A stretch of DNA of 64,000 nt from an uncultured Saprospiraceae bacterium (lineage in GTDB: Bacteria; Bacteroidota; Bacteroidia; Chitinophagales; Saprospiraceae): positions 1 to 64,000 of the forward strand of contig CALLMH010000045.1 in assembly GCA_938007965.1 (NCBI GenBank), in the 5' to 3' direction. How positions within the stretch are numbered: position 1 is the stretch's first letter; every line of letters starts with the position of its first letter. Shown here one piece after another: positions 1-64,000 of this stretch. A program made the translations under genes and the position numbers. A model generated the notes under the pieces. The model did not search any database. It had not been told where the DNA came from and was given only the letters and a program-made list of their open reading frames with translations.

Positions 1-1097
1 GGCATTTGTTGTGCACTTATTTTTGCTATTTTAGGAGATATGCATCTAACTGGACTCCATTCCGAATCATCGAACTCAGTTTTATTCCAACCACTTATTT
101 CAAATCTTGCATCGTAAGTATCTCCGCCATAGATATTATCAAAAACGATCGGTCCAGTCGAACCTGACCAATTTTCATCAGAATAAAAATCTTTTTGACT
201 TCCGTCAGCATAAGTGAGTTTGATGTATAGACGAGCAGCGGGAACACCATATGACAGATCCTTTTCGGATTCTGGGTCTCTTTTCCAAGAAATATTTTGT
301 CCATAAAACCCATTTCCCATGATTATGCCTATTGCATTTTTTCCATTTTTGATGTTCTTAGAAATATCGTAGCTGATATAATACGCTTGCTTGTCGTAAT
401 TAGATGGTGCGGGGTCTAGGACGTGGTCGCCTATTTTTTCTCCGTTGATATATAGTTCGTAATAGCCGAGCCCACAAATATAAGCTCGTGCGTTTACTAC
501 GTTTTTATCTGCGATCAATTCTCTTCTAAAATAACCAGCGGGTAGACTAGTTACCATGATCGGTGATTTCATTTTACCAGTCTGATAAGCCCGAAAACGA
601 TGTTCTGAGCTTCGAGTATCCTTGTCCAAACTTATCCATTTGGCATCGCCCCAATTGGATTCAGTGACCAATCCCATTTCAAAATATTGTATCGGGGACC
701 AGACCGTTTGTCTATTTTCTTCATCCCAAATTTTTACTTTCCAATAGTATTTATGCATCGGAAGTAATTCCTTTCCCTGATATTTTATATGGGTGGATTG
801 CGAGTTTTTTACTGTATTAGTGTTCCAGATGTCTGCCTCTTTTTCATTTAGTAGTTCAGTATTTGAAGCTACTAGAATTTGATAAGCGGTTTGTGATCGA
901 TTATATCCATCCGCTTGTATTGACCAAGAGAATAGTGGTTGTTTGCTTTCTATGGCGATTGGATTTTTCTGAGCGTCACAAGTAAGGGAGGCGAAAGTAA
1001 GTACCCTTGATTCGGGCTGAACTATCGGCATTTGGTGACAAGCAATCGTTGAGAAGAGAAAGGATAAAAATAGAAAAGTGAAAATGTATTTAATCAT
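1..1097 (-). CDS. alpha-L-rhamnosidase, GH78 family (N-terminal part, cut by window start)
   Basis: The reading frame is open from an ATG at 1097 to the window edge (about 365 codons), so the catalytic barrel lies outside. The N-terminus has a hydrophobic signal ending in STIAC, which looks like a lipobox, so a periplasmic or outer-membrane lipoprotein is likely. After it come a fibronectin-like domain (about residues 40-140, with YWKVKIWDEE) and the rhamnosidase N-terminal jelly roll (YINGEKIGDHVLDPAPSNYDK and GNGFYG), the same order as in the complete GH78 gene at 50739. GH78 enzymes release terminal L-rhamnose by inversion, which suits an ulvan locus. It diverges from the PL28 gene at 1196. 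The 98-bp spacer has a regulon box facing the lyase only; I find none facing this gene. Family identity is confident; substrate is inferred from context. Confidence 0.86.
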   Translation of the reverse strand, partial: MIKYIFTFLFLSFLFSTIACHQMPIVQPESRVLTFASLTCDAQKNPIAIESKQPLFSWSIQADGYNRSQTAYQILVASNTELLNEKEADIWNTNTVKNSQSTHIKYQGKELLPMHKYYWKVKIWDEENRQTVWSPIQYFEMGLVTESNWGDAKWISLDKDTRSSEHRFRAYQTGKMKSPIMVTSLPAGYFRRELIADKNVVNARAYICGLGYYELYINGEKIGDHVLDPAPSNYDKQAYYISYDISKNIKNGKNAIGIIMGNGFYGQNISWKRDPESEKDLSYGVPAARLYIKLTYADGSQKDFYSDENWSGSTGPIVFDNIYGGDTYDARFEISGWNKTEFDDSEWSPVRCISPKIAKISAQQM

Positions 1098-1134
1098 ATT
1101 ATTATTTTTGTTTCTCTCCTTCCTTGATAAGGAT

Positions 1135-1179
1135 CAGCATAGTACAGGACGCATATAATTACTAGATATAGTATTCTTA
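1135..1179 (+). promoter_or_regulatory. Regulon box and -7 element for the PL28 lyase gene
   Basis: CAGCAT-AGTA-CAGGAC at 1135-1150, then exactly 21 nt, then TATTCTTA at 1172-1179. The ATG at 1196 follows 16 nt later, so the leader is very short. Same architecture as twelve other sites in the window. Confidence 0.8.
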
Positions 1180-1195
1180 CATAAATATACAAAAT

Positions 1196-2755
1196 ATGAA
1201 AAAAAATACGATTAATTATTTTTTAGTTTGTTGTTCAATGGTTCTTTCTCTTTATGCAACAGCTCAGGGTATAGCACCTGATGAAGATACGAATCCAGAT
1301 CTTACATGTCCTGCTTCGGGCGAATTCCAAAATGATGAAACTCGAGATGTAGATATACCCAATAAAGTTAATGTAGGAGCTGTAGATGATAGAACTTGTT
1401 ATTCGGATTACAGCGAAAGTATGGTTTATGGTACGACGTGGGGCGTTTACAATATAACACATAATTCTAATCATTGGGATTCACCTGGTACACTACAACC
1501 TAGAATAGAGCGCTCACTGAGCAGATCTAATGAGGCTGGAGTAGGAAGCTATGCACGATTTACGGGTACTTTGAGAATTCTTGAAGTCGGTGATACATCA
1601 GGAGAAAATAACGATGGAAGCTACTTTATGCAAACTAAAGGTAGACATACTGGCGGTGGAGGTGCTGCGGATCCGGCCATATGCCTATATTTAGCAATGC
1701 CTGTATATGGAGATGATGGGAATGGTAATCAGGTCCAAGTATCCTTTGATATTGTGAGAGAACAGATCAACTTTAGAGGAGGGTCGGGTGCTGACGGAAG
1801 AACTATCGTTTTCTTAAGAAATGTACTCAAAGATGAGTTGATAGATATTGAACTAGAAGTAGGTTTTAGACAAGATCCTGATAATCCAAATTTAAAAATA
1901 CATTATTCTGATGCGGTAATAGGGGGGGAAGTCTTTAATTGGAATATTCCTGAACCTGAGCGAGGCACTCAGTCAGGTATTCGATATGGTGCATATCGTG
2001 TGAAGGGAGGAAGAGCTCAAATGAGATGGGCTAATACTACATATGATAAAGTAGAAATTGTAGACGAATCAGGCCCTTTGCCTTGCAGTGATTGTGTGCT
2101 TTTGAGAAATGTAGAAACAGGCCAGTTCCTAACCACTGCAAATGGAAGTGCTGAGCCAGTCTCCATGTCAGATTCAGCGGAAGATAGGACTACTCATTGG
2201 CGGCTTGTAGAAAGTGGTGCTTTTATAAATATAGATAGTGACAGTGAAGAAGGGGGGACAGGTATATTACGAGCACCAGGTGCTGGTGGTCCTGGAGGAC
2301 CTTTTGTGATTTTAAGTACTCTAAAAGCTCCACCGGCGGCGGACTCAGATAAAACATGGACCGCACATTATGATGAAATGTCTGATACATATAGATTTGA
2401 ATCTAGAACAGCTGGCAGGTATCTATACCAAAATACTGATGGAACATTAACACATAGTGAAGCTCCTGATACGGATAATAGAAGCGTATGGAAAGTTATG
2501 CCAGTCGACGCAATATCATCAATAGAAAATACTGCATCCAATGTCGAGGCGTTGACCCTATATCCAAATCCAGTCCAGCAAAATGACTATCTGACTATCA
2601 AAAGCAATAGTAATCAAGGATACCAAATATTTAATATGCAAGGAATGCTTATCAAAAGCGGGACAGAAAAAGCTATTAAAATGGATCTGGAAAAAGGGAT
2701 CTATATCTTAAGACACATCAATGGTTCTAAAGCTGAAAGATTCATTGTCTATTAA
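1196..2755 (+). CDS. Secreted ulvan lyase, PL28-type, with trefoil-like domain and T9SS sorting tail
   Basis: 519 residues. Signal peptide about 1-24. Residues about 28-290 form a beta-jelly-roll domain that I recognise as PL28 ulvan lyase; conserved features include [11 protein letters not shown] (Lys148), DPAICLYLA and [12 protein letters not shown] (Tyr264/Tyr267), a Lys and Tyr arrangement consistent with a lyase active site. PL28 enzymes cut rhamnose-3-sulfate-(1,4)-uronate bonds by beta-elimination and leave unsaturated uronates, the substrate of the neighbouring GH105. Residues about 298-437 are a trefoil-like domain ([12 protein letters not shown], later RYLYQN) shared with the genes at 8906 and 36666. 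The last 70 residues are a type A T9SS sorting domain ([14 protein letters not shown] to ERFIVY), so the enzyme is exported and probably surface-anchored. A regulon box lies just upstream and a hairpin follows the stop. Confidence 0.82.
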
Positions 2756-2764
2756 ACATATAAT

Positions 2765-2953
2765 TTAATTGGTGGGGGTACTTCCCCACCAATTATTCTT
2801 AGGATTGAAGTTAGGAGATAATATATCCATACGTTGTTTTTCTAAATGAGGCATCTTTATTGATGCTACTTCATTGAGATGCGCTTTTTCTAAATCGGCA
2901 TTGTATAATGAGTCTTGTAATGGAATATAATTCTTTGAGATAGTAAAACTCAT
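2765..2953 (-). pseudogene. Short coding-like remnant of unknown origin
   Basis: A 62-codon frame between the PL28 gene and the sulfatase. Translation upstream of its ATG continues sensibly for ten codons (FPHQEVNDGH) to a stop at 2984-2986, so the first Met is probably not a real start. The sequence (ISKNYIPLQDSLY, MPHLEKQRMDIL, NFNPKNNWWG) reads like the tail of a larger protein, not like noise, but I cannot name the family. Its last codons are encoded by the terminator hairpin at 2767-2794. I see no signal peptide or promoter. It may be the 3' remnant of a deleted PUL enzyme, or a chance ORF. Confidence 0.3.
2767..2794. terminator. Hairpin after the PL28 gene
   Basis: AATTGGTGGGG (2767-2777) pairs perfectly with CCCCACCAATT (2784-2794) around a 6-nt loop, 11 nt after the lyase stop codon and between convergent units. 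It probably ends transcription rightward and perhaps leftward too. The T-tract is weak. Confidence 0.65.
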
Positions 2954-3026
2954 ATGCCCATCGTTAACCTCTTGGTGAGGAAATTAGGAGATTGGTAAGA
3001 CAATGTATTGAGTATGGATCATTTAT

Positions 3027-4778
3027 TCACTTCAGTTCTCTAACCGCGACTTTCACCTTTTTGCTCGGTTTATATCCGATCCTATGCGATTGGGCCAATA
3101 TATAATCATCATCGTTACTAGGAATGGAAATAGGATCTGTATAGATGGACCATGAGTCTTGTTGAGTACTTTTGGGAGTAATTTTTCTATAGCTTATAGA
3201 AGCACCTTCGGTAGAGCAATATATCTCTACTTTCCCATCCAATATTCTAATGATCGGTGAACTGGTCACGGGCTGTGTAGTCTTATTACTCCAAAGACGA
3301 TTAATTAAATCTCGCTCCGATAGATTTGGTTCATCATCAATCTCTACGAGCCAACGGGTCATTTCATTTTTCAACTCCTCTAGTTTTTCTTTATGTGCTG
3401 GATGCTGAGCTAAATTATTCAATTCATGAGGGTCAAGTTTACAGTCAAATAATTCTTCTACTGGCTTACTTCCTCTAAACCACTGCCTCTGGATACTATC
3501 CAGTTGTCCCTCATCTCGTAATCTCAATAACTCTTGCATCGTTGGTATTCTTTCTCGATAAACAATAGGGAGATAGTAAGGCTGCTCGGGTCTATAATTT
3601 TTGATATACTTAAATCGGTCATCTCTTACTGCACGAATCACATCAGTCACTCCATCAAATCGATCAGCAGCGGCATGAATATATTGTCGTTCTTCTTTAG
3701 ACTTATAATCACCAAGAAAAGCTTGACCTTGCATATAATCCAATGGATCGATACCAACCAATGACAAAAGCGAAGGTGCGAAATCTATAAAACTAATAAG
3801 CTGATCATCTATTGTACCTGAATTGACTTTATTGGGGAATCGTATAATCATAGGCGTGTTCAAACCAGAATCGTAAACCAGTCGTTTTTGTCTAGGTAAT
3901 GGTCCTCCATGGTCTCCGTAGAACATGATAATCGTGTTTTCTAGTAAACCATCTTTTTCCAATTGATTTAATATGGCACCTACTTGTCTATCCATTTCGG
4001 AAATATTATTGTACAATTTCCACATATCATTGCGTACCACATCAGTATCTGGGAGATAAGGTGGGATAGGGAATTTAGTATTTTTGGATAAATGAACAGG
4101 TGTCTTGACTTCAGTCATTCTTCCTGGCTTCCAAGTGTAAGAGGTGTCTCCTGCATGGTAATGTCGGGTCTCAATATGTCGATGCCCATAAGGCTCAAAT
4201 AGGCCAGATTCATGTGTTTCTGTAAAATTGAAAACGGAAAAAAACGGTTGATTATCACTTCTATTTCGCCAATGAGCATATTTACTACTCTCGTCCCAAG
4301 CTGTTTGTGGAGCTTTGAATTGGTAATCTTCTTTATAGTTATTGGTACAGTAGTAACCTTCCACTCGCAGTAATTCACTGATCATTTTTACTTGCGGTGG
4401 TGGGACAGCTTCATATGCGGGCAGTCCTGTATTGTCCATGTTAGAATTCGTGCGCATGTGGTTTGCGCCAATACTTGAGGGGTACATCCCTGTGACAATC
4501 GCAGCACGACTCGGTGCACAAACTCCTGATGTAGAGTATAGATTGGGATAAATTACTCCTTCTTGTACTAATCGACTAAGATTTGGAGTCTGAATAGTAG
4601 AATCACCAAATGGTGGAATGTATGCACCCATATCTTCGGTGACCAACCATAAAATATTGGGTCGTTCGTTAGATAATATAGCCTGTTTTTCGTGAGGTCT
4701 AGGATGGCAATTTCCAATTAGAAAGACATTTACTAATATAACGATCATATAAATAAATGCCTTCTTATAGGATATCAT
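3027..4778 (-). CDS. S1 family sulfatase lipoprotein (heparan N-sulfatase-like)
   Basis: 583 residues. N-terminal signal with lipobox LIGNC (Cys24), so a periplasmic or outer-membrane lipoprotein. The sulfatase core starts at about residue 40 (PNILWLVTEDMG, metal-binding Asp). The formylglycine motif is C-A-P-S-R at Cys87, followed by AAIVTGMYPSS. FYGDHGGPLPRQK later supplies the second metal-binding Asp-His. The form resembles the SulfAtlas S1_8 / N-sulfoglucosamine sulfohydrolase group; in an ulvan locus the likely target is a sulfated rhamnose at an oligosaccharide end. An extra C-terminal beta-domain (about 515-583) follows the sulfatase fold. It is the last gene of the GH3-GH105-sulfatase operon, 101 bp after GH105. 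It needs a sulfatase-maturing enzyme, not present here. The subfamily is my inference. Confidence 0.88.
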   Translation of the reverse strand: MISYKKAFIYMIVILVNVFLIGNCHPRPHEKQAILSNERPNILWLVTEDMGAYIPPFGDSTIQTPNLSRLVQEGVIYPNLYSTSGVCAPSRAAIVTGMYPSSIGANHMRTNSNMDNTGLPAYEAVPPPQVKMISELLRVEGYYCTNNYKEDYQFKAPQTAWDESSKYAHWRNRSDNQPFFSVFNFTETHESGLFEPYGHRHIETRHYHAGDTSYTWKPGRMTEVKTPVHLSKNTKFPIPPYLPDTDVVRNDMWKLYNNISEMDRQVGAILNQLEKDGLLENTIIMFYGDHGGPLPRQKRLVYDSGLNTPMIIRFPNKVNSGTIDDQLISFIDFAPSLLSLVGIDPLDYMQGQAFLGDYKSKEERQYIHAAADRFDGVTDVIRAVRDDRFKYIKNYRPEQPYYLPIVYRERIPTMQELLRLRDEGQLDSIQRQWFRGSKPVEELFDCKLDPHELNNLAQHPAHKEKLEELKNEMTRWLVEIDDEPNLSERDLINRLWSNKTTQPVTSSPIIRILDGKVEIYCSTEGASISYRKITPKSTQQDSWSIYTDPISIPSNDDDYILAQSHRIGYKPSKKVKVAVRELK

Positions 4779-4879
4779 ATGTTTATGGTATTAAAATTAT
4801 TAATGGTTCAATATTTTGTACACGCAGCGGTATTACACGACCAATCAAATAAAAATCATTCTAAAAAAATATAGTGCTT

Positions 4880-6004
4880 TCAATCCAATTTCAATACTTC
4901 GCTGCCTGCAAGCAAATAAGCACCAGTTCCAAAGTTTTGCCAGCTATTCGCATTGGCAGGTTCAGGAAATGCGCCGATATTTTGTACCCATCCGATCATA
5001 CCATTGTCATGCTGACAAGCAGCTAGTGCTGTCCATGCTTTTTTGACAGCGGGTGCATATTCTTCTTTATCTAGCATGCCATTATTAACACCCCACGCCA
5101 ATGCGAATGTATAGAATCCACTTCCGCTAACCTCTCCGTGGTCATATGTTTCGGGACATAGAAGACTGGTGCGCCATAAACCATCTTCGGGTTGGATTTC
5201 TAATAATCTACTGGCCATTTCTTTATACAGATTTTCGTAGAATGGACGATGTTTATAATCATTAGGCATATCATCTAAGATCAAAGCCAGTCCTCCAATT
5301 ACCCAGCCATTTCCACGTGACCAAAATATCTTTTTCCCATTAGGTTCTTTTTTGTCTTCCTTATTTACACCCCACAAGAATCGCTTATCTCTAGCAAATA
5401 GTCGTTCCTCTTTATCATATAATTGATTATAGGTCTCCATATAATACGTGTGCATATCGTCTAGATACTTTTCATTTTGGGTATGTTTAGCGTACAGAGT
5501 TATCACCGGAGGCGCCATGAATAGCGCATCACACCACCACCATAAGATGTTTTTGGTTTTGTCTTTATCCGTTCCATCTTTCCATTTATTAGGTTCGTAC
5601 AGATGTGTATTTAAAAACTCTTTGGTAGGTGCTAGGTTTACAAAATTTTTCCTCTTAAAAGCTTCTTCGATATACAAATAGCTGTATGCGATGACTATGT
5701 CATCTGCATGGAATACTCGTTTGTATGGTTGCCAATCATTATGATATCCTTGATTTTTTAGAGCTGCTTTATAGATTTGATTATTGGTCGTTCGATGCGC
5801 CCGTGCAACACCTACGTAGTATGCCCCAGCGGTCCAATCTGTAGGGGCTAGCGCAAAAATCGGATGTGCTTCTTGCCACTCTAGAGCTTTAATCATCGAG
5901 GATTCTATGTCAGATTTATCGAAGGCTTTTTGCGCATACAGTTTTGGGCTACATGATAAATTGATTGTAGCTAACAATATGGATAGTTGTAATAGTAACT
6001 TCAT
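4880..6004 (-). CDS. Unsaturated uronyl hydrolase, GH105
   Basis: 374 residues, usual GH105 length. Signal with lipobox NLSC (Cys18). GH105 enzymes hydrate the 4,5-double bond that lyases leave on the non-reducing-end uronate, so the sugar opens and leaves. Characteristic segments of the (alpha/alpha)6 barrel are visible: HADD (99-102), [12 protein letters not shown] with the catalytic-type Asp159, [14 protein letters not shown], and [17 protein letters not shown]. It is the direct partner of the PL28, PL24, PL25 and PL40-like lyases in this window. It lies 8 nt after the GH3 gene in the same operon. Confidence 0.9.
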
Positions 6005-6012
6005 TGTAATTG

Positions 6013-8325
6013 TTATTTTTTGAGTTTAAATTTTGTTTCTAAATACTCCTTTGACGAAGTACCCACCATTACTGTATAATCTCCCGCTTCTAATATTTTT
6101 GTCATTTCCATCCCAGTAAATTCTAACATTTTCGGTGTTATTGTAAAGGAGATCGTTTTACTCTGACCCGCATCCAATTCAATTTTTTCAAATGCTTTTA
6201 GTTCTTTGTCAGGTCTGGTTACCGAGCCAATGTCGTCCTTGATGTACATCTGTACGACTTCTTTGGCTTTTACTTCACCAGTGTTGGTGATGGTTACACT
6301 TACTTCTACAGTCGTATTAGGTGTCATTTCCTCGGTAGATGTTTTCAGATCAGAATACTCAAACGTAGTATAGCTCAATCCATGACCAAACGGATAGATA
6401 GGTCCATCTTCTAGAAATAAATACCCTTTTTTATAGTTGATTTCTTTCATGCTGTAGTGAAAAGGCAATTGTCCGATAGACCGCGGAATGGTCACAGGTG
6501 ATTTGCCAGAAGGGGAAGTCTCGCCAAAAATTATTTTTGCAGTAGATTCGTCTCCAAACTCACTTAAATCCCAAGTATCTAAAATCGCATCAGCTTTTTC
6601 GGCAATCGTATTGATGGCTAGGGTACGGCGATGTTTTAGTACTACGATGACGGGTTTTCCTAGCGCTTTGATCTTTTCTACCAATTCATCTTGTGCTCCT
6701 ACTGGCTCAATCGTCGCTCTATCACCGTAGGTATTTTTGAAGTAAGCCTCTTTCGCTGTATATTCGTCTCCACCCAAAAACAAAATACAGAGGTCGGATT
6801 CTTTTGCGAGATTAAGCATCTTATCGATAGCTGCAGGATCTCTTCCTAGTAAGTTCGGATTTCCTTTGGTCTGATCTGTTAGTTGAAAACCTTTCTCAGT
6901 AGTAAATTGTGTATCAGTCCCCGCTACAGATTCGAACATGGCTTGCGTGTTTTTTTTGACAAGCGGACCCAATAATGCAATTTTTCTTGATTTGTTTTTG
7001 GTTAATGGTAGTGTTTGATTTTCATTTTTCAATAAAATAATAGACTCTAAATCTGCCTCCTTAGCCAATGCTAATGAAGATTCTGCACGAACTCCTTTTT
7101 CTACTGCTGGAATGTCGATATACGGATTATCGAATAGACCTAGTATGAACTTCGTTCTAAGCACACGTCTGACTGATCTATCAATTAATTTTTCTATTTC
7201 AGGATTGGTTTTTACCATTTTGGGAAGGTAAGAATATGAATCCTCGGCATATAAGTCGACATCGATACCTGCATCTAGACCCATGAATGCAGCATCTTCG
7301 GGAGATTCTGCTACTTTCATAAAGTAGTGTAGCCGAGCGATATCATTTGAGTCAGAAACTACGTATCCGAGGAAGCCCCATAGTTTTCTTAAGATTCCTG
7401 TCAGTAGTGCCTTATTGGCATGTGTAGCGATACCGTTTAAGTCTCCATGTGATGCCATTATACCGAGAGTTCTTGCTTCTTTGACAGCTGCCTCAAAAGG
7501 CGGATATATTTCGTCGATTAATGTTCTTTCAGATATTTCTACTGCAGCGAAATTGGAGCCTCCGAGCACTTGACCATATCCGGCAAAATGCTTAGCCACT
7601 GCACCGATGTGTGTACCATTGCCCAGTCCTTCATAATCACCCTGTACTCCTTTGATAGCATTGACCACCATACGCGTAGTCAAGTATGTATCCTCTCCAA
7701 AAGCTTCGCTCATCCTTCCAAAACGGGGATCACGTACGATATCCGCCTCAGGCGAATGACACATGTGCATCCCTCGTAGGCGGGCTTCTTTTCCAACTAC
7801 ATCCCACATTCTATTTACCAATTCTGGGTTGAAGGAAGCGGCAGAGGTTAGTGGTCTGCCAAATTTTGTACACCCTTTGGCATCGACGCCATTATACGAT
7901 TCTGTAACAAAGAGTGCAGGAATGCCCCATCGATTATTCTTTATGATATATTTTTGGAGTTCGTTATTCATTTTTGCCGCGGCGACTGGATTGATATGTT
8001 CACCAGGATTTTTGACTCCCGCTATACCTAATTTTAGTTTTTTTATGACTCGATCCGAAAGTTTTAAGTTGCCATTTTCATCAGGCTTGGCTCCTATATT
8101 GGCGTGAAAAATCCTCATTTGTGCAACTTTTTCTTCCAGTGACATCAGTGGCAGCAATGCCTCAACCCGCTCCTCGATGCTCAAGGTAGCATCTTTGTAA
8201 TCGTAAGAATTAGAAGTGTCCACATCGTAAGCATTAACATCTGGAGTAGAATTAACGCGCTTGGAAGCACAGGAATTCAATAATATGCTTGAAATAGTTA
8301 AAGTTAGGAGGAGTATTTTTTTCAT
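6013..8325 (-). CDS. Beta-glycosidase, GH3 (beta-glucosidase / beta-xylosidase type) lipoprotein
   Basis: 770 residues from the ATG at 8325. A longer frame begins at 8358, but only the internal Met gives a normal lipoprotein signal (MKKILLLTL to LLNSC, lipid Cys19), so I choose 8325. The GH3 N-terminal barrel is clear: [21 protein letters not shown], and [12 protein letters not shown] with the nucleophile Asp325. The alpha/beta sandwich domain and a C-terminal fibronectin III-like domain (about 660-770) follow. In ulvan degradation a GH3 is expected to remove beta-linked xylose or glucose-type residues; the exact sugar cannot be read here. First gene of the GH3-GH105-sulfatase operon. Its regulon promoter sits about 180 bp upstream, an unusually long leader for this locus. 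Confidence 0.9.
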
Positions 8326-8506
8326 TAATGTTTTATTTGATAAATGCGAATGATTCATTATGTAGTACTTTATTGTCTAATTGTACATTCAATAAATAGC
8401 GGTTTTCTGTCTTGTTTAATTTGGGAATATTCATCTCAAAGTCTTCAAAATATCCATCCAGATTTCAATCTAATGATAATACATAGATAGTAATTTCTAT
8501 GATGAT

Positions 8507-8551
8507 TAAAGTTATGATATAATGAAATAGTGTATATCCTGTACTGTCAGG
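8507..8551 (-). promoter_or_regulatory. Regulon box and -7 element for the GH3-GH105-sulfatase operon
   Basis: On the minus strand: CCTGAC-AGTA-CAGGAT (8551-8536), 21 nt, then TAACTTTA (8514-8507). The left half deviates from CAGnAT, but the right half, spacing and -7 element are intact. GH3 start lies 181 nt downstream. Confidence 0.72.
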
Positions 8552-8843
8552 TATCAAGTAAAATCACTTATTACATATTGGTGACTAATCCTTATACTGT
8601 CTATATTTTTTAGTGATTCTGAATCTTGATTAGTATCCTGCTGAATATACTAAAGACCAATGCGTATAGCAAGCATAGTGTACATAAAACTTATATTGGA
8701 AAACTTATCGATATATATGATCACATTTAATTTACTTACTGAATTTGGATTATTTGGATGCATAAAATTCGTTAGATTTCATTTAAAGATCGATTTATTT
8801 AAAGCATAGGAGGGATCGTCTGATTCTGAGAAACTGGTTAACT

Positions 8844-8888
8844 CAGTATGGTACAGGATACTTATATTTTATGTATATTTTATATTGC
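8844..8888 (+). promoter_or_regulatory. Regulon box and -7 element for the second PL28-type gene
   Basis: CAGTAT-GGTA-CAGGAT at 8844-8859, 21 nt, TATATTGC at 8881-8888. A possible TTG start at 8885 overlaps this -7 element, so translation should begin at the ATG at 8906. Confidence 0.8.
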
Positions 8889-8905
8889 AAAATAAATATA
8901 CAGTT

Positions 8906-10879
8906 ATGTTAAAGAATTCGCTCAATTATCTCACTTTAAGCTGTTTTACATTTCTTTCATTCTTCTTGACAGGGCAGTACGAACTTTCTGCTGATGGTAT
9001 CTTGGGAATTGATAATATTGCCGCTACTGGAGAAGTCAATACAGCGCAAGTGCAGGATAGTCAAGCGATGATAATATCGGATTCAGGAGATGCCCAAAAC
9101 GAACATAATTGGGGAATCTTTCCACTGATGCAAGATTTAGTATGTACAGCACCTGACGAAGATACCAATCCTGATCTGAGTTGTCCAGATTCTGGAATGT
9201 TTCAAAATAATGATACTCAAAATGTAGACATACCAGGCTCCGTGAATGTAGGAACTATGGATGATAGATCATGCTATGCAGATTATAGTGAAAGTACAGT
9301 TTACGGTGACACTTGGGGTGTATATAATATAACTGAGAATTCCAATCACTGGGATGCAGCAAATACATTGCAACCTCGATTGGAGCGTTCATTGAGTCGA
9401 TCTGGTGAATCAGGAGTAGGAAGTTATGCAAAATTTACGGGTACTCTACGAATTCTGGAAGTTGGTGATACGTCAGGAGATATTAATGACGGGAGCTATT
9501 TAATGCAAGCTAAAGGAAAACACACTGGCGGTGGCGGCGCACCAGATCCGGCAATATGTTTGTATCTAGCAAAGCCTGTATATGGTACTGACTGTGATGG
9601 TAACCAATCACAAGTTTCGTTTGATATTTATAGAGAACAGATTAATTATCGTGGAGGGGAAGGAGCTGGTGGAAGATCTATTGTTTTTCTTAGAAATGTA
9701 GAAAAAGACGAAATAGTTGATATTGAACTAGAGGTAGGTTTCAGGGAAGACCCTAATTACCCAGCGTTAAAAGTGCATTATGCTGACGCAATAATAGGAG
9801 GTGAAGCTTTTAATTGGAATATTCCTGAACCAGATCGAGGTCTAGAATCTGGTATTAGATATGGAGCTTATCGTGTAAAAGGAGGTAGAGCTCAAATGAG
9901 ATGGTCAAATACTACCTACGAAAAAGTGGAAGTCGTAGATGATTCAGACCCAACAGATGCCATTGTTAGATTAAGAAATGTAGCTACAGGAGAATTCTTG
10001 ACTGCTGGGGGAGGAGGATCTCAGCCTGTCACAATGTCTACTTCAGGAGATGCTGAAAACACACATTGGAAGATATTTACAAATGCCAATTATAAATATA
10101 ACATAGACAGTGAAACCACATCAGGTGGCCCTGGAGTACTGCGAGGGCTGAATTCTGGAAGTGACTATTTAGTTGTAAGTACTCTAAAAGCTCCGCCGAC
10201 AACTGATATTGATAAAAGTTGGACGATAGAATATGACCCAAATACTGAGACATACAGATTTTTATCAAGATTTATGAATAGGTACTTGTATCAAAATGAA
10301 GATGGAACCGTAACGCAAACTGTAGCGGACGCTACTGATAATAGAAGCGTGTGGGAGGCAATACCATTGAGTAGCATATTGCCGCTCGACTTTTTTAGTT
10401 TTACAGCTCAGAGTGTAAAATTAGGTACTCAATTAAACTGGGAAATTGGCAACGTTGTGAACAATAGCTATTTTGAAGTATTAAAAGCTAATGATTTCAA
10501 TGAGTTTAAAAGTATTGGGCGAATTGAAAATGATAATCGTAAAAAATACTATCAATTCATAGATCCCGAAATTTCTAGGCAGACCAGTTATTATAAAATA
10601 AAACAGGTAGATATTGATGGCGAATTTAGCTTTTCTAAGCTTGTAAGCGTTAAACCTAATGTTGAATCAGCTGCCTTAGATTTATATCCAAATCCAGTTC
10701 AGCGGAATGATTATCTGACTATTAATAGTGGAAGTCCACACGGCTATCAAATATTTAATTCGCAAGGAGTACTCATTAGAAAGGTTTCGGATAATACATT
10801 TAGAGTAGATTTAGAAAAAGGGATTTATTTTTTAAAGCCAAACCATAGTTCTGAAGTAGAACGATTTATTGTCTATTAA
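8906..10879 (+). CDS. Secreted PL28-type ulvan lyase, larger paralog with trefoil-like, FN3-like and T9SS sorting domains
   Basis: 657 residues from the ATG at 8906; an upstream in-frame TTG (8885) overlaps the promoter and is rejected. The signal peptide ends near FFLTGQ. The catalytic jelly roll (about residues 85-345) is closely similar to the gene at 1196, with [20 protein letters not shown] and [12 protein letters not shown] all kept, so it is probably active. Then come the trefoil-like domain (about 350-485; [15 protein letters not shown]), an FN3-like segment (about 495-590; [27 protein letters not shown]), and a type A T9SS sorting domain ([12 protein letters not shown] to RFIVY). Oddly, between signal and catalytic domain there is a fragment ([18 protein letters not shown]) matching part of the trefoil-like domain ([18 protein letters not shown]). 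It has its own regulon promoter. Confidence 0.8.
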
Positions 10880-10944
10880 AATCAATATGCGATCTCTCAA
10901 GTAAAAACAAATGAAGAGAATTTTAATTCCATTTCAAGCTTAAG

Positions 10945-11130
10945 CAGGGATGTTCATAAGCAAGCGCCCTATCTAAATTCTGGTAAATCCTTGAATTCTT
11001 ATTTCGGTTCTTTGAAAAGACAGAAATCAAAGCCTAGCGACGAGCGATATGAGATGTTTGAATAAAGAGGGAATCTTCTCAAAAGTAGGGTAGAGAATAA
11101 AAGGATATTCTGTATTTCGGAATATCCCTA
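10945..11130 (+). repeat. Non-coding repeat, copy A (186 bp, MITE-like)
   Basis: It begins CAGGGATGTTC (10945-10955) and ends GGAATATCCCTA (to 11130), so the ends are imperfect inverted repeats. It matches, in reverse orientation, the 209-bp element at 36347-36555. Shared parts are the left end (AGGGATGTTCA.AAG.AAG.GC.CT), a middle block (AATCTT..., AAAGTAG) and the right end (AAGGATATTC..TATTT.CGGA.ATCCCTA). It lies between two convergent genes, and its last three bases are the stop codon of the leftward lyase gene. No coding capacity. It could be a miniature transposon remnant or a dispersed structured element. Confidence 0.6.
11103..11127. terminator. Hairpin at the end of the PL40-like gene
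   Basis: GGATATTC (11103-11110) pairs with GAATATCC (11120-11127). It abuts the stop codon of the leftward gene and lies inside repeat copy A. No strong T-tract. Confidence 0.4.
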
Positions 11131-13686
11131 ATTAATGATCACTTCCGTATTTTCACTTCTGTTGATAGTGTTTTTTTCTTTTGTAAAATCAATATAGACA
11201 GATATGGTGTCGATATTTTTAGAGCGAACGGTAACATTGTTAATTGTAAATTTCTCGCCTTCTCCAATGTAAATATTTAGAACTTTTTGGTTTTCATCTA
11301 GTGTGATGATCGCAAAGCCACCTTTAAAATAACAATCTAATGATTCATTTTTATAAACATCCCCTTTCTCTTGACTGATGATAAATTGAGTGATGGTATT
11401 GGTTCTTGTCTTACTCGTTACTTTGAAGCCTTTAAAAATGCCATCAGTTTCAAGTTTGGTAACGGACTGAATTCCATATTTTGATTTTTTGTCAAATGTA
11501 GGTTCGTAAACAACTGCAAAAGGATTGGTCCATGCTTCTCCTTTTTGACGGATAACGAGGGTAGGAGTTAATGAATCATCATAAGGTTCGGGTGCTTCAA
11601 ATGTTTTTGGTGCTAAAGCTTTTGTATATTCTCTATCTTTATTTCCAATAATAAATAGATTCATATACCTGTTTTTACCATGTAGTTTTTTTATCTCAAA
11701 AGTTGCTTTTACATCTGATCCGTATGTAGTAGAAGATACTACGTTTTCAAAGAAGTGCCACCCCGGGTTTCTATAATTTTGATTTCGAATATAAATGTCG
11801 TTTGCATTGGCCTGAAATCTGTTTTTGTCAGAATAGAGGTCTAAACCTTTAGTTTTAAATTTCAATTTATCTCCGATATTGTGATACAAATAGTCGTGGT
11901 ATTCATCAGGCAATTCGGAATCGGAACGAAATACATCGATATAGTAACCAGAAGTTGGTGAAGTACGAATAAGAGCCAATGTCCTTTCTTGAGTGGCCCC
12001 TGCTTTATCTCCTTTATCGTCTATAAATGAGGTGCGAGAAAAAGAATAATGCGGAGAAAGCGCGACTTCGGTCGGCATCGGCTCCATAGTGATGAGTTCC
12101 GTCGAGTTTATACCCAAGTTTATCCAGCCGCCCTCTCCTTGACTAGCTCCATTTACAATGATCGTATTGTGTGCTGCAAATAGACGAGAATAATTTTCAT
12201 GTAGATCAGTTCTATATTTTCCTCTTCCGTGGTCTACGCCTAGCACTTCTCCTAATCCGTACAATTCCATATCCATCCCGCTGGCGTGACCATGCACCAT
12301 ATGTGCACCTCCCACGAAACACATTAATCCATCATCTGGATCCCCCGTAGGACTTAGATTCCTCTGTAAAAACACACCCGCATGAGAAAATTTATCGGTT
12401 CGAGGAAGTACCGATTTTTCGTATGAATAGTCTTCTGTAGTATCGAACCACAAGAGTTTTAAGGGCGTGTAATATACCGTGACATCCTCCGACCTCTTAC
12501 CGACTTTAGCTCTATCATATTTGCCATCTGCGATACTTTTAGATATTAGAGGACCAAATTTTTCTGTCAGTTGGGGCACATTATTTTGTTTTCCCAGATG
12601 GTAGGCCATGTCATAGGAAGCATATGGGACATTAAGTTTTCTTTTACCGTCACCGAATCTTATTATCTCATTATTGGGATAGGCGACTTTATTCCATTGA
12701 TCTAACGAAGATGGAATTTTGTAATACTTCTTTCCTAACTGTAAATCAGGATTATACTTATCTAAGATCAGGAGGAGGCGTGTTGTGAAGATTGCGACCC
12801 CGATAGAGTACTGGGAGGTCTCAGGATATACATCTCCTCCTTCTTTATATTTTTTAAAAATATCAGGTAGGGCGTCCTGTTGATCTGTTCCTTTTGTTAA
12901 ATAATAATCTAAATATTTTTCTCTTTGTTCTAAGTCGTCTATGGCCAAAGCATTTTGCACCAAGCTAAATGATTCTAAAACGGACCAATTGGACCCTGTA
13001 TGGCCATGCTCCACTGCTAACTTTGCATAGGTGAGAATTACATTCTGTGATTTTTCCTCAGAAAATTTTATAAGTTTATTTTGGCCTACATCGTAAGCTT
13101 TATTTCCTGCCTTGATATATGGTGCAATAAAATCATAAATAATGGGTATCTGAGCACCAAATACGCGTGCCTCTCTCAAGTGGTCAAGGGGATAAATCCA
13201 TCCTCCATTTCCTTTTTTGTCTGAAGGTTGTAGCTGTGATATACTTTCATTGAAATTATGTAAGATATCTAGTGCGCATTGGGCATATATATCCTCTTCG
13301 GTGAGGAAATACAGTACTCCGCAGTCAATACCGATTTGTAAATATTGATTAAGTGTAAGCCTTTCTTGATAATTTGCATCTGTGAAATTATCAAATCTCT
13401 TAAATGGTGGAGTCTTGTGTTGTGATTGATCTGACCAGTCGAGAGGAAGTCTTATGAGAAAGTCTTTAGGTGAATTTTTATAAACTTCGATATCTTTATC
13501 GAGCCGACTTTTAAATGCAGTGTAAAATGTTTTAGCCCATGTTTGTGATTCTATCTTGCGAAGGATGTCCGCTTTGTCTTTTTGCTTTACCCAAATAAAT
13601 GGACGTTCCAATGATTGAGCTGCAGCACTGAATGCCGTCAATGATAAATATAAGAAGACAATAATCTTTATAAATCTATTCATCAT
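11128..13686 (-). CDS. Polysaccharide lyase with heparinase II/III-like fold, PL40-like (candidate ulvan lyase)
   Basis: 852 residues with a signal peptide (about 1-23, ending SAAAQ) and no T9SS tail, so probably periplasmic or outer-membrane associated. Residues about 90-420 look like an (alpha/alpha) toroid (HGHTGSNWSVLES near 240). Residues about 450-850 resemble the heparinase II/III beta-sandwich: MVHGHASGMDMELYG, GVDHGRGKY, then LFAAHNTIIVNG, the typical His-Asn-Thr segment. This architecture and its place in the lyase operon match the PL40 ulvan lyases described from Bacteroidota ulvan loci; I infer that family and cannot exclude another heparinase-like PL family. It is the last of four genes read from the sulfatase-GH78 promoter, 62 bp after a PL24-type gene. 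Confidence 0.72.
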   Translation of the reverse strand: MMNRFIKIIVFLYLSLTAFSAAAQSLERPFIWVKQKDKADILRKIESQTWAKTFYTAFKSRLDKDIEVYKNSPKDFLIRLPLDWSDQSQHKTPPFKRFDNFTDANYQERLTLNQYLQIGIDCGVLYFLTEEDIYAQCALDILHNFNESISQLQPSDKKGNGGWIYPLDHLREARVFGAQIPIIYDFIAPYIKAGNKAYDVGQNKLIKFSEEKSQNVILTYAKLAVEHGHTGSNWSVLESFSLVQNALAIDDLEQREKYLDYYLTKGTDQQDALPDIFKKYKEGGDVYPETSQYSIGVAIFTTRLLLILDKYNPDLQLGKKYYKIPSSLDQWNKVAYPNNEIIRFGDGKRKLNVPYASYDMAYHLGKQNNVPQLTEKFGPLISKSIADGKYDRAKVGKRSEDVTVYYTPLKLLWFDTTEDYSYEKSVLPRTDKFSHAGVFLQRNLSPTGDPDDGLMCFVGGAHMVHGHASGMDMELYGLGEVLGVDHGRGKYRTDLHENYSRLFAAHNTIIVNGASQGEGGWINLGINSTELITMEPMPTEVALSPHYSFSRTSFIDDKGDKAGATQERTLALIRTSPTSGYYIDVFRSDSELPDEYHDYLYHNIGDKLKFKTKGLDLYSDKNRFQANANDIYIRNQNYRNPGWHFFENVVSSTTYGSDVKATFEIKKLHGKNRYMNLFIIGNKDREYTKALAPKTFEAPEPYDDSLTPTLVIRQKGEAWTNPFAVVYEPTFDKKSKYGIQSVTKLETDGIFKGFKVTSKTRTNTITQFIISQEKGDVYKNESLDCYFKGGFAIITLDENQKVLNIYIGEGEKFTINNVTVRSKNIDTISVYIDFTKEKNTINRSENTEVIIN

Positions 13687-13748
13687 GCTTAATTTGATTT
13701 CGCATTTATTTAAAATTGTACCATTTCTCAGATACCTTTTTGCAATTA

Positions 13749-15848
13749 CTAATAAAGTACTAATTTTTTGATATCCGTTCCATTATCGGAAGATAGCTGA
13801 AGCAAATAAATACCTTTTGGATAGTTGGAAAGATCAATCTCATTATGAGTTAATATACCTTGTTGCACAATTTCACCTTCTAATGATAGCACCGAATACC
13901 TAAGATTAGGGTCATTCGTTTTTATATTAAAAATACCATTGCTTGGGTTAGGAAAGATAGTTGTTTGTTGATTTAATGTATTACTCGTATTGACTAGTTG
14001 TATATCAGAGACGAATTCTAATTTATCAGGGAGACTAGATAAGGACTTCCTTTGTGTTATTTTAACTACATTTTCTCCTTCGTTTAGCATTATCCCGGGA
14101 AGAGAGGAGGGTAGGAAAACGTCCCAATTAAAAGTTCTGGTCACTAAGAACTTTTCATATTTTACGCCATTTATTTCAACATCTACAATCGAGCTATCTT
14201 GATTTGGATTAGCTGCTATTAAATTAAATGTATAAATACCCGCAGAATCTACTTGGAAAGTATATTGCATCCATTCGTTACCTTTGAAATGCGTTACTAC
14301 ATAACCATTTGAAGCGGTTGCTCTGGCTTCAATATCGACATCGTCTGTTCTATATTCACCGCCTAAGTTTCCTTCGGTGGTGTCATAATATGCCACATCT
14401 TGACCTCCTTCGTCGTAGTCCTCTGCTTCGATTGTGATACGCACAGGTGTCACACCATTGAAAATACCATCTGAAAGATTGAATACTTGGAGGTGTAGTG
14501 GACAAGCATCTCCTGGTGTGTTTTCCATTAAGTAAACATAGAGTTTATCCTCTTTAAGAACAGCATTGAAGTGTTTGAAAGTGGTGGAATCTGTAACTTC
14601 ATAATATATTGTTTCCCATTTATTTTGTCCTTCTGGTGTAGCTTTGATGATGATCCTTCCTCCTGAAAGATTTACCATGAAGACATAATTATTGAAATGA
14701 AACATACGACCGAGTGGAACACCATTGCCTGAATCACTAGAAAATACGTATTCTCCAAGTCTTCTATAATAATGGACATTGATATTATCTACTTGGGTAG
14801 TAATATGAATAGCACCATTTTCGGTAATAGTAAAAGCCGGACCTCCTGATATTCGAGGTGCATCAGATGTTCCGTAATCATCTGCCGGTTCTGCGATTTT
14901 TACTACGTCAGGATTTTTAATTGGTATGGATAGACTATTTCCATTGATGTCAACCCATTGATTGGATTGTGTTACGGGTAGGGCATCAGTAGCCGCAAAA
15001 TAAAGACCACTGTTGAGTTCGTAATTATCATTTTGAGCATATCGAATACAAAATATGGAATAATATGTCCCATTCAGAAATTTTTCTTCTCCATATAAAC
15101 TGTATCTATTTGGTAATGGAATAGAACCGTCAGAATATAGCCAGTTGTTCGACCAAGAACTGCCGTCGTAAGAAGCCATGAAAATATCGCCATTTCCAGC
15201 GCCACCTCTTCGGAATCTGACCACTAAGCTTCCATCTCCTGCTCTATGGATGGAAGGGTAAGTAATCCGTTCATAGTTCTGACCCACTTTGAGAAAATCT
15301 TGTTTTGGATTAAATAAACTCAAGTTGAAATCTGAATCAGGGACGAAGGCGGTATTGGGGATAGATACCGAATAATTAAAATAATCGTCTGGATAATCAT
15401 CACTAGAGTAAGCATGCATATCGTACAAAATATGAATTGTCTCATCGATGGGACTGATAGCTATAGCTGCAATATTGTGTGAATCACCAACATTAGGATT
15501 ACCCTGGAATCCTATGTGTTGATGTGGAAATTCGATCGTAACCCAATCTGCATTTGGATCTTCTAGATTTTTTCTGGATAACATCAAGTGACGATCATCC
15601 ATACCACCCCGATACCAAGTGACAAAAACAAAACCACCTATTACGTCGATGCAATCACCATGAGGCGAAATACGCCTACCAAATCTATAGTTGCCACTAG
15701 GATTAGTAACAGCGTCATATTTTGTTCCATCAAAAAATAAAGCATTATCAGCAATTATTGATTCTGCTTCTAGAGTTACCTTTAGTTGTTGAGCATTTAC
15801 AATAACTACAAAAAATAATGAAAGATAAATTGTATAAAGAAGCTTCAT
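13749..15848 (-). CDS. Secreted ulvan lyase, PL24-type beta-propeller with CBM6-like domain and T9SS tail (copy 2)
   Basis: 699 residues; signal peptide about 1-19. Residues about 35-460 are a BNR_4-type seven-bladed propeller with the segments of PL24 ulvan lyases: RISPHGDCID, TIEFPHQHIGFQG, GDSHN (His124), LYDMHAY (His145) and ITYPSIHRAGDGSLVVRFRRGG (Tyr197 and Arg211-214), a His/His/Tyr/Arg set like that used for beta-elimination in propeller lyases. Residues about 475-615 form a CBM6-like domain (ITIEAEDYDEGGQDVAY, GNEWMQYTFQVDSAG). The C-terminus is a type A T9SS sorting domain (FPNPSNGIFNI to KLVLY). It is a tandem paralog of the gene at 15894, highly similar over the whole length, 45 bp downstream in the same operon. 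Specificity for ulvan is inferred from family and locus. Confidence 0.8.
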   Translation of the reverse strand: MKLLYTIYLSLFFVVIVNAQQLKVTLEAESIIADNALFFDGTKYDAVTNPSGNYRFGRRISPHGDCIDVIGGFVFVTWYRGGMDDRHLMLSRKNLEDPNADWVTIEFPHQHIGFQGNPNVGDSHNIAAIAISPIDETIHILYDMHAYSSDDYPDDYFNYSVSIPNTAFVPDSDFNLSLFNPKQDFLKVGQNYERITYPSIHRAGDGSLVVRFRRGGAGNGDIFMASYDGSSWSNNWLYSDGSIPLPNRYSLYGEEKFLNGTYYSIFCIRYAQNDNYELNSGLYFAATDALPVTQSNQWVDINGNSLSIPIKNPDVVKIAEPADDYGTSDAPRISGGPAFTITENGAIHITTQVDNINVHYYRRLGEYVFSSDSGNGVPLGRMFHFNNYVFMVNLSGGRIIIKATPEGQNKWETIYYEVTDSTTFKHFNAVLKEDKLYVYLMENTPGDACPLHLQVFNLSDGIFNGVTPVRITIEAEDYDEGGQDVAYYDTTEGNLGGEYRTDDVDIEARATASNGYVVTHFKGNEWMQYTFQVDSAGIYTFNLIAANPNQDSSIVDVEINGVKYEKFLVTRTFNWDVFLPSSLPGIMLNEGENVVKITQRKSLSSLPDKLEFVSDIQLVNTSNTLNQQTTIFPNPSNGIFNIKTNDPNLRYSVLSLEGEIVQQGILTHNEIDLSNYPKGIYLLQLSSDNGTDIKKLVLY

Positions 15849-15893
15849 TTACATTGTATTTAAATTTACTAATTTACTTTTCCTTTTAAGAGT

Positions 15894-18002
15894 CTAATCG
15901 ACCACCAATTTTTTTACGATCGTTCCACTATCAGAAGACAACTGAAGAAAATATATACCTCTTGGATAGTTGGTGAGATCAATCTCGTTTTGCTTTAATA
16001 TACCTTGCTGCACAATTTCACCTTCTAGTGACACCACAGCAAACCTATGGTTTTGGTCAGAAGCTCTTATATTAAAAATACCATTGCTTGGATTGGGGAA
16101 GACAGTCGTTTCTTGCCTTGATGTTTCGATTGTATTTACTATTTGTATATCTGAAACAAATTCTAGTTTGTCGGGTCGACTCGATAAGGATTGCTTTTGC
16201 GTAATCCTAACCACATTCTCACCTTTATTAAGTTCAATGTTGGGAAGAGAAGAAGGCAGGAAAATATTCCAATCAAAGGTTCTGGTCACTAAGAAATCTT
16301 CGTATACCACACCATTAATTTCAACTTCCATTCTTGATGTATCTTGGTTTTGATTGGCAGCTATTAGGTTAAATGTATAAAGCCCCGCAGAATCTACTTG
16401 GAAGGTATATTGCATCCATTCATTGCCTTTGAATTCTGTTATTGCGTGACCATTAGAAGCCGTCGTCTTAGCTTCAATATCAACATCGTCGGTTCTATAT
16501 GCACCACCTGAGTTTCCCGAAGAAGTGTCATGATAAGCTACATCCTGACCGCCTTCATCATAGTCTTCAGCTTCAATGTCTATGGTTGCAAAAGTCGGAT
16601 AGTCGATAATACCTTCAGAAAGATTGAATATTTGCAAGTGTAAAGGGCAAGCATCTCCGGGTATGTTTTCCATTAAATAGACATAGAGTTTATCTGCGTC
16701 AAGGACTGCATCGAAATGCCTAAACCGTGTCGGTTCAGTAATTGCGGAATAAATTATTTCCCAGTTATTTTCTCCCTCTGGTGTTGCCTTGATGACCGGT
16801 CTTCCTCCTAAAAGTTCTACCATAAATACATAATTATTATGACTGAAAATATCACCTCGCACTTGTGGAAATGGAATAGCCCCTCCAGAATTACTCGAAA
16901 AAGTAGTTTGTCCAACACCTCTATAGTAATGGACATTGGCATTATCTACTCGGGTGACGGCATGGATTGCACCACTTTCGGTTATGGTGAAAGCCGGGTC
17001 AAAAGACGTTCGAGGTGCAGCGGTTGTGCCGTAATCATCTGATGGTTCTGCGATTTTAACTACATCGGCATTCTTTATAGGCATTGAGATGCTATTACCA
17101 TTGACGTCAATCCATTGATTAGATTGCGTAACGGGTAGTGCATCGGTAGCTGCAAAATAAAGACCATTATTGTTGGTATAGTTATCATTTTGAGCATATC
17201 GGATAGAAAATATAGAGTAAAAGGTTCCATATAAGAATTTCTCTTGCCCATATAAGCTATACCTATCGGGTAATGGAATAGAACCGTCAGCATAGAGCCA
17301 ATTGTTTGACCAAGAATTGCCATCGTAAGATGCCATATAAATATCTCCATTACCAGAGCCACCTCTTCTATATCTAGTTACTAGGCTGCCGTCGTCAGCT
17401 CTATGCAGGGCGGGATAAGTTACCCGTTCATAATTTTGACCAGATTTGAGATAATCTTGCTTTGGATTGAATAAGCTCAAATTAAACTCAGCATCAGGTA
17501 CAAAAGCAGCGTTGGGAATCGAAACCGAATAATTGAAAAAATCGTCTGGGTAAGAATTCTCGGTATAAGCGTGCATATCGTACAATATATGAATCGTTTC
17601 ATCTATTGTACATATGCCAATGGCAGCAGTATTATGAGAATCTCCAATATTGGGATTTCCCTGCCAGCCAATATGCTGATGCGGAAATTCTATCGTCACC
17701 CAATCGGCATTGGGGTCATCCAATTTTTTTCTGGACAACATTAAATGACGATTATCCATACCGCCTTGATACCAGGTGACAAAAACAAAACCGTCTACCA
17801 CATCAATACAATCTCCATGTGGCGAAATACGATTCGCAAATCTATAATTACCACTTGGATTGCTATTATTATGCTGTGTTCCATCAAAAAACAAAGCATT
17901 GTCTGCGATTACCGACTCCTCTTCTAAGGTTGCCATTAATTGTTGAGCATTTGTAATAACTACAAAACCTATAGAAAATAGTATAGAATAGAACAACCTC
18001 AT
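15894..18002 (-). CDS. Secreted ulvan lyase, PL24-type beta-propeller with CBM6-like domain and T9SS tail (copy 1)
   Basis: 702 residues, same architecture as the gene at 13749: signal peptide (MRLFYSILFSIGF to NAQQ), BNR_4 propeller with RISPHGDCID, GDSHN, LYDMHAY and VTYPALHRADDGSLVTRYRRGG, CBM6-like domain (IDIEAEDYDEGGQDVAY), T9SS type A tail (FPNPSNGIFNI to KKLVVD). The catalytic-type His, Tyr and Arg residues are kept in both copies, so both are probably active. Visible differences are concentrated in the propeller loops (HNNSN for YDAVTNP; FSSNSGGAIPFPQ for FSSDSGNGVPLG), where specificity could differ. Its start codon follows directly on the stop codon of the upstream sulfatase-GH78 gene with no spacer, which implies coupled expression. 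It is probably the product of a fairly recent tandem duplication. Confidence 0.8.
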   Translation of the reverse strand: MRLFYSILFSIGFVVITNAQQLMATLEEESVIADNALFFDGTQHNNSNPSGNYRFANRISPHGDCIDVVDGFVFVTWYQGGMDNRHLMLSRKKLDDPNADWVTIEFPHQHIGWQGNPNIGDSHNTAAIGICTIDETIHILYDMHAYTENSYPDDFFNYSVSIPNAAFVPDAEFNLSLFNPKQDYLKSGQNYERVTYPALHRADDGSLVTRYRRGGSGNGDIYMASYDGNSWSNNWLYADGSIPLPDRYSLYGQEKFLYGTFYSIFSIRYAQNDNYTNNNGLYFAATDALPVTQSNQWIDVNGNSISMPIKNADVVKIAEPSDDYGTTAAPRTSFDPAFTITESGAIHAVTRVDNANVHYYRGVGQTTFSSNSGGAIPFPQVRGDIFSHNNYVFMVELLGGRPVIKATPEGENNWEIIYSAITEPTRFRHFDAVLDADKLYVYLMENIPGDACPLHLQIFNLSEGIIDYPTFATIDIEAEDYDEGGQDVAYHDTSSGNSGGAYRTDDVDIEAKTTASNGHAITEFKGNEWMQYTFQVDSAGLYTFNLIAANQNQDTSRMEVEINGVVYEDFLVTRTFDWNIFLPSSLPNIELNKGENVVRITQKQSLSSRPDKLEFVSDIQIVNTIETSRQETTVFPNPSNGIFNIRASDQNHRFAVVSLEGEIVQQGILKQNEIDLTNYPRGIYFLQLSSDSGTIVKKLVVD

Positions 18003-21000
18003 TTAAAATGAATTAATCTTTAATTTTATAGTATGCTTTCCAGGGGCGAGCCTAATCACATCAAAAGCAGAAGGCACTTTTTCTCCATTGTGAATAAAAT
18101 CTTTCTCGTCCAAATCATTTAAAGAAAATTCTGCCACCATATTGGCAGGTATTTCAATGGTATAAGTTTGTAAGCGTGGACCGTTAAATTTATACTTAGC
18201 TTTTATCGTTCCTAAAACAGTAGGTACTTCAATTTCACTTGATTTTAGATCACTCATTTGTGGTTTTATCGTCGCTACACTGAATCCAGGCGTTTTAGGT
18301 TTGATTCCCCATAATCCTCTCGGTATGACATTAGCGGGGACGGCGCCCCAAGCATGATTCCAATCTAGATTTATCTTATCTTTATAGCCCCATGCTTCTA
18401 GACTTATCGTAGAACCTTCTCTAATCATATTGTACCAGCTTCTCTCGGATGTGCTTGACAATAATTCCAAAGCGTAATCTGCCTCACCCGCATTATACAA
18501 TCCGTCCATTAAGAATTGAGCCCCATAAACGCTGCATGCCATTCCTCGTGACTTGACGTAATCCATCACTGATTCAAAATGCTCTTCAGGTACCAAACCG
18601 AATGCTAAAGGCATCATATTGGCATGTAAAGATGCGTGGTCAGTGCCAATTCCGTCCACATAAATGCCTCTTTCTTTATCAAACATCTGTTCGTTTACAG
18701 CTTTTTTAGCTTTAGCGGCTCTCAATTCGAAGTCTAATACTTCTTGTGTTTTGCCTAATATCTTTGCAAATTCTGCCATGATTTTCATGTTCTCATAGAA
18801 AAAAGCATTGATCACAGTACTATAAGGTTTAAAAACAAAACCATCACGTGCGCCTTTGTTGCCACTTCTCATAAAGTTAGCACTTGGCCAATCCACAATG
18901 TCGGTCAATGGTTTCTTGTAACCAGGTTCGAAACCAAGTTTGTACATGAACTCTTCTGTCACCTTGGTAGAAGTAATTAACCCGTCTTCATTGGACAATT
19001 CATATAGAGTTTTATGCTTTAATGGTTCGTAATATCGTTCTATCAACTCTGAATTGCCAGTATACATATAGTCAGCATATATGAGCAATGCCACATGCTG
19101 CTGCCATTCTGTAGGCCATGTCGGATTTTTCATAAAATATTCAATAGTTCGTCTTCCGATAGCAAACTCCCTATCTGTGGTGTAATGACTTAGCTGATTT
19201 AGATAAGCATCAGCTTCGTAAGGAATACGTTCGCGGTCGCCATCTACATACAAACCCGCAAAAGTCGTTGCCTTGATGGAGTACCTACACATATCCCAGA
19301 CTTGATTTAAGATATCATTGTCACTATCAAAACTACTTGCTGCATCATCCCAATATCCAGTATGTCTCAACTGTTCAAAATCTTCGGCTTCAAAAGTCGA
19401 TTTCGCTCCTTCTACTTCAGCATATCTGAAAGGCTGCAATCCTGGAAAACTTGCAGGTAAAGGGACTGCCTTACTTGGTCCCTTCATACGTTTATCTGGA
19501 ACTGGATTGATTTGAATCTGGTATTTTGTTTGCCCTGGCTTCACAACTGTCTTTATTTCCTGATATCGGATGTTACTTTTTTCTGGAGGTGTTCTATTCA
19601 CGTTACCTTGAGCATCGATCATCTCTCCAATTCTAAAAGTCAATGTATCAGGTTCTTTAGCCTCATAATTAAAATCTATAGTGGCAAATGCAGCCTTACC
19701 GAAATCCATAAAATATACATCTCCTCGTTTTTCGAATTTCACAGGGTTTACTTTAGTGACCAAAAATTTATTAGCCGTAGAGACCATACCGTTATTACTT
19801 TTGCCTGTGGTAAATTCTTGTGGTTTAGAATAATCTACCAACCGATTTTCGTCATCCCATATTCGTACTTTCCAGAAGTATGTCTTTCCGATAGATAGAG
19901 GGCTACCATTATACTCCACATTGGTTGATTTGTTAGTACGTACTTGTCCGCTATCCCATACATCTCCATTATTAGCATCGATAATTGCTTTGGAAGAGGC
20001 GACTAAGATTTGGTAAGCTGCTTGAAATTTTGATTCCATAGGTACAGCCCAGCCAAATTCTGGTTTCGTATCTAATACTTCTACTTCAGTTTCAGGAGAT
20101 CTGATTAATTCTACGGTAAGGTGAGTAGGTCCATTTCTATAAGCATTACTGTTTCTCTTGATGAGTTCGTCACATTTTGCACGAAGTTCTGCGGCTACTT
20201 TTTTGTATTTAGATTTTCCTATGAGATTATTAATTTCTTTTGGATCCTTTTTTAGATCGTATAATTCTTCAATAGATTTATCATTCACATATCTAAAGTA
20301 TTTCCATTTTTCAGTACGTACACCTTCACTAGGAGGTATTTCACTGAAGTCCCATATATGTTCAATTAGTATAGTATCCCGACCTATTGATTTGGATTCT
20401 TTATTTACAATTGGCATTAGACTTTTGCCTTGCCATGTTTTTGGTGCTGGAATACCTGCAAGATCTGCTATGGTAGAGGGCACATCAATATTCAGTGCCA
20501 TATCTTTTACATCTTGATGCTTATTTATTCTAGGGTCAAAAACGATCAGTGGTACTCGGATAGAATTATCGTACATCAGCCATTTTCCTGCCATTTGTCG
20601 TTCGCCTAGGAAGTAGCCATTATCACCCATGACGATGATGACAGTATTTTTATCTATTCCTTTTTCTTTTAACTTTTTTCGTATTTTTTTAATCTCTAAA
20701 TCAACTCCCGATATCATCCTGTAATATCCCTTTACACTGTGTTGATATTTTTCGGGATTATCATAACGCCATGTCCATCGCAATCTGTTAAATCCATCAC
20801 GCACGATTTTAGGCTGAGCTTCAAAATACTTATCGTCTCCAAGTTCGGGGCCTGGAATGGTAGTGTTACTTAGCAGATTGTCGGTAGTGCTTTGCCAAAA
20901 ATACTGGTCTTCTGCGGAGTCATGTGCATGAGGTGCGCTAAAACTCAGAGACAAGCAAAATGGTTTGTCACTAGAAGTATCATCAATAAAGTCTAATGCT

Positions 21001-21536
21001 TTTTGGCCAGTATACCTAGTCAGGTGAACGGTATCCTCTCCGATAGTTTTGTAATAATATCCTCTTTTATCTTTAAATCTATTATTTCTATCATAGGATT
21101 CATATACATCGAATTGTTTATCTAAATCTTGGTAGCGAACACCGTATTTTCCAAAAAAACCGGTTTGATATCCATTGTTTTTTAGTAAAGTAGGGTAGGA
21201 ATTCTCCATGTATTCCTCTCTTACATTCCCCGTTTGGAAATTAAAATTATGGGAACGTTCATGCAATCCTGTCAATATAGACGCTCTACTCGCTGCGCAG
21301 ATTGGAGTAGTGACAATAGCGCTTTGAAAATAGGTCCCTGATTTTGCCAGGTCATCCATTTCTGGAGTTTCTACAAATTTATTGCCTGCATACCCGATCG
21401 CATCATACCGTTGATCATCGGTTAGGATAAATATAATATTAGGTTTTTCGGCGTTCGATAAAGATGTTTGAGACCGACTAATATTAGAGAAGTAAAGTGT
21501 GATGAAGAGTATGAATAGAAACGTATTTTTTCTCAT
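18003..21536 (-). CDS. Bimodular S1 sulfatase - GH78 alpha-L-rhamnosidase
   Basis: 1177 residues from the ATG at 21536. A frame from 21599 exists, but that ATG lies inside the -7 element and the internal Met begins a proper signal peptide ([11 protein letters not shown] to SRSQ). Residues about 30-480 are a sulfatase: [14 protein letters not shown], formylglycine motif C-A-A-S-R (Cys80), [18 protein letters not shown]. Residues about 490-1177 are GH78: a fibronectin-like domain ([12 protein letters not shown]), the (alpha/alpha)6 core with [18 protein letters not shown] (catalytic Asp/Glu region), and the C-terminal beta-domain. Such a fusion could remove the sulfate and then the exposed rhamnose; a similar S1_25-GH78 enzyme is known in characterised ulvan loci. 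First gene of a four-gene operon with its own regulon promoter. The Ala in place of Pro in the motif is an accepted S1 variant. Confidence 0.9.
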
Positions 21537-21592
21537 AAAATTATTGATTAACAGAGTTCTATGGCTCTTTAGATTTTTAAAGAGGATTTCTG

Positions 21593-21637
21593 TAAACATA
21601 TATTTATCTACTTCAAATCCTATCCTGTACTATCCTG
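21593..21637 (-). promoter_or_regulatory. Regulon box and -7 element for the sulfatase-GH78 / lyase operon
   Basis: Minus strand: CAGGAT-AGTA-CAGGAT (21637-21622), a perfect 10-bp-period direct repeat, then 21 nt, then TATGTTTA (21600-21593). The chosen start at 21536 lies 56 nt downstream. Confidence 0.85.
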
Positions 21638-21673
21638 ACAACTTGTAAGATAGCCGAACTTTCATATTTAAAC

Positions 21674-21707
21674 AAAAAAACCTCTACTGTACAATATACA
21701 GTAGAGG
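21674..21707 (-). terminator. Intrinsic terminator of the SusCD operon
   Basis: CCTCTACTGTA and TACAGTAGAGG form a perfect 11-bp stem (21681-21691 with 21697-21707) around a 5-nt loop. Read leftward it is followed by seven T residues, a textbook rho-independent terminator just after the FAS1-like gene. Confidence 0.88.
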
Positions 21708-21754
21708 AAACTTAACTATTTTACATGATTAATAGACTGAAATCTAATTAATCA

Positions 21755-22450
21755 TTAATAAGGTTGATTTCTCACAGGGTCAGCGATATGATGACCGATT
21801 CCATTATTGAAAATGTAATTGTGATTCCTTACTCTTTCCCATTGTGATAGAGCCGTTGCTGGCAATGGAGCGGGTTCTCTGTTAATATCAATTCTCCAAG
21901 TAAAGTCCCTTCTAAAAGCGATCAGACCATCCTCCCCAGGAATCAAAGTTTGAAACAGATAGTCAACATCGTATATTTCTAAGGTAGGCACTTGAGCTAT
22001 ATACGTAGTAACTATGTGGTATTTTAATAATGTTCTGAGTCGCTCTAGTTTTTCTGGAGTATCTACTCTTTCCATAGTTTCCTCAGGAGTCGCATTGACA
22101 CCTATCGTATCAGAACCTGTAACAATACCGATGACATCTCCACCACCAGTAAAAGCATTATTATTCAGCAGCAAGTATGTCCTATCGGTAGTGCTTGTTT
22201 GATTGTATTCATCTTCCATGCCTGCTTTTTTGATTGCAGCCGCTAAATAATTGAATTGTTCACCATCCAAATTACCTTCTTCATTTAACGCATTAGCGGA
22301 TTGGATATAATCCCAAGCAGTTCCGTCAGCGAAAGGGTCGTTAGCATCGATTTCAGGTTGAAAATCAAAATTCTCTTGAAGTCCCAAACAAGAGGTGAAT
22401 GCGATAGATGTAAGTACGAATGCCGCTATATATAAATTATTTAATTTCAT
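21755..22450 (-). CDS. FAS1 (fasciclin)-like lipoprotein in the SusCD operon
   Basis: 231 residues with a lipoprotein signal (lipobox AFTSC, Cys21). The body resembles a single FAS1 domain: TYLLLNNNAFTGG matches the usual Thr-x-Phe-x-Pro-x-Asn-x-Ala-Phe strand in degenerate form, and LRTLLKYHIVTTYI matches the Leu-x-x-His-Ile-Val motif. It is the third gene of a SusC-SusD unit, the slot often occupied by a surface glycan-binding lipoprotein (SusE/F or SGBP). I infer a surface role in binding the imported glycan or in assembling the complex; no binding residues can be named. It lies 20 nt after SusD and is followed by a strong terminator. Confidence 0.68.
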   Translation of the reverse strand: MKLNNLYIAAFVLTSIAFTSCLGLQENFDFQPEIDANDPFADGTAWDYIQSANALNEEGNLDGEQFNYLAAAIKKAGMEDEYNQTSTTDRTYLLLNNNAFTGGGDVIGIVTGSDTIGVNATPEETMERVDTPEKLERLRTLLKYHIVTTYIAQVPTLEIYDVDYLFQTLIPGEDGLIAFRRDFTWRIDINREPAPLPATALSQWERVRNHNYIFNNGIGHHIADPVRNQPY

Positions 22451-22470
22451 TCTTAGTTTTTTTAAGTAAA

Positions 22471-24069
22471 TTAATAGCCTGGGTTTTGTTCAAGCAATGG
22501 ATTTTCGATCAAGTGATCGATGAAGATAGGGAAAAGCAGACTTTCCTCGGTGATGAAATTTGCATCTGGAACCGAATCAAGTCTAGGATTCAATACTTCT
22601 AAAACTTTGTTCGTTCTTCGTAAATCCCACCATCTTTTTCCTTCTCCGAGCAATTCTAATTGTCTTTCGTCTAAGATATAATTATCTCTTTCATCTACAG
22701 TTGCTCCAAATTCTGACGAGCTTACGCTAGGTAATGACCTTGCTGCTCTTACTTGATTTACTAATTCCAAAGCTCTTTCTGTATTGCCCAATTGGTTTTC
22801 TGCATTAGCAAGTAACAAAAGTGTCCCTGCATAGCGATAGACCACAATATCTGTATCGTCAAAATTTCTATTGTAATTGGTACGGTTCCATTTAGCAATT
22901 CTTGCTTCACCTTTGCCTCTACTACCAAAAGATTCTACTTGACCTTCACGAGAAAAATAATATCGATAATCTCCATACACCAAAGCTACCGAATCTCGTA
23001 GTACACCTAACGAATCAGTATATTCTACGATTCTTTCAAGCGGAGGATCTATGTCTGGATATTTCTCTTCCCAAAGTTCTTTATCGACAGGAAATTTCTC
23101 TTGCCATTTATTCTCTAATGCTGGAGACATGAAAAACTGAGGAATACCTGAGAAAAAAATGGACATTATAGCCGATCTATTGGCAAAAGTAAAGCCTGGA
23201 TTATCTCTATCTTCACCGATATCATATCGTATAGAAAACATGAGTTCTGAACCTTCTTGGATTTTTCCTCTGCCGTCTGGTACCGCAGTATTAGGTAAAT
23301 TATTATAGAATAAGTCAATCCAATCATCTGCATTATTTACTAGACTATGTTCTCCTAATTCTACGATTTCATCTAGTGCTTCTTTTGCTTTTTCATAATC
23401 CTGCAACCACATATACACTTCTGATTGTAAAGCCAAAATACTAACTTTAGAAAATCTAAACTCACTAGAAAGTGTACTCATTAATTCTTCCGCTAATAAC
23501 ATATCTGGAATAATGACATCGTTCATTACTGTGGAAGCTTCCGTTCTTGGTTTTTGGATGTCCTCGAGACCTTCAGTCGGCTCTGTAAATAACGGAACAG
23601 CACCCCAAACTCTTATTGCATCAAAATAAGCAAAAGCTCTGAGTGCATGTGCTTCTGCCAAAAGATTTTGATCGAAACTTTGTATGGTTGGGATAAACTT
23701 GATAGCTTGATTGGCTCTATTGATCATGTTGTAAAGTGCATTCCACCTTAACACATTAGCATTTCCATCCGTAAGGTTTTGATTCACTAATTCTGAGTTA
23801 TTTTGGTTTGCTCCACCTTGCGCCAATACATAATTATCTGTTCTGAGTTCTCCCCAGTAAAAATATTTACCACCATAAGTAGCTTGCATCCCATCATAAA
23901 TAGCTGTCACTCCAGAGGCTGCGTCCATATTATTTTTCCAAAAATTCTCTGGACCTATTTCACTTATAGGTTGTTCATTTAATAGGTCACTACAGGATAC
24001 ACTTAACACTACTACAACAAAAAGTAATACTGTGAATCTTGATATTTTATTATTAATAAATTTTATCAT
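22471..24069 (-). CDS. SusD/RagB-family glycan-binding lipoprotein
   Basis: 532 residues with a lipoprotein signal (VVVLSVSCSD, lipid Cys26). SusD proteins form the lid over the SusC barrel and bind the oligosaccharide at the cell surface. Typical segments are present: the N-terminal region LLNEQPISEIGPENFWKN, tetratricopeptide-like helices (EAHALRAFAYFDAIRVWGAVPLF is the classic SusD stretch), and the C-terminal region ending DERQLELLGEGKRWWDLRRTNK with a final FPIFIDHLIENPLLEQNPGY. It follows SusC by 19 nt in the same operon. The bound glycan is most likely an ulvan oligosaccharide, from locus context only. Confidence 0.95.
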   Translation of the reverse strand: MIKFINNKISRFTVLLFVVVVLSVSCSDLLNEQPISEIGPENFWKNNMDAASGVTAIYDGMQATYGGKYFYWGELRTDNYVLAQGGANQNNSELVNQNLTDGNANVLRWNALYNMINRANQAIKFIPTIQSFDQNLLAEAHALRAFAYFDAIRVWGAVPLFTEPTEGLEDIQKPRTEASTVMNDVIIPDMLLAEELMSTLSSEFRFSKVSILALQSEVYMWLQDYEKAKEALDEIVELGEHSLVNNADDWIDLFYNNLPNTAVPDGRGKIQEGSELMFSIRYDIGEDRDNPGFTFANRSAIMSIFFSGIPQFFMSPALENKWQEKFPVDKELWEEKYPDIDPPLERIVEYTDSLGVLRDSVALVYGDYRYYFSREGQVESFGSRGKGEARIAKWNRTNYNRNFDDTDIVVYRYAGTLLLLANAENQLGNTERALELVNQVRAARSLPSVSSSEFGATVDERDNYILDERQLELLGEGKRWWDLRRTNKVLEVLNPRLDSVPDANFITEESLLFPIFIDHLIENPLLEQNPGY

Positions 24070-24088
24070 TTCTATAATTTTAATAATA

Positions 24089-27000
24089 TTATTTTAATTG
24101 AATTTTCAACCCTAAAATAATCTCACGATCATTAGGATATCTTAAGTTATCTTGACCTGGCGTAAGCGGGTTTCCTCTATTTCCAAGTTCAGGATTAAAA
24201 CCAATATACTCGGTCCATGTCAGTACATTATTGACTGCCAAACTGAAAGATGCTTTACCGATACCTTTAACTTTGCCAGTGAAAGCATTAGGTAAATCAT
24301 AATTTAATCTAACGTATCTTAGTTTGATAAAATCTCCTTTCGTAACAAAGAAGCTATTAGGTCTTTCTCTATTTTGATTAACTCTGTTCAATCTTGGATA
24401 TACGGTGACGTCTCCTTGCTGTTTCCAAGCACCTTCAATCCTGTCAGGTCCAGGAGTTTCGAGAGATGAATTTAAGTCATTTCTGGCCTCATCCCATCTT
24501 CTGTATATGTCATTGCCGTAACTATAATCAAATAGGGTACTTAATCTGAAATTTTTATATTTAAAATCATTAGAAAATCCACCAAAAAAATCAGGGAGAC
24601 CATTTCCTATAACCTGTCTATCAACAGCTGTAATATCAAAATCACCATTCAAATCATCCCATATAATGTCACCGCCTTTTAGTACTTGTCCTGCATTTTT
24701 CAATTGTGTTACATCTTCTCCAGTATACTCAGAACCATTTAATGTGTAGAACACAAAATTATTTGCACCATCAAAATTCGGAGTTAATCGCTGACCATCC
24801 GGAGTATATGCATTAGATTCGTCGTATTGGTAAACTCCTAAATTTTTATAACCATATATATTTCCAATCGGCTGACCTTCTTCTACAAGATACTGTCCAT
24901 TTACTTCAAATGGGATTCCTCCATCCAACTTGACCACTTCATTTTCCTGGTAGGAGATGTTAAAGCTACTGTACCAAGAAAAATCCTTAACTTTAAGTAT
25001 TGTCGCACCAAGGCCTATATCTATACCTCTGTTGTTAACTGCACCAACATTCTTTCTAATCGAACTAAAACCAGATTCTTCTGGTAAAGGCACATTCGCT
25101 AATAAATCAGTGGTGTTTTTCTGCCACAAGTCAATGTTTAAGTCAATTTTGTTATTTAGAAGTCCGATGTCGAATCCTAAGTTAGTAGAAGTGGTACTTT
25201 CCCAACTCAAATCAGGATTCGCCAATCGAGTAGGGAATATCCCGTTCTGACCATTGTAAATCGCTCCAGGTAAAAAAGCACCAGTAAAATCATAATCTCC
25301 AATTCGCTCATTCCCGGTAATTCCATAACTTGCTCTAATTAAGAGATTGCTTATGATAGAGTTATCCTTCAAAAAATCTTCATTCGTCACTCTCCATCCC
25401 AAGGTAGCCGATGGGAAATATCCAAATTTATTATTTGCTCCAAATCTTGACGAACCATCTCTACGGATTGTAGCTCCAAATAGATATTTGTTTTGATAAT
25501 CATAATTTAGACCACTAAATAATGAAAATAAATTATGTCTACTGTTAACAGCATTGAGAACAGTTAAATTCGTAGGATCGATATTATTAAATGTTTGGAT
25601 ATCATCTGAAATAAAATTAGATCTCAAATCTATATTTTCTCTAAAGTACTTTTGTACTTGCATTCCTGCGAATGCACTTAGTTCATGACTTCCCCAAGTT
25701 TTCTTATAATTAAAATAGTTTTCTTGTTGAATATCATAAGACGTAGTAAATCTTTGACGTCCTATAGGTATACCACTGTTTGGATTTATGGTAATCGTAG
25801 GCTGGAAATCATCTAGTTTGTTCAACCTGTAATTTATACCCAGAGTAGACTTTAGTGAAAAGTTTGGAAGTATCTCTAACTGAGCATAACTAAAGGTTTG
25901 TGCTCTGTAATTTCTCGTTTTTATATTTCTTTCTGTTTCTGCTACTGGATTTTGACGAGCATTTATCTCAGGTGATAGATCTCCGTTTGGTTCAAAAATT
26001 GGAAAGTATGGAACACGTTCTACCAATTGTTGAAAAACAGCGGGTTCTTGTAGACCATTTTGTTCCTCGTAAGATAAATTTAGCTTAGTCCCAAGTGTGA
26101 ATCTCTTATGAGGAGTCATATCTACTTTGACGAGTGAATTTAATCTTTGGTAATCACTATTTAATACAATTCCATCTTCGTTTAAAAATCCAGTATTCCA
26201 ATAGAATTTACCTTTTTCGCCACCGCCTCTTACTCCGACATTTATTTGCTGTCTGATTGACCGTTCTGTCACTAATTTTTGTAAGTCGTTAGAATTTCTA
26301 TTGATTAAACTTAGTGAATCACGTTCTTGAGCTGTTATATTATCCGTATCAGTTTGTCTTAATCTTTCGTATAAAATTCTTTGTCTTGTATTAGAAACTC
26401 GAATATCACCAACGAGTGAACTGACACTCGTAATGTTTGAAATATCTACTTTTAATTCTCCTTTTTCACCTGATTTTGTAGTTATTAGAACTACTCCATT
26501 TGCAGCTTTTGAGCCATAGATAGCCGCAGTAGCACCATCTTTCAATACTTCCATCGATTTTATATCGTTGGGATCCAAATTATCAATATCATCAAGTTGT
26601 TGGCCATCTACTACATATAAGGGTGATGTGCCACCACCGCTAAATGTAGATACTCCTCGAACACGTATGTCGAAACCTGCACCTGGACCACCATTTGACA
26701 ATATCTGAACTCCTGAAAGCCGACCTTGTACAGCATCAAATGCTCCAACTGGTGTAGCCTGTGTTATTTGATCTGATTTTATTGAAGCTACCGCTCCCAA
26801 TACTTTTTTTCGACTTACTGGTGCATAACCAATAACTACTACTTCGTCTAATTGATTCGTAGATTCTCCAAGTGAAACATCAACTGTAGATCTAGATCCT
26901 ACCGTTATTTCTTTAGTTTCGAATCCGGTGTAGCTTATTTCTAATATTCTGTCTCCTGTAACTAATAGAATGGCATAATTTCCATCCACATCTGTAATCG

Positions 27001-27205
27001 TACCATTACTAGTTCCTTTTTGTATTATAGTTGCTCCTATCAGAGGTTCTCCTGATCCATCGGTAACTTGACCAGTCACATTATTTTGAGCACTAAGATT
27101 GTTTGCTGAAAAACCAGAGAGCAGTAAAATTGATAAAAAAAGAAACCGATAAAAAGGGTTTTTCTTAAATAATTTTTTCTGATGGTTTAGTTTTTGTTTC
27201 TCCAT
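24089..27205 (-). CDS. SusC/RagA-family TonB-dependent outer-membrane transporter
   Basis: 1038 residues. Signal peptide about 20-40 after a basic start. Then a carboxypeptidase-regulatory-like domain (VTGQVTDGSGEPLIGATI, about 43-120), a TonB-box-like stretch (LDEVVVIGYAPVSRK), the plug (LSGVQILSNGGPGAGFDIRVRG, LYVVDGQQLDDIDNLDP, AAIYGSKAANGVVLITTKSG) and a long 22-strand-type barrel ending in GLKIQLK. It imports oligosaccharides with the SusD partner using TonB energy. There is no N-terminal extension for anti-sigma interaction, which fits control by a DNA-binding activator at the box upstream and not by an ECF sigma system. First gene of the SusC-SusD-FAS1 operon. It is the only SusCD pair in the window. 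Confidence 0.96.
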   Translation of the reverse strand: MEKQKLNHQKKLFKKNPFYRFLFLSILLLSGFSANNLSAQNNVTGQVTDGSGEPLIGATIIQKGTSNGTITDVDGNYAILLVTGDRILEISYTGFETKEITVGSRSTVDVSLGESTNQLDEVVVIGYAPVSRKKVLGAVASIKSDQITQATPVGAFDAVQGRLSGVQILSNGGPGAGFDIRVRGVSTFSGGGTSPLYVVDGQQLDDIDNLDPNDIKSMEVLKDGATAAIYGSKAANGVVLITTKSGEKGELKVDISNITSVSSLVGDIRVSNTRQRILYERLRQTDTDNITAQERDSLSLINRNSNDLQKLVTERSIRQQINVGVRGGGEKGKFYWNTGFLNEDGIVLNSDYQRLNSLVKVDMTPHKRFTLGTKLNLSYEEQNGLQEPAVFQQLVERVPYFPIFEPNGDLSPEINARQNPVAETERNIKTRNYRAQTFSYAQLEILPNFSLKSTLGINYRLNKLDDFQPTITINPNSGIPIGRQRFTTSYDIQQENYFNYKKTWGSHELSAFAGMQVQKYFRENIDLRSNFISDDIQTFNNIDPTNLTVLNAVNSRHNLFSLFSGLNYDYQNKYLFGATIRRDGSSRFGANNKFGYFPSATLGWRVTNEDFLKDNSIISNLLIRASYGITGNERIGDYDFTGAFLPGAIYNGQNGIFPTRLANPDLSWESTTSTNLGFDIGLLNNKIDLNIDLWQKNTTDLLANVPLPEESGFSSIRKNVGAVNNRGIDIGLGATILKVKDFSWYSSFNISYQENEVVKLDGGIPFEVNGQYLVEEGQPIGNIYGYKNLGVYQYDESNAYTPDGQRLTPNFDGANNFVFYTLNGSEYTGEDVTQLKNAGQVLKGGDIIWDDLNGDFDITAVDRQVIGNGLPDFFGGFSNDFKYKNFRLSTLFDYSYGNDIYRRWDEARNDLNSSLETPGPDRIEGAWKQQGDVTVYPRLNRVNQNRERPNSFFVTKGDFIKLRYVRLNYDLPNAFTGKVKGIGKASFSLAVNNVLTWTEYIGFNPELGNRGNPLTPGQDNLRYPNDREIILGLKIQLK

Positions 27206-27259
27206 ATCATTTTTTGTTAGTTAGAGTGAAGTTGAATAAAAAAATATTCATTATTAAAA

Positions 27260-27304
27260 CAAGTTTACAAATTAGGTTGTAGACGACTATCCTGTACCGA
27301 CCTG
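27260..27304 (-). promoter_or_regulatory. Regulon box and -7 element for the SusCD operon
   Basis: Minus strand: CAGGTC-GGTA-CAGGAT (27304-27289), 21 nt, TAAACTTG (27267-27260). A third CAGG copy sits immediately upstream (27312-27309). SusC starts 54 nt downstream. Confidence 0.83.
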
Positions 27305-27397
27305 TTAGCCTGTAGTTATTAAGATTATTTCATAAGTAAAATAGAAAGAATTATGAAAATAAAGTTTGCTATGAAATCTAGGGGAATTTATAGAGAG

Positions 27398-28555
27398 CTA
27401 CTTACTAACATTATAGGTTCTCATCTGAAGAGACGATGGGCTATTAATAAATAATTCCTGCGGGAGTTTTGTGAGAAGACCAGATTTCATGTCACGTCTA
27501 TATATTACTATGTTACCAGAGCGTTGATTGGCAACCAATAAAAAATGACCAGAAGGATCAATTGCGAAGTTTCTCGGATGATTACCATATGTGGATTCAT
27601 GACCCACTAATTTCAAATGTCCATGTTGTAGGTCTACAGAATATATTGTAATTGTATTCTCTTCGGAACCGCGATTAGATACATAAAGAAATTTGCCATC
27701 AGGTGATGTGTGAATGTCCGCCGAACTATAAACATTTTGACTTTTTTTATTTGCTTGGTAATCCGCCAAGAATTCTAAACTATCATTTGCCACTTTGTAG
27801 GCGGTTACTTTTCCACTCATTTCAGCGATACCATAGCCATATTTTCCATTTGGGTGAAAGGTGAAATGCCTAGGACCACTTCCAGGTACTACATTTATTG
27901 GAGCATCTTTTTGTAATTTTATTACTTCCTCTTTGTTTTTAAGAATACGAAATCTATGAATTTTATCTGTTCCTAAGTCTTGGGCGAACAGGTAGCTTCC
28001 GTCGGGCGAAATATTTGAAGAGTGGATATGGGGGGCTTCTTGCCTACCTTCTATGATACTGCTTCCTTCGAAAGTCAATATTTGCGGATTATTAAAAAGA
28101 CTTCCATCTGATCTAATTTTGAAAATACTAAGCGTAGGATCAGTGTAGTTTGAATTGATAAGATATTGCCCCTTTTTATCTATCTCCAAATGTACCGGAT
28201 TTTTGCCACCAGAATCTTCCATATTGAGAAGTGATATTTTTCTTTCTAAAGAATCAATTTTGAAAGAAGCTACTTTTCCATGGTATGGCATTTGACTTTC
28301 TACTACAGTATAGAGATATTTTCCATTGGGAGAGAGTCGTAAGAATGATGAGTTTATAATACTGTCTAATTCAAATTGTAGAGCCGCTTCTCCTGTTTCA
28401 TTATTGAATTCATATATGTAGATTCCTTTACCTGGTTTCTTATCTGTATAGCTACCTACAAAGAGTAATGTCGTTTCCTTTGTTGGTTTGCATCCGATAA
28501 ACATTACCAAGACTATGGCTAACAATATTATTTCAGGTAACTTATTTAGCTTCAT
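27398..28555 (-). CDS. Lactonase family (YbhE / 6-phosphogluconolactonase-like) seven-bladed propeller lipoprotein
   Basis: 385 residues with lipobox FIGC (Cys22), so probably periplasmic, unlike the cytoplasmic E. coli Pgl. The sequence has the repeating blade pattern of the lactonase family: LFVGSYTDKKPGKGIYIYEFN at the start, NPVHLEIDKKGQYLINSNYTDPTLSIFK, GPRHFTFHPNGKYGYGIAE, and HPRNFAIDPSGHFLLVANQRSGNIVIYRRD near the end. Members hydrolyse sugar lactones; a lactone could arise here from oxidation of a released sugar, but the substrate is not known. The start overlaps the end of the upstream sulfatase gene by 14 nt, so the two are translationally coupled and share the regulon promoter at 30049. 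Confidence 0.8.
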   Translation of the reverse strand: MKLNKLPEIILLAIVLVMFIGCKPTKETTLLFVGSYTDKKPGKGIYIYEFNNETGEAALQFELDSIINSSFLRLSPNGKYLYTVVESQMPYHGKVASFKIDSLERKISLLNMEDSGGKNPVHLEIDKKGQYLINSNYTDPTLSIFKIRSDGSLFNNPQILTFEGSSIIEGRQEAPHIHSSNISPDGSYLFAQDLGTDKIHRFRILKNKEEVIKLQKDAPINVVPGSGPRHFTFHPNGKYGYGIAEMSGKVTAYKVANDSLEFLADYQANKKSQNVYSSADIHTSPDGKFLYVSNRGSEENTITIYSVDLQHGHLKLVGHESTYGNHPRNFAIDPSGHFLLVANQRSGNIVIYRRDMKSGLLTKLPQELFINSPSSLQMRTYNVSK

Positions 28556-30032
28556 TGGTTCTTGCTTTTTGTTCTACAAAATAGGGTTGAAACTTGTAAT
28601 TGGAGTTTTCGTCCCATTGGGCATTAATAGTCGGCAAATAATTTTTGAAGGTAGTTTTTTCTTTTTGATATTTTGGATTATTGGCAACATTGGTCCATTC
28701 GTTCGGATCTGTTTGATGGTCATAGAGTTCTTCTTTTCCATCTTCATATCTTATATATCGATATCCATTTGATTTCACTGCATGATTATTCAAACCATAA
28801 GTTGTGAGAGCATATGCGTCCTGTTTATCCATTTTATCATTGATGATAGGAACTAAACTTTTACCTTCATTTCTAACATAAGAAGGTAGACCACTTAATT
28901 CTAATAAGGTAGGGTAGAGGGAGAGTAATTCGACTGGTGCATTTATAATCTTCCCCTTAGGTATATGAGGGCCTGCAATCATCAAAGGGACATGAGTCGC
29001 GGTTTCCCATAAACCATGCTTGGCAAATGTCCCTTTTTCACCTAGACGATACCCATGGTCAGACCATAAGACAATAATAATATTATCAGCATGATCACTT
29101 TTATCAAGTGCTTCTATGAGTCGTCCTATTTCGTAATCTACAAAGCTTACACATGCCAAATAAGCCTGAATAATTTTTTTCCATTCGCCACTTTTTTTTG
29201 CCCATTCTGTAGTAGGCATCATCGGTAAATCATTAATTTGAAGACCTACAGATGGAATATCGTCTAAATCATCAGCTAGATAAGGTGGTACTTGGATTCC
29301 TTCAAGTGGATGCATGTCAAACCACTTTTGAGGAACGTACAGAGGAACATGAGGACGTAAAAACCCTAAACCTATAAAAAATGGTTTGTCATACTTTTTG
29401 TTTATTCGTTCGATTGCCCAATTAACAGACTGATGATCGGGCATCTCGGAATCTGTTTCAGGAAATGCGCCCCAATCGGTATTGGTCCGTCCATATTTTT
29501 CCTTTCTTTCTTTTGAAGTTCCATAACCATCCCAGACAAATCGCTTTTTAGGGTGAGGACCAAAACCTCTAACTCTGCCTCCTTCTTCATCAAATATACC
29601 TTTTGGAGCGTATACATGAAATAGCTTTCCGATACCCATAGTATGATATCCATTTTTTTTATAATACTCAGGGAGGAATATAATATCTTTTGTAGCGGGA
29701 TTATCAGAGCGGATCTGCTCGTCGGGAGTCATACCATACATACCTGTCGTAGATGGGCGCAGGCCTGTCATGATGGAAGCACGAGACGGACCACATAATG
29801 GAGCTTGACAATGAGCATTAGAGAACAATACACCTCGTGCAGCTAATTTGTCAATGTTTGGAGTTTTAGTATTAGAAAATTTATTCAAACAGCCTAACCA
29901 AGTATTCAAATCATCGACTGAGATAAATAATACATTAGGATTTTTTTGATTTTTAACCTTTTCATCGTTCTCACAGGAAAAATGAATGCCTAATATTACA
30001 AATAGAATTATGCATCGACTACAGACTTTCAT
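28542..30032 (-). CDS. S1 family sulfatase lipoprotein (iduronate-2-sulfatase-like, S1_7-type)
   Basis: 496 residues; lipoprotein signal with lipobox HFSC (Cys20). The core begins NPNVLFISVDDLNTWLGCL, the metal-binding Asp pair. The formylglycine motif is C-G-P-S-R (Cys80), followed by ASIMTGLRPSTTGMYG. Other sulfatase segments are FIGLGFLRPHVPLYVP, VLWSDHGYRLGEKGTFAKHGLWE and a C-terminal YRYIRYEDGKEELYDHQTDPNEW. The form is that of iduronate-2-sulfatases (SulfAtlas S1_7), a subfamily also present in known ulvan loci. The sulfate position attacked here cannot be read from sequence. First gene of a two-gene operon with the lactonase-like gene; its ATG lies 16 nt after the -7 element, so the leader is very short. 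Confidence 0.9.
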   Translation of the reverse strand: MKVCSRCIILFVILGIHFSCENDEKVKNQKNPNVLFISVDDLNTWLGCLNKFSNTKTPNIDKLAARGVLFSNAHCQAPLCGPSRASIMTGLRPSTTGMYGMTPDEQIRSDNPATKDIIFLPEYYKKNGYHTMGIGKLFHVYAPKGIFDEEGGRVRGFGPHPKKRFVWDGYGTSKERKEKYGRTNTDWGAFPETDSEMPDHQSVNWAIERINKKYDKPFFIGLGFLRPHVPLYVPQKWFDMHPLEGIQVPPYLADDLDDIPSVGLQINDLPMMPTTEWAKKSGEWKKIIQAYLACVSFVDYEIGRLIEALDKSDHADNIIIVLWSDHGYRLGEKGTFAKHGLWETATHVPLMIAGPHIPKGKIINAPVELLSLYPTLLELSGLPSYVRNEGKSLVPIINDKMDKQDAYALTTYGLNNHAVKSNGYRYIRYEDGKEELYDHQTDPNEWTNVANNPKYQKEKTTFKNYLPTINAQWDENSNYKFQPYFVEQKARTNEAK

Positions 30033-30048
30033 TAATTTTTTATTTAAT

Positions 30049-30093
30049 CAAAAATAATGCTTTTTACGTTCTTCATTATCCTGTCTTATCCTG
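30049..30093 (-). promoter_or_regulatory. Regulon box and -7 element for the sulfatase-lactonase operon
   Basis: Minus strand: CAGGAT-AAGA-CAGGAT (30093-30078), 21 nt, TATTTTTG (30056-30049), a perfect match to TAnnTTTG. Both half sites are CAGGAT, so this is one of the cleanest copies. Confidence 0.87.
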
Positions 30094-30421
30094 TACACTT
30101 GGTTGTGAGGATTTTGAAGAGTTCAGTTTCTTGAATTTAGAGCTACAATGATAATGAGACGTCAGTACTATAGTTTGGTTGGATGAAGTATGCAGTATTG
30201 CTGTAAGAGAATCATCTATAGTTTTAAATCTTGTGCGATAATGGTACAACTTGATTACAATACTGGTCGATTCGCTCAATTCATATATTAATTTTTAGTC
30301 TTAAATCCTGAGCATATAGGAGGTTCCCACTATGAGGAATGTTAGTGCAAGGAAGGTGAGCAGTTTCATACATTTTATCAAAATCCCTTTTGCAATAGAT
30401 TGATTAATAAGATTTTTTAAC

Positions 30422-30466
30422 CATAATAGTACAGGATACCAATACTAGCTATATTTAATATTATTA
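30422..30466 (+). promoter_or_regulatory. Regulon box and -7 element for the giant T9SS protein
   Basis: CATAAT-AGTA-CAGGAT (30422-30437), 21 nt, TATTATTA (30459-30466). The left half is degenerate but the rest is intact. This site ties the giant protein and its PorP/SprF partner to the ulvan regulon. Confidence 0.75.
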
Positions 30467-30550
30467 CGCACAAATGAAAATATTAATACTAATCTAATTA
30501 GAGTGGGTATTGATAACGATAGTGTAATATTGTTGGTGAATTATTAAGAC

Positions 30551-33500
30551 ATGAAAAAAATTTACAGCTATAGAAGAGAAATTATTCTCTTGTTGAGTTT
30601 GATCGCTTTTAGTTATTCCGCTCAGTCTCAAGTCAGCATAACTTGGAGTGGGGCTGGAGATGGAACAACCTGGTCAGATGGTAACAATTGGAATGGAGGC
30701 GTAGTACCAGGTATTGGGCAGAATGCTGTATTTCAAGATTTTGATGCGACTGTTAATTTTACTACATCGCCTACTGTTGACATAATAGATGTTCGGGCAG
30801 GTAGAAATGTAACACTAAACGTTGGTGGTCAAACATTGAACATAGGCGCTCCAAATAAAAGTAACGTTGTTAAGGTAAATACAAATAGTATTCTTGAGAT
30901 AACCTCGGGAACGGTTAATGTTACAGCTGATCTTAATAGAGACGCTATTCAATTCAGAGGAGCGGGCGGTATCTTAAATATGGGTGCTGGATTATCCCTT
31001 AATGTTATAGGAAGAAAGGGGTTTGCGTCTAATTCTTCAACAAGCTCTGGGCAGATAAACAATTCTGGGGAGATTAACATATTAAATGTGACCAACAATG
31101 ATGGTATTTCACTGAATCCTAATACACAACTAACGCTTCTCAATGATTTCTGTGCGGTTATAAATTTGGGTAATAGTAAAATTAAAGGATTTACCTCTTC
31201 CGCTCCTTGGTCTAGTATTACAAACAATGGTTTGATAACTTACACTGGTACTGGTGCTGGAGGAGGGGTTACTGTAAATAATGGTAATCAAGCTACAAAT
31301 AATGGCTTTTATGATTATCCCAATGGCGCTAACTTTGCTACTGGAAATAATGGTAATCTTGGAATTGTAATTGATAACGGTGTAGATATAAATGAAGTTG
31401 TGGACGCAGATGGTAGTTGCATTATTGACTTAACTTCTGGTACTGAGGGAATGGTTGCGTACAGCTGGAATTCTGGTACTACCAACGATGCTGATGGTTC
31501 ATTGGATATATCAGGTGCGGGTTTACCTTCTTCGGGTGGTACGATTTCAGTCACGAGTTGTTTCAATATTTCAATAAGTGTTATCAACATAAACGATTCG
31601 GATTGTGATGGTGTCCCAATGGGCGAAGACTGCGACGACAATGATGCTTCCAATACGAACTCAAATGTAAACGATGCAGATTGTGATGGTATACCGACGA
31701 GCGAAGATTGTGATGATAATGATCCGTCCAATACCAATTCTATTCTCATCGACGCAGATTGTGATGGCGTACCAACGTCCGAAGATTGCGACGATAATGA
31801 TGCTACCAACACGAACACTAATATAAATGACGCCGATTGTGATGGCGTACCGACCTCCGAAGATTGTGACGACAATGATCCGATGAATACCAATTCGAAT
31901 GTAAATGACGCAGACTGTGATGGCATACCAACCTCCGAAGATTGCGACGACAATGATCCGCTGAATACCAATTCGAATGTGAACGACGCAGATTGCGATG
32001 GAGTACCAACGTCCGAAGATTGCGACGATAATGATCCGCTGAATACCAATTCCAATGTGAACGATGCAGATTGCGATGGCGTACCAACGTCCGAAGATTG
32101 CGACGACAATGATCCATTCAACACATTAGGAAGTACCTGTCTTATCGGCCCTACAACTACAGCACCATGTGATGATGGTAATCCTTGTACCATCAACGAT
32201 ATGATTACGACACTTGATTGTGACGGTAGTATTTGTGTCCCTTGTAGCGGTGACCCAGCTCCATGTGGTACTGATGGCACTTGCGAGTTGGTTGTAAGTT
32301 GTGATGATGGCGACCCTTGCACTATTAATGATGTAGAGACGATCCTGCAGTCAGACGGTAGTGTCTGTATTCCTTGTGCAGGAATCGAACAAGATTGTGA
32401 AACTGGAAGTACCACGATCCAACCTTGTGACGACAATGATCCGTGCACGATTAATGACCAAGAAGAGATTTTAAATTGTGATGGTTCCATATGCGTTCCT
32501 TGTGCGGGTGTAGTGCAAGATTGTAGTAATGGTAGCATATCCATTGTTGATTGTGATGATGGTGATCCAAGCACTGTAGATGACGTCGAGATCATTTTAG
32601 ATTGTGATGGTAGTATTTGTATTCCTTGCATGGGAGTGAGTGACGATTGCGCCGTTGGCGAAACTATTACGCAGAGCTGTAATGATGGTAATCCTTGTAC
32701 CGTCCAAGACGAAGAAGTTGTGTTGGTTAGTGATGGGTCTATATGTGTGCCGTGTGCAGGCATACAGGCTCCTTGCGGTACAGATGATAGCTGTGAATTA
32801 ACCGTTGGCTGTGATGATGGAGACCCTTGTACTTTTAACGATCAAGAGACCATACTCCTGTCAGATAATACTGTCTGTGTGCCTTGTGCAGGCACACCAG
32901 AGAGCTGTGATGAAGGCAGTACAACTATACAGTCTTGTGATGATGGTAATCCGTGCACAGTTGATGATTTGGAAGAGATTCTAGATTGTGATGGTTCTAT
33001 ATGCGTTCCATGTCAAGGAATATTACAAGATTGTACTGATGGTCCTACTACTGTACAGCCATGTGACGATGGTAATCCTAACACTGTAGATGATGTAGAG
33101 ACTATTCTCGATTGCGATGGATCTATTTGTACTCCGTGTGCAGGAGTCGATGGCGATTGTAATACGGGAGCCACTTCTGTACAGAACTGTGATGATGGGG
33201 ATCCATGTACTGTTGATGATATAGAGACTATTCTAGATAGTAATGGTACGATCTGCATCCCTTGTCAAGGCACATTACAGGACTGTAGTGACGGTCCTAC
33301 ATCTGTTCAACCGTGTAATGATGGTAACCCGAATACTATCAATGATATGGAAACTATTTTGACTTGTGATGGCTCGATTTGTATTCCATGTGCGGGAACG
33401 GCGGTAGATTGTGATACGGGTACGACATCAGTACAGCCATGTGATGACAACAATCCATGTACGATAAATGATGAGGAGACCATCCTTGATAGTGATGGAA

Positions 33501-35242
33501 CCGTCTGTATACCGTGTGTAGGAACAGTCGTCGATTGTAACACAGCTGGTGCGACCACTACACAAATGTGTGATGATGGCGATCCGAATACTGTCAATGA
33601 TATGGAAACTATTTTGACGTGTGATGGCTCGATTTGTATTCCATGTAGTGGAACACCTGCAGATTGTGATATGGGAGCTACTTCGGTACAGCCATGTGAT
33701 GACAACAATCCGTGTACTATAAATGATGAGGAAACGGTATTAGATAGTGACGGTACGATCTGTGTACCATGTGCAGGAACAGTCTTCGATTGTAATACTC
33801 CAGGAGCGACCACTACACAGATGTGTGATGATGGAGATCCAAATACTATAAATGATATGGAAACGATATTGACCTGTGATGGCTCGATCTGCGTTCCATG
33901 TTCAGGAACAGCGGTAGATTGTGATACGGGAACGACATCGGTACAGCCATGTGATGACAACAATCCATGTACTATAAATGATGAGGAAACGGTATTAGAT
34001 AGTGATGGTACGATCTGTGTACCATGTGCAGGAACAGTCGTTGATTGTAATACTGCAGGAGCGACCACTACACAAATGTGTGATGATGGCGATCCGAATA
34101 CTATCAATGATATGGAAACGATATTGACGTGTGATGGCTCGATCTGTATTCCATGTAGTGGAACACCTTCAGATTGTGATACGGGTATGACATCAGTACA
34201 GCCATGTGACGATAATAATCCATGTACTATAAATGATGAAGAGACCATACTAGATAGTGATGGAACTGTCTGTGTACCATGTGCAGGAACAGTCGTCGAT
34301 TGTAACACAGCTGGTGCGACCACTACACAAATGTGTGATGATGGCGACCCGAATACTATCAATGATATGGAAACGATTTTGACCTGTGATGGCTCGATCT
34401 GCGTTCCATGTTCAGGAACAGCGGTAGATTGTGATATGGGAGCTACTTCGGTACAGCCATGTGATGACAACAATCCGTGTACTATAAATGATGAGGAAAC
34501 GGTATTAGATAGTGACGGTACGATCTGTGTACCGTGTGCAGGAACACTTGTTGATTGCGATGCGGCTATGACTTCGGTGCAACCATGCGATGATGGTGAT
34601 CCATGTACGATTAATGATATACAAGTTGTCCTTAATTGCGATGGTAGCGTTTGCGAGCCATGTATGGGAGAAGATATTATTTTCTTAGTAGATTTTGCAG
34701 AAGATAATGAATATGAGGTTGCAGTTGGGGAGTCAGTAACTGGAAACCTACTACTTAATGATGATTTAGATAATATAAATGACCCTATTGTTCAACTAAC
34801 TACTAATCCTATTTTTGGAGAAATGTCTATAAATCAAGATGGCTCCTTTGAGTATACTCCAGAAATAGATTTTTCTGAGACAGAAGAATTTGATTATATT
34901 GTTTGTTCTACTGATTGTGCGGAAGAATGTGCTTCGGCTACAGTAGTCATTAATATAATTGATGATACTGAATTATTTGTTCCAGATGCAATTAGCCCGA
35001 ATGGAGATGGAATCAATGATACTTGGATTATCCCAGGTTTATTGGATAGCGAACGACGTAAATTGACCGTGATAAATAGATGGGGAGATGTTGTCTACGA
35101 GGCTGATCCGTATAATAATGATTGGGATGGATCCAATAGTAACAGCGGAAAACCTTTGCCAGAAGGGACTTATTATTACCTGTTAAGGCATGATTTGGTG
35201 CCGGGAGCATTAGCTCAGGGAACAATTACAATTATTAGATAA
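30551..35242 (+). CDS. Giant repeat-rich secreted protein with type B T9SS (CHU_C / gliding-type) C-terminal domain
   Basis: 1563 residues. Signal peptide about 1-27 (SYSAQSQ). Residues about 30-345 are beta-rich (TTWSDGNNWNGGVVPG), resembling adhesin beta-solenoids. Residues about 347-525 contain seven 26-residue repeats with NDADCDGVPTSEDCDDNDP, Asp-rich and thrombospondin-3-like, likely calcium-binding. Residues about 530-1375 contain twenty repeats of about 42 residues with conserved Cys (PCDDGNPCTINDxETIL, CDGSICVPCxGT). A tandem-95-type Ig domain follows (VTGNLLLNDDLDN, GSFEYTPEIDF), then a type B sorting domain (FVPDAISPNGDGINDTW, NRWGDVVYE, LPEGTYYYLL). Type B proteins are exported by T9SS with a PorP/SprF partner, here the next gene. 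A cell-surface adhesin or scaffold is likely. Function in ulvan use is inferred from its regulon promoter. Confidence 0.85.
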   Translation: MKKIYSYRREIILLLSLIAFSYSAQSQVSITWSGAGDGTTWSDGNNWNGGVVPGIGQNAVFQDFDATVNFTTSPTVDIIDVRAGRNVTLNVGGQTLNIGAPNKSNVVKVNTNSILEITSGTVNVTADLNRDAIQFRGAGGILNMGAGLSLNVIGRKGFASNSSTSSGQINNSGEINILNVTNNDGISLNPNTQLTLLNDFCAVINLGNSKIKGFTSSAPWSSITNNGLITYTGTGAGGGVTVNNGNQATNNGFYDYPNGANFATGNNGNLGIVIDNGVDINEVVDADGSCIIDLTSGTEGMVAYSWNSGTTNDADGSLDISGAGLPSSGGTISVTSCFNISISVININDSDCDGVPMGEDCDDNDASNTNSNVNDADCDGIPTSEDCDDNDPSNTNSILIDADCDGVPTSEDCDDNDATNTNTNINDADCDGVPTSEDCDDNDPMNTNSNVNDADCDGIPTSEDCDDNDPLNTNSNVNDADCDGVPTSEDCDDNDPLNTNSNVNDADCDGVPTSEDCDDNDPFNTLGSTCLIGPTTTAPCDDGNPCTINDMITTLDCDGSICVPCSGDPAPCGTDGTCELVVSCDDGDPCTINDVETILQSDGSVCIPCAGIEQDCETGSTTIQPCDDNDPCTINDQEEILNCDGSICVPCAGVVQDCSNGSISIVDCDDGDPSTVDDVEIILDCDGSICIPCMGVSDDCAVGETITQSCNDGNPCTVQDEEVVLVSDGSICVPCAGIQAPCGTDDSCELTVGCDDGDPCTFNDQETILLSDNTVCVPCAGTPESCDEGSTTIQSCDDGNPCTVDDLEEILDCDGSICVPCQGILQDCTDGPTTVQPCDDGNPNTVDDVETILDCDGSICTPCAGVDGDCNTGATSVQNCDDGDPCTVDDIETILDSNGTICIPCQGTLQDCSDGPTSVQPCNDGNPNTINDMETILTCDGSICIPCAGTAVDCDTGTTSVQPCDDNNPCTINDEETILDSDGTVCIPCVGTVVDCNTAGATTTQMCDDGDPNTVNDMETILTCDGSICIPCSGTPADCDMGATSVQPCDDNNPCTINDEETVLDSDGTICVPCAGTVFDCNTPGATTTQMCDDGDPNTINDMETILTCDGSICVPCSGTAVDCDTGTTSVQPCDDNNPCTINDEETVLDSDGTICVPCAGTVVDCNTAGATTTQMCDDGDPNTINDMETILTCDGSICIPCSGTPSDCDTGMTSVQPCDDNNPCTINDEETILDSDGTVCVPCAGTVVDCNTAGATTTQMCDDGDPNTINDMETILTCDGSICVPCSGTAVDCDMGATSVQPCDDNNPCTINDEETVLDSDGTICVPCAGTLVDCDAAMTSVQPCDDGDPCTINDIQVVLNCDGSVCEPCMGEDIIFLVDFAEDNEYEVAVGESVTGNLLLNDDLDNINDPIVQLTTNPIFGEMSINQDGSFEYTPEIDFSETEEFDYIVCSTDCAEECASATVVINIIDDTELFVPDAISPNGDGINDTWIIPGLLDSERRKLTVINRWGDVVYEADPYNNDWDGSNSNSGKPLPEGTYYYLLRHDLVPGALAQGTITIIR
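31590..32130 (+). repeat. Seven in-frame 78-bp tandem repeats (Asp-rich, calcium-binding type)
   Basis: The unit encodes NDADCDGVPTSEDCDDNDP plus NTNSNV. The middle copies are nearly identical in DNA, which indicates recent unit duplication. Such arrays are prone to copy-number change between strains. Confidence 0.88.
32140..34670 (+). repeat. Twenty in-frame Cys-rich repeats of about 126 bp, with a higher-order double unit
   Basis: Each unit carries CDDGxPCTINDxETIL, DG(S/T)(I/V)C(V/I)PC and a short linker ending in DC. From about 33360 to 34560 the repeats form five alternating double units of about 250 bp that are close to identical in DNA, so the array has grown by duplicating pairs. Earlier units are more diverged. 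Confidence 0.88.
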
Positions 35243-35253
35243 AATAGAATTTT

Positions 35254-36153
35254 ATGAAAAAAATAAGCTTATGTTTATATCTTATGATTTTGATTTTACC
35301 ATTTTTAAGTGGTCAACAGTTGCCCCTATTACAACAACAGATTGAACATCGAAATCCAGCTTTTTTGCCTGCAAATTTTCAAAAGTATGATTATACTACA
35401 CAAGCGTCTTTAGGATATAATTACCAATGGGTCGGATTGGAAGGTGCTCCTCGCACTATTTCAGGCGATTTTACCAACTGGGATGATGACTATAGTTTGT
35501 TGTATGGAGGAAATATTCTTCATGATGAGACAGGCCCCACTCAATTTACTAGCGTTTCTGGAAAGATTGGGTATGGAATACAACTCACAAGAGAATGGTT
35601 TTTGACCGGTGCTATAAATGGAGGGTTGGTTCACTATCGAATTGAAGGGGACCAATTAAATTTTTTAGATCCTGGAGACTTTACGGAAGTGGGATCTAGT
35701 AAAATTTATCCTGACATCTCTTTAGGGAGTATGCTGTATTTTAAAGATAAATACTACGTGGGTTTTTCAATTCCTCAGCTTTTCGGATTGAATCTGGGAT
35801 TTGACGGACAAAACGGAGATTATAATATTCACCGAGATAGACATTACTACGGAGTTGCTGGAGTGCGTTTTGATTTACTTATGGATTCTTGGTTGGATAT
35901 TTCGTCTGAAGTACAATATCTACCTCAAGTGCCTGTACTGTTTAATGTTAATTTAGTACACGATTATAGAGGAATCTATTGGATTACCACAAGCTACTCG
36001 ACTGCAAATCGTATGAGGCTTGGTGGTGGAATTTTCCATGATATTGGAATAAATAGATTAAGCTTTGGTTATGTCTTTTCTAATTATTTTCAAAGTTATG
36101 GGCCTAGTTTTGGGAGTTCACACGAATTACAGATAGCTTACAGTTGGAATTAA
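35254..36153 (+). CDS. PorP/SprF-family T9SS outer-membrane protein
   Basis: 299 residues with a signal peptide (about 1-21, LPFLSGQ). The pattern is that of PorP/SprF: QQLPLLQQQIEHRNPAFLPANF near the start (the usual N-P-A-x-x motif), alternating beta-strands typical of a barrel (KIGYGIQLTREWFLTGAING, YPDISLGSMLYFKDKYYVGFSIPQLF), and a final SFGYVFSNYF then HELQIAYSW. SprF-like proteins act as dedicated partners for T9SS export and attachment of type B CTD proteins such as SprB. It begins 11 nt after the giant gene, so the two form one export and attachment pair under the regulon box. It is a local partner, not a core T9SS gene. Confidence 0.88.
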   Translation: MKKISLCLYLMILILPFLSGQQLPLLQQQIEHRNPAFLPANFQKYDYTTQASLGYNYQWVGLEGAPRTISGDFTNWDDDYSLLYGGNILHDETGPTQFTSVSGKIGYGIQLTREWFLTGAINGGLVHYRIEGDQLNFLDPGDFTEVGSSKIYPDISLGSMLYFKDKYYVGFSIPQLFGLNLGFDGQNGDYNIHRDRHYYGVAGVRFDLLMDSWLDISSEVQYLPQVPVLFNVNLVHDYRGIYWITTSYSTANRMRLGGGIFHDIGINRLSFGYVFSNYFQSYGPSFGSSHELQIAYSWN

Positions 36154-36346
36154 ATTCTTCAGTCAAACTCATGATTGAAATAGGCTTTCCTATGTCTGAT
36201 ATAGATATAGTTTGGTTCCGCTATTAATCTCTTTTTAAGTATTATGTTCTCTGTAGTACAATGAGATTTTTCACTAATACCAATTCAAGTATTTCCGTAC
36301 ATTTATATATAATGAGGGTACCCATTCAATCATCAACTATTTAAGG

Positions 36347-36555
36347 TAGGGATGTCCGTAAATAACGAATATCCTTATTCCATCACAGTTTTTCAAACTA
36401 CTTCTTAAAAGATTACCCTTCCTATTGATGTTTTTAGCCTAAAAACGGTGCTATTGTCTATCAAAAACTAAAGTGACTAAGGCCACTTTAACTTGATTCA
36501 GCATCTTTATAAAATGCCAATATTCAAAAAGTGCCCTTACTTTTGAACATCCCTA
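36347..36555 (-). repeat. Non-coding repeat, copy B (209 bp, MITE-like)
   Basis: On the plus strand it runs from TAGGGATGTCC (36347-36357) to GAACATCCCTA (36545-36555), imperfect terminal inverted repeats. Its reverse complement aligns with the element at 10945-11130 at both ends and in a middle block. It also holds two small palindromes, GTTTTTAG-C-CTAAAAAC (36430-36446) and TAAAGTG/CACTTTA near 36470-36490, so a transcript could fold. No coding capacity and no clear target duplication. Confidence 0.6.
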
Positions 36556-36562
36556 ATTAAAA

Positions 36563-36601
36563 AAAAAGCTAAAATACTCAACTTGAGTATTTTAGCTTTT
36601 T
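36563..36601. terminator. Bidirectional terminator between the PorP/SprF and trefoil-protein genes
   Basis: A perfect 19-bp inverted repeat (36563-36581 with 36583-36601, core GCTAAAATACTCAA) with A-rich and T-rich edges, so it gives a T-tract in both directions. It lies between two convergent genes. The single-base centre means the innermost pairs open to form the loop. Confidence 0.85.
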
Positions 36602-36665
36602 GTATTGACTCTTGTCAAGAAGTTTATGCCAACTTTATTTAAAGTCGATCTAAGACCTATTGATT

Positions 36666-37649
36666 TTAGAAAACAATAATTCTTTTAACATCAGAGTTAT
36701 CGTTTTGTTTTATGAAGTAGATTCCCTTTTCTAAATCCACTTTTATTCTCTTTTCTGTTCCGCTTTTTAATAGCATTCCTTCTGAGTTGAATATTTGATA
36801 ACCTTGCGGGCTTTCAATAGTCAAGGCTTCATTCTGTCTAACAGGATTTGGATATAGAACCAATGGTTTGATATCTAGACTAGACTTAACGCTGATAATT
36901 TCAGAAAAACTAAATCTACCATCTAGATCTACTTGCTTTAATTTATAATAAGTAGTCTGATCGGCGCTCTCACGATCGAAAAACTCGTATCGGTTTTGCC
37001 CATCTATTTCTTTAAGACTTCCAATTTTTTGTAATTTATCAGGATTATTTCCTTTCAGTATTTCGAAGTGGCTGTTATTTACTACATTATCCACTTCCCA
37101 AGTTAATTGAGTACCTGCCCTTACGCTTTGTGCTTTAAAACTAACAAAATCAAGCGGTAATATTGCGGTTATGAGTTTCCATTGGCTATTCGGACCATCA
37201 GAATTATTAACCGTTACATCTCCATTTGCTCCTATAGTCATATCTCTATTATTCCCATTCAAATGTGTAAATACATAGAAATCACCGACTGCATCATACG
37301 TTACTGTCCAACTTTTATCAGCATCGTTTCTAGGTGGAGCAAAGTTAGTTCCTATGAGAGGCACGTTACTACCAGTTGCACGTAATATTCCTATACCACT
37401 ACCAGAAGTAATTTGAGCGTCAATATTATAATTTCCTTGAGCATTTAGTACGATTTGCCAATCGGTCGTTACATCGGTTGCTGGTGCAGTTGCGGACATT
37501 GTTGGAGGATTACCAGCGGTCAAGAATTCACCTGTACCACAATTTTGTAATTTGAAAATGTCAGCGGTAGGTAGTACACCCTGCGCTGTCAAAAAAAATG
37601 AAAAGAATGTAAAACAGCAAATGAGAAAACTAGTAAATGTATTTTTCAT
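36666..37649 (-). CDS. Secreted stand-alone trefoil-like protein with FN3-like and T9SS sorting domains
   Basis: 327 residues: signal peptide (about 1-23, FFLTAQG), a trefoil-like domain (about 31-165; [50 protein letters not shown]), an FN3-like segment (about 168-258; LDFVSFKAQ, TYYKLKQVDLDGRFSFSE) and a type A T9SS sorting domain (LYPNPVRQNEAL to RIIVF). The same domains, in the same order, form the C-terminal half of the PL28 gene at 8906. So this looks like a lyase without its catalytic domain, or the source of the domain that was attached to the lyases. I expect a carbohydrate-binding surface protein; no catalytic motif is visible. It has its own regulon promoter and ends against a strong terminator. 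Confidence 0.75.
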   Translation of the reverse strand: MKNTFTSFLICCFTFFSFFLTAQGVLPTADIFKLQNCGTGEFLTAGNPPTMSATAPATDVTTDWQIVLNAQGNYNIDAQITSGSGIGILRATGSNVPLIGTNFAPPRNDADKSWTVTYDAVGDFYVFTHLNGNNRDMTIGANGDVTVNNSDGPNSQWKLITAILPLDFVSFKAQSVRAGTQLTWEVDNVVNNSHFEILKGNNPDKLQKIGSLKEIDGQNRYEFFDRESADQTTYYKLKQVDLDGRFSFSEIISVKSSLDIKPLVLYPNPVRQNEALTIESPQGYQIFNSEGMLLKSGTEKRIKVDLEKGIYFIKQNDNSDVKRIIVF

Positions 37650-37691
37650 GTTTGTTTTTTTTGTGAGATAATTTTTATTAATTGTTTCGTA

Positions 37692-37736
37692 TAAAAATAG
37701 GGTGCTTTAATTCTGAAAGTATCCTGTACTGTGCTG
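37692..37736 (-). promoter_or_regulatory. Regulon box and -7 element for the stand-alone trefoil protein
   Basis: Minus strand: CAGCAC-AGTA-CAGGAT (37736-37721), 21 nt, TATTTTTA (37699-37692). The start codon is 42 nt downstream. Confidence 0.83.
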
Positions 37737-37947
37737 TATCTTTAAAAATAAATATAATTTTTTTAATATGTTTTGAATAAAAAACCTATTTGAAACGTGA
37801 ATATCTACTATTTTGAGATATCTATTTGTAGTTTTATAATATCAGGTGTCTACGGCTGTTTCACGAATAAACTACTGCAGAAAATATTGAATTCTTGTAA
37901 TTATGCTGAAGACGAAACTGCAAATTTTTGGTTCTTTTTACTTATTA

Positions 37948-39345
37948 TTATTTAATTTTTCGCTTGATAACCCCACCATCGCCTATAAGATACATCTTTC
38001 TAAAGTATGTGCCTTCTAACTTCTCAGCAGCTATAATTCTTGCATCAGGATGTGGATTGTCGATAAGCGCAGAGATGACAAAACCTGAATCTTCTCGCTG
38101 TAAAATAGTTTTTGCTTTTTTGAAAGATCCACCTCCGTCAGAACTATCCCACCTACTTATTTGGCCAACATTATCGCTGGTTTTACTTTCTAGATATAGG
38201 CTTATCTCCTTTTCTGATTTTACTTCCAAATCTCCACCTCCTTTAGGAATATTTGCCGTATTACTTTGCAGCCATTTTTGTCCATTCCATCGGAAATGTT
38301 GAATGCGTTTAGGACCACTTCTTCTGGCACCGACATCAGGACCAACCATGACACAAACATGTGGATTCCCATTCGGTTCTACATCTGTTATCGCTTGAAA
38401 AGTCCAATCATCAGAAATGTCTTTTATCAATGTTTTTTCATCCGCCATTTCTTTAGTGAGTGGCATTTCTAAGCTTTCATTTCTGACATTTTTCCACGCT
38501 CCTGTCTTTGTATCAAAAACCATGTAATACAAATTATGTCGCTCTGCGATATGACCACGTTTGTCTTGACGGTTTTTGTTATCTCTACAAAGGTGGTAAT
38601 CATAAGCCACAATCAAATCGTCTCCTTTACCCTTTGAAATCCAAGGATACCAAGAGTCTTCAGCTTCTATATCTGTCCTTCGTTTGTGTTTTAAAAAGGA
38701 AACTGGCGCATCAAAATTAAGACCATTGTCGGTAGATTTTTGATAAATCCAATCGCTGCGATGCGCACCATGACGATAAAACAAATATATATCGCCATTA
38801 TCCATTTTTACAAATTGATTATAAGTGCCAAAGGGCGGAATGTTATCCAGTATTTTCCAACTAGAAATATCTAAAGGCTTTTTGGATACTGCATGCAAAT
38901 TTCTTCCATAATGATGATTTCCTAAAGAATTTTCACCTTGTTCTCTCATGCCGCCATGACCGCCAAAGGTAATATGAATATAGTCCGCATCATCAATAAT
39001 CATAGAAGGCTTGCCGTGGTTATCTATTAACTTCTTGCGATTAGGATCTTTCCCCATTTCGCTTATACCCGCCTGATAGGGGCCTTTCCATTCTTCAGTT
39101 TCGTGATTATAAGCGGCGACATAAGGGTCTTCCAATGGTCCTTGATAGCATACGTAGGTTACTCCTTTATGGAAGATTCCGGCTGGATGCTGAACCAGCG
39201 CTACCGCATTTCCAAAACCATTATCAGCAAAATAATCTACTTTCGAATACTCTTTTTTTTCGTTGGAAATAACTTTGGTTTGCGAGTTGCAAGCCAAAAG
39301 GATGACAAAAAAGCTCATCATCAATCCCAGTTGTTTTTTAATCAT
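37948..39345 (-). CDS. BNR_4 beta-propeller lipoprotein, PL25-like candidate ulvan lyase
   Basis: 465 residues with lipobox LLAC (Cys19). The body is a seven-bladed BNR_4 propeller: GVTYVCYQGPLEDPYVAAYNHE, DNHGKPSMIIDDADYIHITFGG, TYNQFVKMDNGDIYLFYRHG. The candidate active-site residues His110, His130, Tyr175 and Arg191 are spaced 20 and 16 residues apart, which fits the His/His/Tyr/Arg set of PL25 ulvan lyases. Unlike the two PL24-type genes it lacks a CBM and a T9SS tail, so it is probably a periplasmic oligo-ulvan lyase. It overlaps the end of the GH106 gene by 4 nt and is the last gene of the GH2-sulfatase-GH106-PL25 run. Lyase activity is inferred from family likeness. Confidence 0.75.
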   Translation of the reverse strand: MIKKQLGLMMSFFVILLACNSQTKVISNEKKEYSKVDYFADNGFGNAVALVQHPAGIFHKGVTYVCYQGPLEDPYVAAYNHETEEWKGPYQAGISEMGKDPNRKKLIDNHGKPSMIIDDADYIHITFGGHGGMREQGENSLGNHHYGRNLHAVSKKPLDISSWKILDNIPPFGTYNQFVKMDNGDIYLFYRHGAHRSDWIYQKSTDNGLNFDAPVSFLKHKRRTDIEAEDSWYPWISKGKGDDLIVAYDYHLCRDNKNRQDKRGHIAERHNLYYMVFDTKTGAWKNVRNESLEMPLTKEMADEKTLIKDISDDWTFQAITDVEPNGNPHVCVMVGPDVGARRSGPKRIQHFRWNGQKWLQSNTANIPKGGGDLEVKSEKEISLYLESKTSDNVGQISRWDSSDGGGSFKKAKTILQREDSGFVISALIDNPHPDARIIAAEKLEGTYFRKMYLIGDGGVIKRKIK

Positions 39346-42300
39346 TTTTGAAGATTTACTTTTTTGAAAATTATAACTTTTACAGGACCTAGCAAGCCTG
39401 ACATTTTCAAGTCATCTTCTTTGCTCCAATGTTTAAAAGAAGAAAAGCTTTTGCGTTCAGAAGATCTTTTGGTTTCTTTCAAAAGCCATTCAGGTAGGCG
39501 TTTTATTTTTTTTCCTTTACGTTCAAAATCTAAAGGTATGTGTTCATCACCAATCAATCTATTCGCCCATAAATTTGTCACTTTAACTTCGATGGTGTTA
39601 TTACCGTTCCTGATAAATTCATCTATAGGAACTCTAAAAGGAGCTTTCCATAAAGTGCCCACATTTTTTCCATTTATTATAACTTCTGCTATCACTCGAA
39701 CACTGCCCAAGTCCAAGACTATATCTGTTTCAGCGTTTATTAATGCTTCTGATAGTTCAATTTGATTACGATAAGTCGCTGTACCTGAAAAATATTGTAT
39801 CTCTTTGTCAAATGAATTAGACCATGAAGCCAATTTCTTGAATCTCACATTCTTAGCTGCGCCCAACCTGTTAGGAAACGTCACATCCCAAGCACCCGAT
39901 AATTCTATGGGAGCGGGAACAGATTTTACTTTCGCAGATTTTGTTTCTCCTGATAGGGTAGTAAAGCTTATTTTCCCTGCATTTGGCGTCACCCAATTGA
40001 TGTCATTATTATCATAAAGCAATTTTGGTTTGGCATTGTCTTTTGCCAAATTACACACTTGTCCTTTGGGAATAATAACGCTATGTTCCTCGCCGGCCGT
40101 TTCATAAGTAATTTTCAAGGAGGAATTGTTTCCGTCAGGTATTTTATTTCCAATTAATATATTGTTGACTGGAACATGATAAATTCCTGCAGCAACTTGT
40201 TTTTTTACGTACTCCGTGACATCGTAAGTATTATAACTTTTCGGAACACCTTTCGTTTCTGCTTTAAACTTTCCAAAAATTGCCTTTAAAACTTTTAACT
40301 CCTGACCATCAGCATCGACTTCTATATGTTCCCGTTCTTCGGCGTACAAAATCTCTTGGATATCCCCAATTTGATACGCCATTCTAAACTCTTTTTTGTA
40401 ACCCATTGCTGGATCACAATCACAAAAAGCACGCGTTATCTTAAAGTCTAATTTTCCGTCATTTACGGCGTCATTTACTCTATCCGTAATGTCTATCAAG
40501 CCCTCCTGTAAAAACGTACCATATTCAGCTTTTATGATTTTTAAGTTGGAAAGTGCTTCTGCTTTTGGTGCATTAATCTGCATTTTAGCATTTAGCAATT
40601 GGGTAGGATTTGTCGGTTTTCTAAAAATAATAAAGGCAGATTCCTCCATTCCTAATTGGATTGGTAGTGTAGTCGTTCCGTTTTGATTTTCTTCAAATAC
40701 GACCAAGTCTTTTATTTCTCCTTTTTCTGCATCCCAGATTTCGGCTTGCCTTCCCGTAACTCGAAAACTTATCCTAAGTTCCCTACTTTCTTTTCTTGTA
40801 TTAGCGACAAAGTAAATATCGACTTCCTCTTTTTGTCTATGCATAAAGCTGAGGTCGGTTTTATCCTCGCTTTCTATTTTAAAATCAGGTGTTTTGTTTT
40901 TTAAAAAATCAGCAATAGACATCTCTTTTACCAAACCAGTTGACCACAATTCATCCGCATAGTTTTTAACGAGTTTATCGCAAGTCGGATAATTACTCAA
41001 ACTCGGAGATTGAGTAGGTTTATGACCAATCACTTTTGCGCCATTTGTAACTAATTCTTTTACTTTTTCAATATTTTCTGGCTTGATAAAATCAGAATTT
41101 GGTAAAACTAAAACTTCGTAGCTATTGCCAACAGAAGAGTAAATTGTCCCATTTTTAACCGATAAATCTTTAATTTTATTTGCACCAATCAAATCATAAT
41201 CAAAACCCATTTTTTTAATTTCAGGTTTTAAAAATGCCGTGTTCGGAGATGATTCTCCTGTAAATACTAAAACGTCAGCCACATTTTTTCCCTCCTGCAA
41301 TAAAAATTGAGATCGCCCCACATAATCCATATATGCTTTTCCTTGTTGCCACCAAGTATTCAATCGGTCAAATTCAGTTCCATGATAGCTCAATGCCAAG
41401 CCCGGACCTACATCCCAGGGCTGGTGCACATAAGTATGAAAAATAAATCGGGTAATTCCCTCTGCCCAAGCCCTGTCACCGATAGATTTGATAGTAGCGG
41501 GATGCTGCTGCCAGCCTCCGATACCCGTAAAAGATTCCGCTCCGACGATAGCACTTCCGTTCAAATGTGCGATAGACGAGACAAATTTGGGCGAATCAAA
41601 AAACGGGTAACCACCACTCCAAAATTCGCACATCACGATGTCTGCCGTCGCACCAACTTGCATATTATCGAAAGGCCCCCAATAAGGTTCTACAGAAAAT
41701 TGCATCCCATATTTATGACAAAGGTCCCTGAAATGACCATAGTAGTTCTCGGCAATTAAATCGCCAATCGTCCTTCTGAAATCCCATAGAAAACGTTCTG
41801 ATACTTCACCACTTTCTATATAATAGCCTGCTAAGGTTGGCAAATAGGCAGTTAAATCATAGCCTCTTAAATCTTTAAATTGGCTTTCAAAACCAGCCGT
41901 CCAGTTGGTCGTTCCTACCTCATAACTATCAATCAAACAGTTATTAACAGTACTCCCAATTAATTCTCCCAATTTGTCGATGATAGGTTGTATTCCGCCT
42001 TTCCAATAAGCATCCACCGCTGTCTTACTCATTTTGTCGACTTCTAAACCTTTGGCTTCGGGTGGGGCAGGGCGGTTTGTCGTACCAATAGGTGTGTGAC
42101 CAAATCTTAAAATAATCCATTCGCCTTTCGGGGCATTCCATTCTAAAATTCCACTTTCAGAAAAATTATCGCTAAGATTAAGAACTGTTTCCTTTGAAAT
42201 CACCGACGCCGCTGGTATCGTTTTCGTATCTGGCAATAAATGATTGCGAATGCGTTCTGATAGTATTTTATAATCTAAGCCTTCTATTTTTTGGGCTTGC

Positions 42301-42830
42301 TTTGGTTTTGGAAATGCGAGTACCGCAATATCTTGATAATAGTCAAATTTAGTTTCAGGTTTTGCTAATTCTGTATTGATTGCTTTTCCACCTTGAAGAA
42401 TAGTTTCACTAAAAACAACTGTCTGCATTGCATTTTCCTCCGTCACCCAAGGACCTCCCGAAGACGACCACCCCGGACTATTATGAAATCCCAACTCTAA
42501 ACCCAAACGATTAGCTTCTTCCGCAGAAAATTTGAATAAGTCTAACCATTCTTCACTCAAGTATTTGACTGGACCTTTGGGAAATCCTAAGTGCACATTG
42601 AACAATTGTGCCTCTTGAATTCCTACCGCCTTCATAGCTTCCAAATCTTTGGAAATACCAGATCTTGATACGTTACCGCTAATCCAATGCCACCAAGTGC
42701 GAGCTTTTGCTTGGGTGGGTGGATTTTTGAAGCCCGTTTCAAGCGCATCTTTTACTGGCTGCTGCGCTTGGACGAGCAGAGCAATAGGAAAAAGACATAT
42801 CAATAGGAATACTTTAGAAAAATTGAGCAT
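39342..42830 (-). CDS. Alpha-L-rhamnosidase, GH106
   Basis: 1162 residues with a signal peptide (about 1-22, LLVQAQ). The N-terminal part carries the GH106 hallmark: ARTWWHWISGNVSRSGISKDLEAMKAVGI and LGLELGFHNSPGWSSSGGPWVTEENAMQ. The barrel continues with YEVGTTNWTAGFESQFKDLRGYDL, PYWGPFDNMQVGATADIVMCEFW and VGAESFTGIGGWQQHPATIK, and the C-terminus has galactose-binding-like beta domains (SGTATYRNQIELSEAL, VIINGKNVGTLWKAPFRV). GH106 enzymes remove alpha-L-rhamnose by inversion with calcium. It sits 8 nt after a sulfatase gene and overlaps the PL25-like gene, so the three are co-expressed. Its linkage preference relative to the GH78 enzymes here is unknown. Confidence 0.88.
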   Translation of the reverse strand: MLNFSKVFLLICLFPIALLVQAQQPVKDALETGFKNPPTQAKARTWWHWISGNVSRSGISKDLEAMKAVGIQEAQLFNVHLGFPKGPVKYLSEEWLDLFKFSAEEANRLGLELGFHNSPGWSSSGGPWVTEENAMQTVVFSETILQGGKAINTELAKPETKFDYYQDIAVLAFPKPKQAQKIEGLDYKILSERIRNHLLPDTKTIPAASVISKETVLNLSDNFSESGILEWNAPKGEWIILRFGHTPIGTTNRPAPPEAKGLEVDKMSKTAVDAYWKGGIQPIIDKLGELIGSTVNNCLIDSYEVGTTNWTAGFESQFKDLRGYDLTAYLPTLAGYYIESGEVSERFLWDFRRTIGDLIAENYYGHFRDLCHKYGMQFSVEPYWGPFDNMQVGATADIVMCEFWSGGYPFFDSPKFVSSIAHLNGSAIVGAESFTGIGGWQQHPATIKSIGDRAWAEGITRFIFHTYVHQPWDVGPGLALSYHGTEFDRLNTWWQQGKAYMDYVGRSQFLLQEGKNVADVLVFTGESSPNTAFLKPEIKKMGFDYDLIGANKIKDLSVKNGTIYSSVGNSYEVLVLPNSDFIKPENIEKVKELVTNGAKVIGHKPTQSPSLSNYPTCDKLVKNYADELWSTGLVKEMSIADFLKNKTPDFKIESEDKTDLSFMHRQKEEVDIYFVANTRKESRELRISFRVTGRQAEIWDAEKGEIKDLVVFEENQNGTTTLPIQLGMEESAFIIFRKPTNPTQLLNAKMQINAPKAEALSNLKIIKAEYGTFLQEGLIDITDRVNDAVNDGKLDFKITRAFCDCDPAMGYKKEFRMAYQIGDIQEILYAEEREHIEVDADGQELKVLKAIFGKFKAETKGVPKSYNTYDVTEYVKKQVAAGIYHVPVNNILIGNKIPDGNNSSLKITYETAGEEHSVIIPKGQVCNLAKDNAKPKLLYDNNDINWVTPNAGKISFTTLSGETKSAKVKSVPAPIELSGAWDVTFPNRLGAAKNVRFKKLASWSNSFDKEIQYFSGTATYRNQIELSEALINAETDIVLDLGSVRVIAEVIINGKNVGTLWKAPFRVPIDEFIRNGNNTIEVKVTNLWANRLIGDEHIPLDFERKGKKIKRLPEWLLKETKRSSERKSFSSFKHWSKEDDLKMSGLLGPVKVIIFKKVNLQK

Positions 42831-42838
42831 TACGGATC

Positions 42839-44293
42839 TTATTTTTTTCTAGGAATATCATTCTGCAAAAATGGCTTTCCTGTGCTTGGAAATTGCAATT
42901 CTAGAAGCTTCTTCATTCTCTTTTCCACTTTTTTACATTTGGACTTTCCGGATAGATTTTCGTAAGACAAAAGACTATCCTTATGCTGATATAATTCCGC
43001 CCCTAGAATTTCGTGTGTTTTAGAATTTCTCCATTCTGTGTATCGCCATTCTCCGTCGGTGGTCGTGACGCCCATGATTTTTTCTCCTCGGGCATAGACA
43101 CTATAAGCTGCTTCATCCCATTTTTTATTAGGATTGTTCAATACAGGTACGATACTTTTCCCGTCTGAAATGGGTGCCGATTCCAAATCGCAGATATCAA
43201 CCAAAGTTGAAAATATATCCACATTTTCTACTAATGCATCCGATGTTTTTGCAGTCACTCTTTTTTTATACGATGTTTCTCTACTGATGATGAGAGGTAC
43301 TCTTACATCAATCTCCATGTTAGATTGTTTGCACCATGAAGCATACTCACCGATTTTGTAACCGTGGTCGCTCATAAAGATAATCAAGGTATTTTTTCTT
43401 AGATCCAAATTTTCTAGAGTGGTCATTATTTTTCCAATCTGAGCATCGATATAGCTTACACTAGCATGATATCCATGGATAAGATCCAAAGTCAAATCAT
43501 CATCTAAATCTCCTTCATTTGGAATATTTGAATAGCCTTTCAATTCGCCCCATGGGCTCAAAGCTAATCTGTAAGCACCTTCAGGCTTTTTCCTTGATGG
43601 TACACTAAATTTACTTTTATCGTATAAATCCCAATATTTTTTTGGAGAATTAAATGGTAAATGTGGTTTACTTAAACCTACAAACATTATAAACTTTTCA
43701 TCCTTTACTTGTTGGAGTGTCTCTATCGCATATTGAGCCGCGCGTCCATCTTTGTATGCTTCATCTGCGACTTCTGCGTCTTCAAAAGCGGGACCTTTTA
43801 ATGGTTTTACGCCCTCTTCTTTTAGACGATTCATTAATGCGATGTTTTCAGGTTTAAAATAACTATTGCTTTCTTTTCCATGATAGGTAGTCCATACATT
43901 CTTGTCATCTATACCGTGATGATATACTTTACCTATGCTAATGGTTTTGTATCCATTTTTATTGAATAATTGAGGTAATGAAACCACCTTCTTATTTACT
44001 TTTCTTAATGGGGTAAATATGCTGTAAATACCTAAGCTTTCTGGACGCAAACCAGTCAGAGTACTCATTCTCGAGGGCGCACAAATGCCTTGCTGGACAT
44101 AAGCCTTATTAAACATCACGCCATCATTTGCTAGCTTATCTATATTAGGAGTTATGGCCGTTTCGCTACCATAACAACCAAGTTCTGCTCGCAAATCATC
44201 TATATAAAATACGAGTACGTTGGGTTGATTGTCTTGCGCATTGCTGTTTATAATGTAGAAAGCGGCAATAAATAAAGCTATAAATTTTTTCAT
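42839..44293 (-). CDS. S1 family sulfatase (iduronate-2-sulfatase-like)
   Basis: 484 residues; signal peptide about 1-20 (IINSNAQ) without a lipobox, so a soluble periplasmic enzyme. Core [21 protein letters not shown], formylglycine motif C-A-P-S-R at Cys71 followed by [38 protein letters not shown] and [21 protein letters not shown] are the usual S1_7-type segments. It is a second iduronate-2-sulfatase-like enzyme besides the one at 28542, and lacks that protein's lipid anchor. It lies 142 bp after the GH2 gene and 8 nt before GH106. I find no regulon box directly upstream, so it is probably read from the GH2 promoter. Confidence 0.88.
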
Positions 44294-44435
44294 TTCACTA
44301 TTTTTAAATCACCCTATATTATAGAGTTTGTTTATTCCAAGCGCTTTAGCAAGCGATCTTTGTCTCATCAATTTTAGTATACCATGCAACATCAACTGTC
44401 GTACAGCTTAACATCTGTTTTCATCAGTCCAGCTT

Positions 44436-47400
44436 TCAATCTATAAACAATTCATCAATAAATGGCCCACTTTGTCCTGTGGTTTCTAGTCTGATGCTAT
44501 TTGCTCCAGCTTTGAAGAACACTTTTGCTCTGACACCTCGCCAGTTTTGTATCCACCCTCCAGTTGGTTTAAATTCAAAGGTTTTTACAAATTCGTCATT
44601 CACATACAACTTCATGGGATACTGATTATATTCATCATTGTGCATATATCTGAAACGGATATTATAGTCTTTTCCTTCTCCGTCGTTTTCCTTATACCAA
44701 GTAATAGCTCCTTCTTTTCCATCAAATTTTACAAAACCAGTACCTTTATAGTGGTGTGCGTCTTCGCTCGATCTAGCGGCTCCTTCAAGCTTGGCATTTT
44801 CAGCTGAAATATTAATTCCTCTGCCAATCCACATATCCTTGGAGTGTTCATCTCCCCAAAATAGTCCTTCGTTTTTTCCGAACTTTTCGTTCATGCTTAG
44901 GATTACTTTTCCGTTTTGTCTGACTATGGCCTTTACGGTTGTTCCATCAGTAATGGCGAAGGGAGTTTTATAGATAATTCCGTTTGTTTCAGGATTTTCT
45001 CCATTAGTGGTATAGCGAATCTCTAAATCAGAAAAGTTATTTTTTCCTAATATTCCTACCTGTTTTGCTTCAATGGTAATTTTATTAGAGACATACAAGG
45101 CTTTATCACCCAATATCGCGCCTGTAATGATTGACGCATTTTGAGCATTCTCTTTTTCTTCTATAAACAATCTATTTTTTCCAAAAAACAGACTTCTAAA
45201 ATCGGCGTCTGTTCTACTCGTTGGGTCAATAGGATTTCCGTTTTCTATTGAAATTTTTTCAATATCTCCTTGCAGGCGGTAATACACTTTGTTTTCTGAG
45301 TAAGGAAAAAGATTATCGGCTTCATCAAGCCCTTCGGATGTTATGATATAGCAAGAAGTAAATCCCGCTTCCGCCTCTAGTTTTTGTAAATTCGTCTCTA
45401 ATTTTGACGGTTGTTTAGCGGTTCTAAAAGAGGTTCTTTTTACTTCTTTGCCGTTTTTGTAAGCGACCGCTTCTAACTTGCCTTGCTGATAAGGCACTTT
45501 CCATTCACATTGCATTTCATTCCAAACTTTGCCCGGTTGGTCTTTTCCCAAAGATTTACCGTTGAGAAATAATTCCACTTCATCTGCATTGGAATAAACC
45601 CAAACTGGAATGACCGTCCCTTCTTTCATTCTCGGATGCGTCCAATGGGGTAGTATATGGACCATTGGTTCGTACGTCCATTGACTTTGGTAGAAATAGA
45701 AAAGATCCTTCTTAAAACCCGCCACATCCAAAGCGCCGCCCATAAACAAATTAAAAGGCAGACCGCCATGCGCTAGTCCAGCCTCTCCATAGTAATCAAA
45801 ACCAGTCCATCTGAAGTGTCCGCTATGCCATGGATGATCACGCATGACTTCCCAATATTTTCGGGCAGAAACCCTGACGGTAGCATTATCATAAGAAGAA
45901 TTGAAACTTTGTTTTCGGTTTTTCCAATCTTTAGGATTGATGCCCTCATAGAAGAAAATTTCTTTCTCCGTCAGATTTGGCAAAGGGTACGTGCCTGGCA
46001 GTTCATTATCTCTCCACCAAGTTTGTGTTCTGTAGTATCCTCGTGTCTGCCAAGTATGTGGTGCTTCGGTAGAAATAAATGGTTTGTCAAATTGAGCGTT
46101 TTCAATGAATTTCTGCGTTTCAGAACCTCCATTTACTCCTTCAATATCCATATCTTCAGGATTTCCCGCCCCAGAGGTAAAGTGTCTGGTTGGGTCTAAT
46201 CTTTTCCCAAATTTCACCAATTCAGACGCAATATCGTCATGCGTTTCATTTCCCAAACTCCACACAAAAACACTCGGGTGGTTTCGGTCTCTCATAATCC
46301 ATTCTGTCACATCCCGTTGCCACCATTCATCAAACGCCTGTTTACCATAATCTTCGGGTGCTTTTTTGTGCCAACCGTCAAATATTTCATCCATGACCAA
46401 CAAACCTATTTCATCACAGAGATCATAAAACATCGGTGGAGTAGGATTGTGAGAAGGGCGAATAGCATTGATACCCATGTCCTTCAAAGACTTTAATTTC
46501 CAACGTAACATCGGCTTAGTCCAGGCTCCTCCGACGGGGCCGCCTTCCCAATGTTCGCAAACGCCTTTTAGCTTTATGTTTTCTCCGTTTAGCCAAAAAC
46601 CAGTATCTGTTTTCCACTCTACTTTTTTGAATCCGAAAGTTGTTTTTACTTCGTCAATCACTTTATCTCCATCCAATATTTGGGTAGTAGCTTGATATAA
46701 AACCGGTGTTTCAGGACTCCATAATTCAGGATTCTTTATTTTTAGATCAACTCTACTATTCGAACCTTTAATGTCTAGCGTGTTGGTATCTAATACATTA
46801 CCAGTAGGAGATAAGATGATTATATTACTTTTTAAATTTTGCAATGAGGTACTATAATCTACGTTGACAGTGACGGTCGCTTGGTGTTTCTCTATTTTTG
46901 GAGTGGTTATAAACACCCCATTTGGAACAATATGACTCGGATTCACCTCATTTAGGCTTACCGGCGCATATATACCGCATGGGTGATACCATCTGGCGGA
47001 GGGCTCCAGACTATTATCGACTCTCACCGAGATTGTATTTTTACCTTCCTCTAAATATCTCGAAATATCGTAACGAAAACTTATATACCCATAAGGTCTT
47101 TTGCCAAGGCGATTACCATTAATCCAAACCTCACTATTCATATAGACACCATCAAAATTGATATAGTTGATGTTTGATAAACTTTTCCTTTTTACTTCGA
47201 ATGTTTTGCGATACCAGCCAATCCCGCCATCGTGATAGCCACCACCTTGACCTTGGTCGCCTCCTTTTCTTACTCCTTTTTCAAAAGACCAATCGTGGGG
47301 TACGTTTAAATGATTCCAATCAGAAATATCTAATTCCTCATCAGAGTATGGTGGATTGTCTTCTAGAATAAAATGCCAATCATTATTGAAATTGGTTACT

Positions 47401-47465
47401 GTACGCTGAGAAAAAACCACAATGGCTATTGACAAAAACACAAACAACATGATATATTTTCGCAT
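44436..47465 (-). CDS. GH2 beta-glycosidase (beta-galactosidase / beta-glucuronidase type)
   Basis: 1009 residues with a signal peptide (about 1-20, IVVFSQ). Domains: sugar-binding jelly roll (VNVPHDW-like LNVPHDWSFEKG, GGIGWYRKTFEV, GVYMNSEVWINGNRLG), Ig-like domain, barrel (INAIRPSHNPTPPMFYDLCDE, acid/base Glu407 in VWSLGNETHD, nucleophile Glu467 in FISTEAP), then extra C-terminal domains, including a chitobiase-like FN3 segment (EIRYTTNGENPETNGIIYKTPF) and a CBM-like end (YKGTGFVKFDGKEGAITWYKEN). GH2 enzymes in ulvan loci act on beta-linked uronate or related residues; the exact sugar is not determined here. First gene of a leftward run that continues through the sulfatase, GH106 and PL25-like genes. 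Its promoter lies about 160 bp upstream. Confidence 0.88.
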   Translation of the reverse strand: MRKYIMLFVFLSIAIVVFSQRTVTNFNNDWHFILEDNPPYSDEELDISDWNHLNVPHDWSFEKGVRKGGDQGQGGGYHDGGIGWYRKTFEVKRKSLSNINYINFDGVYMNSEVWINGNRLGKRPYGYISFRYDISRYLEEGKNTISVRVDNSLEPSARWYHPCGIYAPVSLNEVNPSHIVPNGVFITTPKIEKHQATVTVNVDYSTSLQNLKSNIIILSPTGNVLDTNTLDIKGSNSRVDLKIKNPELWSPETPVLYQATTQILDGDKVIDEVKTTFGFKKVEWKTDTGFWLNGENIKLKGVCEHWEGGPVGGAWTKPMLRWKLKSLKDMGINAIRPSHNPTPPMFYDLCDEIGLLVMDEIFDGWHKKAPEDYGKQAFDEWWQRDVTEWIMRDRNHPSVFVWSLGNETHDDIASELVKFGKRLDPTRHFTSGAGNPEDMDIEGVNGGSETQKFIENAQFDKPFISTEAPHTWQTRGYYRTQTWWRDNELPGTYPLPNLTEKEIFFYEGINPKDWKNRKQSFNSSYDNATVRVSARKYWEVMRDHPWHSGHFRWTGFDYYGEAGLAHGGLPFNLFMGGALDVAGFKKDLFYFYQSQWTYEPMVHILPHWTHPRMKEGTVIPVWVYSNADEVELFLNGKSLGKDQPGKVWNEMQCEWKVPYQQGKLEAVAYKNGKEVKRTSFRTAKQPSKLETNLQKLEAEAGFTSCYIITSEGLDEADNLFPYSENKVYYRLQGDIEKISIENGNPIDPTSRTDADFRSLFFGKNRLFIEEKENAQNASIITGAILGDKALYVSNKITIEAKQVGILGKNNFSDLEIRYTTNGENPETNGIIYKTPFAITDGTTVKAIVRQNGKVILSMNEKFGKNEGLFWGDEHSKDMWIGRGINISAENAKLEGAARSSEDAHHYKGTGFVKFDGKEGAITWYKENDGEGKDYNIRFRYMHNDEYNQYPMKLYVNDEFVKTFEFKPTGGWIQNWRGVRAKVFFKAGANSIRLETTGQSGPFIDELFID

Positions 47466-47863
47466 AATTATTTTTCAGGTTGTGGATTTTCATTTAATAA
47501 GATCATAGCGAATTACTAAATATGGTATGGCTAATTATCCAATTAGGATATCAAAATTTCTAGATCTATTTAATACGATTCATTTGAATCTCCTTTTGTG
47601 GAAGTAAAATTAAAATAAATGACTCCTTAAAAATGATTATTTAATACGGGGATTCTGTCCTGTACTTTCCTGTGAAGGAGATAACCTATCTTTCGTACAT
47701 TCCTACGGGTAAGTTGTAGAAGTATCCTCAGCAAGACCAGCTTTATTCTTGGGTGGGTAGACAGAATGTAGAATTACAAGAGTGAAAAAAACTTATTTCA
47801 GCTCTTATTTCTACCTTAGCATGATTACCGAAAGATGAAACAGACTCAAAAAATAACTATAAA
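47466..47863. other. Divergent control region between GH2 and the Gfo/Idh/MocA gene
   Basis: 398 bp. It holds one regulon promoter facing the GH2 gene (47628-47672) and a leader of about 160 nt. I find no box facing the rightward oxidoreductase gene at 47864, and nothing else that I can name. Confidence 0.55.
47628..47672 (-). promoter_or_regulatory. Regulon box and -7 element for the GH2 operon
   Basis: Minus strand: CAGGAA-AGTA-CAGGAC (47672-47657), 21 nt, CATTTTTA (47635-47628). The -7 has C in place of the first T. The start is 162 nt downstream. Confidence 0.75.
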
Positions 47864-48913
47864 ATGCTAACATTCGGAATTATTGGTGCCGGGATGATTG
47901 CTAATTTTCATGCCCAAGCCATCCAAGCTATGAAAGGTGGAAAATTGGGAGCAATCTATGCTAGGAATCCACAGAAGGCTTTGGACTTTGGTTTAGTATA
48001 CAACTGTACTCCTTATTCTGATCTGAATGATTTATTGGCAGATGAATCTATCGATATTGTTACCATTGCTACACCTTCTGGTACACATCTGGAACCAGTC
48101 ATTGCTGCTGCCAAAGCGGGAAAGCATATTATCTGCGAAAAACCATTAGAAATAACACCTGATAGAATTGTGGAAATGATTCAAGTTAGTAAAGAGAATA
48201 AAGTGGTGTTGGCAGGAATATTTAATCGTCGTTTCAATCCAGCGGTAGAAGCTTTAAAAAAAGCAACAGACCAAGGTCGATTTGGTCAATTAACACTCTG
48301 CGACGCTTATGTCAAATGGTATAGATCGCAAGAGTACTACGATTCTGGAGCTTGGCGAGGTACCTGGAAATTAGACGGAGGTGGTGCTCTAATGAACCAA
48401 TCCATACATACGATTGATCAATTGATCTATCTAGCTGGTGATATCAAAAGACTATCTGCTTCTATTACCTGTCTGACGCATGATAGGATAGAAGTAGAAG
48501 ATACCGCAGTAGCAATATTAGAGTTTGAAAATGGAGCCCGTGGCGTTATTCAAGGATCGACTTCTTGTTGGTCTAGTAATGGGCATCCAGCGGAAGTTCA
48601 TCTTTGCGGTAGCGAAGGTTCTGTGTTTATGACTGATGAATCATTTCGAGTTTGGGATTTTAAAACTCACAATATTGATGATGATTTCATTAAAGAGAAT
48701 TTGATGAGCGATACCAATCAGGGGATAGGCGCCAATGATCCTTCAGACATTGATTTTTACGGTCATTTACGTAATTTTGAGGATGTGGTAGAAGCAATAA
48801 AGACGGGAAGAGAGCCATTAATAACAGGAGAAGAAGCATTGAAAGCGGTCCATGTTATAGATGCTATCTACCGTAGTGCACAACAGAATGGAGCTTGGAT
48901 AACTTTAGAGTAA
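47864..48913 (+). CDS. Gfo/Idh/MocA-family NAD(P)-dependent sugar oxidoreductase (cytoplasmic)
   Basis: 349 residues, no signal peptide. Rossmann start LTFGIIGAGMIANFHAQAIQAM, then SIDIVTIATPSGTHLEPVIAAAKAGKHIICEKPLE with the EKP motif (catalytic-type Lys), and a C-terminal alpha/beta domain including GGGALMNQSIHTIDQLIYLAG (the usual H-x-x-x-D of this family). Members oxidise a sugar hydroxyl, commonly at C3, or reduce a ketosugar. The second Gfo/Idh/MocA gene at 55998 is predicted to be exported, so the two may act in different compartments. It converges with the GH39-like gene, separated by only 19 bp. No regulon box precedes it, so its regulation may differ. Confidence 0.88.
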   Translation: MLTFGIIGAGMIANFHAQAIQAMKGGKLGAIYARNPQKALDFGLVYNCTPYSDLNDLLADESIDIVTIATPSGTHLEPVIAAAKAGKHIICEKPLEITPDRIVEMIQVSKENKVVLAGIFNRRFNPAVEALKKATDQGRFGQLTLCDAYVKWYRSQEYYDSGAWRGTWKLDGGGALMNQSIHTIDQLIYLAGDIKRLSASITCLTHDRIEVEDTAVAILEFENGARGVIQGSTSCWSSNGHPAEVHLCGSEGSVFMTDESFRVWDFKTHNIDDDFIKENLMSDTNQGIGANDPSDIDFYGHLRNFEDVVEAIKTGREPLITGEEALKAVHVIDAIYRSAQQNGAWITLE

Positions 48914-48932
48914 AACGACCTTGGTTGAGTTG

Positions 48933-50570
48933 TCACTTCGGTGTTAGCTCAATCAATTTTACACTATGTGGTTCTAAATCTATTTCTAATGCAATATTCT
49001 CATCTGATACTTCTACGAGAGAATCAGTAACTGTTTGTGGTAGTTCGGCCAACATTTGATATTTATCTAAATTAGAATTCAATACATCTATCCAGCCTTC
49101 TTGAAAATAGTCAGAAGGCCTGTTACCATAGATCCGACCGTTTGTAACAGGAACTCCGGCATCTATTACATCTTTATAAAGTTCGTGCATAAAAACACCG
49201 TGCGTTTTATCAACAGTCCATTCATTCATAGTCCATTCTTTACTGTCGGTTATTTCTCCACCTCTAATCCGTGGATATAGGGTTCTACTGGAAGTGCTGG
49301 TCCTTGACGGATTATGGTTATAGATCAATACATAAATTTTTTCATCTTTCACTACGGGTATCGCTCCTACAAATCCGCTGCTAGATGTAGCCGCTTCCAC
49401 TCGATCTCCTCCTTCCATCATCTGTAACATTGAGGTTACATTTTTTCTTCCCTGAGGCAGGGAGCTGGCCTCCACCTCTTGTCCCCAATCGTAGATTTCA
49501 GTAATACCATACTGATACGCCATATCGGCAATGGTGGCGTACCAACTTGCTCCTAATTCTGTTGCGTCTGCTAAGCTGATTCCTCTTTTACCATTTTCAT
49601 CTCTCAACATTCCAAATTCCTGAATATCAAAAGGGATATTGCTAAATTGTGAATAACTGTTTAATTTGTTTCGATAAGACTCTGCCACTCCTGGCAGTTT
49701 TACTGTATTTTGATCTATTTTTTCATAATAAGAAATACTAAAAAAATCCATTTTTGTTCCCTGTTCTCCAGTGGCATAGTTAGTCCCGGTGGCACAGTGA
49801 TCTATCAATTCGGTGGTAAAAGTGGCTACACCTTCAGTTAGTAAATTACCAGGGCCAATAATCGCGTCAGGAATAACTTGTAAGACCTCATCCACCGTAA
49901 TGTCATAGTGTCTGAAATATTCATTTTTGGTTCCTCGCCAATGGTCAGGCGAAAAATTAGGTTCGGTACCTACTCTAAATCGCCATGTTTTCACTTCCTC
50001 CATTCCGAATTCGTCCACAAGAGTTTGTAAAAAGGCATTGATATATTGGCGCCATAGATTATAATCAACAGGTGGTTTTGAGTTGCCATAAGTATCTTCA
50101 AGTCTTGGCGGACTCATCTCCCAAGGAACATTATCCAAAACTATACGTGGTTTAAATCCTGTTTGCATAAAATTTTGCATGCTTGTAATTAGTCCACTAA
50201 AATCAGTAACGATGTCACCCGAAGCATCCACTCCCTGATAGAAGGTATTCTTATCGTCTAATCGTCCCCCTAGCATTCTTACTAGATTATAATTATTCGT
50301 ATAAGGTTTTATACTTTCAATATCAGCTCTGAAATTAGCACTATTGAATCTTGTTTGATTTACCATAGGTCGAGTAGACCAAAAAGAATACATTGGTCCT
50401 TTTATCGCATTGGTGTTTATGTTTACTATTTTGTCAGGGTCTATATCCATTGTCTGGGGATCCTCTACAGGCGGATCGATTATTTCTGTCTCACTACAAG
50501 CAAAAAGTAGAACAATACTAACAATGATCAGATTGAAAGTACACAACCTTGTTTTAGAAAAAATGGACAT
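48933..50570 (-). CDS. GH39-like glycosidase lipoprotein
   Basis: 545 residues; lipobox LFAC (Cys25). The body is a clan GH-A type barrel: NLVRMLGGRLDDKN, WRFRVGTEPNFSPDHWRGTKNEYF with acid/base candidate Glu203 (the usual Asn-Glu-Pro appears as Thr-Glu-Pro-Asn), DAIIGPGNLL, and IPFDIQEFGMLRDENGKRG with nucleophile candidate Glu318. A C-terminal beta-domain follows. GH39 includes beta-xylosidases and alpha-L-iduronidases; a GH39 is part of described ulvan loci. The Thr before the acid/base Glu is an unusual detail for the family. Its own regulon promoter lies just upstream, back-to-back with that of the GH78 gene. The family call is good but not certain. Confidence 0.76.
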   Translation of the reverse strand: MSIFSKTRLCTFNLIIVSIVLLFACSETEIIDPPVEDPQTMDIDPDKIVNINTNAIKGPMYSFWSTRPMVNQTRFNSANFRADIESIKPYTNNYNLVRMLGGRLDDKNTFYQGVDASGDIVTDFSGLITSMQNFMQTGFKPRIVLDNVPWEMSPPRLEDTYGNSKPPVDYNLWRQYINAFLQTLVDEFGMEEVKTWRFRVGTEPNFSPDHWRGTKNEYFRHYDITVDEVLQVIPDAIIGPGNLLTEGVATFTTELIDHCATGTNYATGEQGTKMDFFSISYYEKIDQNTVKLPGVAESYRNKLNSYSQFSNIPFDIQEFGMLRDENGKRGISLADATELGASWYATIADMAYQYGITEIYDWGQEVEASSLPQGRKNVTSMLQMMEGGDRVEAATSSSGFVGAIPVVKDEKIYVLIYNHNPSRTSTSSRTLYPRIRGGEITDSKEWTMNEWTVDKTHGVFMHELYKDVIDAGVPVTNGRIYGNRPSDYFQEGWIDVLNSNLDKYQMLAELPQTVTDSLVEVSDENIALEIDLEPHSVKLIELTPK

Positions 50571-50598
50571 TATGTTAATTTTTAATTATTTTAATTTT

Positions 50599-50643
50599 TA
50601 AATTTAAGGGACTCTCATGATATTGGCATCCTGTAGTTACATG
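50599..50643 (-). promoter_or_regulatory. Regulon box and -7 element for the GH39-like gene
   Basis: Minus strand: CATGTA-ACTA-CAGGAT (50643-50628), 21 nt, TAAATTTA (50606-50599). The start codon is 28 nt downstream. It is back-to-back with the GH78 promoter, 30 bp away. Confidence 0.78.
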
Positions 50644-50673
50644 GGGTAACGAAGCACGATTATTAAAAATGAA

Positions 50674-50718
50674 CAGTACAGTACAGGATGTTCCTAATCT
50701 CAAAGCTTATTAACTTAC
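50674..50718 (+). promoter_or_regulatory. Regulon box and -7 element for the GH78 gene
   Basis: CAGTAC-AGTA-CAGGAT (50674-50689), 21 nt, TAACTTAC (50711-50718). An ATG at 50688 falls inside the box and cannot be the true start; 50739 or 50748 is. Confidence 0.83.
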
Positions 50719-50738
50719 GAAATTATAGACTGAAATCT

Positions 50739-53489
50739 ATGCTCAAAATGAAATACCATGCTTTCTTTTTTTACAATTTACTTATAATTTGTTTATATAC
50801 AAATATAGGTGTCGCACAAAGTCAAGTCACTAATCTAATAACAGAATACCAAATAAATCCCATAGGTATAGAGGTAATGAAACCAAGATTTAGTTGGCAA
50901 ATTTTATCTGACCAAAATAATGTTAAACAAACAGCGTATGAAGTTAGAGTTGCCTCGACCAAGGCACATTTGACGGTAGAAAGAAAATTGCTTTGGTCTT
51001 CTAAAAAGACCAAAAGCGACCAATCTGTAAATGTTGAATATCAAGGTCCTACACTTGCTTCTATGCAGCGTGCTTATTGGCAAGTTAGAATTTGGGATCA
51101 GAATAATCAAGTTTCTGAATGGAGTGAGGTGTCATTCTGGGAAATGGGCATTTTAAAAACAGAAGAATGGGGTGCTCATTGGATCACTAAGACGGATGAT
51201 ATTCAAGAAGAGGAATCTCTGCCAGCTCACTATTACCGAAAAGAATTTACAAGTATAAAAAAAGTAGAACGTGCAAGAGTGTATGTTACGTCATTAGGTT
51301 TATATCAATTGTTCCTAAATGGAAAAAAAGTGGGAGATGACCTTTTTACACCAGGCTACACCAGTTATCACAAACGATTGCAGTATCAGACCTATGAGGT
51401 GACCGATATGCTTGAAAAGAACAACGCTATAGGTGCTATCGTAGGTGATGGTTGGTATCGTGGTTTTTTGGGTTGGAAAGGTAAGCGCAGTTACTATGGA
51501 AAACAATTGGGTCTCTTAGTTCAGTTAGAAATAGAATATACGGACGGCACTAAAGAAACCATAACGACTGATAGCAATTGGAAAACTGGATATGGACCTA
51601 TATTAAAATCCGATATTTATAATGGAGAGATATATGATGCTCGATTAGCAATGAAAGATTGGTCAACTTATGGATTTGATGATGCCGAATGGTCTAATGC
51701 GAGTCTTTTAGATTATCCAAAAGATCATCTAGTGTCCTCTCCTAGTCCTCCCGTAAAAGCAATAGAAACTATCGAGCCTATAGCACTAATCACCACACCC
51801 AAAGGAGAGACAGTATTAGACCTCGGGCAGAATATAGTAGGCTGGGCTCGGATGAAAGTCAAAGGAGAAAAAGGGCATAAAGTAGTTTTGAAATTTGCAG
51901 AAGTATTAGATAAGGATGGTAATTTTTTTACCACTAATTTACGAGCTGCTGAAGCAACTGACACCTACACTTTAATGGGGGAAGGGGAAGAAGTATTCGA
52001 ACCACATTTTACTTTTCATGGATTTAGATATGTGAAGGTGGAAAATTACCCGGGACCGATTACAAAAGAAGATATAACAGGTGTGGTCATTCACTCGGAC
52101 ATAAAACCCACGGGGACTTTTTCTTGCTCTGATACTTTGATCAATCAACTGCAAAGTAATATTCAATGGAGTCAGAAAGATAATTTCTTGGATATACCTA
52201 CGGATTGTCCTCAACGGGATGAGCGAGTAGGCTGGACAGGAGATGCTCAAGTTTTTAGTCCAACTGCCGCTTTTAATTTTGATGTTGCAGGTTTTTTTAC
52301 CAAATGGTTAAGAGATTTAGACGCAGATCAAATGCCCAATGGCGCTGTACCCAATGTGATACCCGATATGCTCGAAGGAGAGCGTGGTATCATATCTAAA
52401 GGCGGAGCTACAGGTTGGGCAGATGCTGCCGTAATTGTCCCATGGACGGTATACCAAGCTTATGGTGATAAGCGTATATTGACAGATCAGTATGCTAGCA
52501 TGAAAGCATGGGTTGATTTTATGAAAAAAAAATCTGGAGAAGATTATTTATGGAATACGCCCCGTTATTGGCATTGGGGAGACTGGTTGGCTTTTAATAC
52601 AGACAAGCCAGACTATGCAGGTTCGGTAACAGAGAAAGATTTGATCGCGACGGCTTACTTTTATCATTCTACAAATTTATTGAGAAAAAGCGCTTTGATT
52701 ATTGGAAAGAAAGAAGATGCAGCCGCCTATGAAGAGTTAGCCCAAAATATCAAATCGGCTTTTGCCAATGAGTATATCACTCCTAATGGTCGGCTAGTTT
52801 CCCATACGCAAACTGCTTATGCTTTAGCGCTTAGTTTTGACTTGATTCCAACTGAATTAATAGATAAATCTGCACAGTATTTTGCAGCAGATGTCAAAAG
52901 ATTTGGGCACTTGACTACAGGTTTTCTTGGCACGCCTCTTCTTTGCAGTACCTTGTCAAAAATAGGTAGAGATGATTTGGCGTTCATGCTTATAAATCGC
53001 AAGGAGTATCCATCCTGGCTATATCCCGTTACTCAAGGGGCGACCACTATATGGGAGCGTTGGGATACTCAAAAGCCAGATGGTACGATTATCGAAGGGA
53101 TGAATAGTTTCAATCACTATGCATACGGTGCGATAGGAGAGTGGCTATATAGCTATGTGGCTGGACTGAGTATCGACCCACAACACCCAGGCTACAAACA
53201 TATTATTTTTAGACCTCATCCCGGCGGAGGTCTTACTCATGCAAATGCTGAGTATCTATCCCAATATGGCTTGGTGAAATCTGCTTGGGAAATTAAGAGT
53301 GGTTACTTTAATTATACCATAGAGATTCCTGCCAATACAATGGGCACCATTATTTTACCCAATGCACAATTATCCGAAGTAACTCTAAATTCATCTGAAA
53401 TTGTTAAATCAAAGGATGTCCAACAAGTAGATAATCAAGTGGTTTTGGAATTGGGTTCTGGAAAGTATCATTTGAGATGTCCTATGTAG
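50739..53489 (+). CDS. Alpha-L-rhamnosidase, GH78
   Basis: 916 residues from the ATG at 50739 (50748 is also possible). The longer frame from 50688 starts inside the regulon box, whereas the shorter forms begin with a normal signal peptide (FFFYNLLIICLYTN to GVAQ). Domain order is classic GH78: FN3-like (about 30-130, YWQVRIWDQNNQVSEWSE), N-terminal jelly roll (VTSLGLYQLFLNGKKVGDD, GWYRGFLGWKGKR), a second beta-domain (TVLDLGQNIVGWARMKVKG), the (alpha/alpha)6 barrel with DIPTDCPQRDERVGWTGDAQVF and ATTIWERWDTQ, and a C-terminal beta-domain. It removes terminal rhamnose from oligosaccharides. It forms a unit with the TIM-barrel gene 36 bp downstream. Confidence 0.93.
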   Translation: MLKMKYHAFFFYNLLIICLYTNIGVAQSQVTNLITEYQINPIGIEVMKPRFSWQILSDQNNVKQTAYEVRVASTKAHLTVERKLLWSSKKTKSDQSVNVEYQGPTLASMQRAYWQVRIWDQNNQVSEWSEVSFWEMGILKTEEWGAHWITKTDDIQEEESLPAHYYRKEFTSIKKVERARVYVTSLGLYQLFLNGKKVGDDLFTPGYTSYHKRLQYQTYEVTDMLEKNNAIGAIVGDGWYRGFLGWKGKRSYYGKQLGLLVQLEIEYTDGTKETITTDSNWKTGYGPILKSDIYNGEIYDARLAMKDWSTYGFDDAEWSNASLLDYPKDHLVSSPSPPVKAIETIEPIALITTPKGETVLDLGQNIVGWARMKVKGEKGHKVVLKFAEVLDKDGNFFTTNLRAAEATDTYTLMGEGEEVFEPHFTFHGFRYVKVENYPGPITKEDITGVVIHSDIKPTGTFSCSDTLINQLQSNIQWSQKDNFLDIPTDCPQRDERVGWTGDAQVFSPTAAFNFDVAGFFTKWLRDLDADQMPNGAVPNVIPDMLEGERGIISKGGATGWADAAVIVPWTVYQAYGDKRILTDQYASMKAWVDFMKKKSGEDYLWNTPRYWHWGDWLAFNTDKPDYAGSVTEKDLIATAYFYHSTNLLRKSALIIGKKEDAAAYEELAQNIKSAFANEYITPNGRLVSHTQTAYALALSFDLIPTELIDKSAQYFAADVKRFGHLTTGFLGTPLLCSTLSKIGRDDLAFMLINRKEYPSWLYPVTQGATTIWERWDTQKPDGTIIEGMNSFNHYAYGAIGEWLYSYVAGLSIDPQHPGYKHIIFRPHPGGGLTHANAEYLSQYGLVKSAWEIKSGYFNYTIEIPANTMGTIILPNAQLSEVTLNSSEIVKSKDVQQVDNQVVLELGSGKYHLRCPM

Positions 53490-53525
53490 AATGAAGTATT
53501 TTAAATACTGAAAAAAATTATTGAA

Positions 53526-54431
53526 ATGGATAATAAAAGAAGAAATGTATTGAAAAGCCTAGCGCTTGCACCAGGTCTCTTGGGTGCTTCTAGCTTTTTC
53601 GCTCGTCCAAGAATGTCAACTTCTGTCTCGACGCGAGTACAATATAGTATAAATGCCTTCACATTCAATTCCATGCTCGCAAGTGGAGAAATGACACTTG
53701 TCGATATGATGGAGTTTGCCTCTTCTCTTGGTCTAAATGCAGTTGATTTAACGGGCTATTATTTTTCTGAGTACCCAAATGTGCCAGATAACAAAACATT
53801 ATTTCAGTTGAAAAAGAAAGCACTACAATTGGGATTAAATATTTCGTGGACAGGTGTTAGAAATAACTTCGTCAAACCTGATAAAGCTTCTAGAGATTCT
53901 GATATTAAAATGATAAAAGATTGGTTGGATGTATCCTCAACACTTGGTGCTTCTATTATGCGGATCTTTGCAGGAAAGGGAAAATACGGACTATATAGCA
54001 AAGAAGAGGTTAAAGAATGGATGGTATCTGATTTTCAAGAATGTGCGAGGTATGCTGAGGAAGTAGGTGTGATGATCGGTATGCAACACCACAATGATTT
54101 TCTATATGAAGCTGATGAAATCATTGATATATTAAAAAGGGTTAATTCTGATTGGTTTGGATTGAATCTAGATATAGGAAGTCTAAGAAAAGGAGATCCT
54201 TACAAAGAAATTCAAAAATTGGCTCCCTTTGCTAATTACTGGTTTATCAAAGAACTGGTTTATGTGGATGGAGTTGCAGAACCTGTGAATATGAGGAAGA
54301 TTGCCAACATACTGAAGGAATCAGATTACACGGGTTATATTTCTTTCGAAAGTCTTAGCGATGGTGACCCAAAAGAAATCGTAACCTCTATGTTCTATGA
54401 TTTTAAAACAGAATATGAAAAATTATCATGA
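53526..54431 (+). CDS. Exported TIM-barrel sugar isomerase/epimerase-like protein (AP endonuclease 2 fold)
   Basis: 301 residues. The N-terminus has a twin-arginine-type signal (KRRNVLKSLALAPGLLGASS), so it is probably sent to the periplasm by Tat, usual for cofactor- or metal-bearing enzymes. The body is a xylose-isomerase-like barrel: YSINAFTFNSMLASGEMTLVDMMEFASSLGLNAVDLTG near the start, IGMQHHNDFLYEADEIIDIL, WFGLNLDIGSLRKGDPYKEI, and TGYISFESLSDGDPKE. The Glu, His, Asp and Glu metal ligands of the family appear partly replaced (QHHND in place of E-x-H). It follows GH78 by 36 bp. I infer a role on oxidised or keto sugars together with the nearby Gfo/Idh/MocA and DUF1080 proteins; the reaction is not known. 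Confidence 0.75.
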   Translation: MDNKRRNVLKSLALAPGLLGASSFFARPRMSTSVSTRVQYSINAFTFNSMLASGEMTLVDMMEFASSLGLNAVDLTGYYFSEYPNVPDNKTLFQLKKKALQLGLNISWTGVRNNFVKPDKASRDSDIKMIKDWLDVSSTLGASIMRIFAGKGKYGLYSKEEVKEWMVSDFQECARYAEEVGVMIGMQHHNDFLYEADEIIDILKRVNSDWFGLNLDIGSLRKGDPYKEIQKLAPFANYWFIKELVYVDGVAEPVNMRKIANILKESDYTGYISFESLSDGDPKEIVTSMFYDFKTEYEKLS

Positions 54432-54451
54432 TGAAAGTATGTTTTTGATAA

Positions 54452-54475
54452 TTCCTGCAATTATGGATGCAGGAA
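54452..54475 (+). terminator. Possible terminator hairpin after the TIM-barrel gene
   Basis: TTCCTGCA (54452-54459) pairs with TGCAGGAA (54468-54475), 20 nt after the stop codon, with an 8-nt loop. No T-tract follows, so the call is weak. It lies just before the next regulon box. Confidence 0.4.
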
Positions 54476-54496
54476 AACCCATCTTATGTTTAGAAG

Positions 54497-54541
54497 CACC
54501 ATAGTACAGGATGGAGAAAAGTAAATACCTTTTTATTTTGA
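54497..54541 (+). promoter_or_regulatory. Regulon box and -7 element for the DUF1080 operon
   Basis: CACCAT-AGTA-CAGGAT (54497-54512), 21 nt, TATTTTGA (54534-54541). The start codon is 35 nt downstream. Confidence 0.83.
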
Positions 54542-54576
54542 GGAAATTTTTATAACAGATTTTACTAAAATAGCTT

Positions 54577-55956
54577 ATGTACTCAAAAAATAATTACAAA
54601 AAACATTTGATAAAACTATTTGCATTACTCGTTTTGTTTTCGGGGTGTCAGGGTGTAAATAATAAAGATAAATCATGGGAGAAAATATTTGACGGCAAGA
54701 GTCTTAAGGGTTGGTCGATAAAAGGAGGAGAAGCTACCTACGACGTCAAAGACGGTATTATTACAGGCACTACTGTTGCTAATACGCCCAACACTTTCCT
54801 TACAACAGATAAGATGTATGGAGATTTTATACTTGAACTAGACTATCTGGTAGATCCATCTATGAATTCTGGAATTCAAATCAGGAGCAATAGTTTTCCT
54901 CATTATCAAGATGGTAGAGTGCATGGTTATCAAGTAGAAATAGACCCCTCGAAGCGGGCGTGGAGTTGCGGCATTTATGATGAAGGAAGGCGAAAATGGT
55001 TGGCTACATTAGAAGACAATCCCAAAGCACAAAAAGCTTTCAAACAGAATGAATGGAATTCCTATCGCATAGAAGCTATTGGTGACACGATCAAAACATG
55101 GATTAATGGCATGCCTGCTGCACATTTGATAGATGAAATGACGGCTTCAGGATTCATAGGGTTACAGGTGCACAGTATTAAAAAAGCGGATAAAGCAGGT
55201 ACACAAATCAAATGGAGAAATATTCGGATTATGACTGAAAATCTTGCCGACCATACGATGAAAACTCCGCTGATACCTATAGTTACAAAAAATAAATTAA
55301 CACAAGACGAAGCAAAAAAAGGATGGAAACTACTCTGGGATGGAGAGACAACTAATGGCTGGAGAGGTGCGAAATTAACTACTTTTCCAAATGATGGCTG
55401 GGTGATTGAAAACGGGGAATTAAGCGTGTTGGAAAATGGAGGAGAAGAATCAGCCGCAGGCGGTGATATTGTTACGAATGAAGAATATGAAGATTTTGAA
55501 CTCAAGCTTGAATTCAAAATAACTGAGGGAGCCAACAGTGGTATAAAATACTATGTAGATACTGAAATCAATAAAGGGCCTGGCTCTTCTATCGGTTTGG
55601 AATATCAAATATTGGATGATGCACGTCATAAAGATGCTAAACTTGGTAGCCATGAAGGCAGCAGAACATTGGCTTCTCTCTATGACTTGATCAAAGCGGA
55701 TCCAGATAAGTTTGTCAATGATATTGGAGAATGGAATACAGCTTATATAAAATCAAAAGACAATCAGGTAGAGCACTGGCTCAATGGACAAAAGGTTTTA
55801 TCCTATGAGCGAAAAGGAGATGAGTTTTTAAAACTAGTAAGCGAAAGTAAATATGCCAAATGGCCAAATTTTGGCACTTTAAGTAAAGGACAAATATTAC
55901 TACAAGACCACGGCAATAAGGTTTCTTTTAAAAATATCAAAATTAGAACCCTTTAA
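54577..55956 (+). CDS. Double DUF1080 lipoprotein (3-keto-glycoside hydrolase/lyase family)
   Basis: 459 residues; lipobox FSGC (Cys23). Two DUF1080 domains in tandem: residues about 33-215 (WEKIFDGKSLKGWSIKGG, SGIQIRSNS, GYQVEIDPSKRAWSCGIYDE, WNSYRIEAIGDTIKTWING) and about 240-459 (WKLLWDGETTNGWRGAK, EDFELKLEFKITEGANSGIKYYV, GLEYQILDD, WNTAYIKSKDNQVEHWLNGQ). DUF1080 proteins cleave glycosides that have first been oxidised to the 3-keto form, by elimination or hydrolysis, and work with Gfo/Idh/MocA oxidoreductases such as the gene 42 bp downstream. The usual protein has one domain; two may act on different sugars or leave one as a binding module. First gene of a four-gene operon with a regulon promoter. 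Confidence 0.86.
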   Translation: MYSKNNYKKHLIKLFALLVLFSGCQGVNNKDKSWEKIFDGKSLKGWSIKGGEATYDVKDGIITGTTVANTPNTFLTTDKMYGDFILELDYLVDPSMNSGIQIRSNSFPHYQDGRVHGYQVEIDPSKRAWSCGIYDEGRRKWLATLEDNPKAQKAFKQNEWNSYRIEAIGDTIKTWINGMPAAHLIDEMTASGFIGLQVHSIKKADKAGTQIKWRNIRIMTENLADHTMKTPLIPIVTKNKLTQDEAKKGWKLLWDGETTNGWRGAKLTTFPNDGWVIENGELSVLENGGEESAAGGDIVTNEEYEDFELKLEFKITEGANSGIKYYVDTEINKGPGSSIGLEYQILDDARHKDAKLGSHEGSRTLASLYDLIKADPDKFVNDIGEWNTAYIKSKDNQVEHWLNGQKVLSYERKGDEFLKLVSESKYAKWPNFGTLSKGQILLQDHGNKVSFKNIKIRTL

Positions 55957-55997
55957 ACGAACAGGCCTACAATCATCAAATCTTTAAAAGAACAAGA

Positions 55998-57332
55998 ATG
56001 AAATCAAGAAGAAATTTTATCAAAATGGTAGGGTCTACCGCTGCAGTAGTCACCTTAGAAAGCTTATCTTTCCCTCAGAGAGGATATGCGAATATCCTAG
56101 GTGCTAACGATCGAATAAATATTGCTGTTATAGGAGTAAGAAGTAGAGCAAAAGCATTGACAAAAGCGATTGCAAAATATCCAAATACAAAAATTATTTA
56201 TACTTGTGATGTTGATGACAGCATTATCGAGAAGAATAATGTATTCTGTCAAAAGACGCTTGGATATGTCCCGAAAGTCGAAAAAGATTTCCGTAAGGTT
56301 TTAGAAGATAAGGATGTAGATGCTGTATTTATTGCAACGCCAGAACATTGGCATACCCCGATGAGTATCATGGCATTGCAGGCGGGAAAACATGTCTATG
56401 TAGAAAAGCCGTGCAGTCATAATCCTCACGAAAATGAACTGCTGGTAAAGGCGCAAAAGAGGTATGGTAAGAAGGTGCAAATGGGCAATCAACAGCGTTC
56501 TGCGGCTACCTCTATATTAGCAGTGAAGGAAATCAAAGAAGGAATTATAGGCGAAGTATATAAGGGTGAAGCTTACTATTCAAACAATAGAAAAAGTATA
56601 GGTATCGGAAAAGAAGCACCTATACCGAAAGGGTTAGACTGGGAACTATGGCAAGGTCCAGCCCCACGCAAAACTTATAAAGACAATATTCATCCTTATA
56701 ACTGGCACTGGTTCAAAAATTGGGGAACTGGAGAGATACACAATAATGGTACCCACGAAATTGATGTTTGCCGTTGGGCTATGGGGTTAGACTTACCTGA
56801 GAGCGTAACCTCATTTGGAGGGAAGTTTACATATCAGGATGATTGGGAATTTCCCGATAATCAGCAAGTTACTTTCAACTATAAAGACGATAAATTTATC
56901 ACATGGACAGGTCATAGCCGAGGGGTCATCAAGCCAGATCAGCCAGGCAGAGGAGCGACTATCTACGGCAGCAAAGGTATAATCACCTTAAGTCGAAATG
57001 CCTATGAGCTATATGGTTTGGGAGGTAAGTTGATAAAAAAAGAATTGGAAGAAAATCAAAGCGCAACTACTGATTTAGTAGGTGGAGGCGGATTAGATGT
57101 CAATCACATTGCTAATTTCCTGGATGCTGTCAAAAAGGATATCCAACAAAATTCTCCAATTGAAGATGCAAGTATAAGTACGATGCTATGTCACTTAGGA
57201 AATATTGCACAAGATGTGGGTAGGACTATTCATATAGATAATAAAACAGGTCGCATATCTGATGACGCAGAGGCCATGACACATTGGAAAAGAGAGTATG
57301 AGAAGGGTTGGGAATCCGAATTTTCTGGATAA
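55998..57332 (+). CDS. Tat-exported Gfo/Idh/MocA-family oxidoreductase
   Basis: 444 residues. Tat-type signal (MKSRRNFIKMVGSTAAVVTLE), consistent with export of a folded NAD(P)-bound enzyme. Rossmann region NIAVIGVRSRAKALTKAI, then DVDAVFIATPEHWHTPMSIMALQAGKHVYVEKPCS with EKP, and MGNQQRS, NWHWFKNWGTGEIHNNGTHEIDVCRWAMG. These latter segments match the exported Bacteroidota subgroup that carries a tightly bound cofactor and handles glycosides, not free sugars. With the double DUF1080 protein it fits a two-step oxidise-then-eliminate route for glycoside cleavage; this is inference from family and gene order. It lies 42 bp after DUF1080 in the same operon. Confidence 0.88.
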   Translation: MKSRRNFIKMVGSTAAVVTLESLSFPQRGYANILGANDRINIAVIGVRSRAKALTKAIAKYPNTKIIYTCDVDDSIIEKNNVFCQKTLGYVPKVEKDFRKVLEDKDVDAVFIATPEHWHTPMSIMALQAGKHVYVEKPCSHNPHENELLVKAQKRYGKKVQMGNQQRSAATSILAVKEIKEGIIGEVYKGEAYYSNNRKSIGIGKEAPIPKGLDWELWQGPAPRKTYKDNIHPYNWHWFKNWGTGEIHNNGTHEIDVCRWAMGLDLPESVTSFGGKFTYQDDWEFPDNQQVTFNYKDDKFITWTGHSRGVIKPDQPGRGATIYGSKGIITLSRNAYELYGLGGKLIKKELEENQSATTDLVGGGGLDVNHIANFLDAVKKDIQQNSPIEDASISTMLCHLGNIAQDVGRTIHIDNKTGRISDDAEAMTHWKREYEKGWESEFSG

Positions 57333-57399
57333 TATCATTGACTCAGTTATTTACTAATTGAAATTTAGAGATATACAAATAATCCAGAAAACTCAAGTC

Positions 57400-58068
57400 A
57401 TGAATTTTAAAATATTATGTGTAGCCCTATCTCTTTTCACCTTTAAGAATTGTGATACGAAAAAGAATGATTTCTTTGAAGAGAAGGATGGCTTTATTGC
57501 TGTAGAGGCAGAAGATTTTCATAGTCAAGAATTGGATGAAATTAGAAAATGGTATCGAGTAGATGAAGAGCATACGCCTAATGTCCAACCAGATATAGAC
57601 GGAAATCATGCCGCATCAGCAAGTGGAAAATCATACCTAGAAATATTGCCAGATACCAGAACAAATCACGATGAAGAATTGGTGAGAGGAGAGAATTTCT
57701 CCAACATGCCAGGAAAATTAGGCATCCTCAATTATAAAGTAAAATTTAATAATTCAGGTAAGTATTATGTCTGGGTAAGGTGTCACGCAACAGGAACAGA
57801 GGATAATGGTATACATGTAGGATTGAATGGGGAATGGGTAGAGAGTGGACGCAGGATACAATGGTGTAATAGTCAGAACAAATGGACTTGGGATAGTAAG
57901 CAAAGAACCAAAGAAGAACACTGTGGTATAGAAAAGCAAATTTACCTAGAAATCCCCAAAGCGGGTGTACATACCATCTCATTTTCAATGCGAGAGGATG
58001 GTTTTGAATTTGATAAGTGGATAATGAGTAAGGAATATAATATTTCAGAAAGAATAGAAAATCCTTAA
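57400..58068 (+). CDS. Lipoprotein with carbohydrate-binding (CBM35 / GH115 C-terminal-like) domain
   Basis: 222 residues from the ATG at 57400. A frame from a TTG at 57358 is longer, but the ATG gives a clean lipoprotein signal (MNFKILCVALSLFTFKNC), so I prefer it. The rest resembles one beta-sandwich carbohydrate-binding domain: DGFIAVEAEDFHSQ (the opening pattern of CBM6/35-like and GH115 C-terminal domains), GILNYKVKFNNSGKYYVWVRCHATG, GIHVGLNGEWVESGRRIQW, and AGVHTISFSMREDGFEFDKWIMSK. It has no catalytic motif that I recognise. In the DUF1080-oxidoreductase operon it may present the sugar to those enzymes. Function is inferred. Confidence 0.6.
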   Translation: MNFKILCVALSLFTFKNCDTKKNDFFEEKDGFIAVEAEDFHSQELDEIRKWYRVDEEHTPNVQPDIDGNHAASASGKSYLEILPDTRTNHDEELVRGENFSNMPGKLGILNYKVKFNNSGKYYVWVRCHATGTEDNGIHVGLNGEWVESGRRIQWCNSQNKWTWDSKQRTKEEHCGIEKQIYLEIPKAGVHTISFSMREDGFEFDKWIMSKEYNISERIENP

Positions 58069-58131
58069 TATAGCTCTAATGCACTTAGCTATAATTTTGA
58101 ATTAATGTGCTCATAGCATAAAAATAACCAC

Positions 58132-60048
58132 ATGGAACGAAGACATTTTCTACAATCAAGTACCGCTGCTAGTTTAGGATTGTTATTTCCGTTTATGGGC
58201 TGTCAGCAAGTATCTACTGAATCAGCTACTGAGCAAACGGTTTATCAAGAATTAGTATATTCACTATTAAAAGATTGGTGTGATGCCATGCTAAAATTGC
58301 AAATTAATAGGCCCGAAGACGACGAAGTTCATGGTGCATTAGACTGTCCAGCATGTAATAAAATTCACGGGCGATGTATGGATGCCGTATACCCATTTAT
58401 GTACATGGCTGAGAAAACAGGTGATTCAAAGTATATGAACGCAGCGATAGACGTGATGGAATGGTCAAAAAATGTGACGAGACCTGATGGTAGCTGGACG
58501 GTAATTCCAAATCCAAAATCATGGAGAGGTATTTCGGTATTTGGGGCCATAGCATTGGGAGAAGCACTACATTATCATGGACAAATCTTGCCAGCTGATA
58601 TCAAGGAAAAATGGATGGATAGATTATCCAGAGTAGGAGACTATTTATACAAGAACTTTGATATGACTTTTACAAATATCAATTATGGCTTTACTGTGGT
58701 ATATGCATTAAATCTATTGGGCAGGATATTAGAAAACGAAACATATCTTACTAGAAGTAGAACACTCGCTAAAGAGATTAAAAATTGGTTTACGACACCA
58801 CATCATTTACTTTATGGAGAAGCAAAACCAAGTAATAAAAAAAGTGATAAAGGACTTTTTGGCGTAGACTTAGGATATAATGTAGAGGAATCATTAAACG
58901 GCGTGGTGCAGTATGCGCTTATAGAGAAAGATGAAGAGCTACTTCAGTTATTGACGAAAGTCCTTGAAGGGCATTTGAATTTCATGTTACCAGATGGAGG
59001 CTGGGATAATAGTTGGGGGACACGACAATACAAGTGGAGCTATTGGGGTAGTCGTACTACCGATGGCTGCCAGATTGCTTTTGGTATGATGGCGGATAGA
59101 AATCCTGCATTCGGAACAGCCGCCTATCTGAGTACAGAATTATTAGCGCGCTGTACATCCGATGGTCTTATCCATGGAGGATTACATTATCAGACCCATG
59201 GTGTCAAACCTTGCGTGCATCATACATTTACCCATGCTAAACCATTGACTACATTACTGCATGAGTACGACCGAACAGCTAAAATCAATAAGAACGCCAC
59301 TTTGCCGATAGTCGACGCGGATGGTATTCAGCATTTTCCAGAGATAGACGTGTGGCTGGCAGCCAAGGGGGATTTTAGAGCTACTATTTCGACATATGAT
59401 TTTATTTACAAAGAAAAAGCACAACAGGGGAGTGGCGGCTCCATATGTGTACTATATCATATGAAGGTAGGGCCTTTATTTACCGCGAGTATGGCTAAAT
59501 ATTTATTAGTAGAAAAAAATAATCAGCAACCCAATCCAGGCGAAGAAGAGGTAGTGCTGACACCACGGATAGAAATGTTCGAGGATGGAGAATGGTACAC
59601 TAATATCTATGATCTGAAAGCAATGGTCGAAACCGAAGAGGATGAAAAGTCTTGCCATTTTAAGGTGGATGCTAGTTTGGTCAATGAAAACAGGCAATCA
59701 CCGAATGGAGAAAACTCAAAGTATCAGTTTGATTATTTATTGGATGCCGAAAAAGTAGAAATCAGAGCTCAACAAAGAAATGCAGCTAAAAAGGTATCAA
59801 CTGCGAGATTAGTCTTACCAATAATCTCTCCTACAGGTGAACCAGTCAAGCAAATATCTCCCAATCGGATTGAAATCAGTAAACCAGGAGGGTTGCTGAT
59901 CGTGGAGGCCAATGTGTCATTACAAATAAAAGAAATGGAAAAAGAGCGTGCATTTAATATGGTGCCAGGAGTAGAAGCGGTACCAATTTTTGCATCTTTT
60001 GAAAATATTAAAGTAGATGAAATAATATGCACGATAAGGGTTGTATAG
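58132..60048 (+). CDS. Tat-type lipoprotein, putative (alpha/alpha) toroid enzyme of unknown family
   Basis: 638 residues. The N-terminus combines a twin-arginine motif (MERRHFLQSSTAA) with a lipobox-like FMGC (Cys24), so it may be a Tat-exported lipoprotein. The N-terminal 400 residues look like a six-hairpin toroid glycosidase or lyase: YPFMYMAEKTGDSKYMNAAIDVMEWSK, RVGDYLYKNFDMTFTNINYGF, and LPDGGWDNSWGTRQYKWSYWGSRTTDGC. Near residues 65-80 is a conserved-looking LDCPACNKIHGRCMDAVYP, three Cys and a His that could bind a metal. The C-terminal third is beta-rich. I do not recognise the family with confidence. It is the last gene of the DUF1080 operon and so probably acts on the same glycan. 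Confidence 0.6.
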   Translation: MERRHFLQSSTAASLGLLFPFMGCQQVSTESATEQTVYQELVYSLLKDWCDAMLKLQINRPEDDEVHGALDCPACNKIHGRCMDAVYPFMYMAEKTGDSKYMNAAIDVMEWSKNVTRPDGSWTVIPNPKSWRGISVFGAIALGEALHYHGQILPADIKEKWMDRLSRVGDYLYKNFDMTFTNINYGFTVVYALNLLGRILENETYLTRSRTLAKEIKNWFTTPHHLLYGEAKPSNKKSDKGLFGVDLGYNVEESLNGVVQYALIEKDEELLQLLTKVLEGHLNFMLPDGGWDNSWGTRQYKWSYWGSRTTDGCQIAFGMMADRNPAFGTAAYLSTELLARCTSDGLIHGGLHYQTHGVKPCVHHTFTHAKPLTTLLHEYDRTAKINKNATLPIVDADGIQHFPEIDVWLAAKGDFRATISTYDFIYKEKAQQGSGGSICVLYHMKVGPLFTASMAKYLLVEKNNQQPNPGEEEVVLTPRIEMFEDGEWYTNIYDLKAMVETEEDEKSCHFKVDASLVNENRQSPNGENSKYQFDYLLDAEKVEIRAQQRNAAKKVSTARLVLPIISPTGEPVKQISPNRIEISKPGGLLIVEANVSLQIKEMEKERAFNMVPGVEAVPIFASFENIKVDEIICTIRVV

Positions 60049-60120
60049 ATTGATTGAGTAGGTCTATATTTTGATACAATTCCATTTATTTTTTCAACAT
60101 TGACAATATGATTCTTAAAA

Positions 60121-60165
60121 CCATACAGTACAGGATAGAGTATTTTTTTAAAGAATCTATATTAG
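60121..60165 (+). promoter_or_regulatory. Regulon box and -7 element for the rhamnose catabolic operon
   Basis: CCATAC-AGTA-CAGGAT (60121-60136), 21 nt, TATATTAG (60158-60165). The start codon is 29 nt downstream. It links cytoplasmic rhamnose catabolism to the same regulon as the ulvan enzymes. Confidence 0.8.
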
Positions 60166-60194
60166 CATTGAGAATTACATAACAATAATAGAAG

Positions 60195-62312
60195 ATGAAA
60201 GTAAAAGATAAAAAGGGTAAAAAAAATTTCAATTATGTTGACTATTTATGGGATGATATAGAGGCTAAAAGATTAGGTGATGACCAAGTAGCTCTCTTTC
60301 TCTATCGCTCAAATTTGTTAGGTGCGGATCTAAGAATTACAAATTATGGTGGTGGAAATACAAGTTGTAAGACTATTGAGAAGGACCCTCTTACCAAAGA
60401 AGAAGTAGAAGTAATGTGGGTAAAAGGTTCTGGTGGTGATATCGGAACATTGACTCGACAAGGGATAGCCGGTCTATATACAAAAAGACTTCGCGCATTA
60501 AAAAATGTATATCGAGGATTAGAATTTGAAGACGAAATCGTGCCTCTCTACTACCATTGTCTGTATGATTTAGATAGTAGAGCTCCATCTATCGATACAG
60601 CACTGCACGGCTTATTACCATTCAAACATATCGATCATTTACACCCTGATGCTCTAATCTCTATAGCTGCCGCCAAAGACAGCGAAGCTATAACTAAAGA
60701 GATCTGGGGAGATACTATGGGATGGGTACCTTGGCAAAAGCCAGGGTTCGATTTGGGCTTACAGTTAGAAAAATGTCTGAATGATAACCCAGGTATTAGA
60801 GGCATCGTATTGGGTAGTCATGGTTTGTTCACTTGGGGAGATACCTCCTATGAATCTTACATTAATAGTCTCGAAGTGATCGAAATGGCTGCAAAATATA
60901 TTGCAGATAGAGAAGGTAAGGATAGACCTGTTTTTGGAGGTCAAGTCATAGAAAGTCTACCAGCAGAAGACCGTAAAGATCAAGCTGCAAAATTAGCTCC
61001 TATTTTGAGAGGTTTATGCTCTTCTTATCAGCGAATGGTAGGACACTTCACGGATGATGAGCGTGCCTTACAATTTATGAATAGTAAAGATTCAGCTAAG
61101 TTGGCACCGCTGGGTACCTCTTGCCCTGATCATTTTTTGAGGACGAAAATCCAACCATTGGTATTGAATATTCCAGCTAAAGCTGACTTAAATGATCTAG
61201 CAGTAGTCAAGGAAAAAATTGAGCCGCTTTTCGAACAATATAGAAAAGAATATCAGGCCTATTATGATTCATGCAAACATGATAACAGTCCAGCGATTCG
61301 TGATCCTAATCCAGTTGTGATATTATATCCGGGTGTCGGTATGTTCACACTTGCAAAAAATAAGCAGACGGCACGTGTTGCTAGTGAATTCTATCTGAAT
61401 GCGATCAATGTAATGAGAGGTGCAGAAGCTATATCTGAATATACAGCACTTCCTCGTCAAGAAGCTTTTGATATAGAATATTGGTTGCTCGAAGAAGCAA
61501 AATTGCAACGACAACCAAAAGAGAAACCCCTATCTCGTAAAGTAGTGATGATTACTGGAGCCGGTGGTGGAATCGGAAAAGCAATAGCTGATAAGATGGC
61601 TGAAGAAGGGGCTAATGTAGTCTTGACAGATATCAGTGAAGAGCGATTAAAAGAAGCAAATGCGACTTACAAAAGAGATGTTTCTACCTACGCATTGTGT
61701 GATGTGTCTAACTCTCGATCCATCGCAGATGCGTACGATACCGCTTGTCTAGAATTCGGTGGAGTGGATATAATCATTCATTCTGCAGGTCTAGCGATTT
61801 CTAAATCTTTATCGGATACCTCGTTGAAGGATTGGGATTTACTACAAGATGTGTTGGTAAAAGGTCAATTCAATCTAGCTAAAGAAGGAGTAGATATACT
61901 GCGAAAACAAGGATTAGGAGGTGATATCATTCACATAGCAAGTAAGAATGGATTGGTCGCTGGTCCAAATAATGTAGGATATGGTACAGCAAAAGCCGCA
62001 CAACAGCATATGACTCGTCTGTTGGCTGCAGAACTAGGATCAGAAAAAATCCGTGTCAATACAGTAAATCCTGACGGTGTCATCGTAGGAAGTAAAATCT
62101 GGGAAGGAAAATGGGCAGAAGGTAGAGCCAAAGCAAATGGTATCACTGTCGAAGAACTACCCGCTTTCTATGCCAAGCGAAACTTGATGAATGAGATTAT
62201 TCGACCAGAGGATATTGCCAACGGAGTATTTGCATTGGTAGCTATCTTAGATAAGAGCACAGGTAATATCATCAATGTTGATGGTGGGATGGCCAATGCA
62301 TTTGTCAGGTAA
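60195..62312 (+). CDS. rhaD: Bifunctional rhamnulose-1-phosphate aldolase / short-chain dehydrogenase
   Basis: 705 residues, cytoplasmic. The N-terminal part (about 1-430) is a class II aldolase/adducin domain: NYGGGNTSCKT, VKGSGGDIGT, PSIDTALHGLLPFKHIDHLHPDALISI (metal-binding His), IVLGSHGLFTWG. The C-terminal part (about 445-705) is a short-chain dehydrogenase: MITGAGGGIGKAIADKM and the YGTAKAA catalytic Tyr-Lys, then NVDGGMANAF. The fusion splits rhamnulose-1-phosphate into dihydroxyacetone phosphate and L-lactaldehyde, and the dehydrogenase part oxidises the lactaldehyde to lactate in the characterised enzymes. First gene of the rhaD-rhaI-kinase operon. The symbol rhaD is used for the aldolase function; the fusion is also called RhaEW. 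Confidence 0.92.
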   Translation: MKVKDKKGKKNFNYVDYLWDDIEAKRLGDDQVALFLYRSNLLGADLRITNYGGGNTSCKTIEKDPLTKEEVEVMWVKGSGGDIGTLTRQGIAGLYTKRLRALKNVYRGLEFEDEIVPLYYHCLYDLDSRAPSIDTALHGLLPFKHIDHLHPDALISIAAAKDSEAITKEIWGDTMGWVPWQKPGFDLGLQLEKCLNDNPGIRGIVLGSHGLFTWGDTSYESYINSLEVIEMAAKYIADREGKDRPVFGGQVIESLPAEDRKDQAAKLAPILRGLCSSYQRMVGHFTDDERALQFMNSKDSAKLAPLGTSCPDHFLRTKIQPLVLNIPAKADLNDLAVVKEKIEPLFEQYRKEYQAYYDSCKHDNSPAIRDPNPVVILYPGVGMFTLAKNKQTARVASEFYLNAINVMRGAEAISEYTALPRQEAFDIEYWLLEEAKLQRQPKEKPLSRKVVMITGAGGGIGKAIADKMAEEGANVVLTDISEERLKEANATYKRDVSTYALCDVSNSRSIADAYDTACLEFGGVDIIIHSAGLAISKSLSDTSLKDWDLLQDVLVKGQFNLAKEGVDILRKQGLGGDIIHIASKNGLVAGPNNVGYGTAKAAQQHMTRLLAAELGSEKIRVNTVNPDGVIVGSKIWEGKWAEGRAKANGITVEELPAFYAKRNLMNEIIRPEDIANGVFALVAILDKSTGNIINVDGGMANAFVR

Positions 62313-62372
62313 GAGTGATTGAATAAAAAAAAAGATTAATAAGTAAAGTAAGTAGTTTTTCATTTAGTAGTT

Positions 62373-62411
62373 ATCAGTCCACGTATTTGTAATTAAAAAA
62401 CGTGGACTGAT
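62373..62411 (+). promoter_or_regulatory. Hairpin in the rhaD-rhaI spacer
   Basis: ATCAGTCCACG (62373-62383) pairs perfectly with CGTGGACTGAT (62401-62411) around a 17-nt A/T loop, ending 16 nt before the rhaI start codon. No T-tract follows directly. It could be a partial terminator that lowers rhaI expression, an mRNA-processing site or an attenuator. Confidence 0.5.
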
Positions 62412-62427
62412 TTAGTTTTAAGATATT

Positions 62428-63711
62428 ATGAGAATTAAAAAATCAGACGTAGCCAGTAACAATGAAAAAAATGAACGAGGACATTTAGAGAAATTTGATT
62501 TCTTAAGTTCTCAACTCAACCAACAAGAAATCAATACGGATGATATCATCGGAAAATTACAAAAATTTCAAGTAGCGATACCGAGCTGGGCATTAGGCGC
62601 GGGAGGAACTCGATTTGGTCGTTTTTCGTATGGTGGAGAACCTTCTAATCTAGAACAAAAAATTGATGATGTCGGAGTCATTCATGCGCTGACGCAATCA
62701 GCTGGAGCTATATCATTGCACATTCCTTGGGATATACCGAGAGATGCTGATGCCATTAAACAGCAAGCTGCTTCACATGGGATAGTTTTTGACGCGGTCA
62801 ATTCTAATACTTTTCAAGATCAGAAAAATCAAGCGCATAGTTATAAATTCGGGTCACTGTGTAATGTAAATAAAGAAAGTCGCCAACAGGCCATAGAACA
62901 TAATCTAGAAGTTATAAAGCTTGGAAATGCTCTCGGCAGTAAGTCGATGACGGTTTGGTTATCAGACGGTTCGAATTTTCCAGGACAGCATAATTTTAAA
63001 AAAGCTTTTCAACATACACAAGACTCCTTACAGCAAATCTATAAGCACTTGCCAAATGATTGGCAACTATTCATAGAATATAAGCCATACGAGCCCAACT
63101 TTTATTCGACGGTGATTCCTGATTGGGGAACTTCCTTGATGTTAGCCGAAGGATGCGGAGAAAAAGCGTTTACCTTGGTCGATTTAGGTCACCATTTGCC
63201 CAATACCAATATAGAGCAGATTGTAGCTATCCTTATGATGAAGGGCAAACTAGGAGGTTTTCATTTTAACGATAGTAAGTACGGTGATGATGATTTGACT
63301 TGCGGAAGTATCAAACCTTATCAACTGTTTTTGATATTTAATGAATTGGTTGATGGCATGGATAACAACGAAGGCGGTAATCCTCCTTTAGCTTGGATGA
63401 TAGATGCTAGCCACAATATCAAAGACCCACTAGAAGATTTGATACAGTCCTTAGAAGCTATAAGGATGGCATATGCTCAAGCTTTATTGATCGATAGAAA
63501 AGCCTTAGAAGCTGCAAGGGATGCCAGTGACGTAAGTAAGTGTCAAGAAATATTACAAGCTGCATATCGTACGGATGTACGTCCACTTATTGCAGAAGCG
63601 AGACGATTGAGCGGAGGAGCCATCGATCCAATAGGGGCTTATCGACAGATGGCCGTCCGTGAAAACTTAATCAAAGAGCGTGGAATGCATTCTTTAGCTA
63701 GTGGATTATAA
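62428..63711 (+). CDS. rhaI: L-rhamnose isomerase, TIM-barrel (RhaI-type)
   Basis: 427 residues, cytoplasmic. It converts L-rhamnose to L-rhamnulose before phosphorylation. The sequence follows the RhaI-type isomerase pattern: FQVAIPSWALGAGGTRFGRF near residue 50, SMTVWLSDGSNFPGQHNFKKAF, LFIEYKPYEPNFYSTVIPDWGTS (metal-binding Glu), FTLVDLGHHLPNTNIEQI and GKLGGFHFNDSKYGDDDL (metal-binding Asp and His). It lies 115 bp after rhaD with a hairpin in the spacer, and 8 nt before the kinase gene. The context aldolase-isomerase-kinase makes the role firm; the alternative name L-rhamnose catabolism isomerase refers to the same family. Confidence 0.9.
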   Translation: MRIKKSDVASNNEKNERGHLEKFDFLSSQLNQQEINTDDIIGKLQKFQVAIPSWALGAGGTRFGRFSYGGEPSNLEQKIDDVGVIHALTQSAGAISLHIPWDIPRDADAIKQQAASHGIVFDAVNSNTFQDQKNQAHSYKFGSLCNVNKESRQQAIEHNLEVIKLGNALGSKSMTVWLSDGSNFPGQHNFKKAFQHTQDSLQQIYKHLPNDWQLFIEYKPYEPNFYSTVIPDWGTSLMLAEGCGEKAFTLVDLGHHLPNTNIEQIVAILMMKGKLGGFHFNDSKYGDDDLTCGSIKPYQLFLIFNELVDGMDNNEGGNPPLAWMIDASHNIKDPLEDLIQSLEAIRMAYAQALLIDRKALEAARDASDVSKCQEILQAAYRTDVRPLIAEARRLSGGAIDPIGAYRQMAVRENLIKERGMHSLASGL

Positions 63712-63719
63712 ATAAGAAC

Positions 63720-64000
63720 ATGACACACACATTAATTTTTGATATTGGAAAAACGAATAAAAAATGTTTCCTATTTGATGAAAACTATCAAGAGGTGTGG
63801 AAAGAGTATGTTCGTTTTGAAGAAACAAAAGATGAAGATGGTCATATATGTGATGATCTTACTGCTATTGAAAATTGGATGATAACATCTTTCCAAAAAG
63901 TAATGAGTCTAAAAGAATTCAATATAAAGGCCGTTAATTTTTCAACTTATGGAGCAAGCTTTGTTCATATCGACGAAAATGGTAAGCCAGTTACACCTCT
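63720..64000 (+). CDS. FGGY-family carbohydrate kinase, probable rhamnulokinase (N-terminal part, cut by window end)
   Basis: The frame runs from the ATG at 63720 to the window edge (about 93 codons). The start THTLIFDIGKTNKKCFLFDENY carries the Asp-x-Gly-Lys-Thr-Asn phosphate-1 loop of the FGGY/hexokinase fold. AVNFSTYGASFVHIDENGKPV is the usual second segment of these kinases. Behind rhaD and rhaI it most likely phosphorylates L-rhamnulose, giving the substrate of the aldolase. A close FGGY relative such as fuculokinase or xylulokinase cannot be excluded from the fragment. It begins 8 nt after the rhaI stop codon, so it is in the same operon. Confidence 0.85.
   Translation, partial: MTHTLIFDIGKTNKKCFLFDENYQEVWKEYVRFEETKDEDGHICDDLTAIENWMITSFQKVMSLKEFNIKAVNFSTYGASFVHIDENGKPVTP

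What the first reader, a model, noticed from the sequence alone, without database searches (positions are those of the whole stretch)
1135..60165. Thirteen promoters share one box at a fixed 21-nt distance from the -7 element
I aligned every copy base by base. The pattern is CAnnAn-(A/G)GTA-CAGGA(T/C), then exactly 21 nt, then a TAnnTTTG-like octamer. Sites (box start to -7 end): 1135-1179 (+), 8507-8551 (-), 8844-8888 (+), 21593-21637 (-), 27260-27304 (-), 30049-30093 (-), 30422-30466 (+), 37692-37736 (-), 47628-47672 (-), 50599-50643 (-), 50674-50718 (+), 54497-54541 (+), 60121-60165 (+). Two half sites, CAGnAT and CAGGAT, repeat with a 10-bp period and take the place of the -33 element. That suggests an activator bound next to the sigma factor as tandem monomers or a head-to-tail dimer, for example an AraC-type or hybrid two-component regulator. 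The regulator is not in the window.
Basis: seen in the sequence. Interest (0 to 1): 0.9.

Follow-up and report, generated by a model that had tools for sequence, protein, structure and literature searches.

The report
One switch box runs seaweed-sugar genes
A short repeated DNA box sits at one exact distance from the start region of nearly every gene set in a bacterial locus for digesting the green-seaweed sugar ulvan, and the protein that most likely reads it is a sugar-sensing regulator of an unexpected family, encoded just outside the window and found beside the same box in many other bacteria of the phylum.

Summary
In detail: all 13 boxes exist, each with a TAnnTTTG-like octamer 21 nt downstream. 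A matrix from the window finds three more sites on contig C40. All 16 lie beside ulvan or rhamnose genes; the genome's next hit has E 0.645.

The box is a 10-bp direct repeat (CAGNAYRGTA-CAGGAY), not a palindrome, and lies where the -33 element would be.

The suggested AraC/hybrid two-component regulator is not supported. The best candidate is a GntR winged-helix + LacI-type sugar-binding protein (AraR-like architecture) on C40, divergent from a box. Tests outside the training data: a box lies beside its orthologue in 7 of 8 further family loci and in 63 of the best 80 loci in named Bacteroidota, against 0-2 hits in shuffled controls. Rhamnose-catabolism genes lie within 3 kb in 59 of 80. Seven of 18 distant-paralogue loci keep the period and spacing with other half-sites. 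Four promoters carry 3-4 tandem half-sites, the last pair in register. Against: 9 of 14 box-positive family genomes lack a close orthologue.

Most likely a rhamnose-responsive, head-to-tail-bound activator standing in for the -33 element; binding, activation and ligand are untested. New variant of a known kind.

The parts
1135..1179 (+). Box 1135-1150, -7 octamer 1172-1179; upstream of PL28 ulvan lyase 1196-2755
8507..8551 (-). Box 8536-8551, -7 8507-8514; upstream of GH3, GH88, sulfatase (8358-3027)
8844..8888 (+). Box 8844-8859, -7 8881-8888; upstream of second PL28 ulvan lyase (ORF listed from 8885; true start should be downstream of the -7)
21593..21637 (-). Box 21622-21637, -7 21593-21600; upstream of fused sulfatase-GH78, two BNR_4 proteins, heparinase-like protein (ORFs 21599-11128; first start should be downstream of the -7)
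27260..27304 (-). Box 27289-27304, -7 27260-27267; upstream of SusC, SusD, weakly fasciclin-like protein
30049..30093 (-). Box 30078-30093 (CAGGATAAGACAGGAT, GTA before the upstream half-site), -7 30049-30056; upstream of sulfatase and lactonase
30422..30466 (+). Box 30422-30437, -7 30459-30466; upstream of 1563-aa T9SS type B cargo and PorP/SprF partner
37692..37736 (-). Box 37721-37736, -7 37692-37699; upstream of ulvan-lyase-type beta-trefoil T9SS protein
47628..47672 (-). Box 47657-47672, -7 47628-47635; upstream of GH2, sulfatase, GH106, BNR_4 protein
50599..50643 (-). Box 50628-50643 (weakest of the 16 sites, E 0.022), -7 50599-50606; upstream of GH39
50674..50718 (+). Box 50674-50689, -7 50711-50718; upstream of GH78 (ORF listed from 50688, true start should be downstream) and a TIM-barrel protein
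54497..54541 (+). Box 54497-54512, -7 54534-54541; upstream of 3-keto-disaccharide hydrolase, Gfo/Idh, GH115-C, 638-aa protein without Pfam match at 0.001
60121..60165 (+). Box 60121-60136, -7 60158-60165; upstream of rhamnulose-P aldolase/dehydrogenase, L-rhamnose isomerase and, beyond the window, ORFs that look like a kinase, an LldD-type enzyme and a transporter (read by eye)

Best explanation
The 13 boxes, plus three on contig C40, are operators of one regulon for ulvan breakdown and L-rhamnose catabolism. The regulator is most likely the chimeric GntR (winged helix) + LacI-type sugar-binding protein encoded on contig C40 (C40:71862-72947, minus strand), divergent from a box. Two of its DNA-binding domains bind head to tail on two CAGGAY half-sites one helical turn apart. 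The downstream half-site lies where the -33 element would be. In the presence of L-rhamnose or a close metabolite, the bound protein stands in for the -33 element and recruits sigma/RNA polymerase to the TAnnTTTG -7 element, which needs the exact 21-nt spacing. Shown by sequence: box, repeat symmetry, fixed spacing, confinement to the locus, neighbourhood of regulator gene and box across Bacteroidota. Inferred: physical binding, activation rather than repression, the ligand, the geometry of the protein on DNA.
For: Sites and spacing. Genome scan: 16 sites with E at most 0.022, all on C40/C45, next hit E 0.645 (the model was built from these 16). The three C40 sites were found by the window-only matrix, out of sample, beside PL28, GH3, sulfatase and GH78. 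Regulator gene divergent from a box on C40; 2 GntR-domain matches in the genome at E 0.001, this the only one on C40/C45. Family: 15 matches of 48% identity or more; of the 12 given loci, 11 have a box beside the gene, the twelfth (L098) being cut off by a contig end; 4 of the 11 had contributed sites to the matrix, so the out-of-sample count is 7 of 8; the other 3 of the 15 also lie beside boxes but had been found through them. Named genomes, matrix from the own genome only: 63 of 80 loci have a box within 500 bp of the gene, against 0-2 hits per Markov control set; octamer with at most 1 mismatch at offset 37 in 57 of 82 distinct hits, 8 at offset 42 (5-bp-shifted readings of the same boxes), 0 or 1 at every other offset from 28 to 47. 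10-bp direct repeat: 0 of 2000 permutations; inverted symmetry reached by 857 of 2000. Arrays of 3-4 half-sites in four loci, last pair in register with a -7. Rhamnulose-P aldolase/dehydrogenase gene within the up-to-3-kb flanks in 53 of 80 loci, any of three rha genes in 59 of 80. Five paralogue loci with CRGAAY half-sites keep the spacing. LacI-type sensor fold; AraR effector domain 3tb6 at Z 21.3, rmsd 3.4, 246 aligned, tied with many LacI chains. Phylum sample without the own genome: both genomes with two or more box hits carry the regulator, against 11 of 295 overall (55/43365, about 0.0013, by hand and after the fact).
Against: No binding, expression or transcript-start data. GntR-family operators are usually palindromes (PMC4494728 passages) and the family is mostly known for repressors (recalled); a GntR-family repressor of alginate use is reported for Zobellia (title only, in the reference lists seen; the paper is not held). 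Of 14 box-positive family genomes only 5 carry an orthologue of 48% or more; the other 9 plus G003 were searched with the alignment, and 3 of 10 had any full match, none with a convincing box beside it. Among the 9, G226 (2 strong sites) and G208 (3 sites) are the most telling; both are fragmented and 90-92% complete. 17 of 80 named loci lack a box within 500 bp (6 of these have one further off, 11 none at the threshold). 11 of 18 distant-paralogue loci gave no convincing repeat. In one locus (L078) a LacI-family gene, not GntR, faces a box. 18 of the 63 are Flavobacterium loci with nearly one box whose octamer place has 2 mismatches, and L124 and L130 have the contig lengths of G142 and G229 loci already seen. 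In the phylum sample 9 of 11 carriers besides the own genome had no box at E 0.001 under the strict filters, and box-positive G445 had no regulator at E 1e-90. Regulators other than GntR and AraC were not searched for in the own genome.
Confidence: 0.76

Rival explanations
1. The GntR/LacI chimera binds the box but represses: the box blocks the -33 region until rhamnose releases the protein.
For: GntR and LacI families are mainly repressors (recalled); AraR of B. subtilis, the nearest named architecture, is called a repressor in the PDB; a GntR-family repressor of alginate catabolism is reported for Zobellia (title only). The box covers the -33 region.
Against: The spacing to the -7 is fixed in 13 of 13 window sites and peaks sharply in relatives, which an occluding repressor does not need. 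The box letters leave no TTTG -33 element for unaided transcription. In the four arrays extra half-sites extend upstream, away from the promoter.
Confidence: 0.16
2. An AraC-type or hybrid two-component regulator located elsewhere binds the box.
For: Such regulators control polysaccharide loci in Bacteroides through direct repeats. AraC-family CgrA acts positively on a carrageenan cluster in Zobellia.
Against: Published period 21 bp, here 10. None of the 7 AraC-domain matches is on C40/C45. The box lies beside the GntR gene across families.
Confidence: 0.03
3. The box is the upstream recognition element of an alternative (ECF-type) sigma factor, not a regulator site.
For: Fixed distance to a downstream element.
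Against: 21 nt plus an internal 10-bp repeat does not fit a usual -35/-10 pair, and the downstream element resembles the TAnnTTTG of the main sigma factor (both recalled). Arrays of 3-4 half-sites would be unexplained.
Confidence: 0.02
4. The GntR protein regulates only part of the set, and the other boxes are read by a second, related regulator.
For: Some relatives carry two GntR/LacI paralogues: in G142 and G229 one by the rha operon and one by SusC, in G038 one by the rha operon and one by GH3.
Against: The window's own genome has one such gene (1 match at E 1e-50; 2 GntR-domain matches in all) and 16 boxes of one pattern.
Confidence: 0.03

Closest known systems
AraR subfamily of the GntR family (B. 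subtilis AraR)
   Same: GntR winged helix at the N-terminus (PF00392; PDB 4egy matched at 2.5e-06) and LacI/GalR-type sugar-binding domain at the C-terminus (PF13377; 3tb6 Z 21.3); control of sugar genes (PMC4494728 passages).
   Different: Direct-repeat box where the family's usual operator is a palindrome; a place and spacing typical of a class II activator; rhamnose/ulvan instead of arabinose; Bacteroidota instead of Firmicutes. Sequence match to AraR weak.
HTCS/AraC regulators of Bacteroides polysaccharide loci
   Same: Direct-repeat binding sites upstream of SusCD and CAZyme operons (PMC3878776, passages).
   Different: Published period averages 21 bp, here 10; no AraC-domain match on the two contigs.
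DeoR-family RhaR of Chloroflexus and others
   Same: Rhamnose regulon, direct repeats with 10-11-bp periodicity; a tandem of four sites in C. aurantiacus (PMC3870299, passages).
   Different: Unrelated protein family.
GntR-family exceptions with direct repeats (FarR, NagQ, NanR; MocR type)
   Same: GntR winged helix with direct-repeat motifs (PMC4494728, passages).
   Different: Other effector domains; a fixed place relative to the -7 is not mentioned in the passages seen.
GntR-family repressor of alginate catabolism in Zobellia galactanivorans (Dudek et al. 2020)
   Same: GntR-family regulator of an algal polysaccharide pathway in Bacteroidota (title only, seen in reference lists).
   Different: Called a repressor; substrate alginate. 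Its domain architecture and operator could not be checked (paper not held).

Membership tests
GntR family, AraR-type (chimeric) architecture | N-terminal GntR winged helix-turn-helix | tested here: met
   PF00392 E 3.9e-09, 36.5 bits over cut-off 27
GntR family, AraR-type (chimeric) architecture | C-terminal LacI/GalR-type sugar-binding domain | tested here: met
   PF13377 30 bits over cut-off 26.5; AlphaFold model pLDDT 90.7; 3tb6 AraR effector domain Z 21.3, tied with many LacI proteins
GntR family, AraR-type (chimeric) architecture | Palindromic operator with GT/AC half-sites | tested here: not met
   10-bp direct repeat, no inverted symmetry beyond chance in 48 sites, if the box is its operator. 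Usual, not strictly defining; exceptions known (PMC4494728)
GntR family, AraR-type (chimeric) architecture | Repression relieved by a sugar ligand | not testable with these tools
   Promoter geometry argues for activation; no expression data
AraC / hybrid two-component regulator | Direct repeat with 21-bp period | tested here: not met
   Period 10 bp; 21 bp from PMC3878776 and PMC3870299 passages
AraC / hybrid two-component regulator | AraC-domain gene linked to the regulon | tested here: not met
   7 matches of PF12833 in the genome, none on C40 or C45
Class II activator-dependent Bacteroidota promoter | Site overlaps the -33 region at one fixed distance from the -7 | tested here: met
   21 nt in 13 of 13 window sites; peak at offset 37 in relatives. 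The -33/-7 consensus is recalled
Class II activator-dependent Bacteroidota promoter | Transcription start just after the -7 and dependence on the activator | not testable with these tools
   No RNA data or mutants
DeoR-type RhaR | DeoR-family regulator | not tested
   The candidate is GntR/LacI type; no DeoR search was made in the genome

The most novel reading that the evidence does not exclude
GntR/LacI chimeras form a Bacteroidota-wide class of head-to-tail-bound activators that replace the -33 element. The frame (10-bp repeat, 21 nt to the -7) is constant, while half-site specificity diverges between paralogues (CAGGAY, CRGAAY, TATGAAA), giving parallel sugar regulons that can be read from genomes.
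Probability: 0.5. Interest if true: 0.75.

Novelty: new variant of a known kind. Interest (0 to 1): 0.62.

Why it matters
The papers searched named no regulator for ulvan genes in Bacteroidota and no GntR-type rhamnose regulator there. This gives a candidate protein, a readable operator and a fixed promoter frame, so ulvan and rhamnose regulons could be predicted from sequence across many Bacteroidota. It also makes one question testable: how a GntR-type protein might bind a direct repeat and activate. The compact box could serve as a sugar-inducible promoter part.

Tried and rejected
Palindrome reading of the box: rejected. In that test a 5-bp shift is the second-best direct repeat (-0.04 against +6.27 for 10 bp), so a 5-bp sub-pattern may exist; not followed. 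Regulator downstream on C45: the rest of the contig was read as translated ORFs by eye only; one Lrp/AsnC-like ORF, no other regulator recognised. A third upstream half-site in the window's sites: no conservation upstream of the box; arrays were found in 4 of the 80 named loci and in none of the family stretches scanned. Half-sites of 11 of 18 distant-paralogue loci: not found. The TATGAAA repeat rests on two loci of one genus and could be chance plus kinship. A box beside the GntR genes of G220, G087 and G263 (L198-L200): none convincing. Specificity residue: position 71 is E/D/K in 13 CAGGAY proteins and V in 5 CRGAAY ones, but it is also V in L100, L106 and L113, where no CRGAAY box was found, and E in the TATGAAA proteins and in seven others without a CAGGAY box; suggestive only. 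NCBIfam: no model reached its cut-off for the regulator. Literature: the listings showed no GntR-type rhamnose or ulvan regulator in Bacteroidota; a mention inside unread texts, subscription papers or RegPrecise is not excluded. Passages only were seen of PMC3878776, PMC3870299, PMC4494728, PMC5698469, PMC12125979, PMC9296495 and PMC12323373; the other papers only as search listings; PMC7641319 is not held. B. theta FucR and ManR logos are figures and were not seen. The VIA-align list bears mainly on model residues 88-349; the winged helix alone was not searched by structure.


Full report
The observation. The 13 sites were extracted base by base and all match the description. GTACAGGAY occurs 12 times in the window against 0.58 expected, and no shuffle of 100 reached 12. 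A matrix from the 13 sites scores them at 30.3-42.7 bits; ten Markov windows peak at 13.8 bits. Reading the ORF list with the Pfam results, 30 of the 31 ORFs that I took as genes lie downstream of a box in the same direction, reading short gaps as operons. They include two PL28 ulvan lyases, sulfatases, GH78, GH106, GH3, GH88, GH2, GH39, SusC/SusD, T9SS cargo, and a rhamnulose-phosphate aldolase/dehydrogenase (TIGR02632, over its cut-off) and a protein closest to L-rhamnose isomerase models (TIGR02629, below its cut-off). This is an ulvan utilisation locus joined to rhamnose catabolism.

Genome-wide. The window is positions 1-64000 of contig C45 (86,444 bases) of a 4.19-Mb genome in 113 contigs. 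The window-only matrix found three new sites on contig C40 at 36.3, 29.6 and 30.1 bits, beside a PL28, a GH3, a sulfatase and a GH78. A sequence-only model of the 16 sites then found the same 16 at E 0.022 or less; the next hit has E 0.645 (13.3 bits against 17.9 for the weakest of the 16). The first look of that tool scored 150 of 5487 candidates, so weak sites may be missed.

What the box is. 48 distinct sites (16 own, 32 of 38 hits from relatives) were tested for symmetry. A 10-bp direct repeat is the strongest: +6.27, with 0 of 2000 column permutations equal to it; a 5-bp shift is next at -0.04; the best inverted centre is matched by 857 of 2000. The consensus is CAGNAYRGTA-CAGGAYR, positions 10-15 of it being C, A, G, G, A in 48 of 48 and T or C in 48 of 48. 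Four loci, from two Maribacter, an Arenibacter and a Zobellia, carry three or four half-sites at exact 10-bp steps; shuffled loci gave none. In all four the last pair is in register with a TAnnTTTG-like octamer. That is the expected picture for protein units bound head to tail.

Who reads it. On C40 a gene for a 361-aa protein (349 aa from the first ATG; C40:71862-72947, minus strand; locus L010:11862-12947) faces a box divergently. It has a GntR winged helix and a LacI-type sugar-binding domain. The genome has two GntR-domain matches at E 0.001; this is the only one on C40 or C45, and none of its seven AraC-domain matches is on either contig. Other regulator families were not searched for. 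The AlphaFold model (pLDDT 90.7) has a LacI/periplasmic-binding-protein fold over residues 88-349, with AraR's effector domain 3tb6 among many tied LacI matches (Z 21.3, rmsd 3.4, 246 aligned).

Tests outside the training set. In 298 genomes of the family, 14 have box hits at E 0.01, the strongest relatives with 11 and 7 sites, many upstream of the same kinds of genes. The family is probably Saprospiraceae: two of its contigs have the lengths of contigs from MAGs so named. A box-only scan of 20 relative stretches gave 38 distinct hits; the octamer sits at offset 37 in 29, the next best offset having 8. The regulator was then searched by protein: 15 matches had 48% identity or more, and 12 of them became loci. 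Eleven of these 12 have a box beside the gene; the twelfth, L098, is cut off by a contig end. Four of the 11 (L088, L089, L093, L095) had given sites to the matrix used there, so the out-of-sample count is 7 of 8; the two weakest of the 7 score 15.0 and 12.7 bits, and one of them has its octamer one base further on. A scan of named genomes gave 568 relatives, of which the best 80 were kept. With the matrix from the own genome alone, 63 of 80 have a box within 500 bp of the gene; order-1 Markov versions of the same regions gave 0-2 hits per set in ten sets. In 82 distinct hits the octamer (at most one mismatch) is at offset 37 in 57; the 8 at offset 42 are 5-bp-shifted readings of overlapping boxes; every other offset from 28 to 47 has 0 or 1. 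Eighteen of the 63 are Flavobacterium loci with nearly one box, whose octamer place has two mismatches, and L124 and L130 have the contig lengths of G142 and G229 loci, so the independent number is smaller. Six of the 17 without a near box have one further off, eleven have none at the threshold. The aldolase/dehydrogenase gene lies within the up-to-3-kb flanks in 53 of 80, any of three rha genes in 59.

Specificity seems to change with the protein. Among 18 loci of paralogues, mostly at 34-44% identity, five have CRGAAY half-sites with the same spacing (L104, L109, L111, L115, L116), two of one genus (L112, L117) have a perfect TATGAAA repeat, and 11 gave nothing convincing. Thirteen columns of the DNA-binding region separate 13 CAGGAY from 5 CRGAAY proteins; one, position 71 in the recognition-helix segment, is E/D/K against V. 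Against a simple code: L100, L106 and L113 also have V but no CRGAAY box was found, and the TATGAAA proteins have E. Kinship confounds all of this.

Results against. Of 14 box-positive family genomes only 5 carry an orthologue of 48% or more. The other nine, and G003 of the own genus, were searched with the alignment: three of ten had a full-length match, none with a convincing box beside it. G226 (two strong sites) and G208 (three sites) lack the regulator at E 1e-10; both are fragmented and 90-92% complete. In a phylum sample of 296, four genomes had box hits at E 0.001 and 12 the regulator at E 1e-90, three shared including the own genome. Of the 11 other carriers 9 had no box under those strict filters, although one of them, G009, has a box beside the gene by matrix. 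Both genomes with two or more box hits apart from the own one do carry it. In one locus a LacI gene faces a box. A GntR-family repressor of alginate use is reported for Zobellia (title only).

Mechanism. With the octamer as the -7, the downstream half-site falls at about -38 to -33, where the main sigma factor's -33 element should be (consensus recalled, arithmetic mine). A repressor does not need a distance fixed to the base; a protein touching sigma does. I therefore favour an activator standing in for the -33 element, and L-rhamnose or a metabolite as ligand because of the rha neighbours. None of this has been tested at the bench.

Known or new. The regulator has the architecture of AraR (PMC4494728, passages), but the box is a direct repeat. 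The rhamnose regulators in PMC3870299 (passages) belong to the AraC, DeoR and LacI families, and the GntR proteins of B. thetaiotaomicron listed in PMC3878776 (passages) are FucR and ManR. The listings of nine searches of the paper library showed no GntR-type rhamnose or ulvan regulator in Bacteroidota. I rate it a new variant of a known kind.

Noticed in passing
window 8885, 21599, 50688: Listed ORF starts overlap the box or -7 element, so the true start codons should lie further downstream.
   Followed up: partly
window 47864-48913: A Gfo/Idh oxidoreductase gene is the only one of the 31 ORFs taken as genes without a box in front of its unit.
   Followed up: no
window 18003-21599: Sulfatase and GH78 rhamnosidase domains fused in one 1198-aa ORF.
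   Followed up: no
window 30551-36153: A 1563-aa T9SS type B cargo and a PorP/SprF partner sit behind a box inside the ulvan locus.
   Followed up: no
L134 6941, L141 6108, L146 6429, L177 5119: Tandem arrays of 3-4 ten-bp half-sites in Maribacter, Arenibacter and Zobellia, the last pair in register with a -7.
   Followed up: partly
L112 2573, L117 2576: Paralogue loci of one genus with a TATGAAA 10-bp repeat at the same distance from a -7-like octamer.
   Followed up: partly
L011 620-2530 (end of C40): A GH78 ORF runs off the end of C40; C40 and C45 may adjoin in the genome, not proven.
   Followed up: no
L074 5190-7970: In G142 a weaker box precedes ORFs with CCG and LUD/LutB_C domains, like lactate-utilisation genes, which would fit lactaldehyde-derived lactate.
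   Followed up: no
48-site set: A 5-bp shift is the second-best direct repeat of the box, hinting at a finer sub-pattern (YAG/CAG every 5 bp).
   Followed up: no
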